From Oidiodendron maius Zn (Eukaryota > Ascomycota > Leotiomycetes > Myxotrichaceae): a stretch of 64,000 nucleotides of DNA. Positions 1-64,000 of the stretch are shown piece after piece. Position 1 is the first letter of the stretch. Every line of letters starts with the position of its first letter. The notes beneath the pieces were generated by a model. It did no database searches. It saw only the letters and a program-made list of their open reading frames with translations, and had not been told where the DNA came from. Location: the NCBI GenBank assembly GCA_000827325.1, contig KN832870.1, positions 6,367,783 to 6,431,782 on the forward strand, read 5' to 3'. The translations under genes were made by a program, and so were the position numbers.

Positions 1-36
1 GCTTCCGTTAGATTGAGAGTCAATATAGATAACATA

Positions 37-1161
37 TCAGAACATGAATTTTTGATCTAGAGCCGTAATCGCCCTTTCATCCTCCGCCCAGCTGTTTCGC
101 TTCTTGAGAGTAAAAATATTCAGTGTCCGCTCGCCAGTCTCCACCAGACTCTTGCTTCTAGTACGACTGCTCTTGCTTTCACTGCCACTCACTGCGGAGA
201 TGAAATGAGTCGTGCGTGTTAGGTTGGGCATGCTAGTACCGCACTGAGCTTCCGATCCATTAACAGATAATTCCAGGGTACCATCTCGGGATGCATTCCG
301 GCCATTTGGCTGGCTGAGACAGGAGGGAGATGATGAGAATGGTGAGTCTTGGAGGGGCGGTGTTAAGCGCTCGTACACTGTGCGGCAGTGTGGTTCATTA
401 AACCCCGGAGGACGGCAGTCGCAACAATAGTGGTCCTTGTGCGAAGAGGTATATTCGGGCAAGGTGTTTGGCGGGCACGGTGATTCGCTTGGTGTGGGGG
501 GTGTGACAATCAGGGTTGAAGACTGAGAACACACTTGGGAATGACCAGAAAGTGGAGTAACACAACGAGGTTTCTTGGAGTCTTGTCCTGCATCTGGCGC
601 CAGGGACGTATGACTAGTAGAGTCTAAATATATTTCGTTGAGTGGAACAATATGACGGAGTCGAGGGTCTGTCGTAGGCCTTTGAAGTTCTGACGAGGTA
701 AGGTGTACTCGATTGTAATAGGAGATGAGGTGGAGGTGATTGCCGGTTAAGGTTTTGATACTGAATGATTGCTTTATCAACCCGTCTGACTTTTCTCTAT
801 ACCCATCATCTTCCATACCACCCATCCCTTGACCCTCATTACTGATATGTTCACTTTGCGAGGCCTTTCTGCCTTGTCTTCCACAGGACGAGGTCAATTT
901 ACCTTTTCCGTAATTGCCGACCATTTCTCTATAGGAAAGAAAGACTCCCGAGACTCTGCTCGAACTCCAAGACTTCCCATCGGTCCATCGCCGCATGCCG
1001 GCCTCCCGTTCATCCCACACAAAGACTGAGCCCGATTCTATAGACTGCCTCTCGTTGGGTGATAATCGTCGCTGGACTCTCGGCAACAAGCCAAGACGGC
1101 AAGCTTCAAACAAGATGATAGCATCTGCGGGTGTGGAGACTCGGCCGTGGTAGGTAACCAT
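37..1161 (-). CDS. WOPR-domain (Gti1/Pac2) transcriptional regulator
   Basis: A 374-residue protein of the fungal WOPR family (Wor1/Ryp1/Sge1/Gti1/Pac2), nuclear DNA-binding regulators of morphology, pathogenicity and secondary metabolism. The first WOPR half is clear near residues 3-85: TYHGRVSTPADAIILFEACR, then an ERxxIxSGSVFVWDE stretch and GMRRWTDGKSWSSSRVSG. The second half, around residues 120-180, has DGLIKQSFS and HLISYYNRV. The rest is a Ser/Thr/Pro-rich, low-complexity tail, as in the family. I place the start at the ATG at 1161. Upstream codons stay open for a short way but I see no in-frame ATG there, so a short 5' exon is possible. No introns are needed. The family call is firm; the biological role is not readable from sequence. 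Confidence 0.88.
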   Translation of the reverse strand: MVTYHGRVSTPADAIILFEACRLGLLPRVQRRLSPNERQSIESGSVFVWDEREAGMRRWTDGKSWSSSRVSGVFLSYREMVGNYGKGKLTSSCGRQGRKASQSEHISNEGQGMGGMEDDGYREKSDGLIKQSFSIKTLTGNHLHLISYYNRVHLTSSELQRPTTDPRLRHIVPLNEIYLDSTSHTSLAPDAGQDSKKPRCVTPLSGHSQVCSQSSTLIVTPPTPSESPCPPNTLPEYTSSHKDHYCCDCRPPGFNEPHCRTVYERLTPPLQDSPFSSSPSCLSQPNGRNASRDGTLELSVNGSEAQCGTSMPNLTRTTHFISAVSGSESKSSRTRSKSLVETGERTLNIFTLKKRNSWAEDERAITALDQKFMF

Positions 1162-1739
1162 CTTGCCTTTGAGCAATGTATCGGGCGGTTGAGTATGATA
1201 TGGGTTAGTTAAAAAATCGGTCGACTAGGGCCAGTCATTTAGAGAAAAGTATCTCCCTCTAAGGTTCCAAAGGATAGCATTTAAGGTTACAGAGGATAAC
1301 ATTGTAGCATTGAAATTCGTGACTTTAATAATAGTACATTGAAGGTAACAAGGCTTAGATTTCTGTTTCAAGCTCTGTCATCACTAAAGATAGCTCGAGA
1401 CAGATCTTAATGACAAAATTGTCAACAGGCATATATTTTTAGTAGTTCTTCTTTTAGAAGAAGGCTTACTGTGGGTAATGCAAGCACTCCATCCTATTGA
1501 CCTGGAAGCCAAGCACCCATGTGCGTTGTTTGGGACTATAGCTGAGCCACTAATTCACTTTCAGCATCCTTCTGCAACTAATCCTGCTTGAGCAAATATT
1601 ATAAAAACTGGTTGCCACATTGAAGCAAGGCCTGAAGGATCTGGGCACCTTCCTCCGTTGTACAGCCGCAAGCAAACAACTGGGAATAGGGGACGCAGCT
1701 ATGGTACTTTGGCAGTATACCCTAACATTTTATCTCATT
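1162..1739. other. intergenic, promoter side of the WOPR gene
   Basis: AT-rich spacer upstream of the WOPR gene. It holds a small imperfect direct repeat (aaggttccaaaggatagca / aaggttacagaggataaca, about 1261-1305). I see no coding exon or RNA gene. Confidence 0.5.
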
Positions 1740-2010
1740 TGCCTCACTTCGCCTCACTTCCCTCACCTTGCCCCACCTTACCTCCTTTACATTCCTCTCT
1801 TCACCTCACCTCACCTCACTTCACCTCACTTTGCCTCACTTTGCCTCACTTCACCTCACCTCACTTCACCTCACTTTGCCTCACTTCACCTCACCTCACC
1901 TCACCCCACCTCACTTCGCCTCACTCACTTCACCTCACTCTGCCTCACTTCACCTCACTCTGCCTCACTTCACCTCACCTCACCTCACTCTGCCTCACTT
2001 CACCTACACT
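1740..2010. repeat. pentanucleotide (TCACY)n low-complexity tract
   Basis: About 270 bases of imperfect five-base units TCACC/TCACT with TTGCC/TTCGC variants, almost pure pyrimidine plus A on this strand. Open frames run through it in all three + frames, encoding LTSPHF-type repeats, which is what a pentamer does and is not evidence of a gene. The tract is strongly strand-asymmetric. Confidence 0.9.
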
Positions 2011-3242
2011 ACACATGGAGACAAAATGAGGCATGACTGGTTTTAGCAAGACCATTTTTGTTCATAAATGGGAATCTGCAGTCTGTTTAACTTGCCTGAA
2101 GATGATATCTTTGACAGGAAATCATTGACGTAAGTAGCTATGTTAGACTAGTCTCATTGCACGGTGGCATTATTGTATCCACATATTGGTTGGGCGCTTC
2201 ACACAAACTAGTTGGGAACCAAGGCACTACTCTAGAAGGGTCACTTTGTATCGTTGTCACAATAAGATTCGTGGCGCAGCACGTGTGCATGGACCAAATT
2301 CATGGCATGTACCCCACAGATCTGGCGAGTGCGCAGCATCACATCCTTGAAGTTTGCGGCACGACTTTACAGGCCTGCAGGATTAGGCTCCAATCTTATT
2401 CCAATGTCGTGACTCAGCAGCTGCCAATACGGCCCGACGATTTCCATCCATCCCATCGATCACTCAATCAACGCTATGAAAAAGAAATCACTCAGTCGTC
2501 AAAAGACATGCCGGTCGCGTCGGACGCGCTCTAAAATAGCCAAGATAATTCGACTTGAAAACTCCGGGCGGCATACAAATTCAGCCTTAGCAGACCTGTT
2601 CCCGCCCGTCGACCCCGAACGCGTGGGAAACTACTGGCAGTTTGTTGAATGCAGCGGTATCGGACGTGCCACGACAAAATCGCGGTGAAACAGGCTAAGA
2701 AGGCAGCAGAATGATAGTGGAAGATGAGAGGGGCATCAAGTGCTGACTCTTCTATGTCCGTGAGTTCACCCTTGAGTATCACGCCGCGGGAAGCCGTTGC
2801 GGACGCCACACACAAGCGTGTGGATACGATTTTCCGGCGCTTGTTAACAGCTGCTATTTCGGGCGCCATTTAGATCTTCGGTAAGCTGACTGCATAAAAA
2901 GTCCGCAATCAATTAATTCACGACTGGTAGGACGCATGAAGCGACGTAATTGAGATTGAGCTATCACGGTATATGTAGAAGTCAAAACAATCCTTTTTCT
3001 GTCATATCCAAATTTAAAAACCCCCAAACTCCGAGATAATATAGCACGGCATCGCCATAGACTTGCTAAACCGCTTCAAAGCCTGTGACAGGCAGGACCT
3101 GCAGGCCCCCTCGCTCAACTCATAAGCATGCGCCTTTAAGCAGCAGAAATCCCTAATTGGAACACGTTATACGTGAAACAATTGAAGCCTTCGAATGCCA
3201 TAGAAATATGTGCTTTTCGCATCATATTGCTGCTTGAGATTC
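2011..3242. other. intergenic, no convincing gene
   Basis: Contains overlapping open frames on both strands (2157-2688 plus, 2531-2869 minus) with no recognisable domain or signal peptide. I see no family resemblance and leave them unannotated. Confidence 0.4.
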
Positions 3243-3536
3243 CTAGTATGTTGGTGCGGCGACGGGGTTGGGCTTAGACTCACTGTCAGACTGAGAGGAG
3301 GGAACCAAACCTTCAACAGCTTGTGCACCCCAGATAACACTTGAAACCTGGCCCGATTTTTCAGCGACTTTCGCCAGGTGATTAGTCTTCCCAGCGGTCT
3401 CGGCGGTCTCACCAGCGGTCTTCTCAGCGGCCTTCCCCAGACTAAATAACGAGGATAACCCGAGGGGCCTGGCGTAGATTTGAGTGGCTAAAAGCATCGC
3501 GGTCACAATGGCGATCTGTTGACCGCAGAGATGCAT
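3243..3536 (-). CDS. small secreted protein, unknown function
   Basis: A 97-residue intronless frame starting at ATG 3536. The N-terminus (MHLCGQQIAIVTAMLLATQI, then YARP) looks like a signal peptide with cleavage near residue 22-24. The mature part is short and Ala/Thr/Glu/Lys-rich (AAEKTAGETAETAGKT), with a Ser/Pro-rich end and no cysteines after the signal region. This is the profile of a small secreted protein or effector candidate. I recognise no family. A downstream exon is possible. It lies 2.2 kb from the other small secreted gene at 5761 but shares no sequence with it. Confidence 0.5.
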   Translation of the reverse strand: MHLCGQQIAIVTAMLLATQIYARPLGLSSLFSLGKAAEKTAGETAETAGKTNHLAKVAEKSGQVSSVIWGAQAVEGLVPSSQSDSESKPNPVAAPTY

Positions 3537-5760
3537 GATGATCAGCTGGTATATTCCACTGTAAACGATGTAGGCTGTGACGATAAAATTCGTACAATAT
3601 ACGGATCAAGGTGATACTGTAGGTAGCATGAGATGAGGACGATTGTCAATTGCAATAATACTAGGCAGAGTTTGAGGTATTCTCGGCGCTTAATATACGG
3701 ACAGCAGATATAAATAGATGTGCTCCTCTTGGATTTGATGCTGTGCTGAGCCTCAGCCATCGAAGAAATCCTTCTATATCTAAGTACCTAACTAACCTGA
3801 TAGAAGTGACTTGTGAGCAATTAATCTAACAGCACAGAGTTCAGGTTACATGATGAGTATTGCAACATCGAGTGCACTATCCAAGCACTACAGTAATAAT
3901 TTAAGCGCCGGTAAATTTGCCCGACCGAACTGACCTTCCTTATATCCACAACAGGTAAAATACAGGTGATTTGGATTGGGCGAAAGTATAGTGTTAAATA
4001 TAGTAACTTTGCGGCAATATGCGGGTGCATTTTAAGTTAGACTAAGATCCTTCTAATGTGCCCCACGGCGTGGGTTGCGATCGCAGGTTTGAAGATTTGA
4101 CGACATAGTCTCTCCGAACTCTATATGCATAGCTTGTAAATTTAGTGGCGCTCTTCTATAACTATAGCCCCTTCGAAAGCTCAGTAGATGTATAGGATAA
4201 AGGGTTGATGCTATTACTAACAGATTGAATGTAACTAGCTCGGCAATCCTCGTTATTTTTGGACAGGAGTTTCAGACACATTTATACTTTCGTTAAAGCC
4301 AGAGTAGCAAACTTATGCTCTTTTAAGGCAATGATACTGAGGGAATAAATAACTGAGAAGGAGACCACTTTTACTACTTGCTAGAATGGGGCGCGTATTT
4401 GAGGTAGTAAATTGCTGAGGTAAAGGCAACTGTGAATATGGAGCAGGAAGCAAAGCTACAAGCCCCACCATATATCCTCTTTTGAGTCTCCAGCCTAGGA
4501 GTTAAGAGCCTAGAACAGAACAAGGTGTGACAGTCCCACAATTGTCACAATAAACTTCCTGAAGGAAGTGAGGCTGGTTAATGCAGGATTATAAGGTACG
4601 CTAATTATATCCTCTGGAATGTAGTGCGAGGCAGTGGCTCTAGAAACGCTGTAGAAATCAAAGAGACAAATAAAGCTACAGGTTGCGCAACCAATGAAAC
4701 AAATGTGAATATGTGTCACTGAATTCTGCAACAAGAGGACTCTTTACCAAATACAAGCAATTCATGACATAATACTTTCTACACAGAAGATGGAAGTTTT
4801 GTAGAATAGCTGCTGGGAGCGAAATGATAAGAAAAGTGCCGCGATTTATGACAAATGAGGCTGGAAGAAAAGCAGGGGTAGCCACAGCCTCAACTACAGA
4901 TTCTATCTACGCCGCTCGACAGCGCTGCAATCAAGGACATGGCACATGGTCCGATTTAGTTTAGCCTCGTGCAGGCCGTTCTGGTTTATTCGATCGTTGG
5001 AATTACGGCCATTGCGCCTGTCTCGCCTTTGCTTGCTTATTATCTATTATTGGTATCACTCACTAGTAACCTATACTATAGCCAATTCAATGCTAACCAA
5101 GATAGACTCTTGCCATACCAGGGTGGCGCAAGGTGTCACTCGATAATCAATTTTTAGCTATTTGTGCTAAGCTGAGCTGGCGGATGAAGACTCCGTGATG
5201 TTCTCAGAGGTGTGTTTATGATCGCTCTTAGCAGATATTTGACCTGATGCCACGACCATGTTAATTGGTTTATCTGAATCTTTTAGCGTCACGTACTCCT
5301 ATTATCAATCTCACTCCTAGTCTTTACCTTAACGCCCTGTCTTACTAATGCTTCCTTCTTGCCTCTGATTAGATGGCCTCTTCACCGCTTTTGTATACAG
5401 TAGCTCCTTTTGACTATTTTAGTGAACTGTCCCCCCTGCTTTAAATTGCCACATTTCAGCGAGGGCTGTACAGCTGGCTCTCGTACCCTTATTCATCCAA
5501 CTTGTTTCAGCAATTACTATATTTAAACAGCATGGCAATTAGAGACATAATGAGGCGATACTGATCTGTAGGATCAATCCTTTGCGTCGGAACAACACTT
5601 GATTTTTCTATAAAGTGCGCGGGATATTCTGTCAAGACGGTCAAGTCAGATTAGTCCACAGTACTTTCAAGCAAAATCTACATACATCATCCAGCGACAC
5701 CACTCTCCCGACAATATCACCTCACACCAAATTTCCTCTCATATCAGGCCCTCGTCCAAA
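3537..5760. other. gene-poor AT-rich spacer
   Basis: Only short frames without domain features. The last 70 bases before 5761 are pyrimidine-rich (ccactctcccgacaatatca), typical of a fungal transcription start/5' leader for the gene at 5761. Confidence 0.4.
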
Positions 5761-6087
5761 ATGCGGTTTTCTATTCATCAAACGTTGGTCTTAGGCGCTT
5801 CTCTCATCGCCCTTCCTGTCATTGCGGCTCTTATCCCGAGCTCGAATAATGATCTGGGCCATGTAGAAGAGAAACGCTTTCTCGAAGCAGTCGAGAATAA
5901 AATCAACGAATTCGAAAATCTTAAGACCACTGCAGAGGAAGCCGCCCATGGTGCGTTTCTGCCGCCGCCGCCCTCGAAACGCTTTCTTGAAGCAGTCGAG
6001 AATAAAATCAACGAATTCGAAAATCTGAAGACCACCGCGGAGGAAGGCGCACATGGTGCATTTCTGCCGCCCCCGCCCTCAAAGTAG
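5761..6087 (+). CDS. secreted tandem-repeat precursor with Kex2 sites
   Basis: A 108-residue intronless protein. Residues 1-23 form a signal peptide (MRFSIHQTLVLGASLIALPV, then IAA). A short acidic leader ends in the dibasic site EKR at 37-39. Two near-identical 35-residue units follow, each starting FLEAVENKINEFENLK and ending GAFLPPPPSK. They are separated by a second KR site; the last unit stops after SK. This is the architecture of Kex2-processed repeat proteins in the Golgi, which release one peptide per unit. The predicted peptide has an acidic amphipathic-helix part and a Pro4 tail. The two units differ at nine bases, eight of them silent. No cyclising enzyme (UstY-type) lies nearby. 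Precursor architecture is clear; function is unknown. Confidence 0.75.
   Translation: MRFSIHQTLVLGASLIALPVIAALIPSSNNDLGHVEEKRFLEAVENKINEFENLKTTAEEAAHGAFLPPPPSKRFLEAVENKINEFENLKTTAEEGAHGAFLPPPPSK
5872..6084 (+). repeat. two tandem 105-bp coding repeats
   Basis: Unit one begins at the aaacgc (KR) at 5872 and unit two at 5977, exactly 105 bases later. The second unit ends at the stop codon, where the KR pair is reduced to a single K. Confidence 0.95.
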
Positions 6088-6950
6088 GGCATGTTATAAG
6101 GCGATCCAACCATGGAGTGTAGTATTTAGGCTTAAATACACCGTTTTGGAGTGGCATAGGCTGAAGCGAGAGAGGGGGGAGTTTGGAAAAGCAGTGGCGG
6201 CGAACGTGAAGAGATCAAGGTTTTGAAAAGGAAATGTAGCATTTGCTCTTTTTATCCAAAAAAATTCAAATCATAGACTGCATCTTCAGCAATTTGTCAT
6301 AATTCTATGTCTTTGGTGAACCCAACCGTGCAAGAGATAATTCTAAATTGGCCAAATTATTGACAAAGGGGCATTAGAATAGTCTGCCATAAGAGTTGTA
6401 TCCAATCTTTTAGGCAAATGTAAGTAAATGTAAATAAAGGCTTTTGTGATAACTGAAGGAAGTTAGATTAGGGGTACTTAGTAAGAAAGGACTTAAAGGT
6501 ATATTTAACTAACGTCCATTCCTAGTAACGGAAAGTCCTTCAGGTCGGGAAAAAATGATATGTACTTTGACTTCAAGCATGTTAAAATTGTGTACACTTC
6601 AATAGCTCCGATATATTTTTATTAGTTATGTTCTGTGACCACCCCCAAACATCCTAAACCCCTCTTACTATAAAATCACCTTCCTATCGTTGCCCTCGCG
6701 CCTAATTTGGAAAGGGTCTCCATTTATCGCGTAATCAAGTTCTTTTATTACAGCTCTACCATCAAGCTTTTATTTGTCCTAATATGTATAAAATGGATAT
6801 ATCATAGCTTTAAGGCTTTTGTAGTATGTTAGAAATCACGATCAGTCTTGTGGCTGCTATGGTACGCAAATTTATATATGGTTGCCACTCGTGTTGGTAC
6901 AGCCGTAAAACGACCCTGCATGTCCTATAATAATTACGACTGGTGCGACG
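6088..6950. other. intergenic AT-rich spacer
   Basis: 3' flank of the repeat-peptide gene followed by AT-rich sequence. The missing N-terminal part of the HET relic would lie at the end of this stretch, but I cannot read it in any frame. Confidence 0.4.
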
Positions 6951-8520
6951 CAAATTAGTCTGATTGGGGAAGTCTACAGGCGTGCAGATTTTGTTATGAT
7001 CTGGCTTGGGCCTTTCGTTGATGATTACAAAGGAATTATGTGTACACATAAAGTCTTTCTAGAGGCCGTGCTGGCTTACAAACAAGAGCATCTGGCTGAG
7101 GACTTATCGGCGAAAATTGTAATCGATCGTTCTGTAATTGAAACGCTGAGACTTGATATCTCGTACGAAGACTACATCTCTGCTTGGATGGATACTATGA
7201 TATTCCTAGCAAGTCACCTATGGCTCACAAGAACTTGGGTAGTTCAAGAAGTTGCCATGGCTCGGCGATCGTGTATTATGCTCGGCTCAGATAAATGACT
7301 GGATTTTGCGAATGTGTACGAACTCTCTCTGCTTCTGCGGCTAATGGGCTTGGTTTTTAACTGGACGGACTTCTAATGCATATCACTGAGGAAACCGTTG
7401 AGGTACCGGAACCGTTTTCAACCCTTGCTCCCTTCTCATTCGCAATTAATTTTAAGTCAAAAGATCATGGATACACCAGAGGACGCCGTTAAAATGGGAC
7501 CTGCCATCAAAAAGTATGCAAGGGGTGACAGCGACTTGTCAATTCTGCTTGCCTACTTCTTTCATCTCCTGCTCGCAACGGCATCACTATCCGTCACAGA
7601 TAAAAGAGACAAATTGTACTCCCTCCTTGGTATCATTAAACAGAACATAGCCTCCAGGAGTTGATTTTCCAATGCTAGTCACATATGCAGCTGAGCCGAA
7701 GGTCGTCTTCCTCTATCTGAGTAAGCTGATTCTGCAACACCTTGGACGCCTAATTCCGTTGTCTTTGGCAAGTGGATGCAGATTTCCTAGCTCTAGTGAT
7801 ATTTGATCTTAGGCTATAGACCCTAGAAATAGTCCAAGACTTGATAGTCGAGAACTCAGTCTCTTTGACGAAGATTTCGATGCTTGGCCTCTATTGGAGA
7901 GAGGATCAGATACGCTGCCACTGTATTTGGAGAACGAAGTCCTGTCTGTAGAGGGCGTGGAACTCGACACCCTCACTCATGTTGCCCCTCTACCCGTAGA
8001 ACCTGACTTTACTATTATAGCGGCATTCTTAGAATTCCGTGGAAGACTTCTTGACGTATACAAATATACTCGAGAAAGTCGGGCGACGGCGCTATCTTTG
8101 ATTATGGTTGCGAATGCTTTCGGCAACAAAGACCGGATGCAGTTGGAAATAGGCTCCACTTTCTGACTCTTACTCTGTTCGTGGGGAGAACAAGCCTCAC
8201 TCGTCAATGGACCCAAGGCGCTATATTTGATCAATCAGCTTTCTGTATTAGATCACCTGGCTGATAGCGACAAAGAGTTCGGGTTTCTCAGTCAAGCGGA
8301 GCTGCACCAATTCTCCGAAATACTACTTCGAGCCGTGTCCGGCGACCATCCCGCGTCGTCCCTCGAAGTGGTGATCCCAGAAATGCTTCACCAAGTTGTT
8401 CCTACACGCGGAACATGGATTCGCCTTGCCTCCAGTCGGTGTATCGATCGAAGCATCTTCCTCACAAGTCAAGGCTACATTGGCATCGCGCCAGTTGGGT
8501 CTTATCTGGTGACAGCCTAG
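6951..8520 (+). pseudogene. broken HET-domain (heterokaryon incompatibility) gene
   Basis: Pieces of a HET-domain protein in order but in different frames with stops between. The first piece (about 6951-7298) has LIGEVYRRADFVMIWLGP and later RTWVVQEVAMA, both HET signatures. The second (7398-7664) has SVTDKRDKLYSLLGI. The last (8227-8520) has RSIFLTSQGYIGIAPVGS, the usual C-terminal HET-associated segment. The N-terminal IDAICINQ block is absent. HET proteins trigger non-self recognition cell death on hyphal fusion; this copy cannot make one. It lies next to transposon debris. Confidence 0.8.
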
Positions 8521-8654
8521 TTTTCCTTGAATCCGCGAGGAGGTAATAAGCGACGACTTTAAGAGAAGAAAGACTTGAATCGAGGTTGTGTGAAGAGATT
8601 TCGGTTAGGACAGCACATCACTTCCAGGTATAGTTTAATTAGTGAAATATAACT

Positions 8655-9470
8655 TACGGCTTCTTACTAACTGCAGCCACTTATGTGCGTATTTACTGGA
8701 AGCAGTCGCATGTTAGTAATGATTACCAGAACCAGTTTCCGGGTATTCTAGTAAGGTATTCTAGTAACCTTAGTATATACAAATTGCCCTGCTTGATAAT
8801 ATTACATTAAGTATACTTATTATAGCTGTACAATAAAATAGTGATCAATGCAACTACTCCCTAGCTAAAGCAGCTGCTTTTACAGTAAGCTGTCGCTTCC
8901 TTGATGGATATCGACGCAATTGAACCACCCGATCCTGAACCCATTGTTCATACTGTAAATTACTCCACTATATATCATCAATATAATCATGATCAACCTG
9001 ATCCCAGGATTTGCCACGGTCAAGTATCCAGATCTTCACTGCCTCCTTAGCATTAGCCATATCCATCCATGAATCAGACAGAATATTAGTAGAGCTTAGA
9101 TGGGGCTCCACTGCTCTTCAATTGACTCCATGGTGGAACAGGTAGTCGGTCAGGTAGTCAGTCAGGTAGTCAAAAAGGTGGTTGGGAATAGCTTCAATCG
9201 CTTCAATTGTATGTGGAGGCAGTGATGGTGATGGTGGTAGAACCAGAAAAGCTTAAGACCCTAAGAAAGTAAACAACGCGTCACGTTAGGATGGAAGTGT
9301 ACTTAAGTTAATACTAGTAATTCAGGCTATTAAGAAGTACTAAAGCAGTCTAAGGTGCCACTTGCCCCAGACTAGAATAGGTCAAAAACTGGTTCTGGTA
9401 ATTATCACTAATATGTGACTGCTTCCAGTAAATACGAAACATAAGTGGCTGCAGTTAGTAAGTAGCCGTA
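8655..9470. mobile_element. non-autonomous element with ~100-bp inverted repeats
   Basis: The left end (tacggcttcttactaactgc...accagaaccagtttc) reappears inverted at about 9370-9470 with scattered mismatches. The ends are tacggc / gccgta. The interior (about 600 bases) has only broken frames, and contains a triplicated caggtagtcrgt motif at 9139-9172. Long terminal inverted repeats and no transposase suggest a MITE or dead DNA transposon. I could not find a clear target duplication, so the superfamily is open. Confidence 0.65.
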
Positions 9471-9645
9471 TATCTTATCAGATATAGTATTGATTTTAAT
9501 ATCGCCTTGTGAATGTTGAAGTGGCAATAGAGATCAAGGAAGAGTATTAAGGTTATATATTTCGTTCGCTCTCCTAGTATCTTCCTCCTGTTGATAATTT
9601 AGGGACCAGTTAAATGCCCGCCACCTTTCCTCTCTTAGATAGTTA

Positions 9646-10556
9646 ACGTAGTTGATCCGTAAGCTGGTCAGATCAGTAAGCTGGTCAGATTCCCCACCAT
9701 TACGATATATATTAATTAAAATTCAACTACTTTGAATACTAACTAGCTAATTAAACCAGTCAATTCATTAACACTCTAGGCACGTATCAGCAGTATGTTC
9801 TAATGATCTACATATGCTACACGTCTGGGGCGCACGTATTAATACAGACGGTGTCGGTGGTTCAACTTCCTGAATTCCCACCTCTTTATGAATTATTGAC
9901 TAGGTCCTAGGGCTTCAGGCATATTTACACATACTACACATCTGCCTATTAGGCTGCCTGCCGGTGCCTATAAGGTAACCAGGTGGGAGCCTATTTGGTG
10001 ACTCAATTAAGTGCATAGTATTGAGTATAAAAGGCTCTAGTTCTCCTGAATCTCTTCTTACTTTAGTTGTCTCTGCATCACTTAATATAACACTGAGTTT
10101 CACCTTGATTCCTGACTACAACCTGTGCACCTATATTGCCTCAGTTCAAGATGAATTATAGACTGATTTTGACGCTCTAGAACCTCTTTACCCGTTAAAA
10201 CCCCTCCTCCATCAACAAGCACTGTTGTCTTTGTCCTCTTCTTTTGTATCCTTGTATTTACGGCCCGTAATTGCCTATTCTTGGCCACAAGAATTGTTGC
10301 ATTATGCATACCCATTTGGTAGTCCTTAATTAGCCGATTGACTGCCTGAATATCTAGAGTAGGAGGACTCTGCGTACGATACCAATTTAACTGTTGAACA
10401 GCCTTAGTTTAAAGCTGTAATTCAGCAATGTTATGCGGCGTTTCAGGGTCCTAAGGACGTGGGATATTTTGTGCTGGAGGAGGTGATGGCGTCTGGATTG
10501 GACATGTAATTCTGACAAAACTTGATCCGGGTTCAAGGGAACTATCCTAGTAGCCT
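9646..10556 (-). mobile_element. degenerate, truncated Fot1/pogo-like transposon copy
   Basis: Reads as the reverse complement of the 3' third of the intact transposon at 61838-63705. MHNATILVAKNRQLRAVNTR here matches MHNATILAAENRQLQAANTR there, and the zinc-knuckle end and ACGTAGTTG terminus (9646) are also recognisable. Many stops and transitions are present. Homology stops abruptly near 10556, so the 5' two thirds are missing. A solo LTR interrupts it at about 9912-10135. Confidence 0.8.
9912..10135 (+). mobile_element. solo-LTR-like repeat, copy A
   Basis: About 225 bases shared with 28752-28985 and 59804-60028. Common blocks include gagcctatttrgtgactcaatt, a TATA-like tataaa, ttagttgtctctgc and cactgagtttcaccttg. 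It splits the degenerate transposon: the transposon sequence atgaattat occurs on both sides, so it was inserted after that copy. Confidence 0.7.
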
Positions 10557-11079
10557 GCATCCTTTTTAGCTATTAACCTTCTCAATATACTTAGCCCTGC
10601 TCCATATATAACCCTTAGAGAAGAAGGCATACCTTAAGAAGCATAAGAGAGGCCTTAGCCCTGATACTCGGCTAATTTAGCCTGATCGATCTGAGCTTTT
10701 TTATAAGCCGTGTTTAGCTAAGAAAGAGGCCTGGCATATCGATCATCCAGACGTTCAGTCAGCTCAATATCGTACTGCAGGAGGGCTAGAGTCTTACTCA
10801 AAGAGGTGGTGTGACCGGAATAGAAGATATTTACTAGCTTAGAGGTTTAATATTCAAACAGAGACTCTAGAAGAAGCGACCTTAACTGGACATATGGAGA
10901 GATGTATACATACCTAGATTATGAAGCTTAGAATTAACAGGAGGTCGATCGGCAGATTGAGAATGAGCTAGTTGCAACAGGAAGCTTTGGGCAGTCAAGG
11001 GAGCGAGGTATTAGAGGGCTTTGGAATCAACTTAATGCGAATATTCAGGCTGATGCGGCTCAATTTAGGTTCACGGGTA
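10557..11079. other. unassigned repeat-like debris
   Basis: Sequence between the truncated Fot1-like copy and the Tc1 element. Short open stretches on the plus strand are interrupted by TAG/TAA. I could not assign it to a family. Confidence 0.35.
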
Positions 11080-12548
11080 AGGACCAACAGTGGTTGACAG
11101 GATTACTTACGCACGGGCCAACAACACCGAAAATATAATCCCGCGATTAATTAAGATGTAAACAAGCCTCAAGACTTGACAGAATAGTACCACCAACACG
11201 ACTCAATCCCTTTAGAACTCCATCCCCTGAACCTCTTGCTGGTAAAGAAGCTACGACTTGCAGGAAGGCCCGATATTTTAATGTATTAGCGCACTATAGC
11301 GGATCCTGATCAAGGAGAGCTATTACTGATGATTGCAGTATTTCTGAAGGCACTGTATGATATTGGGAAAAACAATGCAATCAATTAGGTTCCCTAGTAT
11401 AGAGACATACTAGGCCATGGTCTACTATCCTTGGTATAAAGTCTAAAGTCACTAAAGAGATATACCAGGTCCTAGTCTCTCCTACAAGAAATCCTGTCTG
11501 AAAGGAGCTATATGAAGTACAGATTGTATACTATAATTTGCCTATTAGGAAGCGCCAATTATAGCAGAAGATAAAGGAATATACTAATAGAGGTAGGCGG
11601 TACTTGTATACTTTTGTTAAGAAGCAGATCTCTATAAAAAATAAGGGTATAAGGGCTTAGTATAGATAAGACCACTTATATGATCTATTATATAGATTCT
11701 GGAACCATATCGTCTTTATAGATAAATTATATATTGATCCGATATTACAAGCTTAAGGGAGAATCACCCGAGAATATAGAAAGCGTAATATACCAGAGAA
11801 TATTGAAGAGAGACCACCTCTTAAAAGGGTATGCTTCTATATTACAGTATAGATTAGCTAGTATAGTAAAGCAGAGAAGCTAGAATTCTATAATAACAAG
11901 GAAGATAAAGTCGAGTATCCTCTACCTCCTCCCAAGCCTAGATGCTGTCTAAAAACAGAATTAGAGGAGGAGTATAATACTAGAGTTAAAGAATGGGAAG
12001 CATATAAGCCTTATACAGTTGAAGTCAAAGTATAGGGTAATGCTATGACTTAAAAGTATTATATAGAATGCCTACTGCCTATATATTATCAAGCTATTGA
12101 GTCAATATATTATATTGATAATAAACTATAGCTATTATAAGAGGATAGAGACCCTTCTTATAGTATATACAAAAGGGGTCTTGTATAATAGTATAAGGAG
12201 GCCTATAATATCCAGAATCTTGTCCACCTTGCCTAGAGCCCTGATCTTAATCCAATTGAAGCGATTTGGAGTATTATAAAGCAGAGGTTAAGGTATAGGT
12301 ATTTTGTAAGGAAGAGATAAAGACAGCTTTACAAGAAGAATAGGATAAAATCACCCTAGAGGAGATATAGTACTGTATCGCTGATATACCCAGAAGATAC
12401 AGCTTAGTCCGAAAGTATAGTGGTAAGCCTATTAGGGATAACAAATAGTAGATAGTGGTATAATTATAATATATCGTTCATATTATTATCCTGTTGATTT
12501 TAGTAGTGTTGGCCCGTGTGTAAGTAATCCTGTCAACCACTGTTGGAC
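11080..12548 (+). mobile_element. dead Tc1/mariner-type element with RIP-like stops
   Basis: Near-perfect ~45-bp terminal inverted repeats (core accaacagtggttgacaggat at 11083, its complement ending at about 12546) flanked by TA on both sides (11078-11079 and 12549-12550), the Tc1/mariner target duplication. From about 11213 a single plus frame reads as a DDE transposase with stops: VFIDK, EDRDPSYS and HLA-stop-SPDLNPIEAIWS, the family's catalytic neighbourhood. The stops are TAG, TAA or TGA where CAG, CAA, CGA or TGG would be expected, the outcome of C-to-T change (RIP). Confidence 0.88.
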
Positions 12549-12921
12549 TAATTAAATTGACTTGATAAGACTTTATAAAGATTGTATTCAAACTTAAGAA
12601 GGGCCTAAGAAGGGTTGTGATATTCGGCGCTATGGGTAACGCTTAATAAGATTGCCACCTGGTTTCGAAATATCCTTCGCTACTCTTCAGGCGACAAGGT
12701 CTTCTAGTATATTTCAATTAACTTAAAGGGCTCTACAGAACTTCTCGAAGTCCAATTTGATTGCACTCATAGAAGACTCTCGGGCTCGGAGAAAGTGTCA
12801 TAAGGTTGATGGTTTATCACGTTGTACGTAAGGCACTGTACTTTCGTTCTGACCAACGAGGCACTAATTAGATTCCCCGTGCAGTTCTCTACCCAACCAA
12901 AGCTTGACTTGAGCTCTGTAC
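12549..12921. other. 3' flank of the transporter gene
   Basis: No gene seen between the Tc1 element and the stop codon of the transporter. Confidence 0.4.
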
Positions 12922-14831
12922 TTAAATAGAACTCTTACTAGATGGATAGACGAGGTCCATATTCTCCGTGTGGGAAGTTTCGCCTTTGTCTATCACCTCG
13001 GCCACACCCGTATAAAGGCCTTCGGCGTTGTAGTTCCTTTGCATTTCGATCTTCTCTCGTCGCATCTCCTTTGATTTCTTGACGCCGAAGTCATCGTTGA
13101 AGAGTGTGAATGCTTCGTCGACCGATAGGCCCTCTAGAAAAGGCAAATTAGCAGCCGCACCACAGTTCGGGGGGTCATTGCCTACTCGTTTCAGGGTAGC
13201 AGAAGTAGGCAAGCACAAGCCCAATGATGATGAAGCAGAGGTATAGACCGTATGTCCCGCTGGGAGTCAGCGTTTCGAGTCTGTGATCAGGTCAGCCAAA
13301 TTGCCCATTACTGCAACCGGAAGACGGACTCGCTGAGGAAGGACACGGCAACTATCAAATTTGCAGTAAAGCTTGCGGTCGTGCTAATAGCACTGCCCGC
13401 CGCACGAATCTCGAGAGCGAGGTACTCGGACTGATACCAACAGAGGTGTGCATAGGTGGAGCCGAATCCGGTCACGAAGATGACGATTCCGACAATGACT
13501 AGGGTGACGTCTTTCTGGGGGTACTGGTAGCCGTCAACGAGGACGTGCCCGGTGGGTTTGCACATGAAGTAGAAAGCGACGAGACACCAAGTGAGACCAA
13601 TGACCATGATGGGACCGAATCTCATCAGCAGCCCACGGCGACCGATCCGGTCCACCATTACCATGCCACAAAGAAGGAAGAACGTGTTGGTAATAGAGGG
13701 GATCAAACCGCCAACAGATGGATTGGAAAGACCCAGGAGTCCGAACAGCGTTCCAGCATAGTAGAGAAGGGTGTTGTACCCAGTGAATTGACCAAAGACC
13801 TGGATAAGGCTGACAGTGAAAATTGAACGGCGGTACGGCTTGTGAATCCACAGCTTCTTGGAGCGTTGCCAAAAGGTGGTTGAGCGTTGTAGAGCCGTGG
13901 TGGCGGCAATGTGATCCTTAACGATGCGCAACTTGAGCTCGATGATCTCGGGTGAGGCGAACTTGTAGATTGTTTTGAGGACCTCTCGAGCCTTGTCATC
14001 CTGGTCACGAAGGATAAGAACACGAGGCGACTCCGGCAGCTTATGCATGAGGGCGAGTTGTAGAAGCGAGGGCACAACACCAAGACCGAAGAGAATCCGC
14101 CAGTTGCCCTTGACATGCTGCATGCCGGCACCAATGGCGACAGCGACCGTCTGACCGAACGGAATGCAGAAGCCATTTGTTCCGACACACCGCCCACGAA
14201 CCGCCGTGGGAGCCAGCTCAGTTATGTAAAGCGGGCATATAACAGCCGCACCACCCACTCCGACACCAAGAATAAGACGACCTGCGATAAGCTGACCGAG
14301 GGAGAAACTCGATGCGATGATGATAGCACCAGCGGTAAAGAACAAGTCAGAGACCAGTAAGCAGAACTTTCGACCCCATCTGTCAGCGAACATGCCCAAG
14401 ATGGCAGCCCGAAGATGGACCCGATGGTTGTGGCCGCCGTGGCAATCTCTTGTTGAGAGTAGGAGAGTTTATGACCACCAAACTCGGTCCCAATATAAGG
14501 AAGAGCAACACCGACGACACCGGTGTCGTAACCGTATAGGAATCCACCAAGTGCCGCCTGGAGTTTGTCAGTCGAGTCACAAAGGCTCGTAGGCGTCTGA
14601 TCTGACCGAAGCGATCAAGAAGAACAGGTAAGGGGTCATCTTGTCTTCATTTTCAGCTTCAATAACGTTCCCATCCTGGGCCATTGATTAGCACTATTCC
14701 ACGCCGAGATAACTTCGAGGACTCACGACCAAGTGACCATGTTCGAGATGGCTAGTCTTGTTTTGGGACGCAGCAAAAGAGTGTGTCCTCGGTGGCTGAT
14801 CTGCCGGGACGATCTCGGCGCGAGATGACAT
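12922..14831 (-). CDS. ITR-type myo-inositol/sugar MFS transporter, one frameshift
   Basis: Twelve-helix major facilitator of the inositol/hexose proton-symporter type at the plasma membrane. Diagnostic stretches are FLYGYDTGVVGVALP, ADRWGRK, RLILGVGVGGAAVICPLYI, LPESPR and YPETKGLS. I read five exons with introns at 14676-14726, 14558-14606, 13281-13329 and 13134-13185, each restoring the expected frame. Start is ATG 14831 (MSSRAEIV). Exon lengths sum to 1709, one short of a multiple of three. The missing base is near 14408: the text reads IFG then shifts, where GAAILGMFADR is expected. Either the gene is freshly broken or the base is an assembly error. A dehydratase/isomerase gene follows upstream on the same strand. 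Confidence 0.85.
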
Positions 14832-15369
14832 ATTGATGAAGCCCAAATGATTGTTTCAGGCAAGTATGGAGGGGAAGGTGAGGGAGGGAGATGGTCCTTC
14901 ATCGACTTATATACATGAGGTCGTAGCCACCAATCGTAATGACTTGGAAGTTCTGACCAAAGGCTCATTGGGATCTAACCGAATGGCCGGAACAAATCCC
15001 GTCACCGCCTTTCATGATTCCGATTACTCGGCTCGGACACCTTCCCGAACATATTATAGATTAATCTTGCCGTGTCTCAGATAATGCGGGGCCTCCGGGC
15101 GATCCTCCACTTTGCGGGGATTGTGTGGAGAGTCACACTGTGTAGTGGAATTATGATCTAGTTTCTCTCTCCCTGCAGAAACCGGGGCAAAAACCGGCCC
15201 CTTAACAATTAAAACATTATGCTTGACGAGGTGGCATCATGGCCTTCTCCAACCTTCAAGGTAACACCCTTACACTTATTATAATCAACTAAGTCGGATT
15301 GCGCTATGGGTTGGGTCTATAAGCCTTTTAGTTTTACTAATACTCTCCCAATAAAAAGTGCTGGTCCCC
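14832..15369. other. intergenic, transporter promoter
   Basis: Promoter side of the transporter. At 15240-15285 a short stretch (atggccttctccaaccttca) resembles the start of the deleted transporter relic at 16848, perhaps another tiny relic. A CGG-N8-CCG palindrome lies at 15034-15047. Confidence 0.35.
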
Positions 15370-16383
15370 TTAAAGCCTACCAACGCGGGGTATAGGGTTA
15401 TCCATTATTAACTTTTCCCTAAGATGCCTCCACGCCTTTGCTCCTCGTCTTGCATTTCGGACTGGGTCATTCTTTTCCTCTCGCATCCGCCTGTCAAATG
15501 TTTCTAGAGACACCCAGCCCGAGAAGCCTTTATCAACCAGGAATGCCTTTGCGATGGATTGCACGGGCATATATGCACCGTAACCCGTCTCAAGTGGAAA
15601 CGGTCTGGCTTCATTTGACCAGACGTGGCCGACAGCCAAGGCTGGATCGTACCACGGATGTGATTCGGAGTACGGCGGATCCAGGATCTCGCCATCGGAC
15701 AGTTGAACATAGAAGATCTTATCTAATGGACAATTCTTTAAGAAGTCTTGTAAAGATTCCTCGAGCCTCTGAGCCCCGTTTGGTTGCCGCCCAGATGAGG
15801 TGAACGGGTCCGCCCAGAGTGCGGTACTGAGATGAAAGCTATCCAGGCAAAGGCCAAAGTTGTCCCGATCCACTTCCTGGACAATTCGTAATGCTTCTTG
15901 CCAGAGCGTGCAATGTGATGACCATGCCAGGTTTTCGTATGCGATTTTGATCGCTGGTTCGGGTGCCGCAGCCAGATCAGCAAGCTCGCGCAGCTCAGAG
16001 ACAATGACTTCATGGTCGGTATTTATATTGCGATCGTACGTAGAAGGCACTTGAAGATACTCCGCTCCAATAGCTCTAGCGATTGCAAGCCAGCTTTCGG
16101 CCTTTTTAAGTCTCTCATCGAGAGGGGAGAGGTGGCCTTCGAAATTCTGGAAGGACACCAAAGCGATTACCCGAATTCGATGTGCCATGCAAAGACCCTT
16201 AACCTCTCGTGCCGTATCTAGCATTGGGATTGATAGACTATTTGAGTATAATTCAAGGTCAGGAAAGGTGATTTCCAATCCACAAAATCCATTCTCAGCG
16301 GCAGCGACAATTTTATGAGGCAGAGTATGTGAAGAATGTTGACCAAGCGATACGCTCGCAATCGCCAACTTGTTGTCGAGCAT
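15370..16383 (-). CDS. TIM-barrel sugar isomerase / 3-dehydroshikimate dehydratase-like
   Basis: A 337-residue, intronless xylose-isomerase-like TIM-barrel enzyme (AP_endonuc_2 superfamily). It aligns by eye with fungal 3-dehydroshikimate dehydratases (QutC/qa-4): KLAIASVSLGQ at the N-terminus, the metal-binding Glu in IAYENLAW, Asp/His in NFGLCLDSFHL, Gln in FYVQLSDGE and Glu in GWVSLETFDRRM. The same superfamily holds inosose dehydratase and inosose isomerase (IolE/IolI). Beside an inositol-type transporter, and in a window with MIOX and an inositol-dehydrogenase-like gene, an inositol role is possible but not shown. Start is ATG 16383; the open frame beyond it has no further ATG. CGG-N9-CCG palindromes stand upstream at 16494 and 16538. 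Confidence 0.8.
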   Translation of the reverse strand: MLDNKLAIASVSLGQHSSHTLPHKIVAAAENGFCGLEITFPDLELYSNSLSIPMLDTAREVKGLCMAHRIRVIALVSFQNFEGHLSPLDERLKKAESWLAIARAIGAEYLQVPSTYDRNINTDHEVIVSELRELADLAAAPEPAIKIAYENLAWSSHCTLWQEALRIVQEVDRDNFGLCLDSFHLSTALWADPFTSSGRQPNGAQRLEESLQDFLKNCPLDKIFYVQLSDGEILDPPYSESHPWYDPALAVGHVWSNEARPFPLETGYGAYMPVQSIAKAFLVDKGFSGWVSLETFDRRMREEKNDPVRNARRGAKAWRHLREKLIMDNPIPRVGRL

Positions 16384-16847
16384 GATTTTCTTGGGCGACA
16401 GAGGCCGAAGGCGTATGAGCAACTGTCTCTGAGAATAATAAATTAAGAATTCTCATTCAGCAATTTAGGCAATAGTTGGAGGTAATTGAAGTCCGGATAT
16501 GGCTGCCGGCAGCTCTTGGTAATTCCGAATATTCGCTCGGAAATACTCCCCGGACTTATTTGAGAGCCGGTTTAAAGTTAGCATACACTTTCATATCCCG
16601 CGCTTCTCCTAGCTTAGACTGTGCGGGGCAGCACAGTTACTCTCCGCATTTCCTTCACTAGGCAGTCCTCCCCTATTCGGCAATTGTGTGTGGAGGCTTA
16701 TAATGGGGAGGGCGGGTTGGCGGTGGAGAAAAGATGTATATATATATAACTGCGTGCTCTTCCTCGCGAGGTCGATATTTCTGTCTTCTTTACCTTCCTT
16801 AGCCCTCCGCTTTCATAAATCGGCTCATCATGTTGAAAAGTTGACAT

Positions 16848-17180
16848 TATGGTCTTTCTAACTTTCAAGGCAACCTCCTTATTGCAGCCATTACGGCTGC
16901 TTCACGGGCTGTTTCCCTCCTCTTTGGCTACGACTAAGGCATTTTTGGGGGGGGGGATACTCACCATTAGTAAGTTTCTATATGTGCTTTGTACCCGTTG
17001 TCCACTCCTTCTACGTTGAGACCGCTCGACTATCTCTAGAGAGGCTTGACCGAGTCTTCGAAATTAAATACGATGGGGGCTCAAGCATGACCTACAAGGA
17101 AGCTGCGAAACTTGCCCGCGTTTGTAGACCTTCAGACGCTGGGAAGTCTGACATCGCGATTAAAGTTCGATGAGGTCGAG
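16848..17180 (+). pseudogene. internally deleted MFS sugar-transporter relic
   Basis: The first part reads LLFGYD, a TAA where Gln belongs, then a GIFGG-like stretch distorted by a run of ten G at 16949-16958, and ILTI..KFLY, the first helix of a sugar transporter. It jumps directly to the C-terminal end: ETARLSLERLDRVFEIKYDG, MTYKEAAKLAR. Roughly 400 codons between are gone. Not functional. Confidence 0.7.
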
Positions 17181-18095
17181 ATTGCAGGCTTTGAGAAAAG
17201 CCTGGTCCTCCGAACTGAAGAGGCTAATTTAGATAAGCACTCGTATCCAGGGTCGCGGTCCAGATATACGTTTGCCAAAGTTCAATGTCTTCCGTCAGAT
17301 TTACAATCTATTTAAACAGTACCGAGGGATTTATTCTGTCTACTATTATTTCTCCGACTAAATGAATAGATACTCTGCCTCGTTGCATTAGAAGCATACC
17401 AACATTGTAGCCATTTGCCTGTCGTAGAACCTCCTGTCCCATATCGATATGGACAGCCTACACAGCTGGAAAGATAACGGTCATCTTCCCGAACACGAAT
17501 CCTCCCGTTTCATCATATCAGTAAATGTAGAAAGTGTCTCAACTTTGGGTATGGTGCATTCCGGGAGACACAGATTATTCGAGGATATGACTATGGGCCT
17601 GCGAGCAACAGCGCAAAGACTGAATACAATGAGTTGTTGACCGTGGACATGCTGATATAATATCAGATGAAGATTGTTTTGTGTATTTGTCAAGGGCGAT
17701 GGAATTCAAATACATCCACTTAATTGACCCTTCATCATTCGGACGTTGTTGAATGCTCGGTTTTAAGGGAGGCCACTAGTCTGTTCATGGCTCTGTGATG
17801 ATATCTTGACCCAGAATGGTCTTGTGTCGCGAAATACACGCTGCCTTTAGACTTCGTGCAGCTCATTGCGTGCGAGGTGCATTGTAGTACGTTCTTCCGG
17901 ATAACCAATAGAATTGGGTATAGTCTACACATCCACAGTCCACGATCCGTTGGCTGACGATAATATAGCATTTCTCGTTACTGGTGCTACCGTCGTAGAG
18001 CATTAATATACACCTTAGCTCCGTAGTTCGTTTGCATGCTTCCATATTCTGGATATGGAATCACGGAGTTTTGGGTTAAGGAATTCTGATTTTCA
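17181..18095. other. 3' spacer between transporter relic and regulator
   Basis: Short frames only on both strands; no domain or RNA gene recognised. 3' side of the regulator that ends at 18096. Confidence 0.4.
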
Positions 18096-20989
18096 TCAAG
18101 CAGAGGGGTCGGGCAGAAATTGCGCATCAGCCATGAGCATCCAGTCCAGGTCTGGATCAATATCAAAGTCATTACGCATGTTATGTCGCGCAACTGGAAA
18201 TCCCTCTTGGTCCACAGAGATCGTGGTATCAAGGTGATTTGACACTCGTGGTCGTTTGTGTGGAGAAAACATAATCTGGTTGGGCCTTCGTAAAATCTTG
18301 CTGGAGCGTGTCCGAATCTCCCATTGTTGCTGCAATCCCACAAGGAGATCTTTAGCACGCCTGGCACTTTGCCAAGAGAGAGAGAATTCATCAAGGGCCC
18401 TGAAGCATGTACTCAGGAAGGCTGCAATATCGTGATGTGACTGAGAGGGATACTTGCACACGGCAGCAAAGAGAAGAAAAAGGATTGCTGAAGATGTAAT
18501 AGAGACTGCCTTGACGTTAATTCGACGGAGGGTGTATCTGGATTCGTATAAGACCAGAATCTTGGCGATTGAAATTGCGGATTGAATGCACATCTCTCGA
18601 GCGTGTAGATAACCTGGTCCTTTTGGTGGCTGTGGTTGTAGATAGCTTTTCGACATCCAGGGTCGGTGAGCATATATAATATTCTGATAATACTGCATAC
18701 TATTTGAAAAGAGCAGTTTAGCTATTAGGCTCGCCACAAAAAATATAATGCGACTCTCACTTACTGCAAGAGCAATACATGTGGAAGATACGTCGCGCTG
18801 TGGTCATTGAGATCGATCTGTAATGCTGGTGGGAGCTGGGCTTTCCAATGTCGAAGCTTCGCAACAATTTTTGCGTTGAGCTCCTGTAGCAGTGTCTTGG
18901 AGAAGTGTGACGTTCCATAACTGGGCAGAAAAAAGCATAATATTGTCAGAGATGTTATTTCCACTCTCCTTGTAAGCTTGGATCTTACAGAATGTATCCA
19001 CACGGAGCCATGAGCTCACAGAGTGCGACCTGCTGCTGACTCACAGCTTCTGTGTAATCTAATAAACCAGCGTCGACATCGACGGAGTTGGGGAAAATAT
19101 ATGGCGCCCATTTAGCGGATGCCCATTGACTCGCATGATGATCGGGCTTGCCCACGGTCACATCCTCCATGTTGGTGCGGCAAGGTCTACCAAGGCTAAA
19201 TCCCAAAAGCCTAGATAGATGTTCCGTCAGAATATAAAGCGTTAGCGCTAGAGATATGGATGTGGAATACTGACTGGTCAACGGTATAAGCTGCCCAGAA
19301 GACCGTTCGACGAAGGTCAGCGTCAGCAGCAGTGATGTCTCCACTGGAAACATGGGCAGACATATCAAGATGCAGAGCGAGATCAAAAGCGAGTCGTGTT
19401 GCCATTCCTGGGTGAATGTTAAATAGATTCGGGAACGGAAAGGTCATGTTGCAATATACCACTGTAGAGCCATCCGCGAGCATCTGTCCCATTTCCAATC
19501 TCATGGCTGCTAAGAATAACCATGGCCTGAATTGTCGCTACACACGGGCAGTCCAGTTCGATCTCGAGGAGTGACTTTGCACGATCCCCAAAAAGACTTT
19601 GGAAATGTGATAAAGGTTGGATGATGGCGAGTCTCGAAAGCAGCACCAAGAGCACACCTGTCAGACTAGATTAGACTACTTGCATTCCCTGCGGTCTGGC
19701 GACAAAGCAAGTACTTACATTGCATTTCTGAGTGCTTCCGAATAAAATGGGGTGTCTTTCATATCCAGCCATTTGACCTTGGCCTCCTCATATATCCTTC
19801 GGTCGACCACATGAAAAAAGGGATTCTGCCAGCTGAAATAGAGGTTGATCAGATGCTCCTCAAGGGAGGCGGGGATCTCTATGTTACAGCCTAGGCGATC
19901 TAAACGTTGTAATACATCATGTTTAGCTTTGCGATATGACTCGAAGGTGTCTGAAATCGGCATGTTTGGCAGATTGAAATTCGATGTTGGGCCACAAAAG
20001 TGAGTCTGTCCTCCTGGTCCTATTCGTAAAGTGCCGACCCTATCTGATAGTTCGTCGGTAAGACTGTCTATGCCCTCCGAATCACTAGTATCCTCCACAA
20101 ATGTAGAGTTATTGTCGCTGGGCTCCGGGCTAAGTGGCTCGGGGATTTCTTCGAAGGACGTACCAAGAGTACCACTTGGCGATGTTGTTTCGAAAAGGCA
20201 GTGAACGTCTGAAGAGTTTGGCGTAATATATGTCCCCAAACCAATATCCCAATCCCAGCATTCCATGATGCTCCTCGAGCTACTGTTTTGTGCGCTTCGG
20301 CCTACCCCGGCCACGATGGTACGAGTATCGCCGTAGGCAGTAGCGGGCAAAGAAGACAGTGACTGAGACTGCATAGCATCTGTATATCTGTTTTCAGGTA
20401 ATTCCTTAGATGGCGGAGGATCAGTTTCTCTACTTGGCTTGCTGTGGTGGGGTTGAGAGGAATCGGCGACGAAGCCGACCCTATTGTTTCGCAGTTGGTA
20501 TGTTGTGCCAAAGTTGAATTTATTTCGCTCAGCCCTAGTAGTTCCAAGATTCTTGTCAACGCCGAGTCCCTCTCCTTTGGCATCGGTGGCGGCTGGAGCC
20601 CATTGGAACGGATAAAGCAACACAGCTGATCAACCCTAGTTGATAGCAACTCGATTGCGATGCGAAGGGGGAGCCTGCAGCACCTTGTGTTAACGCGGCT
20701 TATATTGACATAGCAGAAGAGCTATCTCTTCCCAGAGCCTCGCGATCATACAGAAGAGATACAGCGGAGCTCTGCACTTACTTTCTTTTATCGACAGACT
20801 GGTAGCGACATTCACGACTCCTGTGTGCGCAATTCCAGCATGACGGCCTCCCACCATCACACTGTTAGTTGTTAGAAATCCTTTCCGAATCAGGGTGTGG
20901 GGGGGGGGTCTAACCTTTACCTTGCTCTCGCGACAGGCGAGGCAAGCCATCGTAGCATGCCTCCTCTTCGTGACCTTTTCAGGAGGCAT
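18096..20989 (-). CDS. Zn(II)2Cys6 regulator, NirA-like (paralogue 1)
   Basis: Fungal binuclear zinc-cluster transcription factor. Exon 1 (20915-20989) and exon 2 (20782-20861) join to give C-x2-C-x6-C-x6-C-x2-C-x6-C starting at residue 16. Exon 3 starts at 20674 (LPLRIAIELLSTRVDQLCCF). The middle homology region follows, with LSDRVGTLRIGPGGQTHFCG and TSNFNLPN, the hallmark of NirA-type factors. The C-terminal exon (18096 to about 18737) has YYQNIIYAHRPWMSK and RRINVKAV. A frame change near 20460 is explained by a ~47-base intron with a ctcaac branch. It is a full-length paralogue of the regulator at 29398-32368. Several internal exon borders are approximate. It probably controls neighbouring metabolic genes. 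Confidence 0.83.
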
Positions 20990-21368
20990 TTTGGCACTGC
21001 TATGTTCAAATTCAGTCAAATTCTTGTGTTTTGATGAGATGATGTCTCTGATACCTCCAACACGCCGAGATGCGGGGGATAAGTGGGGAGTAAGCAGTAT
21101 GACCAGGAGACCGTAGAGAGCATTTACACATCGGCAAATCAATCCCGAGTCCCTCTTAAGTTGCCTCAAAAGCACCCGGGGTACTCTGGACAATGAAACC
21201 TGAAGGAGTGGTTAGAACTTGCGCTCTGGACAGAGCGTTCCCATCGTGCGCGAATAATTATACGGTATGCGTTGCCCAGCCAGGGCAACTTTGAGAATGT
21301 TCTTCCGGGACACAACAGGAACCCCAGGGTAGTCTGACTCAGCATCATGTGATGCTGGCTAAATTAAT
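20990..21368. other. promoter side of regulator 1
   Basis: I see no CGG-N10-CCG palindrome here, unlike the promoter of the second regulator. It ends at the 9-bp target duplication of the element at 21369. Confidence 0.4.
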
Positions 21369-22133
21369 CGGCATTTTACTAAATCCGACCACACATTTCA
21401 GTTATTTACTGAATCCGGGTCGTGACCCAAATTAACTAATTACCAGATCCAACCATTTGCAACTTAAAATTGTTATAACCAACCCATTTCTTAATGCTTT
21501 TAAATAAAATTTAAAATATAAGCTCATAGTATTATGTGTGATAAATACCTAAGTAGCATTAATTAATTTATTAACAGTTATAGAGAACTTGGGTTAGGGG
21601 TATAATAGGGGCAGAACTTAATATCTACAGAATTAGTAAGAGGCTTCCTTTGAATTCTGAAATATTTATCATATATGATACTACAAGCCTGTATTTTTAT
21701 TTTATTTAATAATAATAATAATAATATTCTTACTACCTAGGCTATATAGCACCTGGAACCTCTAATAATACATAATGTTCATGTAGTAAAACCCTACCGA
21801 GGCGGGATAAAAACCCACATGCTGTAAAGTTAGTTGTCCTAGTAAAGCGCTAGAGAGGCGCTAGGGTTTCGTTGCTGCCCTGCTAGAACTCAACCTTCTA
21901 GCCTGGTGATACTAGACAAAGTGGGACACAGGCATCGCGCTGGCGACACGCTGGCAACCCCCTGGGTCTAAACCTGAACCTGAACCTGAACCTCCTCGGC
22001 CCTATAACGTTCAGCCAGCCGGAAATTTTTATTTAAAAGCATTAAGAAATGGCTAAGTTATAACAATTTTAAGTTGTAAATGGTCGGATCTGGTAATTAG
22101 TTAATATGTGTGGTCGGATTTAGTAAAATGCCG
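21369..22133. mobile_element. non-autonomous inverted-repeat element with 9-bp TSD (MULE-like)
   Basis: Terminal inverted repeats of about 120 bases: the left cggcattttactaaatccga is mirrored at 22110-22133, and the inner block ttgcaacttaaaattgttat likewise. Both sides carry the perfect 9-base direct repeat taaattaat (21360-21368 and 22134-22142), which is a target-site duplication. Long TIRs with a 9-bp TSD point to a Mutator-like element. The interior is AT-rich with no transposase. A short (ctgaac)n run lies at 21971-21993. Confidence 0.82.
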
Positions 22134-22440
22134 TAAATTAATTGAGATCAGATTCATTTGTATTGTGAGAAAGGAATTAACCCACACGGGTTGAATAGCC
22201 CTTTGCGCATAACTTTTATGGTTCCTCAAGAATGCATTCAGCTCTCGAATTTGTTCGGATTCCCAGTCCCGATTAATCTCTCCCCGAAGTATAACACTCG
22301 ACGGCCTATTGTAGCCCGATCTTCTAGGTTAATGGGTTTTGTATTTAAAGACCCCTTCAATTAATAACTGTCTGTTCTGTGAGGTAAACGATGAGATAAA
22401 CGATGAGATAAACGCTTAATCTACTCTTTCTCACTCAACA

Positions 22441-23029
22441 TGCCCAGCCAGAAGCTCCGAGTTGGCATTGCTGGCCTTGGCAGAGTGGGTAGGCATCATT
22501 TGGAAGTATGCTAAGCCCAGCGGCGGTATATTTGTCGACTGTGCTATTCACGACCTTGTTTCTCTGGTTCTTCAGGGAAGATTGTCGGATCAGGAGCCTG
22601 CAGGCTGTTGGAGTAACAGCTGTGCATGCCGGGCTAGACCGGAACAAAGACCAAGACAACGCGACCGCGACAGTGGAGCTTTTCGGTGGTAAAATTGCGT
22701 CTCTATACTGCTCGCGCATGATGGCTGCCGGATAGGAAGACACTACAGAGGTAATTTGTGGAAGAGGCTCTTTGAGAGTCAATATGCATGGGCGAAAGAA
22801 CTATGTCGAAATTCATGATTCCCTCCATGTCAGGCGCGAGCTTCCGTAGCATTACTATGAGCGCTTTAAGGACGCCTTCGTCACTGAGGCTCGAGAGTTC
22901 ACGGCGTGCTGCTTGGAGAACAAATTTTCGCCGATCAATCTTCGAAGTTCAGTTAAGGCTGTCATTATTGCTCAAGAACTGCAGCGTAGCCTAGTTACTG
23001 GCGCCAAGTTATATTTCAACAAGAATTGA
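22441..23029 (+). pseudogene. deleted Gfo/Idh/MocA dehydrogenase relic
   Basis: Begins with an intact NAD-binding start (MPSQKLRVGIAGLGRVGRHH) and jumps after about 25 codons to the middle of the enzyme (SGGIFVDCAIHD), losing about 110 codons. It then continues with frameshifts and a stop (CSRMMAAG-stop-EDTTEV) to FTACCLEN and KLYFNKN. It matches the intact gene at 27536-28658 throughout (SGGIFVDCSIHD, CSRMMSAGQEDTTEI, FTACCLDN). The product cannot be made. Confidence 0.85.
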
Positions 23030-23376
23030 ACTATGAGCCAGGGAGTAGAGGAATTGGGATGGGCACACTAGAATACGAGGTTGTGAATAAACTTAAATTT
23101 TAAAGACAAAAATTGATTGAAAATGAAGTTATTTTCTCCAAAGAACGACTATGCAGCCATCTCAGGTCCGAGATTGGCCACGAACTATTTCGTACAGAGT
23201 GAAAGACCCTCTGAAGCATGGATATCTAAATTAATTGGCGACCACAAGATAACCCCCCACCCCCAGAGACAAGACTGGGTCATGACTGTCGCATCTTGAT
23301 GCTATTTGAAGGATATCACATGCAACCCCCAGACTTCGTACTGGTCACGGAGAACATATTGGGCCCTCAAGGTGCA

Positions 23377-24369
23377 CTACCATCTAAGAATCTTTTCTGG
23401 AAAATACTCATCGATGAGTTCCAGATAGTACGACTGAGTGATGAAACATGGTTAGCGAGCGCTGCCATTGATATTAAATGAGCGTTAGAAGAAAAAAAGT
23501 CTAACCTTTAGCTTTTCGGGATCCGGGATTTCATTTGACTTGCTATACAAATCATAGGGGTTAAACGCCCGCACAGCTTTGAGCATTTCCTGATCATGTT
23601 GGTTCATCAACTCATGGTATGCGCCTTCTTTGTGCCACGGGTAGAACGAATGATATCTGATCATCGCCAACCCTTCGGCAGGAATTTTGGATTGATCCTT
23701 GACAATATGGTAGAGATATTCGTCGTGACCCCATGAAAGCATCACGTTATCCAATCCGCAGCCAGGGGAATAGATCCCGAACTTGGTGCTGTATATTTCG
23801 TTCTTGTAATCATCGTTGTCCTTAAATGACTCTGTCCCAAAAATAATCTTATCGTCAAAAGCACAACCGACTGGAAATGTATCGCCGACCACATCCCACT
23901 GTCCCTGAGCACCGAAAAAGAACAAAAGCTTGCCAAGGTCATGTATAAGACCCACAAGTTGCATCCAGCGGGGTTTGCCATCAGCACGGAGCGCTTCAGC
24001 GGACTGAAGTAAATGTGTCATCTGGGACTGGGTAGTGTCCGGATCACATTCATCAATAAATGTGTTCAACTTTTCCATAGCCTCCCAGACGGTCATGTTT
24101 GCACGAGTCTTATTCTTGAAATCATTGCGCGCCTTGAGGTTATACGCGACGGTTTGAAGCGTGTGTTGTGTAGCATAGAAATTCTTCACGCCATCACGAG
24201 CGTCTTCGAACTGACGAAAAGTAGACTTGTTCTTCTCTCTGTCAAAATCGGATTCTCCATAGAGAGAGTCGTCTGTTATGAAATTTCCTTTAACGATGTT
24301 CACAGCATCGATGCTGTCAGACATCGATTCGAGATTGACCGGACGTGGTTGGAGAACAGCGGCTGCCAT
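23377..24369 (-). CDS. myo-inositol oxygenase
   Basis: Di-iron oxygenase that cleaves myo-inositol with O2 to D-glucuronate, cytosolic. Two exons with an intron at 23434-23505 give 306 residues, the usual length. Diagnostic motifs with metal ligands: QHTLQTV, LIHDLGKLL (HD pair), SWGHDEYLYHIV and MIRYHSFYPWH. The substrate-side segment GDTFPVGCAFDDKIIFG is also typical. The second exon supplies the conserved C-terminus LIDEYFPEKILRW, which confirms the intron. It is divergent from the PhyH gene, sharing a 795-base promoter with a CGG-N10-CCG palindrome. MIOX sets the substrate of this region as inositol. Identity is near certain. Confidence 0.96.
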
Positions 24370-25164
24370 TTTTGGTAGTGAAATTGAAGTAATAGAGTAT
24401 ACCTACATTCAGCTAGGTTAAATTTGATGGGCAGTTGCAAGACGTCGAAGCACAATTTATAAGGATACAACTTATGAAGCACATTGAACAAGCAGCGTCC
24501 GGATATCGTTCTCCGAACCTCTCTACTAGTCTGAGAACCGACGATGAACTTTGATGGGCCTATAATTTTCAGGTGAACTGACGTAAAGTCTCTTGCCACG
24601 ACCGATTATGAACCTAGAGTTAAAACATACGGGTGATCACGGAGAGCATTTCCCGAACCCCACCTCAAAGTTGAAAGTGGGCGCCACAAAAGAGAACAAA
24701 AACGGATTGGAGGCTAGAAACATCTAACACACGTGAGGCTGATATTTCAACCCTAGCATTATACCAAAGGGCTGCTCTCATCCAGCATCATATGTGCCAT
24801 TACAATCGATTCCTGGCCAGGTCAAAAGTGTATGGGCGAAGGGTTACAACCTCGGAATTCCCTCCGGAGTGGGGTGTATTAACGACTTAGCCGCAACCCA
24901 TCGTTGAGTCGGGTATTTGCGCATCGCCCGATAAATCCTGCCCAACAAAGTCTTCCTCGTCATTTTTATTTTTAACTCATCGCGAAAATTCCAAAGAAAA
25001 AGATAGCCATAGAGGTAAGCCACCTTCCTACGGGTGTATACATGCTATGGCTTGGGACTGAAACCTCACCTCAATAAGGCTGTCCTTATCTCGTTCTTGA
25101 AGCTGCAAGAACTCGGACAAGATCGAAGTCTTCCAGGCTCTACCGACGATTTACGTCTGCCAGA
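24370..25164. promoter_or_regulatory. divergent promoter MIOX / PhyH
   Basis: Shared 795-base intergenic region between two outward-reading genes. It holds the palindrome at 24500-24515 and a second CGG-N8-CCG at 24853-24866. Confidence 0.6.
24500..24515. promoter_or_regulatory. CGG-N10-CCG palindrome (site 1)
   Basis: CGGATATCGTTCTCCG, 131 bases upstream of the MIOX start. CGG inverted repeats are the classic target of dimeric Zn(II)2Cys6 factors. The same spacing recurs upstream of other genes in the cluster. Confidence 0.5.
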
Positions 25165-26358
25165 ATGATTTCGAAGTCACGGGACGCGCTGTCAACGGCA
25201 GTTTCACCTCGACTATATTCGATTAACCGGCCACCCTCTTTAACTGCTTTCAAAAAGCTGTGCTCCGAAGAAACTTTAACTGAGCAATACCCGCTCTCTG
25301 CGGCAGTTGAATCTAACGTGCCAATCTATGACCTCCTCAACTTTGATTCTAACGATCCGGCTACTGCTACCTCTTTGCAGGATGAATGGCACCATATCTT
25401 ACTCTCGGGACCAGGTGTTTTTGTTCTGCGACATATGTATTTTGATACAGCGCCTTTAGAAAAAGCGAACAGCATTTTTCAGAAGATAATCGACGCTGAG
25501 AGGTCTTCATCTTCTAAAGGAGATCACTTTGCGCACCATGGAAAGAATGATAGGATATGGAATTCTTTCAGCAAACACGGTCTTCAGGACCCAGTTTCTT
25601 TCGTCGACTACTATTCCAACCACTGGTTAGCACTCGTGAGCGAGGCATGGCTGGGGCCAGGCTACCGTGTCACTTCACAAGTCAATATCGTGCGGCCCGG
25701 CGGCGATGCGCAGACAGCACATCGTGACTACCATTTAGGGTTCCAAACCACCGAGGAGTGTGCGCGCTACCCAAAAGCCATGCATATTGCTAGTCAATTT
25801 CTCACATTGCAGGGTGCCGTTGCTCATAGCGATATGCCTGACGGGACAGGGTCTACAAGGCTGCTTCCGTTTAGCCAGCGCTTCGAAGAGGGCTTCATGG
25901 CATATCGCCTTCCCGAGTTTAATGAGTATTTCTTATCGAAATACGTTAGCTTGCCCTTGAAGATGGGAGATGGGATCTTTTTCAACCCTGCATTGTTTCA
26001 TGCTGCTGGTAGCAACCAAAGCCTAGATATCATCAGGAAAGCCAATCTAATGCAGATCAGCAGCGCCTTTGGAAAGACGATGGAGACGATAGACAGCCTC
26101 ATCTTGATTGAGCAGTGTTGGAATACACTGAAACAGAAATATGATAGCGAGGGCTTGAGTTATGGAGTCAAAGCATTTGTATCTGCTGTTGCTGACGGAT
26201 ATCCGTTCCCAACAAACCTTGATAGAAGGTCTCCGGCTCCAGGAGGTCTCGCACCAGAGACTCAGCAGCAGACAGTACTAAGAGCTCTGCAGGAGAACTG
26301 GGATAAGCAGCATGTATTGAATATTTTGCATAGGATAGTGGAGGATTCTGAGGCCTGA
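25165..26358 (+). CDS. phytanoyl-CoA dioxygenase (PhyH) family protein
   Basis: A 397-residue intronless Fe(II)/2-oxoglutarate-dependent dioxygenase of the PhyH family. Iron ligands are visible: His and Asp in QTAHRDYHLGF and the distal His in NPALFHAAGSN, followed by an Arg (IIRKANLMQIS) able to bind 2-oxoglutarate. The first 25 residues are Ser/Arg-rich and could be a mitochondrial targeting sequence; no peroxisomal C-terminal signal (ends EDSEA). The substrate is unknown. Its sharing a promoter with MIOX suggests a job in inositol or sugar-acid metabolism, which is inference. Confidence 0.85.
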   Translation: MISKSRDALSTAVSPRLYSINRPPSLTAFKKLCSEETLTEQYPLSAAVESNVPIYDLLNFDSNDPATATSLQDEWHHILLSGPGVFVLRHMYFDTAPLEKANSIFQKIIDAERSSSSKGDHFAHHGKNDRIWNSFSKHGLQDPVSFVDYYSNHWLALVSEAWLGPGYRVTSQVNIVRPGGDAQTAHRDYHLGFQTTEECARYPKAMHIASQFLTLQGAVAHSDMPDGTGSTRLLPFSQRFEEGFMAYRLPEFNEYFLSKYVSLPLKMGDGIFFNPALFHAAGSNQSLDIIRKANLMQISSAFGKTMETIDSLILIEQCWNTLKQKYDSEGLSYGVKAFVSAVADGYPFPTNLDRRSPAPGGLAPETQQQTVLRALQENWDKQHVLNILHRIVEDSEA

Positions 26359-27535
26359 GTTCTTCCACGATATCGAAAGAGGAATGACGACTCATATAAA
26401 TATATACATGCGATGCAGAATGAAAATTCAGACAACCAAAATGGCGAGTCTATTTAAGCAGAAGCCCCTATACTGCCATTGATCATGTAAGGAACATACG
26501 CCAAGAACGGCACGCTGAGCACGGTCTAGCCATTGGCGTGAGGCCCTGAGTGTACGTGAGTTTAGAACAAGGACGAAATATGACTAGCCAGCCGGCGAAA
26601 GAAAAATGAGATGCCGATTTAGTAACAAGCTGCTATGAGGCGGGAAAACACTCAAGACTCTGAATGACGACTCAGACCCGGCCTCTTGCCCTTCTCGACA
26701 TCTCTTTCAAGGCATTATCTGACGGGACAGAAGACTACGAATAATATTAAGTTTTATCCGCGTATGAGATCCCTTGGGCCAGCTGATATTGATACACAGT
26801 AGTAAAAGGGACATCTAAATACCGTACACATTTAGCTAAATGCCATTCTATGCCTGAGTTAGCCTAACACCTAACCAAGAACACCACTTAAGTTTTAAAT
26901 GATATACCAATATAGAGGGTTAGACAGCCCTCAAACCGCTCAAGACTAATCTAAACCAATCCTAACCCTAATTATTCTATTTTGTAACTATAACTATCTT
27001 CAAAAAGGCTTCCAGAATACTTGGAGCCTGATAGAATCATATGTAATATTCCTATTCGAAAAAGAAAAAGTGTATGGTATTTAGCTAAGTCTGTACGGTA
27101 CTTAGATAGTCCGTAGTAAATCAGTACCTAATGGTTTCCTAACCCCACATCGGAATATGAACCGACACCGGCGCTGAGATGCAAGGAAGAGCCTAGCACA
27201 CTCTGACAATAGTAGTATAGCGTATCCAAACCATTATGTCTCATATCCTCGCTTCACTCTCTTACCTGGTGAATAGAGGGTGATCGGAATTAATGTCCGA
27301 GCTTTATGTAAGTTCGGTTCTAGCAGTTCCGCAGAAAATCGCTGCTACCTTCCCCCATAAAAATGGTACAGCGCCTCTTCCTACGTTTATAAATTATCGA
27401 CAGCATTGGTAATAGAAAGCAAGAATTATTGTTCCTTCTATTCCAGTCCGCCTTGATTGACAAAGGGCTGCAAACTACCTACTACTGCGGTGACGAAAAT
27501 CGGCCGAGTCTCCAGCAGCTTCTCTAGCAGTCACA
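26359..27535. other. intergenic, promoter of the Gfo/Idh/MocA gene
   Basis: About 1.2 kb, AT-rich, no gene seen. A CGG-N9-CCG palindrome (CGGAATTAATGTCCG, 27285-27299) stands 237 bases before the next start; the spacing is one base shorter than in the main set. Confidence 0.45.
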
Positions 27536-28658
27536 ATGGGAGCTGCAAAACTCAAGATTGCCTGTGCAGGCCTTGGTCGTATGGGGAAACGCCATGCCAT
27601 TAACTTCCTCCAACGTACTCCACGCGCAGAGCTTGTCGCGGCAAGCACGCCAGATGAGATCGAATTCCAGTGGGCTAAGCTGAACCTCGAGCCCTTTGGG
27701 GTGCAGGTTTACAAGGATTACGACCAGATGCTGAAGCATGAAGGCTTGCAAGCAGTCATTATAGCGTCTGTAACCACGGTTCATGCTGAACAGACAATCA
27801 AAGCCATCAAAGCCGACCTCCATGTCTTATGTGAAAAGCCGCTTTCTACAAGCGTGGAGATTGTAGGCAAAATTCTGTCCGTAGCTCTTAGGCGGTCAGC
27901 TAATTCCAAGTCAACAGTCTCAGTCGGTACTCGAAGCTGCACAGAATAAGCCCGATCTCAAAGTAATGTGCGGATTTTCGCGCCGCTTTGATACATCATA
28001 TCGCGACGCGTGGAGTAAGATGGATTCCGGCTTGATCGGTCGTCCGTCCGTACTGCGTAGCCAGACGTGCGACAAGCTGGATCCCAGCGGATTTTTTGTG
28101 GCCTACGCAGAATTCTCTGGAGGCATTTTTGTTGACTGCTCAATCCATGACATAGATCTTGCTCTTTGGTTTTTTGGTCAGGACTGTCGAGTGAAATCGA
28201 TAGTTGCAAGTGGCATTACGGCTGTTCAACCAGTCCTCCGGCAACACAACGACGTTGACAATGGCGTTGGAATCATCGAGTTCTATGGCGGCCAAATTGC
28301 CTATCTCTATTGTTCTAGAATGATGTCGGCAGGTCAAGAAGATACGACAGAAATTATCGGGACCGATGGGAAATTAACTATCAATATGCAACCACAGCTA
28401 AACCTAGTAAATATTCACGGGCCCACGGGAATTCGTAGGGAGGCTCCTACTCATTATTACGATAGGTTTGAGCAAGCGTTTGTATGTGAAGCAAACGAAT
28501 TTACAGCTTGTTGCCTAGATAACACTAAGCTACCTATGAAGTTAGCTAGTGCAGTTCAAGCGGTAACGATTGGCAGTGCGCTACAGGAGTCCCTGAGAAC
28601 AGGGCATAAGATTTGGTTTGATGAGACCGGCCAAAGGATAGCTAGGGCTGCTCTCTGA
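27536..28658 (+). CDS. Gfo/Idh/MocA dehydrogenase, inositol 2-dehydrogenase-like
   Basis: NAD(P)-dependent oxidoreductase of the Gfo/Idh/MocA family, 355 residues in two exons (intron 27863-27917). The Rossmann start is KIACAGLGRMGKRHA; the family's EKP signature is in LHVLCEKPLSTS; the catalytic Asp/His region is GGIFVDCSIHDIDLALWFFG. Bacterial relatives include inositol 2-dehydrogenase (IolG), and the presence of MIOX and an inositol-type transporter favours a cyclitol or sugar substrate. Xylose or dihydrodiol dehydrogenase activity is also possible for this family. A decayed paralogue lies at 22441-23029. Confidence 0.82.
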
Positions 28659-28751
28659 TATATTTTCCCTCCGGATTTCTCCTTATTTTAAGGAATAAAA
28701 TCAAACTAGCCAGATTGAACTATGAGTGTCAGTAGATATTGTTTACCGATA

Positions 28752-28985
28752 TATGGACTTCAAGCACATACTCTACATGTGACACTGATGCCTATTGGGC
28801 TATCCACTGCTGCCTATAAGATGACTTAGTAGGAGCCTATTTAGTGACTCAATTGAGTGCACAGTGGTGTGTATAAAGATTCCAGGTCTCCTGTATCCTA
28901 CTTCTTACTTTAGTTGTCTCTGCCATACTCAATAGTCAATGCACTGAGTTTCACCTTGGTTCCTGACTACGACCTACGTATCCGT
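28752..28985 (+). mobile_element. solo-LTR-like repeat, copy B
   Basis: Second copy of the repeat at 9912-10135, with gagcctatttagtgactcaa, ttagttgtctctgc and cactgagtttcaccttggtt. It sits between the Gfo gene and the second regulator. No internal retrotransposon sequence adjoins it. Confidence 0.7.
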
Positions 28986-29397
28986 TTTGACCTCTGATCA
29001 AGAGATATTTTCTATCAATATCATACGACCAATTAGTAACATGCCGCTACAAAATAACATTTTATTTAAACCGGTACACGACGATAATAACGCTGTACAA
29101 GTAAACATAAAGAGGTAGGTACAGCAAGACGCGTTGAGTTATGGACCCTCAACACGTCCGCTGTCCTTTCAACAGTCAACGACGACGAAGGATAGCCAGT
29201 GTTTTGCCAGGCTATATCGTGCTATAATCGACGATTTCGAAGACTATCTGCTCCTTACGAGAGAGATGGCTAGGCCTTTACCGTCTGGGGTCTATCTCGT
29301 TGTAATTATCAAGCCTGGTTAACTTTATCTGAAAGTCAAGCCGAACAGTATAAATCTAAACCAGAGCAACAGGCTAAGTGATGAGAAACGCGTTTGT

Positions 29398-32368
29398 TCA
29401 TCGAATTGGGTATTGGGAGTAATTGGTAATACCAGGGCTTGACGGCACTGAAAAGACATTGCCCCAGTTCCCGGGCATGCCCTCCATACTCGCAGCAAGC
29501 ATCCAGTCGAAGTCAATATGCATCCCAAAATTGGCTGCTGGGCTATAGTTGGTCGCCATGCCGTTGTCGGACCAGTATTCCCTCTGCAACGATGTGGCTG
29601 TCTCATCACGGAAGCGCGAGGGCCTGCTTTCATTGTTCTCGTCACTGGGTTGGGTCGACGCCCACGGCCGTTTCTTCGCGGCCAAAAAGCCCGACCTTGT
29701 AGAGCCAGCATCATCGTGCACGGTAGCCAAACTGCTCGACCTCGCTTGCCGTTCCCAGTGCCGTTGCAACCGGATGAGGAAGTCACGAGCCCGCTTAGCA
29801 GTGTCCCAAGAGGGGGCCAGCTCGTCCAGTGCTCGGAAGCACACGTTCAGGTCAGCCAGGATCTGGTCTTCTCTTTCCTGCCGGTAGTACAAGACGGTGG
29901 CGAAGACAAGTAGCAGCGCGGCGGAAAAGGTGATTGCCACAGCCTGGATATTGATCCTACGGAAGGTGTATCGCTCTTCGTAGAGACGTAGCAGCTGTGC
30001 TATGGCGCTCGCCGAGTCCATGCACATTTTCCGCGCGTGGTCGGCGCTTGGAGCCCGCTGTAAGTGGATGTGGCTCTTTGACATCCAGGGTCGGTAGGCG
30101 TAGATGACGCTTTGATAGTATTGCATGCTAAATCGAGCGTGTTAGGAAGAGAAAGTGCATTATGCGTGGGGGAGGAAAGTAGCCTACTGAAGCAGGATGA
30201 CATGCGGTAAGTAAGTAGCTTCGCGATTGTCGAGCTCCACGCGTAGCTCAACTGGAAGATTTTCCTTCCAGTCTTGAAGTTTCGTAACGGTCTGAGCATT
30301 AAGTTCTTGCAGAGCACTCCTCGAGGTTGTCGTGCTGCCATACCTAAAGAGAGTGACAAGGTTGTTAGATAGTGACCATCTACTCTCTCAGATGTTCTTA
30401 AGCTTACAGGGTGTCGCTCAGAGGTGCCATGGCCTCAAAGAGTAAAACCTGATACATACAGACTTCTTCTACACAATCGACCATAGGGGTGAAAGTCTGC
30501 GCCGCGGTCGAGGACACATAAGGGGTCCACTGTCTAGGTAGCCCCAAATGGATTTTTGAACCAGGCTTTTCGAGGCTGACGCCTTTCATTGACATCCGGA
30601 ATGGTTGACCTAGGTAAAAGCTCCAGACACTATGCCACACAGTCAGGATTCATGACCAGAATCGTAGGTGTTGAGAAGTTCTCTCACTGGTCCACAACAA
30701 AGGCGGCCCAGAAGACCGTTCGACGCAGGTCAGCCTCAGCTGCTGTTACTGCTCCTTTGGCGACATAAGGCTTGAGGTCCTGATGCAACGCCAGGTTGAA
30801 GGATAGTCGCATTGCCATACCTAACGCGAGAGAGGTCAGCTAAAGCCTAAGGTAGTCTCTCATCGACGAGCGAACGACACACCGCTGAAGAGCCACCCCC
30901 TGGCATCCCTGCCGCATCCTATATCGTGTGCGCTCAAGAGAACTAGGGCCTGGATAGTAGCGACGCAAGGCGAGTCCAGTTCTATTTCCAGAAGTGCCTT
31001 TGCTCTGTCAGCGAAGAAATCGGCGAGGGACCTAGGGAATGTGACGAATGCCGGATGATGTCGAGCATCGAAGGCAGCTCCCAGAGAGCAACTTTCCATC
31101 CGAGTTTAGCTCGCGACCACTAAAGAGAGTACGCCCTTGACTTACATGGCATTTCTTAGCGCTTCTGAGTAGTATGACGTTTCCTCCCTCTTATCACACC
31201 ATAATACTTTTGCATCCTCGAACATCTGGCGATCGACGGCATGAAACGATGGGTCCTGCCAGGTAAAGTAAAGATTCATCAGATGGTCCTCTATCTCGGT
31301 TGGAACCTCCTTGTTGACCCCAAGGCGATGCAAATGCTCGACACCATCATTCCGGATAGTCCGATGAACGTTCATACTGACATCCGAAGCCGGCGACTCC
31401 AGGAGGTTGAAGTTCGACGTCGATCCGTAGAAGCGGATGTGGCCACCTGGTCTGATGTGGAGAGTTCCCACTCGATCCGACAGCTGGTCTACCAGTTCGT
31501 CGACACAATCAGAGGAGCTGATGCCATCGTCCTCCAACGAAGGACAGCTCGGTACTCCGCCGGAGATGGACTGCTGTTGCGGGGTAGTCGGGACGTTTCT
31601 GGAGAAGCCATGCGGAGCAGAGTCTGTTGGGACGCAGCTTGGGCGCATCATGTGCCCCTGAGCCATAGTTTCAGCCGCCATATTCCAGTCCCAGGCAGCG
31701 GTGTTCTGAATGATGCCGCCCGTATTACCTGCCGCGTTAGCAAGTTCGAGTAAGCCTCGCACTGCCGGGAGCGGGCTGTCCGGGGCGTGTTCTGAATAAG
31801 GTATCTCGTGCACGTTTGATTCTCGTGCTACTGCGCTCCCAGGGGTTTCAGTCCTCTGATCCAGATATCGAGCGTCCGGATATTCCTCTATAGCACCATT
31901 CTCGCCGGCTGTTCCTCCTTGTGTGGGTGTGGGCTGAAGGTGTCCTAGGGTTCGCAAGATATCCGATAATGTCTTGTTATCATCTGACGGCATCTGAGGG
32001 ATATCTAAACCATTATCACAGATAAATAGAGAGAGCTGCTGGACTCGGTTGGAGAGGAGCTCGATAGCGACGCGAAGGGAGAGCCTACAATGTCAGCACA
32101 TCTAGCTGGAGATGTTGTAAGAAAGGCAGTATTGACTTGCGCTTGTCTTCTCTGGCCTGGTACCGACATTCCTTGCTTTTGGCCACGCAATTTGAGCAAG
32201 TCGGTCTTGCACCATTACACTTATGCAGACGTCAGTTTTGAGCATGCGCTTAGCTTGAACAAGCAGCATTGAATTAGAGTATACCTTGACCTTACTCTCC
32301 CGGCAAGCAACACAGGCTGTCGTAACATGCTTTCTCTTGGTATCGTGCTTCGGCGACGGTCGCTCCAT
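29398..32368 (-). CDS. Zn(II)2Cys6 regulator, NirA-like (paralogue 2)
   Basis: Paralogue of the regulator at 18096-20989. Exon 1 (MERPSPKHDTKRKHVTTACV) and exon 2 join over an intron to give C-x2-C-x6-C-x6-C-x2-C-x6-C from residue 19. Exon 3 has LRVAIELLSNRVQQLSLFI and LSDRVGTLHIRPGGHIRFYG, then TSNFNLLES. Later exons carry DSPCVATIQALVLLSAHDIG, ADLRRTVFWAAFVVDQ and, in the last (29398-30126), RPWMSK and RRINIQAV. Start is ATG 32368, with an in-frame upstream ATG at about 32434 also possible. A CGG-N10-CCG palindrome lies 264 bases upstream, suggesting autoregulation. It is next to the SDR/transketolase block and is my best candidate regulator of it. Confidence 0.85.
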
Positions 32369-33016
32369 TCTGACAGTCGGCGGAGGAGGAAACTCCCGCA
32401 CCCGGGAGGGAGGGGGGAATGAGAGGAAGAACAAGCGGGGTAAGGCTTTAGTAGCAAGCAGTCTTCTTGCAAGGCCCGGGTTTCAGGTGGTCTCACTGTG
32501 TTAGGGGAATTATTCCGAGCAGCACTCGCTACATTGTGCAACAACACATATGAGGAGATGGCGTCGTACGTCGAGTGAGGGTAGAAAGCACGTGACTAAG
32601 TGCGGGGATTTGCGGGGATTGGCGGCGTCTTCGGAAACCAAATTCCGTGGAGGCGTCAGCAGGGGACTGCAAGCAAGGGTGTGGCAAACTTGCGTGGCAG
32701 GGCTGGAGTATATTCAGATATTATACATTTTACGTTTTATTAATGTCTAGTAATTTATTATCTGGGATGTACGATAGCGACAAGAATAAAATAATGCGTC
32801 TCATGTACGTACAGCAGTAGTTAATCCTAACCATATATTTTTTTAGCTGGATATCATATTTGCAGCCTCTAGTCGGGTCTAGACTAAGTACACAAAGCGC
32901 TACATACTGCCTTTGGGTATAGAAATCTATCCCCGATCAAGCCATACATATATGTTGCATGGCTAGCTCACTCGAGGCCTCTCCGCTGAGGTTATCATGC
33001 ACTGGAGCCATATCCT
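32369..33016. other. intergenic, promoter of regulator 2
   Basis: Promoter of the second regulator and 3' end of the SDR gene. Contains the palindrome at 32632-32647; otherwise nothing recognised. Confidence 0.5.
32632..32647. promoter_or_regulatory. CGG-N10-CCG palindrome (site 2)
   Basis: CGGAAACCAAATTCCG upstream of regulator 2. It shares CGGA...TTCCG with sites 42994 and 45319. Confidence 0.5.
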
Positions 33017-34144
33017 CTACATTAGTCTTCCCGCGTGGATACCTCCTGTGATGAGAATATCGTCTGATGTGTGATACGCACTAGCATCGGACAGGAGGTA
33101 GACCACAGGAACCTTAAGGTCAGTCCTGTCACCGATCCGGCGCATTGGAGGCTCGTTAACCATGATGTCTGCCAGCCAGGGATAGCGATCGCACAGATCG
33201 ATCGTCATGTCCGTCAGCATGTACCTGTCCACCCAAATTGTCCTTATCAGCCTTACGGAAGAAAAAAAGATATGGGAAGACAAAACAACTGCGATGATAG
33301 AATAGGCTTACCCAGGAGAGATGGAGTTGACACGGATGCCGAAGGCCGCGAGTTCGACGCCCAGTGCCTTGGCCAGCGATAGGACGGCGCCCTTGCTGGC
33401 ACAGTAGTCGCTTGTTGTCTGGCCTTTGCTAGCAACATGTGCGGCGATGGAGGCGATGAAGACGATCGAGCCGCCGCGCGGGTTGAAGTCGGTCGGCTCC
33501 TGCTTGGCCATCTGGGCGGCGGCAAGCTGGGCGGCGTAGTAGGTGCCTAGTACGTTGATGTTCATGCACCGGGCGACGGACTCGGGTGCGCGCTTCATGA
33601 AGGGCTCGTCGGGGCAGATGCCGGCGGCAGTTACTCTACGGGTTGGTCATTTTCATGAGCGAAATGGTCTGGCACTGGTACGAGGCGGACTTACAGGCCA
33701 TCGATGCGCCCGAAATCCTTTACTATTTCGTCGAAGGTGACCTGGAGGCCTGCGTGATTAGTCACATCACTCCTGCATAAGCAAACCAGCTGTTTAGCAT
33801 TTGTATCCCTGTAGACCATAGCCTGCTGGACGAGACTGCGGTCACGCGTACAGGCCATGAACGTGTGGGAAAACTGACTTGTAAAGCTTGACCTTGACAC
33901 CAAATTCCGTCTCTAGCTTCCGGAAATGATCATGCGGCTTGTCAAGCAGGTCGATTATAGCGACATTGCCTCCAACCTCAGCGACAGCGAAACCAAAGGC
34001 CAGGCCAAGACCTCGACCGCCGCCAGTGATGACAATGGTGCGGCCCTTGAGGGAAATCAGGTCATACACGGAGCGCGACAGGAACTTGTCTGGGTTGCGA
34101 TCGAGGACCGCCTTGCCTGTCGTCGGGGGCTGCTGGGTTGCCAT
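33017..34144 (-). CDS. short-chain dehydrogenase/reductase (keto-sugar/keto-acid type)
   Basis: Classical SDR, 291 residues from four exons (33879-34144, 33695-33772, 33312-33635, 33017-33224). Cofactor motif TGGGRGLGLAFG; NAG-like VTAAGICPDEP; catalytic Ser in IVFIASIAAH and YxxxK in SDYCASKGAV. It resembles fungal sorbose/L-xylulose/2-keto-sugar reductases. In fungal D-glucuronate catabolism SDRs reduce 2-keto-L-gulonate and 5-keto-D-gluconate, so such a step fits this neighbourhood, but the substrate cannot be read. Divergent from the transketolase over 452 bases. Confidence 0.86.
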
Positions 34145-34435
34145 TGCACAATGAGGATCTGGGTGCTGGGGTTGGAGCTGGGCAGAATCTTGAGACGAGA
34201 ACGAGGACGAGAAGTGAGGGAACCCCGCGTCTGCTTTAGTATCAGAGATACTTGTTGGAAATGGGGTTGCGGGCAGGACTTCCGCGCCACGCGGCGGGAG
34301 GGGATCGGCGCCCGGACTGGTGGGAAATGTCGGAGGATAAACCCGGGGGAAAATGGGGTTCGTGGGCCTTAACGACCTTCACTCACAGGCGTAATGAAGA
34401 AAACCTACCAACCTATTATATTGGTTGCGTGAAGG

Positions 34436-34451
34436 CGGAATCCTGATCCCG
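34436..34451. promoter_or_regulatory. CGG-N10-CCG palindrome (site 3)
   Basis: CGGAATCCTGATCCCG in the divergent promoter between the SDR and the transketolase (34145-34596). Confidence 0.5.
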
Positions 34452-34596
34452 AAAATGATGCTGTTAGGGCGCCGGCACCGTGTTTGGGCTACTGGCCCGC
34501 CATTCAATAAGCCGAATCACAACAGTTCATATCGAGTACACATCGCTCGTCCTGGAGAGTCTGGCAGAGGAACAGCAATCACAACTTAAGATCAGG

Positions 34597-36884
34597 ATGA
34601 GAGACGAGAATATTCAAGGTATGGTACCTTTGGTGCCGACGGAGAAGCTCTGGATCGCCCAGGTCAAGGGCTGGAGGGAGAACCTTGACGATGACGATCA
34701 TGCCGTCCTGGCGCTGCGAAATTTCATTTTTGATATCTGCAACCAGAATGGCGGCGGTCATGGTGGCTCAGCCATCGGCATGGCGGCCATTGGGGTTGCG
34801 CTGTATAAGTATACGATGCGGTATAATCCTTCAAACCCAGAGTGGTTCGACCGAGATCGCTTCGTCCTCTCCAATGGTATGCGGTACGAATCCCCTGTAT
34901 AGCAGTGCGTTATGATAACATGGAGATCTCGCAGGCCACACCGCAATGTTCTTATATGCGCTGAACCATCTTGTCGGTTATGACGCCTGGACAATGGACC
35001 AGATCAAGGGTTACGGCAGTGCGAAGACGAATGGGTACACTACTCTGTGCCACGCCCACCCGGAAATCGAAGAGCCGGCAGTGGAAGTTACAACAGGACC
35101 GCTCGGGCAGGGAATTGCCAATGCTGTCGGGCTTGCTATTGCCTCCAAGAATCTCGCGGCACGTTTCAACCAGCCAGGCTTCGATGTCGTCCGTGCTCGG
35201 GTGTACTGCATGACTGGAGATGGCTGCTTGATGGAGGGAGTCGCGCTCGAGGCCATCTCGCTAGCCGGAAGCTTGCAACTGGATAACCTCGTAGTGATAT
35301 ACGATAACAACCAGGTAACCTGCGACGGACCGCTCGACTGGATCAATGGAGAGGACGTCAACGCCAAGATGCGTTCGTGCGGATGGCATGTCCTTGAGGT
35401 CGCCGACGGCTCGTTCGATGTCCAGGCTCTGGTTTCTGCACTCCATTATGCCGCGACACTGGGTAGAAGACCCGTGTTTATCAACGTTCGTACAATTATC
35501 GGGCTCGGTACCTCCTCTGCAGGAACTCACCTGGCCCACCATGGCGTCTTTGATGCAGAGAGCGTGGCTCTTTCGAAGCGCCTTGCTGGGCAGAATCCCT
35601 CAGTGACGCATCAGACCCCACCTGCCTCCTTAGAATACTTCCGGGAGAGAAAACAACACGGCCAGAAGATCCAGGGCGAGTGGGACGACCTTCTCCAGCG
35701 CTATCAGTTGGCTTACCCTGACCTGGCCCGGGAGTTCCACAGGAGACGGACTGGCGACAACGGGGACGAGTGGCGGAAGATGCTCGAGGTGATGAGCTCG
35801 GACACTTTCCACGGCAAAGCCACTCGTGAGGTTAATGGGTCCATCATTGGCAGCATGTGGAAAGCCCATCCAGCCCTCTTCGGAGGTGGTGCCGACCTGG
35901 TCAACTCAAACAAGGTTCCCTATGAGGTTTCTGAGGTGTTTCATCCGTCAGTAGGCTATACAGGACGCTATCTGCGTTATGGTATCCGTGAACATGCCAT
36001 GGCATCCATCTCTAACGGTATCGCGGCGTACAATCCTGGCACCTTCCTGCCCATCACGGCCACCTTTTTCATGTTTTTCCTCTATGTAAGTTATCTCTCT
36101 GCTGGGTAGAAGCCAACTATCAACTGCTATGAATTATCAGTTGCTATGATATATTGCAATGCTAACCTTGTGATTTTGCTAGGCCGCCCCAGGAGTTCGT
36201 ATGGGTGCCTTGTCCCATCTGCCTGTCATCCACTTTGCAACGCACGATTCCTTCGCCGAGGGGCAAAACGGCCAGACCCACCAACCCGTTGAACTAGATT
36301 CTCTGTACCGCGCGATGCCGAACCTGACATACATGCGACCATGTGACGCCGAGGAGACTATCGGCGCCTGGATGCTCGCGCTCTCGAAGTCAACGGGCCC
36401 GTCCATGCTCTCGCTTGGCCGTGACCCGGTCGGTCCGGTTCCAAATACTGACCGCTACAAGGTTGCCAAGGGTGCGTACGTGGTCAAGGAGGCCGACAAA
36501 GCGCAGCTCACTCTTGCCAGCTGCGGGACCAACCTGCACTATGCCGTCGCGGCGGCGGAGAACCTATCTACATTGGGCATTCCCACGCGGGTGGTAAGCG
36601 CTCCAAGCTTCGAGCACTTTGACAAGCAGGATTGGGCGTACCGCAAGTCGGTGTTTCCGCTGGACGGCACTCCCATCGTAAGCGTCGAAGAATACGTTGC
36701 GACGACCTGGGCGCGATACGTCACGGCAAGCATTGGCATGATCGGTTTTGGATACTCAGCTTCGAATGCGAGCAACTATGACAGATTTCAGTTAGATGCG
36801 AAGGGAATAGAGGCCAGGGTAAAGAAGTATCTGAAGGATTTGGCCGGCAGCGATGCCAGGATGGCAGGATGGCGTGCAATCTAA
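34597..36884 (+). CDS. transketolase-family enzyme
   Basis: Thiamine-diphosphate transketolase, 710 residues from three exons (34597-34876, 34935-36085, 36183-36884). The N-terminal GGGHGGSAIG replaces the usual GHPG-type motif. The ThDP site GDGCLMEG...NLVVIYDNN is intact, as are the central-domain Glu in YGIREHAM and HDSFAEGQNGQTHQPVE. Fungal relatives are often labelled dihydroxyacetone synthase, but the C-terminus (GWRAI) has no peroxisomal signal, so a cytosolic two-carbon transfer on sugars or keto-acids is more likely. Transketolases are known to split 5-keto-D-gluconate into tartrate semialdehyde and glycolaldehyde, which would fit the neighbouring genes. Start: ATG 34597; a later in-frame ATG at 34621 is possible. 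Confidence 0.92.
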
Positions 36885-37157
36885 ACGTAATGCCGGCTTT
36901 TGTAGTCCCTGTATTTTAAAGGTACTATAGTCGTCACTAATGTCCGCGTTTGCAAGGACAACTTGATAAATGAGTGTTATAGGAAATAGATGTCTCCGAA
37001 AATAAAAAGTTCTAAGGTTAAAGCATATCGTTTATGGAAAGTAAAATAGAGAGACCTCGGGGCTATTTAGGTTTAGGCTTAGCCAGGCTTCGTAGCGTCA
37101 TTGGACAATCATGGAGTCAGAGATTCTATTATTGCACTACAAAATTCTCATCCTAGT

Positions 37158-38411
37158 CTATAAATCTACCATTGACTTCACTACCAACCTCCCATCGGCG
37201 TCTCGCGTCTTTGTGGCCATTTCAAGAGCCTCCGGTACGAGGTCAAGCCCCTTAAACCGGTGGGTTATCATCCGAGACATGTCGGGTAGAGTGTTTCCAT
37301 CTATGGGAGACCTGGTAACGGATGCTTTTGCAATTTCAATAGCCCTGGGGTAGGCATTTGCATACCGCCAGGTGGAGATAAGATTGATCTCCCGGGCTGA
37401 TAGGTCAGAGATTGGTAGTGTATGGTTTGGCGTACCCATGCCAACGAGGATAATGCTGCCGCCTGATGCAGTCGACTATGGACAGCCGATTATGAGATTG
37501 TGGGAATAGGCACGGCCTCGGAAGTTACTTACGTAGATGCTAGACTGCAGACACGACTCGGCTCCCGTGCACTCAAAGGTTCGCTGCACCTTGCCTATAG
37601 ACTCACCACCCGGCCACTTCAGTTCCCCAATCTCCTTTGCAGTCATCTGAGCAATACCTAGCTTGTCTTCCAAAGTCTCCGCCTTCTTGGGCTTCACCGC
37701 ATATACGACGGAAGCAAATCCTTGTTCCAAGGCAAATCTCAGGCGGCCTTCATCAATGTCGGCCATGACGACGTCCTGGCAACCCTCCGCACGCACCGCC
37801 AAGGCACACAACAGCCCCACGGCGCCAGCACCGAAGACTAGACACGTACGTCTAGGGGAGATCATGCCCGACCCCGCCCTGCGGACGGCATGGACAGCGA
37901 CAGCCAGTGGCTCGAGAAGGGCGCCCGCCTCAAAGTTCAACTCAGGCGGGAGGCGATGCACCCAGCGCGCCGGGTGGACGACGAACTCCTGTAGCGTTCC
38001 CTGGAAGTGAGGGAACTTGGATGCTGAGCTGCGAAAGCGCAGGTCTGGGCAGATGTTGTACCTCCCACTGCGGCAGAGCACACACTCCCCGCAGGGCACA
38101 CCACACTCGAGTGCGACAGCGTCGCCGACCTTTAAGCTTGAGCCTGCTTGAGAGACTTTAGATCCCACCGCAACGACTTGGCCGGCAGCCTCGTGACCGA
38201 GGCAGAGCGCCTCGCGGACTTGGATGCTGCCATTGCGAAAATGGGTGTAATAGTGGACGTCGGAGCCACAGATTGTGGTAGAGCGTATGGAAATGCGAAT
38301 CTCGTCGCCAGCGAGATGTGCAAGCTCTCTTGATTCGACCTTGAGAGCTCTGGCCTCGTGAAGATACTGGCCACGGCTCTTCTCGACAGCGGTGGTTGCA
38401 ACAGTCGACAT
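37158..38411 (-). CDS. sorbitol/xylitol/L-idonate-type zinc alcohol dehydrogenase
   Basis: Medium-chain polyol dehydrogenase, 398 residues, two exons (intron 37476-37532). Catalytic zinc ligands ICGSDVHYY and LGHEAAGQV; structural zinc cysteines in ECGVPCGECVLCRSGRYNIC; coenzyme loop VFGAGAVGLL; C-terminal exon starts STASGGSIILVGMG. This family includes sorbitol, L-arabinitol and xylitol dehydrogenases and the L-idonate 5-dehydrogenases of fungi and grape that make 5-keto-D-gluconate. Which substrate applies cannot be told by eye. Start is ATG 38411 (MSTVATTAV). Divergent from the monooxygenase gene with a palindrome between. Confidence 0.9.
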
Positions 38412-38525
38412 CGCGAGCAACCTTCTTAACTGCGGTAGGATCTGGATAGCCCGACGATAGGAGATCGAGGTTTTCTGATGGCTGCTGATGCTCTACATCT
38501 TTGACTAGAGAGGGGCTTGTGGGCG

Positions 38526-38541
38526 CGGGATCTGGTTTCCG
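38526..38541. promoter_or_regulatory. CGG-N10-CCG palindrome (site 4)
   Basis: CGGGATCTGGTTTCCG in the 395-base divergent promoter between the polyol dehydrogenase and the flavin monooxygenase. Confidence 0.5.
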
Positions 38542-38806
38542 AGCATCCAAGTCCCGTCCACAAAAGTGGATGCGATTCCAATGTACCCCGCCGACACACA
38601 ATCGCAGACCGGATTATGGTGACCGGACTGGGGAAGCTGGTTTCCTCGTTGGTCTCTAGCAAGTGGCAAGTTTTGTCTCGGTCTCGCACACTTTTACTCT
38701 GAGCTCTTCCCAGCACCTTAATACATTGCACGCCTCTCATTGAGACGGAGAACTTAATCATCTTGATTTTTGAACTCAATTCAGTTGTCAGTCTCGCTTT
38801 CTCATC

Positions 38807-40617
38807 ATGTCGGCGCACACAAAGCCTCTAGATGCCATTATCATCGGCGCAGGGCCGGCGGGCATCGCCATGGCATATCGCCTGAAACATGAGCTCAATT
38901 TTCACGACTTCCTCATATATGAGAAGCTCGATGGTGTAGGTGGAACATGGAGGCTAAACACCTATCCAGGATGGTATGTAGAAATCTAAATGAGCTATAC
39001 TTTGCGCAGCTAGATGCTAGGAGCTGAGAATTTCGCCAGTGGTTGTGATCTTAAGTCCCATCTCTATTCCTTCAGCTTCAACCCGAATCCCAATTGGTCA
39101 AAGGAACTGTGCGAGCAACCCGAAATCCTTCAATGTACGTGTCAGGCTTATCGTTCCCCCAACACATGGGACTGAGTATGAGACTAACGGCGTTTACGAT
39201 AGACATGGAAGATACGGTTGACAAATTTGGCATCCGCAAGCATGTCCACCCGTCAGTCGAGTGCACTGGTGCGAAATGGCACGGCGATATCGCCAAGTGG
39301 GAGGTTTTCGTCAAGGACCTCGAATCGGGCATCGAGTACTCGCGTTTCGCATCCATTTTCGTCTCTGCTGTAGGCGCCATCTCGTTCCCGCGAGATGTCA
39401 AATTTCCAGGTATGGAGAACTTCAAGGGTCATATGTTCCACACGGCGCGGTGGGACCACTCCGTGTCGTACAAAAACAAACGCGTCGGCGTCATCGGCAA
39501 TGGCTGCAGCGCCGCCCAGGTCGTTCCAGCCATGGCCCAGAGGGCGAGCTTTGTGAAGCAGTACGCTCGTAGTGGGCAGTGGTTCCACGCCCGGCCGAAC
39601 CGGCTCAATACAGACTTTGACAAATTCCTATTTCGTTGGATCCCTCTCTGGCAGCGACTGCTCCGCCTCGGCATATTCCTTGAGGCTGACGAGGAGACCA
39701 CGACATACTTCCCTACTACCAAGGGTCTCAGGGCTCGCATCGCAAAGGAGAAGGAGTCTAAGGAATATATCCAGTCCAAGGCACCAGAGAAGTACTGGCA
39801 ATACATCATCCCCAAGTTTCCACTTGGATGCAAGCGTCGTATCTTCGATCCTGGATACCTCGACGCTCTTTGCCGACCCAACGTTGAGCTGCTCCCCGAG
39901 GGCATCAAGGAGATCACCGAGACGGGCATCATCAGCTCCTCAGGAATCCAGGATGATTACGACATCATCGTCCTCGCTACCGGATTTCAGGTTTCTGAAT
40001 TCTTAACTCCTATGGGAATCATCGGCGTCGACGGACGATCGCTGCACCAACAGTGGCAGGAATGTCGAGGCGCCCAAGCATACCTGGGTACCTACGTGCA
40101 TAATTTTCCCAATCTCGCCATCATCTTCGGGCCTAATACCTTCCCCGCCAACAACTCTGCCCTGTTTGCGTGCGAGACCCAGGTGGACTATGCCATTAAG
40201 TCGCTCTTCACGCCGCTAATCGACCGCTGGGCCGATGTAATCGAGGTCAAGCAGACAGTTGAGGACTACACGACCAACGAGATCCACAGGCAACTGAACA
40301 ACACCGTCTTCGCAGGAGATTGCTCCAACTGGTACATCGGTAAATTTGGCCGCAATGCTGCCTCATGGCCCGGGCTGGCGCGGTCGTTCTGGTTCAGCAC
40401 GTACTTCCCTGACTGGTCGGCCTTCAAAGTCATCGGCGGAAGTAGGCTTTGGCCGCTCTATGCTGCCCGCCGTTGGCTGACGACCATGAAGCCGCTCACG
40501 ATGGCCTTTATTTCTCTCGGGCTTGTAGCAGTAGCGGTTCGTTATGGAGGTCATGACGCAAGGATCCCGACTATTGCAACCCTAAGGAGCCTAGTCACGA
40601 GGGCGAGTGTGGTTTAA
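38807..40617 (+). CDS. Baeyer-Villiger-type flavin monooxygenase
   Basis: FAD/NADPH monooxygenase, 558 residues, three exons (introns 38974-39039 and 39135-39202). FAD site DAIIIGAGPAGIAMAYRL; GGTWRLNTYPGCGCD across the first junction; the type I Baeyer-Villiger fingerprint F-x-G-x3-H-x3-W-D in FKGHMFHTARWDHS; NADPH site GVIGNGCSAAQ. The last 50 residues hold a hydrophobic segment (TMAFISLGLVAVAVRY), so it may be membrane-anchored. Such enzymes insert oxygen into ketones. No ketone step is obvious in a sugar-acid pathway, so its job here is open. Confidence 0.9.
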
Positions 40618-41323
40618 ATTGTATTTTAAGTGGATTCTTAAGCCCTCTCGGTTTGAGATTGAAAGGCGATCGCTTATGAGATCTTACTTTTATATACGAC
40701 ATTGGAGAGAGTAGTTTCATAGCAATTGAAAAATAAGAATGCGCTGTCGCTCAATTCCTGTCAGAAGCTACAGGGTCCCAAACTCATGCACGTCAGCGGA
40801 ATCAGAATAATGCCTGGGCTTCCGTCGTAGGTCTCACCATCTCTCGTACAGTTCAGGCGTCTCTTAAAGAATTTCATACATTCACTGAAGTGATCTCTTT
40901 ACAGCACAACAATTCTTGAAAATGCATGCGTGTCAGCATTTCCCCTAGGCATCTATCGGACATTATCCCGGCCTAACTAGGTAGAAACAGCACGCTCTCT
41001 TCAGGTATACTGCAGCCCATAAAGGCAGATTAAGAAAGAGCGATGTGACGAATTAATAGAAATCATTCTATCATGATACGTAGCATGGCCGACCAGGCTA
41101 GTGCCCACTCGATCTAATGTACAGGTATCTCGAGGCCACAAGAAACTCAGATTACAAGACCACTGCCCTAGGTGAAACCCGTTATATAAGACTATGAAAG
41201 GAAGAACATACTTTGGGCGTTCGGCTCTAAGTGAAATGTGCCTGATTCGGGTCTATAGGAATATGCACCAAAACGGATGCCATACGCTGTCTAAAGTTGA
41301 GCATTTATTAGCAAGAGCCTTTC
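40618..41323. other. convergent intergenic spacer
   Basis: Between two convergent genes; AT-rich, no gene or element recognised. Confidence 0.5.
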
Positions 41324-42805
41324 TCACGAGAGAGCTTTCTGCATGTAAATACATACAGGCTCGAGAGAGAAGCCCCAATTCTTTGGAATAACCATCTCTG
41401 CTAGATCATCTCGGCGGAGATCCAAAAAGTAAGACAGAAGGACACGCACAACTGCGCGGTGTGTTATGAGCAACATGTGGTCCTTCCTGCGCTCCAATTC
41501 CAGAATTATGGGCCGCAGGCGGTGGATAACGTCAAGGTAGCACTCTCCACCAAGACCAGGCCACCTATATTGGAGTTTATACTGCTTGCGGGCAGCATAA
41601 ACCGCGGGTTGAAGCGTGGCGATCTCCTCGAACGTCAGCCCAGCCATGTCGCCCGCATTGAGATCGTCGAGCGTCTTCATCTGAGACTTTACATAACGCT
41701 CTTCACAAAAGCCCGAGGCGGTCTGGATGGCCTGAGGCATTGTTGAAGTCCAGATGCAGAAATTGAGAAGAGATGGCGAATCTTTGCCAGTCTGCGAGCC
41801 CAATGTATGCTCTTTCTGTGCTGGGTCGCTAACTCTTAACTTCGTTGAGTCATGATTCTGGAGTCTATGACTTTGCATGTCCTGTTCCCAGCGTTCTCGC
41901 TCTTTGTGGATGAAACTGACGAGTGATGCAGCATACCGCTGTCCGTCTTCTGTGAGATCTGATCGTCTTCCTATTTTGCCTACGCTATCGTCCATGCTCT
42001 CGCCACCACAGAATATCCATATTTGACGCTCTGACAAGTTAAAGTTAAGCATATACTCAACCACCTGAGTTGAAAGGAATCCTTGGATCAAATGGGTGTT
42101 GGTCTTTCGGCCAACGTCAATGGTCTGCAGATAGGGTATTTTATCTTGCTCCTCGGCTTCTCCAAGTGGAACATACGACTTCTCGTAGAAGACAACCCTC
42201 TGACGGAAGTCCTTGAGGGCCTCATCTGGATCTTGGTTCCTGTAGTCCGGTCCGTTGAGCTTCAGCCTGAAGTTTCGTTCCAGTATTTCCTGGTCAAAGC
42301 AGCAACTTTCGATGAGCAACACCTCGTTTAGAGTTCCAGCTTTTCGGCGAATATGTGACAGGAGTGTCTGGCGTCGCTTCAGCGTGCTGTTTGTTGCGTC
42401 AAGTATCCCAACACTGCTGCTCTCCTGCCCTGAGAGCCAGTCGAGAAGCTCTTCCAGAGTTTCAAGGGCGATCCGCTCACGGACTGAGACCAGATCAGGG
42501 TTTGTCGGGTCAAAGAAGGCTGCTGAAGATGAAAATGGACGTGGATAGAGGCATTTTTCCACTGGCTTCTCACCACTGCGTTCTATATGCGCTGCTACCC
42601 TGCGTCGTTCCCCAACATTGAAAACGCGGGATTCGTACTGTAACCAGTTCAAGTATCTAGCCAATTTCCTAACGATGTAGCTTTTACCCCTAGCAGGCAG
42701 CCCGACCATAATAATCAGTAATTTCGGGGCTACATAGCTGGGGTCTATAGTCTTAGTACAGGATAGACTAGAGGACGTGGAGCTGGCCATGTTTGAGATG
42801 ACCAT
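41324..42805 (-). CDS. 6-phosphofructo-2-kinase with degenerate phosphatase domain
   Basis: A 493-residue, intronless PFK-2/FBPase-2 family protein making the glycolytic activator fructose 2,6-bisphosphate. Kinase domain: KLLIIMVGLPARGKSYIVRK (Walker A) and NVGERRR, with ILDATNSTLKRRQ. The phosphatase domain begins where RHGES is expected but reads WIFCGGESMDD: both the Arg and the phospho-accepting His are replaced (R to C, H to G). The second catalytic His (LLITHRAVVRVLL) is kept. The product should therefore act as kinase only, as in yeast PFK26, whose His is also replaced. Start is ATG 42805 or 42790. Divergent from the aldehyde dehydrogenase. Confidence 0.92.
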   Translation of the reverse strand: MVISNMASSTSSSLSCTKTIDPSYVAPKLLIIMVGLPARGKSYIVRKLARYLNWLQYESRVFNVGERRRVAAHIERSGEKPVEKCLYPRPFSSSAAFFDPTNPDLVSVRERIALETLEELLDWLSGQESSSVGILDATNSTLKRRQTLLSHIRRKAGTLNEVLLIESCCFDQEILERNFRLKLNGPDYRNQDPDEALKDFRQRVVFYEKSYVPLGEAEEQDKIPYLQTIDVGRKTNTHLIQGFLSTQVVEYMLNFNLSERQIWIFCGGESMDDSVGKIGRRSDLTEDGQRYAASLVSFIHKERERWEQDMQSHRLQNHDSTKLRVSDPAQKEHTLGSQTGKDSPSLLNFCIWTSTMPQAIQTASGFCEERYVKSQMKTLDDLNAGDMAGLTFEEIATLQPAVYAARKQYKLQYRWPGLGGECYLDVIHRLRPIILELERRKDHMLLITHRAVVRVLLSYFLDLRRDDLAEMVIPKNWGFSLEPVCIYMQKALS

Positions 42806-42993
42806 GTTTGAGATGACTGACCGATGGTGTTCCCGCCTCTTGGAGATGGCAATCTTCAGTGGGTGGCTCAATTACAGCGTGGGTTCCCCTTGACCGGCTT
42901 ATGAACCAAGAACAAGATAGGATACCGAGCTATCAAGTGAGCACCACCCCAATTCCCATTGAGGTAATTGATGCAGTACAGTATTCCAGTTCG

Positions 42994-43009
42994 CGGATTT
43001 AATATTCCG
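42994..43009. promoter_or_regulatory. CGG-N10-CCG palindrome (site 5)
   Basis: CGGATTTAATATTCCG in the divergent promoter between the phosphofructokinase-2 and aldehyde dehydrogenase genes, with an AT-rich centre like site 6. Confidence 0.55.
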
Positions 43010-43273
43010 ACCGGTAAAATTCGAGCGTCCTCGGATTTGAGAGCCGAGAGGAAAAGGGCTACGGTTCGAGGGTGATCTCGGGGTGGTGATCCGAGCTAGG
43101 ATTCGCCCCACATCTACAAGCCTAAAGATTGTGAAAGAATTCTGAAGGCATGAATGTTCTCAAGCTATGGGCAAGACTTTTCTCTTGGATTGTTACATAA
43201 CCTCGAATACTCTCCCATTATACACTTGAGCTCCAGTCTCTTCTTGATCTCGGAATTGAAACAATGTCGTACC

Positions 43274-45039
43274 ATGAACAAAATCTACAGAGCGCAAGCA
43301 ACCCCAGCCTCACTTACGCAGCTTGTGCATGGGGGTGGCTAATTGAAAATTTCTGTATCTACAGTTGAAGAACAAGAGCTTGTTCTGCGGAGATGCCTTC
43401 ATAAACGGAGAGTGGGTCACCAAGAATGAGCAATTCGCCGTCTACGGTCTGTACCCCTATGGGACCCACTCTCAACTTTCGCCATACTCATGTTGAATAG
43501 AACCCTCATCCAGTGCTGTCTTAGGCAATGTGTCGAACTGCAATCTCGAAGATGTTCGGAAAGCTATCCGGAGTGCAGATGAGGCCCAGCGCAGCTTCTA
43601 CAGAACGACAACGGGAACTACAAGGGGGGCACTGCTGAGAAAATGGAATGACTTGATTCTTGAGAACCAGGATGATCGTAAGTTTGCACCACATCAACTT
43701 AGTTAAGTCATATCGTAACGTGGCTGATAATAGTTGCGACCATTCTCTCTCTCGAAAATGGCAAGACATTGAGCGAGGCGAAGGGCGAGGTCATCTACGC
43801 CGCGAGTTTCATATCATGGTTTGCCGAAGAAGCCACCCGGTCTTACGGTACTACTATCCCGTCATCTACACCCCATTCAACTCTGATGACCGTCCGTGAG
43901 CCGGTCGGGGTATGCGGCATCATCACGCCCTGGAACTTTCCAGCCGCCATGATTACCAGGAAAGTCGGTCCAGCTCTCGCCGCCGGCTGCTCCGTCGTCA
44001 TTAAGCCACCCAGCGAGACTCCTTACAGTTGCATTGCCCTTACCAAGCTGGCCGTCAGGGCTGGCCTGCCTCCCGCAATTATTCAGGTCTGTCCTACTAA
44101 GGACCGTGAGACCGCTAGCGAGTTGGCCACGAACCCTCTAGTGAAGAAGCTCAGCTTCACCGGCTCGACTGGAGTAGGGAAGATGTTAGCCAGGCTGGCG
44201 TCAGGTACCCTAAAGAAAGTCAGTCTCGAGTTGGGCGGTAATGCTCCATTCATTGTTTTTGACGACGCGAATCTCGATCTGGCTGTGGAGGGTGCCATGT
44301 TCTGCAAGTTTCGCTGCTCAGGGCAGACGTGTGTTTGGTAAATCCCTTTTCCCTCCCTTCTCGTTCTGCGCATGTGTGTAAATCAATACTGTGCACCGCA
44401 GCCCGCAAGTAATGGGATTTTACACAAATTGCTAACGGGGTGTTTAGCGCGAATCGGATCTACGTCCAGACGGGTATAGCTAAAGCTTTCACAGAAAAAT
44501 TGGTGAAAGCAGTGCAATCACTCAAGACCGGACCAGGCTTGGACTTAGCTATGACTCAAGGTCCATTGGTGAATAAAGCTGCTGTAGAGAAGGTCAAAAT
44601 GCATGTTCAGGATGCAGTCTCGAAGGGCGCGAAGGTCGAGGTTGGCGGCCACGCGTCCCAACACACCGGTTTCTTCTATGAGCCTACTGTTCTCTCCGGA
44701 GTGACCCCTGATATGATTGTCAGCCGGGAGGAGACATTCGGCCCACTCGCTCCAGTTTTCCAATTTGAGACGGAGCAAGAAGTCCTGCAGCTCGCTAATG
44801 ACAGCGAATTTGGCCTGGCGGGATACTTCTTCTCCCAGGACATCGCTCGAGCGATGCGGGTGGCGCAGATGCTGGAGGTCGGCATGGTAGGCGTGAACAC
44901 TGGAAAGATTAGCGCGGCTGAAGCACCCTTTGGAGGTATTAAGGAGAGTGGCTACGGCAAGGAAGGCAGTCTTTATGGCCTTGGAGAGTACCAAAATATT
45001 AAGAGCATCACGATTGGCAACCAGAATGTTGACCTCTAA
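43274..45039 (+). CDS. succinate-semialdehyde dehydrogenase-type aldehyde dehydrogenase
   Basis: NAD(P)-dependent aldehyde dehydrogenase, 501 residues from five exons (43274-43324, 43365-43446, 43501-43677, 43734-44337, 44448-45039). Motifs: INGEWV; PWNFPAAMITRKVGPALAAG; KPPSETPYS; FTGSTGVGK; the general-base Glu in SLELGGNAPFIVF; the catalytic Cys in SGQTCVCANR, formed across the fourth intron; FGGIKESGYG. The pattern is that of SSADH (GABA shunt). The first intron is only 40 bases, so the start (MNKIYRAQ) is less certain. In plants an SSADH-like enzyme is proposed to oxidise tartrate semialdehyde, which would fit between the transketolase and the tartrate-type dehydrogenase here. Confidence 0.9.
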
Positions 45040-45318
45040 ATGGAGCACCGAAGTAAATAGCTATTCTAGTTTTTTATTGACTTTCAATAGCTTTTTTCGC
45101 ACTCTATAACTTCCCCGTTAGTGAAGTCCTTCGCTACAGACGGATGTAAAGACCAGTAAGTGGCTCGAAGATTTCCAACACACAACAGCTTGCGTGCAGA
45201 TCAAAACTACGGAAATATTACCTTGCCCCATTGGTCCCTTGTTTGCTATTATCGATGGAGGTCGGAGGAAATCCCGATATGCAGGGGCCCGACATAGACA
45301 GAGTTCTGCGACCGAGCT

Positions 45319-45334
45319 CGGAATTTATATTCCG
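45319..45334. promoter_or_regulatory. CGG-N10-CCG palindrome (site 6)
   Basis: CGGAATTTATATTCCG, 169 bases before the tartrate-type dehydrogenase start; the most symmetric of the set. Confidence 0.6.
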
Positions 45335-45502
45335 CAATTCAAGCCGCTTCACACTCGCAAGGTGACGTGAATTCTGTTACCCAATCTTTCGATGTCGTTC
45401 TCGGAAAGGCTACATCTTAACGATTAATAGATTAGATATTGCCTTCACTCAGGTGAACTGTCACACTTTGAAGCAGTAAGCAAGCCCCTTAGGATCATTT
45501 CC

Positions 45503-46750
45503 ATGTCGATCGCACGGAACGGCGCTTGCCGGTACAAGATTGCATCTATCCCTGGGGACGGGATAGGGATAGAGGTGGTAGAGCAGACGATCAAAGTTCT
45601 CCGGGCCATTGAGGCAGTATTCAACTCATTCACTCTAGACATCGACACGTTAGACTGGAGCTCAAAGCGGTACTTGGAAAAAGGCGAATATATTCCCGCA
45701 GATGGCTGGCAGAGGTTGAAGGCGAGCGATGCCATCTTATTTGGTGCTGTTGGGTCACCTGGTAAGTGACCAGCCAAGAAGGAAGGGAATTTTCAATCTA
45801 GAGAGGTCATTTATCTGACAATGATGCCACCTCTTAGAAGTACCTGATGACGTCTCCCTGTGGAACCTGATTCTGCCGCTTCGGAAGAAGGTGATAACTC
45901 AAGGACAGTCAAGTCGAACCAGTAGCTGATAGTAACTCAGTTGAATCAATACATTAACCTTCGCCCAATCCGGATTCTACCTGGACTGTCGTCTCCGCTG
46001 AAGAACTGCGCAAATGGCGATCTAGACTGGGTCATTGTCCGGGAGAATAGTGAGGGCGAGTACGCTGGCCAGGGCGGCACCACGCACGATGACACCCCAA
46101 ATACCATTGCCAATGAAGTCGCCGTCTTCACCAGGGTCGGAATCGAGCGCACCATGCGCTTCGCTTTCGAAGTCGCTCGAGAACGGCCCCGACGAAAGTT
46201 AACCATGGTGACTAAGAGCAACGCCCAGAGATACGGCATGGTCTTGTGGGACAAGATCTTCTACGAGGTCGCAAAAGAGTACCCCGATGTCGAGACGGAC
46301 AAGATGCTCGTGGATGCCATGGCAGTGCGGATGGTGTTGAAGCCCAATACGCTGGATACTATCGTGGCCACCAATCTCCACGGCGACATCCTGTCCGATT
46401 TGGCTGCCGCACTGGCTGGCAGCATTGGAGTTGCCTCTTCCAGCTCTCTGGACCCGACAAGGCAGAATCCCAGCTTGTTCGAGCCAATCCACGGAAGTGC
46501 TCCGGACATAGCGGGTCTGGGCATTGCTAATCCCGTCGGAACGTTTTGGAGCGCTGCGGAAATGCTCAGGTGGCTTGGGGAATGTGCAGCCGCAGATCTC
46601 CTGTTGAGGGCTATTGAGACAGTTACAGCCAATGGGGCCAAGACAAAGGATTTGGGGGGGATGTATAATCTTGCTCAAGTCACCGAGGCTGTCATAGTGG
46701 AGGTGAAGAGGTCGTTCGATGCTGGAAAGAAGATTAAGTCTAGAGTATAA
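45503..46750 (+). CDS. tartrate/D-malate/isopropylmalate-type dehydrogenase
   Basis: Decarboxylating beta-hydroxyacid dehydrogenase, 373 residues, three exons (introns 45762-45837 and 45891-45940). Motifs: IASIPGDGIGIEVV; AVGSPEVPDDVSLW; NLRPIRILPG; VRENSEGEYAG; the metal-binding Asp pair in LHGDILSDLAAAL; FEPIHGSAPDIAG. The SLWNLILPLRK and ENSEGEYAGQGG variants are those of tartrate dehydrogenase/D-malate dehydrogenase rather than leucine-biosynthetic LeuB. It could oxidise tartrate or a related C4 hydroxyacid. It follows the aldehyde dehydrogenase on the same strand by 463 bases. Confidence 0.9.
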
Positions 46751-47846
46751 TTTAAGAAACAAGCAGTTCAGTCAAATACGTTATTGTGCTATTATTGATA
46801 TTCCCTGTTCTTATTATTGCCTTTGGCTCTCTGTCAGGTATGTAGAGTTTGGTTGGATACACCATTCAGGTTATTTTTGAAGGTCCCCATTCCTAATTTG
46901 CCCGATTGGCTCCATCTTAGCTAAAAATCCCCGATAAACGAGGTAGCGCGGTAATCAGCAAGTCTCTGCAGGTGAGCCGAATTAATCAGAACAAGAATAT
47001 GATTGACCTTAATACGGAAAACATGGAAGCCCTTGGGATTATTTACAAGTCAGCTGGGGTCAGGAGGCATGTGTATCCGGCCTTAGCTGTAGATTTTGGG
47101 TTCCCAGACAAATCTTAGTCTGTGGATGTGGCGATTGTTTAGTGTATAGGTGGCTCTCTTGGGTACACTGATACTACTTAGCAATGGTTTTATGTTAGAC
47201 CTTGCTATTATATACTTATTAAAAAATAGAAATAAATAGTATAAGATTAAAAGCCTGCAGAGCTAATTTATTGACTTTAAATTCCATACAGTATATATCT
47301 AAAAGCGTACAACTTAACATGGAAAACATTACAAGAGCTTGTTTATTAACACCACTCTTTTCTCATACAAATATAAATTTATTCGTTTTATACAAGTAAG
47401 GCGACTTCATGTAAAACTATATTATACTAACCTAGGACAAGGCATGCTTCGGACGACCCCACGAAAAGGAAAATCTGGAGAAATCAGGGGTGTGGAGTCT
47501 GTACGGAAGACATTTCCGGGGAAAGGTGAACGCTAGATTTCTTTGAGTCAAGCCTGGCCCGCTAAATCCTTGCCCTCGGCAACCTCTAGTTATATTCCCA
47601 TGTTCTCATTAAAAGCTTTCTCGGAATCCAGATTCCATTGTTGCGATCTGCGACGGTGCCAGAGATGCAGCTACCCAAACTATGGGTCCCCGGAATCCCC
47701 TAATCATATAAAGAGTTGGTCGTCTTCACTAGTCTCCATCGACAACCTTCAATCTTCTATAGCCCACACCTCCTGTTCCTCCATATATACTATTCCTGTA
47801 CGGATTAACAACAAAGCCGAACGGGATTATTCAATCTCTGTTTGCC
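46751..47846. other. intergenic, promoter of the MFS transporter
   Basis: About 1.1 kb; first half AT-rich with no gene. The second half is the transporter promoter: near-match palindrome at 47622-47637 and a CGG-N9-CCG at 47504-47518, then a CT-rich leader. Confidence 0.5.
47622..47637. promoter_or_regulatory. near-match CGG-N10-CCA palindrome (site 7)
   Basis: CGGAATCCAGATTCCA: the same spacing and CGGAAT..ATTCC core as site 6 with one mismatch in the right half, 210 bases before the transporter start. Confidence 0.35.
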
Positions 47847-49575
47847 ATGTCTGCAGATCTGAAGCTCGACTCGGACGTTACGACCCCCGAGCATGTGGAA
47901 GGCTCAAACCCCAAGGCCATGACTGAGTCAGAGATGGAGGACATCTTCGCCGAGGACTTGGCGTATGGGCCGAATGGCATCCGCGGGATAATTGGCAACT
48001 CGTACGTGTTCGGCGCCGCCTTCCTTGCCTCGCTAGGCGGCTTCTCCTTCGGTTACGACCAGGGCGTCATCTCGATTATAAACGTAATGGACCAATTCCA
48101 GAACGCTTTCCCCAGGACGCGGACTGCTTTCGGCACTAGCTTCATGACTGCCATGCTGCTGCTCGGGGCTTTCGTAGGCTGCATCTTCATGCCATCCCTG
48201 GCTGACAAAATCTCGCGAAAGTGGGCCCTGACTGTTGTGGTGGTTATATTTGACATCGGCGCCATCATGCAGACCTCTTCTCAGAGCTATGGTACCTTGG
48301 TTGCTGGAAGAGCCATCGGAGGTATTGGAGTTGGTACTCTTGCAATGGTATGTAAAATTCTACGCTGTAGTGTCATTTCTGAACCCTCTTTTTGTTGGTA
48401 CGGAAAGTTTACAAAGGCATATAACACAGGGTGCGCCACTATACATCTCCGAGATCTCTCCGCCAAATCTGCGAGGGACCCTTCTCGTGCTCGAGTCTAT
48501 CTCAATTGTGTCTGGCGTCGTCATTGCCTTCTGGATTACGTATGGCACACGATACATCGCGAGTGAAGCCGCGTTCAGGCTTCCCCTGGGCTTACAAATG
48601 GTCTGCGCTACAATTCTCGGTGTCGCCATCCACTTCTTCCCGTATTCACCCCGGTGGCTTACCCTCGTCGGACGTAATGAGGAATGCCTAGCTAGTCTGT
48701 CGAAGCTGCGTGGCCTACCACCCACCGACCGCCGCGTGCAAAAGGAGTTCAAGGGAATCGTCGCTGAGGTCGAGTTCAACAAGATCATCTTGGGAAAAAG
48801 ACATCCAGGAGCCAGCGCCTTTAAGCTTGAGGTGCTTTCGTGGCTGGATCTTTTCGACCGTAAGATGTGGCGCAGGACGGTGGTAGGATGCGGTGTCTGC
48901 TTCTTCCAGCAGTTTTCCGGTATCAATGCTTTCATTTACTATGCACCCACCCTTTTTCGATCTATAGGGCAGCCACCCGAAAAGGCTCTCATTCTGTCTG
49001 GGGTCTTCAATATCTTGCAGCTCGTCGCAGTTGCCATCTGCTTTGTTATCATTGATAAGGTGGGAAGAAGGCCACTTGCAATCGTTGGAGGGTTTGGGTC
49101 CTGCATCTGCTATATAGTCATTGCTGCTGTTGCTGGAATCTACTCAAAGGATTGGTCGGCAAACCCAGCCGCAGGCTGGGCAGCCGTGGCCATGGCATTT
49201 TGCTTCATTATGGTGTATGGAGTTTCGTACTCGCCCCTGGGATGGAGCCTACCCCCAGAGGTGTTCCCAAACTCTAAGCGAGCGAAGGGCGTGGCTCTGG
49301 CTGTATGCGTTAACTGGCTTTCCAACTTCACCGTCGGAATCGCTACTCCTCCCATGCTTCAAACCATTGGTTATGGGACATATATCTTTTTTGCTGTTTT
49401 CTGTGGGCTATCCGGGTTCTGGGCAGTGTTTCTCGTCCCCGAGACGAAGGGCAAGACTTTAGAACAGATGGACCTCATGTTTGGAGATAACAGCGGAGAG
49501 GAAGAGAAGGATTTCATGAGGATCGCTGCTGCTTCAGCTGAGCAAACCGTTATGAGCCAGACCCAGCATGTATAA
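47847..49575 (+). CDS. MFS sugar/sugar-acid transporter
   Basis: Twelve-helix sugar transporter, 548 residues, two exons (intron 48348-48429). Motifs: FSFGYDQGVIS; LADKISRKWAL; GRAIGGIGVG; PLYISEISPPNLRG; FPYSPRWL; QQFSGINAFIYY; DKVGRRP; VPETKGKTLEQMD. A 60-residue acidic N-terminus precedes helix 1. As the last gene of the block with a possible shared operator, it may import the pathway's substrate; which sugar or sugar acid is not readable. Confidence 0.93.
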
Positions 49576-50103
49576 GGCTACTAAGTTAAGGCAGTTATTT
49601 GATACATTTATTAAATTTATACATAACCGTATATTATGACGAAACATTGTTTGCATCCAGCGAGGCGAGGCTGCCTTTCGTTCTTGTCGGGCAGATTCCG
49701 GGGTATGGTTACATGAGCTACACTAGGCTTGAGTGCAAGGATGTGACTTCACATTTGCGCTTTAGAGAAGGAGATAACAACTATAAAACTTGGAAAGAAC
49801 AAGTTTGCAAAAGTTGCAATTATTTAAAAAGCTCTAAACAGGGTGTAATATGGTGTGTTCAAATAAAATTCAAACAAGTAGTGCTGGAACGTAATCTTAT
49901 CGTGGAGACTTAACTAACTTCGCCAACGGAAATCTAATTTATATGCACAATGCATAATATAATAGCACGGAAAATGGAATTGAAATAAGAATCCTTGATG
50001 TTTTCTTAGCCAGAAAGCCGCCCCAGGAGAGTTGGGGGGTGGGTGGCATTAGTAAATAGCCGATCAATCAATCAATAAATCATTCTATAAAGTTCGTATA
50101 GCC
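49576..50103. other. 3' intergenic spacer
   Basis: Convergent spacer between the transporter and the enoyl reductase; one open frame (49599-49913) without features. Nothing else seen. Confidence 0.45.
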
Positions 50104-51283
50104 TCAAACACGAACAACTAATTTGTAACCAGATATAGTCTGAGTGCGAATCCTCTCAACTCCGTTGATCACACCGGCCTAACCCCCTTCTATAGCCTTC
50201 ACGGGATGCGACCAAAACTGATCAGTATCCAGCAGTCTCTGCACAAGGGGCCACGTGTCGTTGGCAAGCTTGCGGTCCTCCGGTCTTGCTTCGCGGCCAT
50301 AGACACCGTCAAGAGCCACCTTCCTCCCGAACATCGTCAGCCCCATGGCAAACGATGGTGTGATCGTGGGTCGGGTCGCGGCCACGGCCTCCTGGTAGGG
50401 ATCAAGCGAGACGTACCGGCCTCCTGCACGCCCAATCGCGCCGTAACACATCTGTGTCGTCTCCGCCTGGGTCACACAGTCTAGCGCGTATGCCAAGGTA
50501 TTCTTCGTATAGGCACGGATATCAGCTGCACAGTTCGGGTCGTGGTAGTCGAAGACTTTCTCGGCTCCAAACTTGAGTGCCAGGTCGAAGTTGACCGGCG
50601 AGCAGGTGGCAATCGGACGAAGACCAATGCTAAGAGTCAGTAGCGTTGTAAGCATATAACCTTTTGCATATTTACTTGACAGTCTGCGATCTAAAAGGTA
50701 AGACTCACAGCTTATGTATCTGAAGCGCGCGAGTACCAGTAGCTGTGGCGCCACCAGCCACCAATGCGAACTCTCCCTCTGTATCTGGCTCGTCCATCAA
50801 GAGACACTTGATCTTATCCAAAGAACCCGGTACCTCCAACTCGCGGAAGAGACACAAGAGAGCGGTGCCCAGACCAGTACCGATGGTCGCTCCGTCCTCG
50901 AAACTCATGCTATCAGGAAGCTTAAGGATTAAGTCGCCCTCGGCCGCAACATACTCAGAGAAGGCGCCTATGCTGGGATTGAGCGAGTTATTCCCATGCA
51001 CGAGACTGGCCACCCGATCTCCAACTGCCAGGTGGCTTGGTGCATCCGAGTCGACAGCCACGATAGTGCCTGCGAAGTCGTATCCGTGAATGGCGCCAGT
51101 CGCCGGGCTGTAGTCCAGCATTTTGGAATCGGCCGGGTTGATCGCGACGGCCGCGACTTTAATGAGAGCCTCTGCCTTTGCCACAGGCGGTACTAGAACA
51201 TCATGCCTGACAACAAGTTGGCCCGGCCCTTGAACAATAATGGCAGTCTGGCGGGTAGGTACGGTGGGCGTGGCTGATGGCAT
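50104..51283 (-). CDS. trans-acting enoyl reductase (LovC/ToxD-like), premature stop
   Basis: Zinc-less medium-chain reductase of the type that acts in trans on fungal polyketide synthases. Two exons with an intron at 50630-50708. Features: INPADSKMLDY; GAIHGYDFAGTIVAV; VGDRVASLVHG; TGLGTALLCLF; ALDCVTQAETTQMCY. The frame meets TAG at 50179-50181 (EGG-stop-AGVINGVERI), where relatives have Trp. It stays open for 24 more codons that match the family C-terminus (ISGYKLVVRV) to a TGA at 50104. Read through, the length is 366 residues, the usual size. A TGG-to-TAG change would explain it. No polyketide synthase lies in the window. Confidence 0.85.
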
Positions 51284-52189
51284 GGTGACGGAAATCAAAT
51301 TCGCAGACGAAATGTCTTCAGATGAGCTGGTAAACGCAGCCTCGTGTTATTAGTTGTCCAGCTGCTTTCATGACAAGCTCCGTAATCCTATCTAGTAGCT
51401 TGAAGGCTGCTCCTTCTCATACTCCAACGGTCTAGTGACTCTAGTCTGACACTGAGTGTTGGGTTCTGTTTATCTGGGTTCTGTCGATTTTGTCTTTTGC
51501 CGTCCTATTATTTATGTTCAGTTCCGGTAAGCCTAGATGCTTTCTGCCGGCGAAATTGTCCTCCCTCTTGCGTGTGTCATTAGTTGGGCAGCTACGATCC
51601 GCCTGTGATGAACCAATAGTACAAGTGCGTGGAACTTTGAAGTCGCCGAAGGCGGTTGACCGGGCTAAGCTTTAGAAGGGAGGAATGCATGGTACCTCCG
51701 CAGTCGCCGAGCGCTATTCCCCGAGGAAGATAACTAACCTGCCGAACGACCCCTACGGTTCATGAGGCACAGCCGTAAGCAATTTTGTCTACGCCAATCT
51801 CTTGCAGTGCAAGCCGCATCCTCGAGGTTCACTTCGGCTTCTTCCACGGCATTTTCGGCGTTGAATGATTCTAAGGTAGCACATCCCTAGATTTCTTGAA
51901 CATAGCTTTCTTGCCCTCTGGGCTTGAGCCTCTAAGATCTGGATAGTGTGGGCGCCAAAAAGTGAGTTTACATCACTTTAAAATGCGCAATAGAGCTATG
52001 AGCCTTGGTGGCAAAAAAGAAATTGAAGCCAGTACGAGATCCACGGAGTCACGGACAGCCTAGTTTTCATGGATCGAATCACAGCGGGCCGTAGCGTCCT
52101 TGAAATCCCGGGATCCCTGATAGAAACAAATGTACTGTCGCAGCTAAAATTACTACTATACTCAGAAACACACGGAGCTAGCTAGACTG
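51284..52189. other. intergenic spacer
   Basis: Promoter side of the enoyl reductase and 3' side of CYP505. No exon, RNA gene or repeat recognised. Confidence 0.45.
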
Positions 52190-55100
52190 TTAGTAGACGT
52201 CAGTCACATACCGACTACTCTTGATCTCATCCAACCAATCATCCGCGTCCACCTCGCTCTTGCCAGTCTTGTCCATCCAGATACGCTTGAACACCTGCGC
52301 CGAGCTTCTCCCAAGCCTGGACGCACTGCCGCACACATAGATATTCCCACCCTTCTGGAACAGACCCCACAACCGGCCGCGGTCCTCCCACATGGCGGCA
52401 TCCACGTGCCGCCCCCCAACCCCTCCGTCAGGCCTAGAAAAGCAAGGAATCACGTCCACGACACCTGTCTTCTGCCACTGCTCAAGCTCGTTGCGGTAAA
52501 GGTAGTCCTTGTTCACGTTGCGGCATCCAAAATACAGCACAGCCGGGCCGAGACGGCGCCCGCTTGCCGCACGTTTGATGGCAGCGCGTTCCGCAATGAA
52601 GGCCCGCAGCGGCGCGATGCCCGTGCCGGCCGCCACCATAATGACGGGGATCTCAGGGTTTTCTGGGAGGCGGAAGCCGAGCTTGTTGGGGCGCACAGAG
52701 CAGTGGAGACGATCGCCCGGCTTGCAGGTAGCGAGATAGCTGCTCACGACGCCACGGAATGTGCCATGGCCACTGAGAGCCGGGAACTCGAAGACGTCAA
52801 AGGTTATGCTTGCGTTGACCCCGTCTCGGTTATTGTTGGACCTGACTTCGAGCGGCGATGAGGAGATGGAGTATTGCCGAGTCAGGGCAGAAGGAGATCG
52901 AGATAGACGCCGAATGGAAGATCAAGTCCTGGGACCTCCTCTAGGACGTCTAGGACAGAGTATCGTTTTAGCAGGATCTCGTTGTACTGCTCCTCCCCAT
53001 ACAGCTTCTCCAGTTGCCTGTACTCCGCACTGCCCTGCTTGGCAGAATTCTTGAGCGTAGCTATCTGGCGCCTCGTGACAGGCGCAACAAGCTCAACCCT
53101 AGTGGCCAGGAAGTGGTCGACGGCCATAGGCTCAACTGGAAGAAAGGTCTTTTTGCTGGACTTCACGCTCAACATGTCGTGTTGCCCGAGTTTAAATCGT
53201 GCCATCACCCGACGCACCGCGTCATCAGGATTTCGGCCCTGGACAAACAGGTAGTCACCTGGGATGTACTCGGTACCCGCAGGCAGGAGGATATCGACAT
53301 GGCGCTTGGCCGCGCCGGCTGAAGTATCGGCTAGCTCGTAGTTTGACACGAGCGTTACGACGCCCATGTTTTCGACACCAGCCTGTGGCCACGTTGTGGC
53401 ATGCTCAATGCAGACATCGACGCCGGCGGAGGCGTGGCTGAGGCTTTTCGAGTTGTCATCGCACAAGCTGAAGCACAGTTTCTCGCTCCAATCCTCCCAC
53501 GGCCCGAGGAGGTCAAGTTTGACGTTGGCATAGTCGGCATCGACGAGTCGCTCAGCGCCGAGCTTAAAGAGGGTGTCGTTGACCAACTTCGGGATCCGGT
53601 GGAAAGTGGTGGTCCAGTCACTGTTGCCGCCGCCAAACAGGGCATATTTCGTGCTCTTGGGCAACTGCGCCGACTTGCGAGAGAGTTCTTCGATCCAGGC
53701 TACGAACTTCTTGGCGTTGTCTGACGGCTTGTCCTCATATGAGGCGGTAATGATAATGGATGGGTTCTCAGTTGGCAGGCTCGCCACCGCTTCGTCTAAA
53801 TCCTTGATGTCGACGGCCAGTCCAAAGTCGGTTGCCTTTCCGGCCAGATCCTCCGCCAGGCCTTCGCAAGTCCCGGAGTTGCCACCGATGAAGACGGTAA
53901 TGGGTTTGAGAGGCCCGTTGCTGTTAGTGGCCCGGTCAACCCTCTCGTCTTGACGACGGTTGGCCCTCTGTGCGCCGTCAACGACTGTGCCGCCAGGAAT
54001 GCCGAACATGATGCCTCGGCCTGGCCGGCGAGAAACCTTGATCTTGAAATTGGCTGGTTTGGTCGTCATGTTGCTCCTCATAACCAGTTTGTAACTGGAA
54101 TCTGCTTTCCGGATATCAAATCGTTGCAACACTTGAGCAATACTGATGTGCATTTCCTGAAATGAAAATGTTCTGCCGATACATGCTCGCAAGCCGTCGC
54201 CAAACTGGAGCGTGTTAGTATTAGAGGAATTACGACATATGGGACGCATGGCCAAAAATGGAACGTACTGGTTGCCAAGCCCCTTTGGGCAGAGCCTCGA
54301 ATGCACCATTCAACATACGCTCCGGGCGGAACACCTCGGCGTCTTCTCCCCAGATCTTCGTATCACGGTGCAGATGACGCAAGAGACAGGACACCGGTAT
54401 TTCTTTTTTGATTGAGTACTTCCCTCCCAAAATCCTATCTTCAATGGGGTTTCTGGTGAAAAGATTAACCGGCGGGTTAAGCCGCATCGCTTCTTTAATG
54501 CATGCATCAAGATAGACAAGTTTTGGTAACATGTCGACTGTAATAACCTTGTCACCGAGGACTTCATCTACCTCCCGCTGTAACCGGGTGAGCTTGTCTG
54601 GATTATCGCACAAGTGGTAGTAAATGAAGCTTAACGTCGAGGCTGTGGTTTCGTATCCCGCACTCAAGAAAGTGCCTATCTGGTATCGAACGTTCTCGAT
54701 GGGCAATTTCTCTCTCGTATCCTTATCCACGCCATGCAGAAGCACATTTAGCAAATCCGTAGCATCGGGTTTTGGGTTCTCCAGTCGGTCACGGATGATC
54801 TTGTCGCACAGGTTATGGATCTGGGCGATGTTCTCTTGTCGTCGTTGTTCGTCTCGGAAGAACACCAGGCGGTTTACCAATCCTGGGCGATGAGTTCTCT
54901 TGCCAGATTCTATGAGCACCTCTCCGAGCTGCTTAGCAAACGGATGTACCTCATCCGTATAGAACTCGTTGAAGCGGAAGTTGAACGCACAGAGCCCAAT
55001 CGTGTCGAAAGTGAGCTGCGTAAAGTCTTCAACGCAGTCAATCTCGTTTTCAGGGTCATAGCGATCCCATTTCAAAACCAGCTGGGAGCTCAATTCAAGC

Positions 55101-55743
55101 CTGTGAAATATCCATATCGGCAACTATCGGATACGCCTGCTAGGATTTGCCTGGTGAGACTCACATGTCATCAAACATACGCCGGATTCCGAGTGGCCCT
55201 GCGAGTGTCATTAGCGCTCTTCCTGTCTTGCACACCTATAAACATTCCCTGCCTCCTCATTTCAGATTTCACCTTCATTTCTTACATACCGAATGATGGG
55301 GTCAGTAGACGGTGGGCCTTCCACCAATTTTTCTCGTGGGAGAAAGCTGTGACCAAGCCATCCCCGGCAGCTGCACGAAGCTCTTGTTGAGGTGCAGCAG
55401 GAATTTTTACCCACTGATCCTCGTCAAGCATCTCGCTGAGCAGAGCGTGGGTGCCGACGAATACTTTGCGTCCTTGCAAGTTGGCCTCATAGATCGGGCC
55501 ATATAGGTCCATGAGCCTCCAGAGGGACCTCGCTGGGAAGGTGAGATCGATCTCGGGTGCGTGCCCCAGCAACCCAAAATACTTCAGAGGTGGCTGAGGG
55601 ATTGGTTCTAGCTTTGGGGGGTGAACGCCATTGATTTTCGTGGCCGACGAGGTTGTCGGACGAGATTCCAAGCGTTCACTGCCATCATGATCAATTGGAC
55701 AAGATATTCTTCCCGGTGTTTGCTTCGAGGGTAGGTCGTGCAA
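52190..55743 (-). CDS. CYP505-type P450-reductase fusion, frameshifted
   Basis: Self-sufficient fatty-acid hydroxylase type: heme P450, FMN and FAD/NADPH domains in one chain of about 1,100 residues. Introns at 55199-55289, 55101-55164 and 54205-54268. P450: FGPLGIRRMFDDM; I-helix LSAGYETTAS; ExxR in KEAMR; heme loop FGDGLRACIGR. FMN domain: TVFIGGNSGTCEGLAEDLA. FAD/NADPH domain: TRQYSISSSP, MVAAGTGIAPLRAF, NIYVCGSA. Between FMN and FAD domains the frame breaks: LDLLLP runs into TGA at 52882, while LTRQYSISS continues one base off. The exon sum is also 1 base short of a multiple of three. The 5' end has no in-frame ATG (open only from a TTG at 55743), so the start is missing or in an unseen exon. 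Confidence 0.88.
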
Positions 55744-56834
55744 TATTGAGCAAGCGTGAGATTACGAATTAGGGATCGTAGGCATACAGTGAAAGGACGT
55801 CATGTATTGATTTTACACCGAGTACAAGAGGAAAGCCATTACTGGACACTCCTTAAGGTGGGCAGTTTGGGATGGTCTTCGCCGACAGCATCTCCGGACT
55901 CCCGAGGCCACGCACTTCCACCGATGAGCAAGGTACCAGTTGACGTCTCGTTATGATGTGACATGTCATCGATTGACTATCGGTACATCTCTCCTGCCAT
56001 CTTTTGAGTCCCATGGGTTATGATATGGCAGGGGAGTGGTCGGCATCAGGGCCAGTCAACTCAAAGGCGCAGAGCCGAATAGGTACTCTCTACGGCCGTA
56101 GAGAAATCAGAGTCAGGCACTAAAACGGCTACGTTGCCAGCATAGGCGGCTATGAGCCTTGCTTGCCGCCGAACACCACGATCCAGACCTCAACTCGTAT
56201 CTGTTGGAACAGCGGTGCCAGGAACAACTGACCTAGTCAGGTTAGTTGTACGGAGGAACGGACCGAAGGTTTATCCTAATTAGGAAGCGAATCACACAAA
56301 TAGTGGTTGTGTATTCTAGCCTCATAATAATTAATCAATGCAACACCATCATGCAAATGAAGCTGCCAACCCGATATTGCTGAATCAAGGTAATCCCCTT
56401 GTTGTCTGACAGTATCTTATTTCTTGGAGTAGAAGAATGCCAAATCGCCGAAGGGCTTATGCAAACCTACGGCCACGTGGCAGGGAACAATGCCGAAAAA
56501 AGGCACGGATACGTATACGACATCAAAAACACAATCCATCCAGCCCTTTGTGGAAGAACTAAGCGGTAGAGCTGAAGAGCTGAAGAGCTGGAGATAATCA
56601 TGCTTGTTCCGCGGCGCAGTTTGTACTCCGGAACATCTTGCCGTCGGGGAGTTCAAGCCCGACCGGTCGCATGGGCGGGTTGTTTGTTTCAAGATTGGTC
56701 GGCACATTGCAAACCTCCATGTATAATACAGATTGTATCTTGTCTCTTGGAGTTGCAAGGCTCTACTATCTAGCTTTGTACTGTATAGCAGTGACAAAAT
56801 CAAGACTGTGCAGTCTCTGCCCTTGTCAATATCA
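55744..56834. other. divergent intergenic spacer
   Basis: Between the CYP505 5' end and the ankyrin gene. A possible missing first exon of CYP505 would lie here. No other gene or repeat recognised. Confidence 0.4.
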
Positions 56835-58376
56835 ATGTCGCCATACCGCGAATTCCGTGTGCAGACGCTTGACCGGGACATCACGGACGGCATCCTATTA
56901 GACGATGAGGGTGCAGCCATCTACGAGACGGGATACGGTGCACTTCTGCTCACTATAATTAAGCTCAACGATGTGGCTACTCTGAACCGGTACTTGGCTA
57001 CACACCCTGCAGCCCCAGGGCCGGGAGAGACAGACCGATTCGATGCTTTCTGGGCTGCTGCGTATCACGGAAGCACCGATGCCCTTCGCATCCTTCTTGA
57101 GCATTACGCGGCCCATTCAACCCAGATAATTGCACCCGACGCGCGAGGTTTTCTCTTGCTGAATGTGGCCTGCCAATTTGCCCAAGTCGATACGGCGCGT
57201 TTCCTGCTGGACAACCACCTTGCGGCTGGAGACATTCACGCGCGGGATGACTACGGCATGACAGCTCTCCTCGCCGCTGCTGCTTCATTCTTTGACTTGG
57301 CTTATGAAGAAAATGACAAACGCGATTTGATGCGCGATACTATGGCTTGTAGTGAGGAATTGATGCTGCTGCTTCTCGACCGGGGCGCCAGTGCTCGCGA
57401 TGCTGTCACCCGGGCCGATGAGAAGCCCCGGGACACTGTTCTCACTCTCGCCATTTCTCGGGCTAGTTCCAAACTGGTGAAACGCCTTATCGATGAAGGA
57501 GCTGATGTGCATACAAAGAAGATGCACTTCCTCAATGATGGCAGTTTTGGAGGACTAGATACTATTTGGGATGTCACCCCACTTCACATTGGCAGCTTCT
57601 ATTCGAATGTCGAGGGGATTCAAACACTACTTGACAACAGAGGCAGCGGCATCTATATTGCAGATATGGTATCGTGTTGCGATAGCTTTGGCCGTCATCC
57701 CCTCCACTGGGCTGCTGGTGGACCCAGCCCGCTAGAGTTCGCTCTATCGAATGCTACCACTACCATTAAACTACTGTTGACCAGCAATCCTGACACTGTT
57801 AATACCCAGGATAAGCAAGGGGATACAGCCCTACATTACGCTGCTAGGAGCCACGCACAACGCATCAGCAAGAATTCTGACACCCTAAAGTTCTTGTGCG
57901 AAAATGGAGCAGATGCGAGTCTGCGAGATAGGAAGGGCCAAACTCCGCTGCATTGCCTCTGTTTCCACGCTCCGGGCAGCGAGCCTATCGACACGAGCCT
58001 GATACCCCTCCTTCTGGCGCATGGTTCCGACATAGGCGATGCTGACGCTGACGGCAACACCCCTCTTCACCTTGCAGTAAAGAATTTGCAGTCCGTCGAG
58101 GCTGTGCAGCTTCTACTAAACCAAGGTGCCAATGTAGGGGCCAAAAATTTAATAGGCAACACGCCGTTACATCAAGCAGCCGGTGGACATATCTGGATCC
58201 AGGAAGGGGAATTAACACACAATGATCGGATGAGAGCACAGGACGAGATGATGAGGGTACTACAGGAAGCTGAAGGCAATCTCAATTTGATGGACCAAGA
58301 GAATGCAGCTGGCAAGACGCCACGACTAATTCGAGAGGAGAGGAGGAACAGATGGCTAGGTAAAGGGCCTAGATAG
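56835..58376 (+). CDS. ankyrin-repeat protein
   Basis: A 513-residue intronless protein made mostly of ankyrin repeats, a protein-protein interaction fold. Repeat cores are visible: YGMTALLAAAASFFDL, VTPLHIGSFYSNVEGIQTLL, FGRHPLHWAA, GDTALHYAARSH, KGQTPLHCLCFH, DGNTPLHLAVKNLQSVEAVQ and GNTPLHQAAGG. The C-terminus is charged (IREERRNRWLGKGPR). Start is ATG 56835 (MSPYREF). Such genes are abundant in filamentous fungi; no specific function can be assigned. Confidence 0.88.
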   Translation: MSPYREFRVQTLDRDITDGILLDDEGAAIYETGYGALLLTIIKLNDVATLNRYLATHPAAPGPGETDRFDAFWAAAYHGSTDALRILLEHYAAHSTQIIAPDARGFLLLNVACQFAQVDTARFLLDNHLAAGDIHARDDYGMTALLAAAASFFDLAYEENDKRDLMRDTMACSEELMLLLLDRGASARDAVTRADEKPRDTVLTLAISRASSKLVKRLIDEGADVHTKKMHFLNDGSFGGLDTIWDVTPLHIGSFYSNVEGIQTLLDNRGSGIYIADMVSCCDSFGRHPLHWAAGGPSPLEFALSNATTTIKLLLTSNPDTVNTQDKQGDTALHYAARSHAQRISKNSDTLKFLCENGADASLRDRKGQTPLHCLCFHAPGSEPIDTSLIPLLLAHGSDIGDADADGNTPLHLAVKNLQSVEAVQLLLNQGANVGAKNLIGNTPLHQAAGGHIWIQEGELTHNDRMRAQDEMMRVLQEAEGNLNLMDQENAAGKTPRLIREERRNRWLGKGPR

Positions 58377-58825
58377 ATCAGAGCAAGAGCTTATTTAACG
58401 TATAAGCCTATTTTGTTATCCTATAACTTAATAAAAGCAGTGTATTAGTCTTGGGCTATAAATCCACCTTCCTACACATAGCACTTTTGTATGTAGTATA
58501 GTAATAAATATTATCTGTACGCTCAAGTTGTCCTCTTAAATATTCATTAAGCTTGACGGCCGTTAGACATTTATCTATTGTATATCGTCTAGACCTGTCT
58601 GGTGATTAAAGTTGTTCTATAGAAAATCCAAGTGATGTATATTTCTCTCAGGAAGTAAAACAGGAAATGAATCCAAGAATGCACTACAAATCCTGCCTGT
58701 AGTGATTTTTATATTAAAGAGTATGCGAGTTTAATTACTTTAATTATTGCTAGTTTTAATTCTTAAAGCTTCTAGAGATGGACGACTATTATATTATTAA
58801 ATTAGGTTCCTAGACCTATAAAATT
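58377..58825. other. AT-rich spacer upstream of HET-like relic
   Basis: Very AT-rich; no intact exon. The lost N-terminal part of the relic at 58826 would be expected here. Confidence 0.4.
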
Positions 58826-59240
58826 CTGCATTGGATCGACTCGCTATGTGTTCCTCAGCCGCTCGAGAAGAAGAACAAAGCAATCCAGATAATGGGTCAG
58901 GTATATTCACATACCTACACCGTCATTTTGCTCGATTCCACGCTTCGAACAACATCTAGTTTCCCAGAGACGCTACAGGCCATTGGCCGCATAAACTCGG
59001 GTATTTGGTCCACGCGAATGTGGACCCTTCCAGAAGGTGTCCGAGCACGGAACCTTCACTTCGATTTCAGGGACGGCTGCTTTCGACCAAAAACCTCCGG
59101 CGACGCTATGACAAAGCTAAACAAAACCCCCATTCATCGAGAGCATCATGTCTACAAGGCTGGCTGGCTTTTCAGCCCTTACATCTTCAGCATGAGAAAC
59201 AAGATAGACGATTTGCACTCAACAACCTGTTCGGTAGTCT
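58826..59240 (+). pseudogene. HET-like protein fragment
   Basis: One open stretch reads WIDSLCVPQPLEKKNKAIQI, then MGQVYSHTYTVILLD and IGRINSGIWSTRMWTLPEGV. This is the WIDSLCV...RxWTLQEG arrangement of a HET-related fungal family. There is no start region and the frame ends at a stop with no family C-terminus, although weakly related pieces may continue to about 59460. Probably a decayed gene. Confidence 0.6.
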
Positions 59241-59803
59241 AGTGACAGACCAGCCATCTGGTACTAGCCCTGGCAGCGCTTCGGCGTTGTGGAAGTTGTA
59301 CGTAGAGAAGGATCCGATCAATTAATAGATGCCATCGGATTATGAAGACTTTGATGCTACAGGTTTCCCAATTGGATGGACGACTGGCGGGTATTTAATG
59401 ACGGTATCGTCTCCACAGCTAGCTATCTCGACGCATTTTGTTGACCAATGCCGCGACTAGAACCTGCAATGAGGGCGACAGCAGGCGACGATGGGAATAA
59501 GTAATTGTGAGGAGTGTCTATTTGATGCAGTAAAGTGTGCAGCAGGTCACAAGAACGGGGAATAGTATAGGTAATACAGATTCCATTCCTCTTTGACTGA
59601 GGAACTACGGAAACCGCAACTTATACCCTTGCAAGTAATGTTAAACCTAGTCTTGCCCGAATGAGTCTCTTTCCATGACTGCGGGTCATCAGCAAGGACT
59701 GCCTTAATACTATCTTTAGCGGCCTGAATATTAGGAAGGTATTCCTATTTTGAAGAGAAATAACGAGAAAGATTGCTGAACACAATAAAGTATATTGATC
59801 AGG
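59241..59803. other. unassigned relic sequence
   Basis: Short frames on both strands, none with a recognisable domain; some may be the tail of the preceding relic. It runs into the solo LTR. Confidence 0.35.
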
Positions 59804-60028
59804 GCCTCAAGCACGCATTACATATCCCTTAGGATCTAGGATATCCTTTAGGATCCAGGATTCAGAGGATTCATGTAAGTCAGTAAGAGGCTGAATAGGT
59901 CTATATAAAGGGGCATTTACTCCAGTATAGCTGTGCTTAATTAGTTGTCTCTGCATCACTCAATAGTCAATATAACACTGAGTTTCACCTTGATATCCGA
60001 TTACAATCTGCGCATTAACCTGACCTCT
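59804..60028 (+). mobile_element. solo-LTR-like repeat, copy C
   Basis: Third copy: cctcaagcac at the left, tatataaaggggcattta as a TATA-like box, then ttagttgtctctgcatcact and cactgagtttcaccttgata. The left part has diverged from copies A and B and carries aggatccagg-type repeats. Confidence 0.65.
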
Positions 60029-60274
60029 GATCTGCTCAAGAAAGTAGAATAAAAATAATTGAAGAAATAATAAATTTGTGCGAGTTACATGCAGATAGAT
60101 TAAAAGCTGCAAGTTATCTAGACGAGTCCCATCAGCTTTGACTTAGTTGACGCACTTGACGGCATGGCTCGTACCAATATTGATGTTCAATTTTACTAGG
60201 CATGCAAGTAAGGCCTTTGCAATCTGACTCGCAGTACGAAGTACGATTAGACGTTCAAAGTCATCCACAAAGCT

Positions 60275-61596
60275 TCAATTTCCAAAAGAAAGGCTCGCAC
60301 AAGATTTGGGGTACTGCACCCCGAGCTTGATCATCTGCAAGACCCTTTCGGTATCTACGTCGAGGATGTAGGTTGCCTCTCTCGAGTTTGGTGGGGCGAG
60401 CTCCTCGCGATAGACACGAAGATTTCCATAGGTTGGGCTACCATACGCTGTGTCTACATCAACATAAACTACACAGATATTAGCGGGACTACTGCTTTTT
60501 GGCAGTGATAATGGAGATGTACCAGTGGTCTGGTTTGTAGAGACTGAAGGGTCAGCAAATACGGCGGCAGCAGTCTCATCCCAGAGTGGATACCCCTTAT
60601 TAAAGTGGTTATAGAAAAGCTCTGTGTAAGCGTTCTTAACCTCAAATACTTCGTCGGCAAATTCCTGGGTAGCAATTACTTGGCTTGTGACATCTCCAAC
60701 TAGGGTAATTTTGGAGAAATCCGCATTCAAGGTAATCTTAGCTGCTTCCGGGTCGATCAAAAAGTTCGTCTAAGTTTGCATTGAGAGTCAGCGACTATAC
60801 AGCAAGAGGGAAGATAGCGGCATCGTCCCTTGTCAACTTACATCGGAGAAAATTTGTGCATCGAACAGCGTGCCTATTGCACGTACAAGACTTCTATCTA
60901 GCATTCCGCCCATGATAACTATCTCTTTTGCAAGAGAGGCGAACTTGGGATCGCTTCTCACGGCGAGGGCTACATTTGTCAGAGGGCCAGCAGTATAAAT
61001 AGAGACGCAGCCGGGATACTTCGAGACCGTCTCGATCATGAAGTTAACAGCATTAGTAGACGTTTTCGGGCGCCCAGATGGAAAGCCCTCATAGAAAGCA
61101 GCTTTGTTAATTCGATAAGGATTCCCTCCCGTTGGGTCCGCGCCCTCAGCCTCCGCGGTGATGTTCTCTGGTCTGAGAGCTCCTAGAAATGTTATGGCGC
61201 CATGCACGATCTGCCACGCCTCAGCGCGCTCCACGGTGTTGAGCAGTGGCCATAGAGCACCCTCATATACTGGGATGCAACTTAGATTTCCAACTTCTAG
61301 AGTTGCCACGGCGTGCAGTGCACATTGTGGTTCCCAAGTATCTCCAGTAACTTAGCACCGATTAGCCTATAGGGTAAACTGGCAAAATCCCGAGAGAACA
61401 GCAGCATACTTGACGTGAGTCCAAGGAGGTCCACACCACCGTGTAAAGCAGTGAGGAACGGTGCAAAACTAGTGGTCTCCCAGTCATTGTCCATTATGGC
61501 GTAGCGATTGCCTTGGCAATCCTGCCCTAGCGCTGCCCATGAAGCGGAAGATATCAATGAGGCGGAAAGCAGTGTTGCGAGTATCTTGGGGGCCAT
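60275..61596 (-). CDS. secreted inosine-uridine-type nucleoside hydrolase
   Basis: Nucleoside N-ribohydrolase family (IUNH), 378 residues, four exons (introns 61351-61409, 60770-60841, 60469-60522). It splits nucleosides into base and ribose. A signal peptide (MAPKILATLLSASLISSASW) predicts secretion. The metal site appears as AIMDNDWETT, the D-N-D-W form seen in secreted fungal members in place of DTDPGIDD. Other motifs: TGDTWEPQ across intron 1, VSIYTAGPLTNVALAVRSDP, IVIMGGML, YPLWDETAAAVFADP. The third intron is 54 bases and in frame, so it could also be retained. No link to the cluster is apparent; nutrient salvage is likely. Confidence 0.87.
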
Positions 61597-61837
61597 TTTA
61601 TATGGTTATGGAATTGAGTTGACGCGAATCGATTCAAATGAGCTTTCTAACGGCGGGTTATTAGATGATTTCATTTCTCTGGATCGACTCTTTAATAAGG
61701 AGCTAGCTAAATCGAGGGCCACCTTTCCTCTTTCAGAAAGTCTACTAATTAGTATTGCGATTAGTTATATTAAGGGGCCAGCTAAATTGAGGCCACCTTT
61801 CTGCTTCAGGACAAATGACTCAGCCTGAAATAACGTA

Positions 61838-63705
61838 ACGTAGTTGTATAGTAAGCGATCCAGGACAGTACGCGATCCAGGATCCATAAAACTATACCCA
61901 AATCTCCACTTTTGACTAATATTACTCCACAACCAACGCTCCAAATGTCTCAAACCGAGGGCCGAATCATACTTGCGCTTCAAGCCTATCAGCAGGGCCG
62001 ATTTTCAAGTTTACGGGCTGCTGCACGCTCATATGATGTATCACATACAACCTTACTCCGGCGCAATCATGGGACTACCTCTCGATCCGATTTTACCTCC
62101 CCTAACCGAAAACTCACTCAAACTGAGGAAGCTACACTTGTTAAATGGATATTATCTCTTGATACACGTGGTACACCTCCTACACAAGTCTTAATACATC
62201 AAATGGCCGAATTACTCCTCAAAGAACGCGTCCAGAACGCGTCGATTGAACAGACTACACTGAGTAACCGCTGGGTCTACCGCTTCATAACTCGACAACC
62301 TGAAATCAAATCCCGATACAGTCGAAAGTATGATTATAAGCGTGCAAAATGTAAGGATCCTGAGGTTATTCGGGCTTGGTTTCGGCTTGTACAAAATACA
62401 GTAGCAAAATATGGGATTCTTGATGAGGATATTTATAATTTTGATGAGACAGGATTCCAAATGGGTGTGATTTCTACAGCAAAGGTGGTTACTTCTGCTG
62501 AGAGGGATCGTACGGTGTTACTACAGCCTGGAAATCGTGAATGGGTTACAGCAATTGAGTCAATCAACTCGACAGGCTGGGTCTTACCTCCCATGATTAT
62601 CCTTAAAGGTATCATACACCAGAACAGCTGGTATGAGGCTGTACCTTGGCGAATTGGAGTCAGTGATAATGGCTGGACGACTGATGAATTAGGCATTACT
62701 TGGCTCAAGAAGGTCTTTAACCCATACACTCAGGGTCGTACGATTGGAAAATATTGGCTTCTACTTATAGACGGATATAGAAGTCATGTTACAGCTGAAT
62801 TCGACCAATACACCAAACAAAACTTAATTATCGTGCTCTGTATGCCTCCCCACTCTTCACATATTCTACAGCCTCTAGATGTAGGCTGTTTTGCAGTCTT
62901 AAAACGACTTTACGGACAGGCTGTAGAAGCACAAATGCGGGTCGGAATCAACCATATTGACAAGGACGACTTTCTAGCCCTATATCAAGAGATCCGTCCA
63001 GCTGTATTTCAATCAGGTATAATTCAGAGTGGTTTTAGAGCTACTGGAACAGTTCCCTTTGACCCAGATCGAGTTTTGTCAGAATTACATATCCAAATGC
63101 AGACACCATCACCTCCTCGAGTACTGACTCAAACCCTACGTCCCTGGGACCCTGAAACACCATACAATATTATTGAATTACAGCTTCAGACTAAGGCTGT
63201 TCAACAATTGATTCGGTATTGTACGCAGAGTCCTCCTACTCCAGCTATTCAGGCAGTCAATCAGCTAATTAAGGGCTGCCAAATGGCTATGCATAATGCA
63301 ACAATCCTTGCGGCCGAGAACAGGCAATTACAGGCCGCAAATACAAGGGTACAGAAGAAGAGGGCTAAGAAAACAATGTTTGTCGGTAAAGGAGGGACTT
63401 TAACTGCCCAAGAGGTCCAAGAGGGTCGGAATCAGGGTCAGAATCAGTCTGTAACTCATGATGAGGTTAGAATTCAGATGGTTGAGCCACCCAGCTGTAC
63501 GGTATCTATACGTGCGCCACGGACATGTAGTCTATGTAGATCACTAGAACACACTGCTCGAACGTGTCCAGAGCGTTAATGATTCAATTAGTTTAATTAG
63601 CTAGTTAGTATTTAAAGTGGTTGATTTTTAATTAATTAATATATTTAGGAGTGGTAGGGATGCTGGATCGCGTACTGTCCTGGATCGCTTACTATACAAC
63701 TACGT
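61838..63705 (+). mobile_element. intact Fot1/pogo-like DNA transposon
   Basis: 1,868 bases with perfect ~43-bp terminal inverted repeats (acgtagttgtatagtaagcg at the left, complement at the right), flanked by TA on both sides (61836-61837, 63706-63707), the target duplication of pogo/Fot1 elements. It encloses one full-length transposase frame. No RIP-like stops. It lies directly against the start of another element at 63708. Confidence 0.93.
61945..63579 (+). CDS. Fot1/pogo-type DDE transposase
   Basis: A 544-residue transposase. N-terminal psq-type helix-turn-helix (RIILALQAYQQGRFSSLRAA), CENP-B-like second DNA-binding domain (SLDTRGTPPTQVLIHQMAEL), then the DDE_1 catalytic core with acidic residues in YNFDETGFQMG, LLLIDGYRSH and HILQPLDVGCF. 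The C-terminus ends in a zinc knuckle, C-x2-C-x4-H-x4-C (CSLCRSLEHTARTC). Start is ATG 61945. All catalytic residues are present, so the element may be active. The degenerate copy at 9646-10556 matches its C-terminal third. Confidence 0.94.
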   Translation: MSQTEGRIILALQAYQQGRFSSLRAAARSYDVSHTTLLRRNHGTTSRSDFTSPNRKLTQTEEATLVKWILSLDTRGTPPTQVLIHQMAELLLKERVQNASIEQTTLSNRWVYRFITRQPEIKSRYSRKYDYKRAKCKDPEVIRAWFRLVQNTVAKYGILDEDIYNFDETGFQMGVISTAKVVTSAERDRTVLLQPGNREWVTAIESINSTGWVLPPMIILKGIIHQNSWYEAVPWRIGVSDNGWTTDELGITWLKKVFNPYTQGRTIGKYWLLLIDGYRSHVTAEFDQYTKQNLIIVLCMPPHSSHILQPLDVGCFAVLKRLYGQAVEAQMRVGINHIDKDDFLALYQEIRPAVFQSGIIQSGFRATGTVPFDPDRVLSELHIQMQTPSPPRVLTQTLRPWDPETPYNIIELQLQTKAVQQLIRYCTQSPPTPAIQAVNQLIKGCQMAMHNATILAAENRQLQAANTRVQKKRAKKTMFVGKGGTLTAQEVQEGRNQGQNQSVTHDEVRIQMVEPPSCTVSIRAPRTCSLCRSLEHTARTCPER

Positions 63706-63707
63706 TA

Positions 63708-64000
63708 ACGTAGTTGATCAGTAAGCTGGACAGATCAGTAAGCTGGACAGCCAATTTTACCGCAAAATTCCCGATTTTAAAACTGCAATAACTTAGCCAT
63801 TTGTTAATATTTTAATGTAAAACTAAAATTCCTAGTTATTTACTTATATATAAGTAATATTTGAGCTTAACTTAATTATCAAGTAAGTAGTTATTTAGTT
63901 CTAAGGGCTAATACTAAATTTAAGGGAATTTAAGGGCTAGAATTTAATATCTCAAATATTTGTAGATTGATTTCCTTTAAATTCTTAAATACTAATTGCA
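63708..64000 (+). mobile_element. terminal part of a second pogo-type or composite element
   Basis: Starts acgtagttgatcagtaagct with a direct repeat of cagtaagctggaca, nearly the same as the terminus of the degenerate copy at 9646. It then continues in AT-rich sequence resembling the interior of the element at 21369 (aacttagccatttgttaat). It runs off the window, so its nature is uncertain. Confidence 0.55.

What the first reader, a model, noticed from the sequence alone, without database searches (positions are those of the whole stretch)
23377..49575. Candidate inositol/glucuronate-to-tartrate catabolic cluster
Seen: MIOX, a Gfo/Idh/MocA dehydrogenase, SDR, transketolase, sorbitol/idonate-type dehydrogenase, SSADH-type aldehyde dehydrogenase, tartrate-type dehydrogenase and a sugar transporter within 26 kb. 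Known: MIOX makes D-glucuronate; fungi degrade glucuronate through 2-keto-L-gulonate, L-idonate and 5-keto-D-gluconate; transketolase can cleave 5-keto-D-gluconate to tartrate semialdehyde and glycolaldehyde; plants are thought to make tartrate through this cleavage and an aldehyde dehydrogenase. Inference: the four adjacent enzymes form a C4/C5 cleavage route ending in tartrate oxidation, a design I do not know to be described as a fungal gene cluster. The upper steps (glucuronate reductase, L-gulonate dehydrogenase) are not in the window.
Basis: partly seen in the sequence, partly recalled or inferred. Interest (0 to 1): 0.87.

Follow-up and report, generated by a model that had tools for sequence, protein, structure and literature searches.

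The report
Fungal sugar-acid-to-tartrate gene cluster
A fungal chromosome carries a conserved, apparently co-regulated set of genes that looks like a pathway splitting a six-carbon sugar acid into a two-carbon piece and tartrate with a specialised transketolase, a step proposed for grape tartaric acid whose enzymes are still unconfirmed.

Summary
The core is SDR / transketolase (TK) / sorbitol-type ADH / FMO / PFK2 / SSADH-type ALDH / tartrate dehydrogenase (TDH), 33017-46750. It is not a chance neighbourhood. Equal contig lengths put TK with ADH on 32 other contigs, and TK, ADH and TDH on 10. A CGG-N10-CCG palindrome lies in 7 of 9 upstream intervals from TF1 to the transporter, MIOX's included (0 of 1000 scan-corrected shuffles). 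The TK belongs to a distinct subfamily: all 120 relatives listed carry Gln-Asn where canonical TKs have Glu-Asp (yeast 476-477). Among prokaryotes that pair turned up in six contigs. Five are Bradyrhizobium, where the TK stands with TRAP transporter and ALDH genes, and an isocitrate/tartrate-type dehydrogenase about 7 kb on. Best reading: TK takes C2 from 5-keto-D-gluconate, ALDH makes tartrate, TDH oxidises it. No activity is shown. The MIOX link is moderately supported; the IolG-like gene and the sugar transporter lack the motif. None of nine literature searches of the held library listed a fungal description. New variant of a known kind.

The parts
18096..20989 (-). fungal transcription factor TF1, paralogue of TF2; possible part
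   Evidence: model; 39% identical to TF2 over 854 columns
21132..22271 (.). two CGG-N10-CCG palindromes (21132, 22256) between TF1 and MIOX
23377..24369 (-). MIOX, two exons (24369..23506 and 23433..23377)
   Evidence: iron ligands kept
24500..24655 (.). two CGG-N10-CCG palindromes (24500, 24640) in the divergent MIOX/PhyH promoter
25165..26358 (+). PhyH-type dioxygenase, shares the MIOX promoter region; role unknown
   Evidence: PF05721, 76.7 bits
27536..28658 (+). Gfo/Idh/MocA dehydrogenase, inositol 2-dehydrogenase-like; membership not supported by the motif
   Evidence: no motif upstream
29398..32368 (-). Zn2Cys6-type fungal transcription factor TF2, candidate regulator
   Evidence: PF04082; Zn2Cys6 motif read by eye
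32632..32647 (.). CGG-N10-CCG palindrome, TF2/SDR interval
33017..34144 (-). SDR oxidoreductase, best NCBIfam hit gluconate 5-dehydrogenase (below cut-off); 31% to the GluF-like SDR on C4
34436..34451 (.). CGG-N10-CCG palindrome in the divergent SDR/TK promoter
34597..36884 (+). transketolase with Q476-N477 signature (exons 34597-34876, 34935-36085, 36183-36884; signature DNA at 36243-36286)
37158..38411 (-). Zn-dependent ADH of the sorbitol / L-idonate 5-dehydrogenase type (two exons)
38526..38625 (.). two CGG-N10-CCG palindromes (38526, 38610) in the divergent ADH/FMO promoter
38807..40617 (+). FMO-like flavoprotein, role unknown
41324..42709 (-). 6-phosphofructo-2-kinase with bisphosphatase signature lost (RHG -> CGG)
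42994..43009 (.). CGG-N10-CCG palindrome in the divergent PFK2/ALDH promoter
43274..45039 (+). SSADH-type aldehyde dehydrogenase, five exons (last intron 44338-44447)
45319..45334 (.). CGG-N10-CCG palindrome upstream of TDH
45503..46750 (+). tartrate dehydrogenase/decarboxylase (TtuC / D-malate dehydrogenase family)
   Evidence: TIGR02089 487 bits over cut-off 470; best PDB chain 3flk
47847..49575 (+). MFS sugar transporter; no motif upstream, membership uncertain

Best explanation
This is a conserved, apparently co-regulated catabolic gene cluster of Pezizomycotina. SHOWN by sequence: gene identities, linkage of TK, ADH and TDH in other fungi, the shared promoter palindrome, the distinct TK subfamily, and a PFK2 whose bisphosphatase signature is lost. 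[quoted passage not shown] (2) the TK uses this sugar acid as ketol donor, cutting C4-C5 and releasing L-threo-tetruronate (tartrate semialdehyde). It passes the C2 unit to a sugar phosphate (glyceraldehyde 3-phosphate -> xylulose 5-phosphate), which explains why its phosphate-binding residues are kept; (3) the SSADH-type ALDH oxidises tartrate semialdehyde, which is 2,3-dihydroxy-succinic semialdehyde, to L-tartrate; (4) TDH oxidises or decarboxylates tartrate towards hydroxypyruvate/glycerate; (5) the kinase-only PFK2 raises fructose 2,6-bisphosphate and so speeds phosphofructokinase, which would regenerate the triose-phosphate acceptor; (6) MIOX feeds glucuronate in from inositol through unlinked genes.
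For: Synteny: of 118 listed TK homologues with a contig length, 32 contig lengths recur in the ADH list and 14 in the TDH list; 10 recur in both. Serial locus tags put two members within 8 tags (or 20, where tags run in tens) in 11 of 12 species. Motif: CGG-N10-CCG in 7 of 9 upstream intervals, 10 sites; 0 of 1000 shuffles after scanning 63 patterns. TK: N at yeast 477 and Q at 476 in 120 of 120 relatives, D and E in this genome's two other TKs; position 477/E. coli 469 is a known specificity site (PMC5573996, PMC3657141, passages). Bacterial parallel: in 5 of 5 Bradyrhizobium QN-TK loci, TRAP, TK, HAD and ALDH genes run on one strand, the TK has R359I (the E. coli TK engineered for 5-keto-gluconate is R358I/H461S/R520Q, PMC12016104, passages), and an Iso_dh-family match lies about 7 kb on, same strand, against 0 of 9 for the other full-length TKs of those genomes. 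This genome has a second ALDH+TDH pair on C21 and MIOX+ADH+GluF-like SDR on C4.
Against: No activity, metabolite or expression data. The TK keeps R359, S386, H469 and R528; the E. coli engineering that raised 5-keto-gluconate activity changed three of these (PMC12016104), and its stated gain of 55.3% implies that ordinary TK already has some activity, so the Q-N signature is not needed for the reaction. Only TDH passes a curated cut-off; ADH and SDR fall far short. The window ADH is not in the clade of the C4 ADH beside MIOX. FMO, PhyH and the SDR have no clear step. On the five regions used to pick the motif (one of them, TDH/MFS, without a site), 20 of 1000 scan-corrected shuffles do as well. 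One tagged species has TK and ADH 175 tags apart, and in Dothideomycetidae sp. the listed TDH is elsewhere. In Bradyrhizobium the Iso_dh protein and the ALDH match no tartrate or SSADH cut-off. TtuC-type enzymes also use D-malate (own knowledge).
Confidence: 0.57

Rival explanations
1. The block is a real conserved catabolic cluster, but the ketol donor is another acid or sugar ketose (for example 2,5-diketo-gluconate, L-sorbose or a 4-keto acid), so the C4 product is not tartrate semialdehyde.
For: Family assignments are broad: ADH and SDR score far below their cut-offs; the ADH is a paralogue subfamily apart from the C4 copy; FMO and PhyH are unexplained.
Against: An SSADH-type ALDH with a TTC-type tartrate dehydrogenase narrows the C4 product to a semialdehyde of a malate/tartrate-like diacid, so the donor should be a 5-keto-hexonate (inference).
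Confidence: 0.22
2. The TK is a dihydroxyacetone-synthase-like enzyme for formaldehyde or ordinary pentose phosphates (as automatic names say), and the neighbours serve general aldehyde or carbonyl clearance.
For: Many orthologues are named dihydroxyacetone synthase by automatic annotation; phosphate-binding residues are kept.
Against: D477N, E476Q and G264H in 120 of 120 listed relatives, unlike this genome's C2 and C16 TKs; a tartrate dehydrogenase and a sorbitol-type ADH do not fit formaldehyde. True methylotroph DHAS sequences were not compared, and methanol genes were not searched for.
Confidence: 0.1
3. Two neighbouring clusters: an inositol set (15-29 kb: isomerase-like, TF1, MIOX, PhyH, IolG) and an unrelated TK-ADH-ALDH-TDH set.
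For: A transcription factor separates them; the IolG-like promoter lacks the motif; none of this genome's three other MIOX genes is near a TK match.
Against: The motif was picked on five regions without MIOX's, and the MIOX/PhyH promoter then showed two sites (0.009 of shuffles) and TF1/MIOX two (0.0135). On C4, MIOX sits beside the same ADH family plus a GluF-like SDR.
Confidence: 0.33
4. A biosynthetic or secondary-metabolite cluster that makes a tartrate-derived or C4 product rather than degrading it.
For: FMO and PhyH dioxygenase in the block and a P450-like model nearby.
Against: No model is long enough for a PKS or NRPS (longest 995 aa, a mis-extended TK); terpene synthases were not searched for. 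TDH consumes rather than makes tartrate, and a PFK2 fits central carbon use (inference). The refined motif has no site outside 22256-45334.
Confidence: 0.06

Closest known systems
Fungal D-glucuronate pathway of Aspergillus niger (gaaA, gluC, gluD, gluE/iddA, gluF)
   Same: [quoted passage not shown] a Neurospora orthologue of GluE is named sodh-1 (PMC13158570, passage), a sorbitol-dehydrogenase name like the window ADH's family; the C4 locus here carries MIOX + ADH + a GluF-like SDR.
   Different: There 5-keto-D-gluconate is reduced to gluconate by GluF (PMC5814732, parts 1 and 2 of 3 read; PMC5306355, passages). Here a TK, a semialdehyde dehydrogenase and a tartrate dehydrogenase take its place; the window SDR is only 31% identical to the GluF-like SDR.
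Grapevine tartaric acid route from ascorbate (C4/C5 cleavage of 5-keto-D-gluconate)
   Same: Same proposed chemistry: L-idonate dehydrogenase of the sorbitol-DH type, then transketolase, then a succinic-semialdehyde-type dehydrogenase (PMC7970118, PMC11066805, PMC6827314, passages).
   Different: In plants the TK and semialdehyde dehydrogenase are unconfirmed (VvTK2 expression raised tartrate, as cited in PMC11066805) and tartrate accumulates; here the genes are clustered and a tartrate dehydrogenase follows.
Engineered E. coli transketolase TKTA_M (R358I/H461S/R520Q) for tartaric semialdehyde
   Same: Same reaction, 5-keto-gluconate as ketol donor (PMC12016104, passages). The five natural Bradyrhizobium QN-TKs carry the same R->I change.
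   Different: The fungal TK keeps R359, H469 and R528 and changes 472-477 and 264-266 instead.
Tartrate dehydrogenase/decarboxylase TtuC (Pseudomonas 3flk)
   Same: Window TDH passes the TIGR02089 cut-off and 3flk is its best solved relative.
   Different: Sits in a fungal TK cluster; substrate not tested, and sources also name its relatives D-malate dehydrogenase.

Membership tests
Transketolase (ThDP enzyme) | N, Pyr and C domains with catalytic residues H30, H69, H103, H263, E418, H481 (yeast numbering, recalled) | tested here: met
   residues conserved in the window protein
Transketolase (ThDP enzyme) | canonical substrate-channel motif G-E-D-G-P-T-H with D477 | tested here: not met
   GQNGQTHQP in the window protein; N477 and Q476 in 120 of 120 listed relatives
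Transketolase (ThDP enzyme) | NCBIfam TIGR00232 curated cut-off 682 bits | tested here: not met
   623 bits
Tartrate dehydrogenase TIGR02089 | curated equivalog cut-off 470.4 bits | tested here: met
   487.4 bits
Succinate-semialdehyde dehydrogenase TIGR01780 | curated cut-off 646.35 bits | tested here: inconclusive
   641.9 bits, just below; catalytic GQTC and the ITRK / KFR arginines are kept against 3jz4 (role of these arginines recalled)
L-idonate 5-dehydrogenase | NCBIfam NF007375 cut-off 469 bits | tested here: not met
   176 bits; sorbitol-DH-type solved relatives; activity not testable here
[quoted passage not shown] niger GluF | tested here: inconclusive
   window SDR is 31% identical to the GluF-like SDR on C4; GluF itself was not available, only its length and primer-encoded ends in PMC5814732
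Myo-inositol oxygenase | PF05153 over cut-off and six iron ligands | tested here: met
   381 bits; ligands aligned with 2huo (positions recalled)
Fungal metabolic gene cluster | linkage conserved across species | tested here: met
   TK-ADH on 32 shared contig lengths, TK-ADH-TDH on 10; other members not testable
Fungal metabolic gene cluster | co-expression | not testable with these tools
   only a shared promoter palindrome as proxy

The most novel reading that the evidence does not exclude
A natural, dedicated 'sugar-acid transketolase' family exists in Pezizomycotina. It runs a C2-transfer cycle: 5-keto-gluconate donates C2 to triose phosphate, tartrate semialdehyde is burned through tartrate, and a cluster-borne kinase-only PFK2 keeps the acceptor cycle turning. 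The same Gln-Asn specificity switch, with an aldehyde dehydrogenase and a beta-decarboxylating dehydrogenase nearby, arose independently in Bradyrhizobium.
Probability: 0.35. Interest if true: 0.87.

Novelty: new variant of a known kind. Interest (0 to 1): 0.73.

Why it matters
Which enzymes split 5-keto-gluconate and oxidise tartrate semialdehyde is an open question for grape tartaric acid (PMC7970118 and PMC11066805, passages). In the passages I read, the best-characterised enzyme for the first step is an engineered E. coli TK (PMC12016104). This cluster offers natural candidate genes for both steps, next to a tartrate dehydrogenase; TK and ADH relatives also share contigs in several Aspergillus species, so laboratory fungi could serve. 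It also suggests a signature (Q476-N477) for finding transketolases that may act on sugar acids. If right, fungi have a second exit from 5-keto-gluconate besides GluF, and there are ready enzymes for making tartaric acid from sugar.

Tried and rejected
Rejected or led nowhere. (1) My first hand mapping of yeast R359 onto a Pro was wrong; the alignment shows R359 conserved. (2) A strict 16-bp palindrome genome-wide gave 131 places against 151 for the reversed control, so it is no regulon finder by itself; only the local group of three in 12.7 kb is notable. (3) Eight paralogue loci (3 MIOX, 3 TDH, 2 TK; 79 kb) hold 16 plain CGG-N10-CCG sites but one refined site, inside the C2 TK gene. The window holds 19 plain sites against about 9.5 expected, 10 of them in the intervals tested. 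(4) Motif test, choice of regions: the pattern was picked on five intervals, one of which (TDH/MFS) has no site. The six intervals left TDH/MFS out and added TF2/SDR and MIOX/PhyH, so their 0 of 1000 is flattering. One search repeats the scan without dropping any interval: nine intervals, 7 with a site, 0 of 1000 shuffles; the five picking intervals alone, 20 of 1000. The refined motif CGGA-N8-YCCG was drawn from the sites it is then counted on. (5) Tree of ADHs: rows sharing a contig length with TK are not one clean clade (16 changes), but 33 of 58 rows on one side of the midpoint root are linked (window counted) and 0 of 37 on the other (27 of 122 sequences dropped by length). (6) First prokaryote signature scan with Glu474 found 0 contigs; relaxed without it, 6. 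No listing showed a fungal TK/tartrate cluster; listings were judged by title and abstract start, and subscription papers such as Salusjarvi 2004 and Wang 2022 were seen only as cited by others. (8) Structure prediction was not used, since no coordinates come back to place the changed residues. (9) Tag pairs against adjacency: Neopestalotiopsis TK E8E14_001525 and ADH E8E14_001700; Dothideomycetidae sp. TDH ANO11243_032280 far from its TK. Only the best 120 of 8000 (TK, TDH) and 2247 (ADH) hits were listed, and 90% clustering hides members.

Full report
WHERE. The window is part of a 45.9-Mb fungal assembly (G000, contig C1). It is unnamed; the nearest named proteins come from Pseudogymnoascus, Diplogelasinospora, Cadophora and Coniochaeta, so a filamentous ascomycete, probably Leotiomycetes (inference).

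GENES. A small gene finder written here (codon bias plus GT-AG introns) gave spliced models, with some splice points checked by eye. Order from 18 kb: TF1(-), MIOX(-), PhyH(+), IolG-like(+), TF2(-), SDR(-), transketolase TK(+), ADH(-), FMO(+), PFK2(-), ALDH(+), tartrate dehydrogenase TDH(+), MFS(+). Families. Of the eight proteins put to NCBIfam, only TDH passes a cut-off among the families shown (487 vs 470). ALDH misses SSADH by 4 bits; ADH and SDR have L-idonate 5-dehydrogenase and gluconate 5-dehydrogenase as best hits, far below cut-off. Solved relatives: yeast TK for the TK, E. coli SSADH 3jz4 for the ALDH, Pseudomonas tartrate dehydrogenase 3flk for the TDH, ketose reductase, L-arabinitol and sorbitol dehydrogenases for the ADH.

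SYNTENY. Database searches for TK, TDH and ADH (best 120 rows each) list the longest contig of every hit. Of 118 TK rows with a contig length, 32 contig lengths recur in the ADH list and 14 in the TDH list; 13 are shared by ADH and TDH; 10 recur in all three. Serial locus tags, where both members of a pair carry them from the same assembly, agree in 11 of 12 species: Phialemonium 9917/9916/9913 (TK/ADH/TDH), Scytalidium g3130/g3131/g3134, Conoideocrella 8273/8280/8276, Talaromyces atroroseus 03583/03582 (TK/ADH), Penicillium argentinense 002768/002769, Dothideomycetidae sp. 010100/010080 (tags in tens), Neocucurbitaria 6464/6468 (TK/TDH), Paraconiothyrium 12047/12050, Cladophialophora 3192/3199, Exophiala 4238/4246, and Pseudogymnoascus 05NY08 09333/09337 (TDH/ADH, three tags between, the number of FMO, PFK2 and ALDH here; their identity was not checked). 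The twelfth, Neopestalotiopsis, has tags 175 apart, and the listed TDH of Dothideomycetidae sp. (032280) is elsewhere. So TK-ADH linkage is old and spread over several classes (class names from own knowledge). Other members could not be tested because no other fungal DNA was reachable.

REGULATION. Scanning triplet pairs in five core promoters put CGG-N10-CCG first; it was in four of the five. Over nine upstream intervals from TF1 to the MFS gene it occurs in seven (TF1/MIOX x2, MIOX/PhyH x2, TF2/SDR, SDR/TK, ADH/FMO x2, PFK2/ALDH, ALDH/TDH) and not in PhyH/IolG or TDH/MFS. With the best of 63 spacings and orientations taken in each shuffle, 0 of 1000 reach it. For the five picking intervals alone it is 20 of 1000; for the six with sites chosen it was 0 of 1000, a flattering choice. 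Other spacings from 0 to 20 reach at most 4 sites in those six. MIOX was outside the picking set; its promoter holds two sites (0.009 of shuffles). A refined form, CGGA-N8-YCCG, has 8 sites in the window, all between 22256 and 45334, and one in 79 kb of paralogue loci, inside a gene. TF2 is a Zn2Cys6 protein by reading of its first exons and the natural candidate to bind the site (inference).

THE TRANSKETOLASE. Against yeast TK (residue roles partly recalled, partly from PMC5573996 and PMC3657141, passages), R359, S386, H469, R528 and the catalytic residues are kept. All 120 listed relatives have N at 477, Q at 476 and H at 264; 119 of 120 have F at 472 and 119 of 120 have E at 474. This genome's C2 and C16 TKs keep GEDGPTHQP. 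D477 (E. coli D469) is a site where mutations change acceptor range and enantioselectivity (PMC5573996, PMC3657141, passages). The prokaryote collection held no contig with the fuller pattern and six with Q-N alone (exact patterns, so variants are missed): five Bradyrhizobium and one Firmicutes MAG. All six have lost R359 (I in five, L in one), and the Bradyrhizobium five also S386. The E. coli TK engineered for 5-keto-gluconate is R358I/H461S/R520Q (PMC12016104, passages), so nature made the first of these changes. The Bradyrhizobium TK is 36% identical to the window TK, no closer than yeast TK at 38%, so Q-N looks convergent (inference).

THE BACTERIAL PARALLEL. In 5 of 5 Bradyrhizobium loci the order on one strand is TRAP DctQM, TK, HAD, ALDH; a GMC oxidoreductase follows on the other strand in 4 of 5, and L057 ends before it (families). 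In one genome the next stretch (L063) adds an MFS with best hit D-galactonate transporter (below cut-off) and an Iso_dh-family dehydrogenase. Genome searches place an Iso_dh-family match about 7 kb beyond the TK on the same strand in 5 of 5 genomes, while none of the nine other full-length TKs in those genomes has one within 10 kb (genomes are related, so not independent; the motif of the nine was not checked). That Iso_dh protein reaches no family cut-off and the ALDH is closest to betaine-aldehyde dehydrogenase, below cut-off, so their substrates are open.

PARALOGUES IN THIS GENOME. MIOX has four copies. On C4 it stands beside an ADH (50% to the window ADH) and an SDR of 264 aa ending in GWMGR, which are also the last residues encoded by the published A. 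niger gluF reverse primer (translated by hand from PMC5814732; GluF is 265 aa). On C21 an SSADH-type ALDH (51%) and a TDH (53%) lie with an MFS gene. So 'MIOX with ADH' and 'ALDH with TDH' each recur. The ADH tree puts the window and all 32 TK-linked ADHs among 58 rows on one side, and the C4 ADH among 37 rows without a linked one on the other: two ADH subfamilies, not one.

PFK2. The 6-phosphofructo-2-kinase keeps its kinase start GLPARGKSY, but where human PFKFB3 has RHG it has CGG; the C10 paralogue keeps RHG. So a kinase without bisphosphatase is likely (inference).

MECHANISM. Tartrate dehydrogenase needs a malate/tartrate-like diacid, and an SSADH-type ALDH suits a C4 semialdehyde acid. 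A transketolase upstream would supply that from a 5-keto-hexonate, and 5-keto-D-gluconate has the D-threo ketose geometry TK donors need (own knowledge). The kept phosphate site suggests the C2 goes to glyceraldehyde 3-phosphate. Turning three xylulose 5-phosphates back into trioses then needs phosphofructokinase, which a kinase-only PFK2 would favour. That last link is my inference; free glycolaldehyde release is not excluded.

LITERATURE. The fungal glucuronate route ends by GluF reducing 5-keto-gluconate to gluconate (PMC5814732, parts 1 and 2 of 3 read; PMC5306355 and PMC4870679, passages). GluE, renamed iddA, has Neurospora sodh-1 as a predicted orthologue (PMC13158570, passage). In grape, TK and tartaric semialdehyde dehydrogenase are proposed but unconfirmed, with SSADH named as a likely type (PMC7970118, PMC11066805, passages). 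Nine searches of the held library listed no fungal TK-to-tartrate cluster.

VERDICT. Real conserved cluster: about 0.92. Pathway chemistry through 5-keto-gluconate and tartrate: about 0.57. MIOX as a member: about 0.6. C2 transfer to sugar phosphate with PFK2 support: about 0.35.

Noticed in passing
window 41324-42709: PFK2/FBPase2 paralogue inside the cluster with the bisphosphatase RHG replaced by CGG and an intact kinase P-loop; the C10 paralogue keeps RHG.
   Followed up: partly
G000 C4, locus L032 4733-8377: Another MIOX next to a sorbitol-type ADH and a GluF-like SDR: looks like the known 5-keto-gluconate-to-gluconate exit, clustered with MIOX.
   Followed up: partly
G000 C21, locus L033 2291-8389: SSADH-type ALDH, tartrate dehydrogenase and an MFS gene together, a second ALDH-TDH pair.
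   Followed up: partly
L057, L059-L062, L063: Bradyrhizobium cluster around a transketolase with R359I, S386P, E476Q, D477N: TRAP, HAD type II, ALDH, GMC, and (in L063) MFS and Iso_dh; substrate unknown.
   Followed up: partly
L058 730-2712: Firmicutes MAG transketolase with Q-N at 476-477, R359L and R528V, in a different context.
   Followed up: no
window 18096-20989 and 29398-32368: Two paralogous fungal transcription factors, 39% identical, on either side of MIOX.
   Followed up: partly
window 5614-6087: Short secreted-type ORF with two near-identical KR-bounded repeats (RFLEAVENKINEFENLKTTAEE.AHGAFLPPPPSK), like a Kex2-processed repeat-peptide precursor (by eye).
   Followed up: no
window 61855-63576: Long open frame of a DDE_1/Tc5-type (pogo/Fot1-like) transposase.
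   Followed up: no
window 15370-16383: Xylose-isomerase-like TIM barrel with best NCBIfam hit 3-dehydroshikimate dehydratase QuiC, far below cut-off, near an MFS-like model (12922-14831).
   Followed up: no
window 52190-55512: Gene model whose translation looks like a self-sufficient P450-reductase fusion (CYP505-like by eye, not searched).
   Followed up: no
G000 C11, loci L030 and L031: Two further MIOX genes 38 kb apart, each near an MFS gene about 30% identical to the window's MFS-like model at 12922-14831.
   Followed up: no
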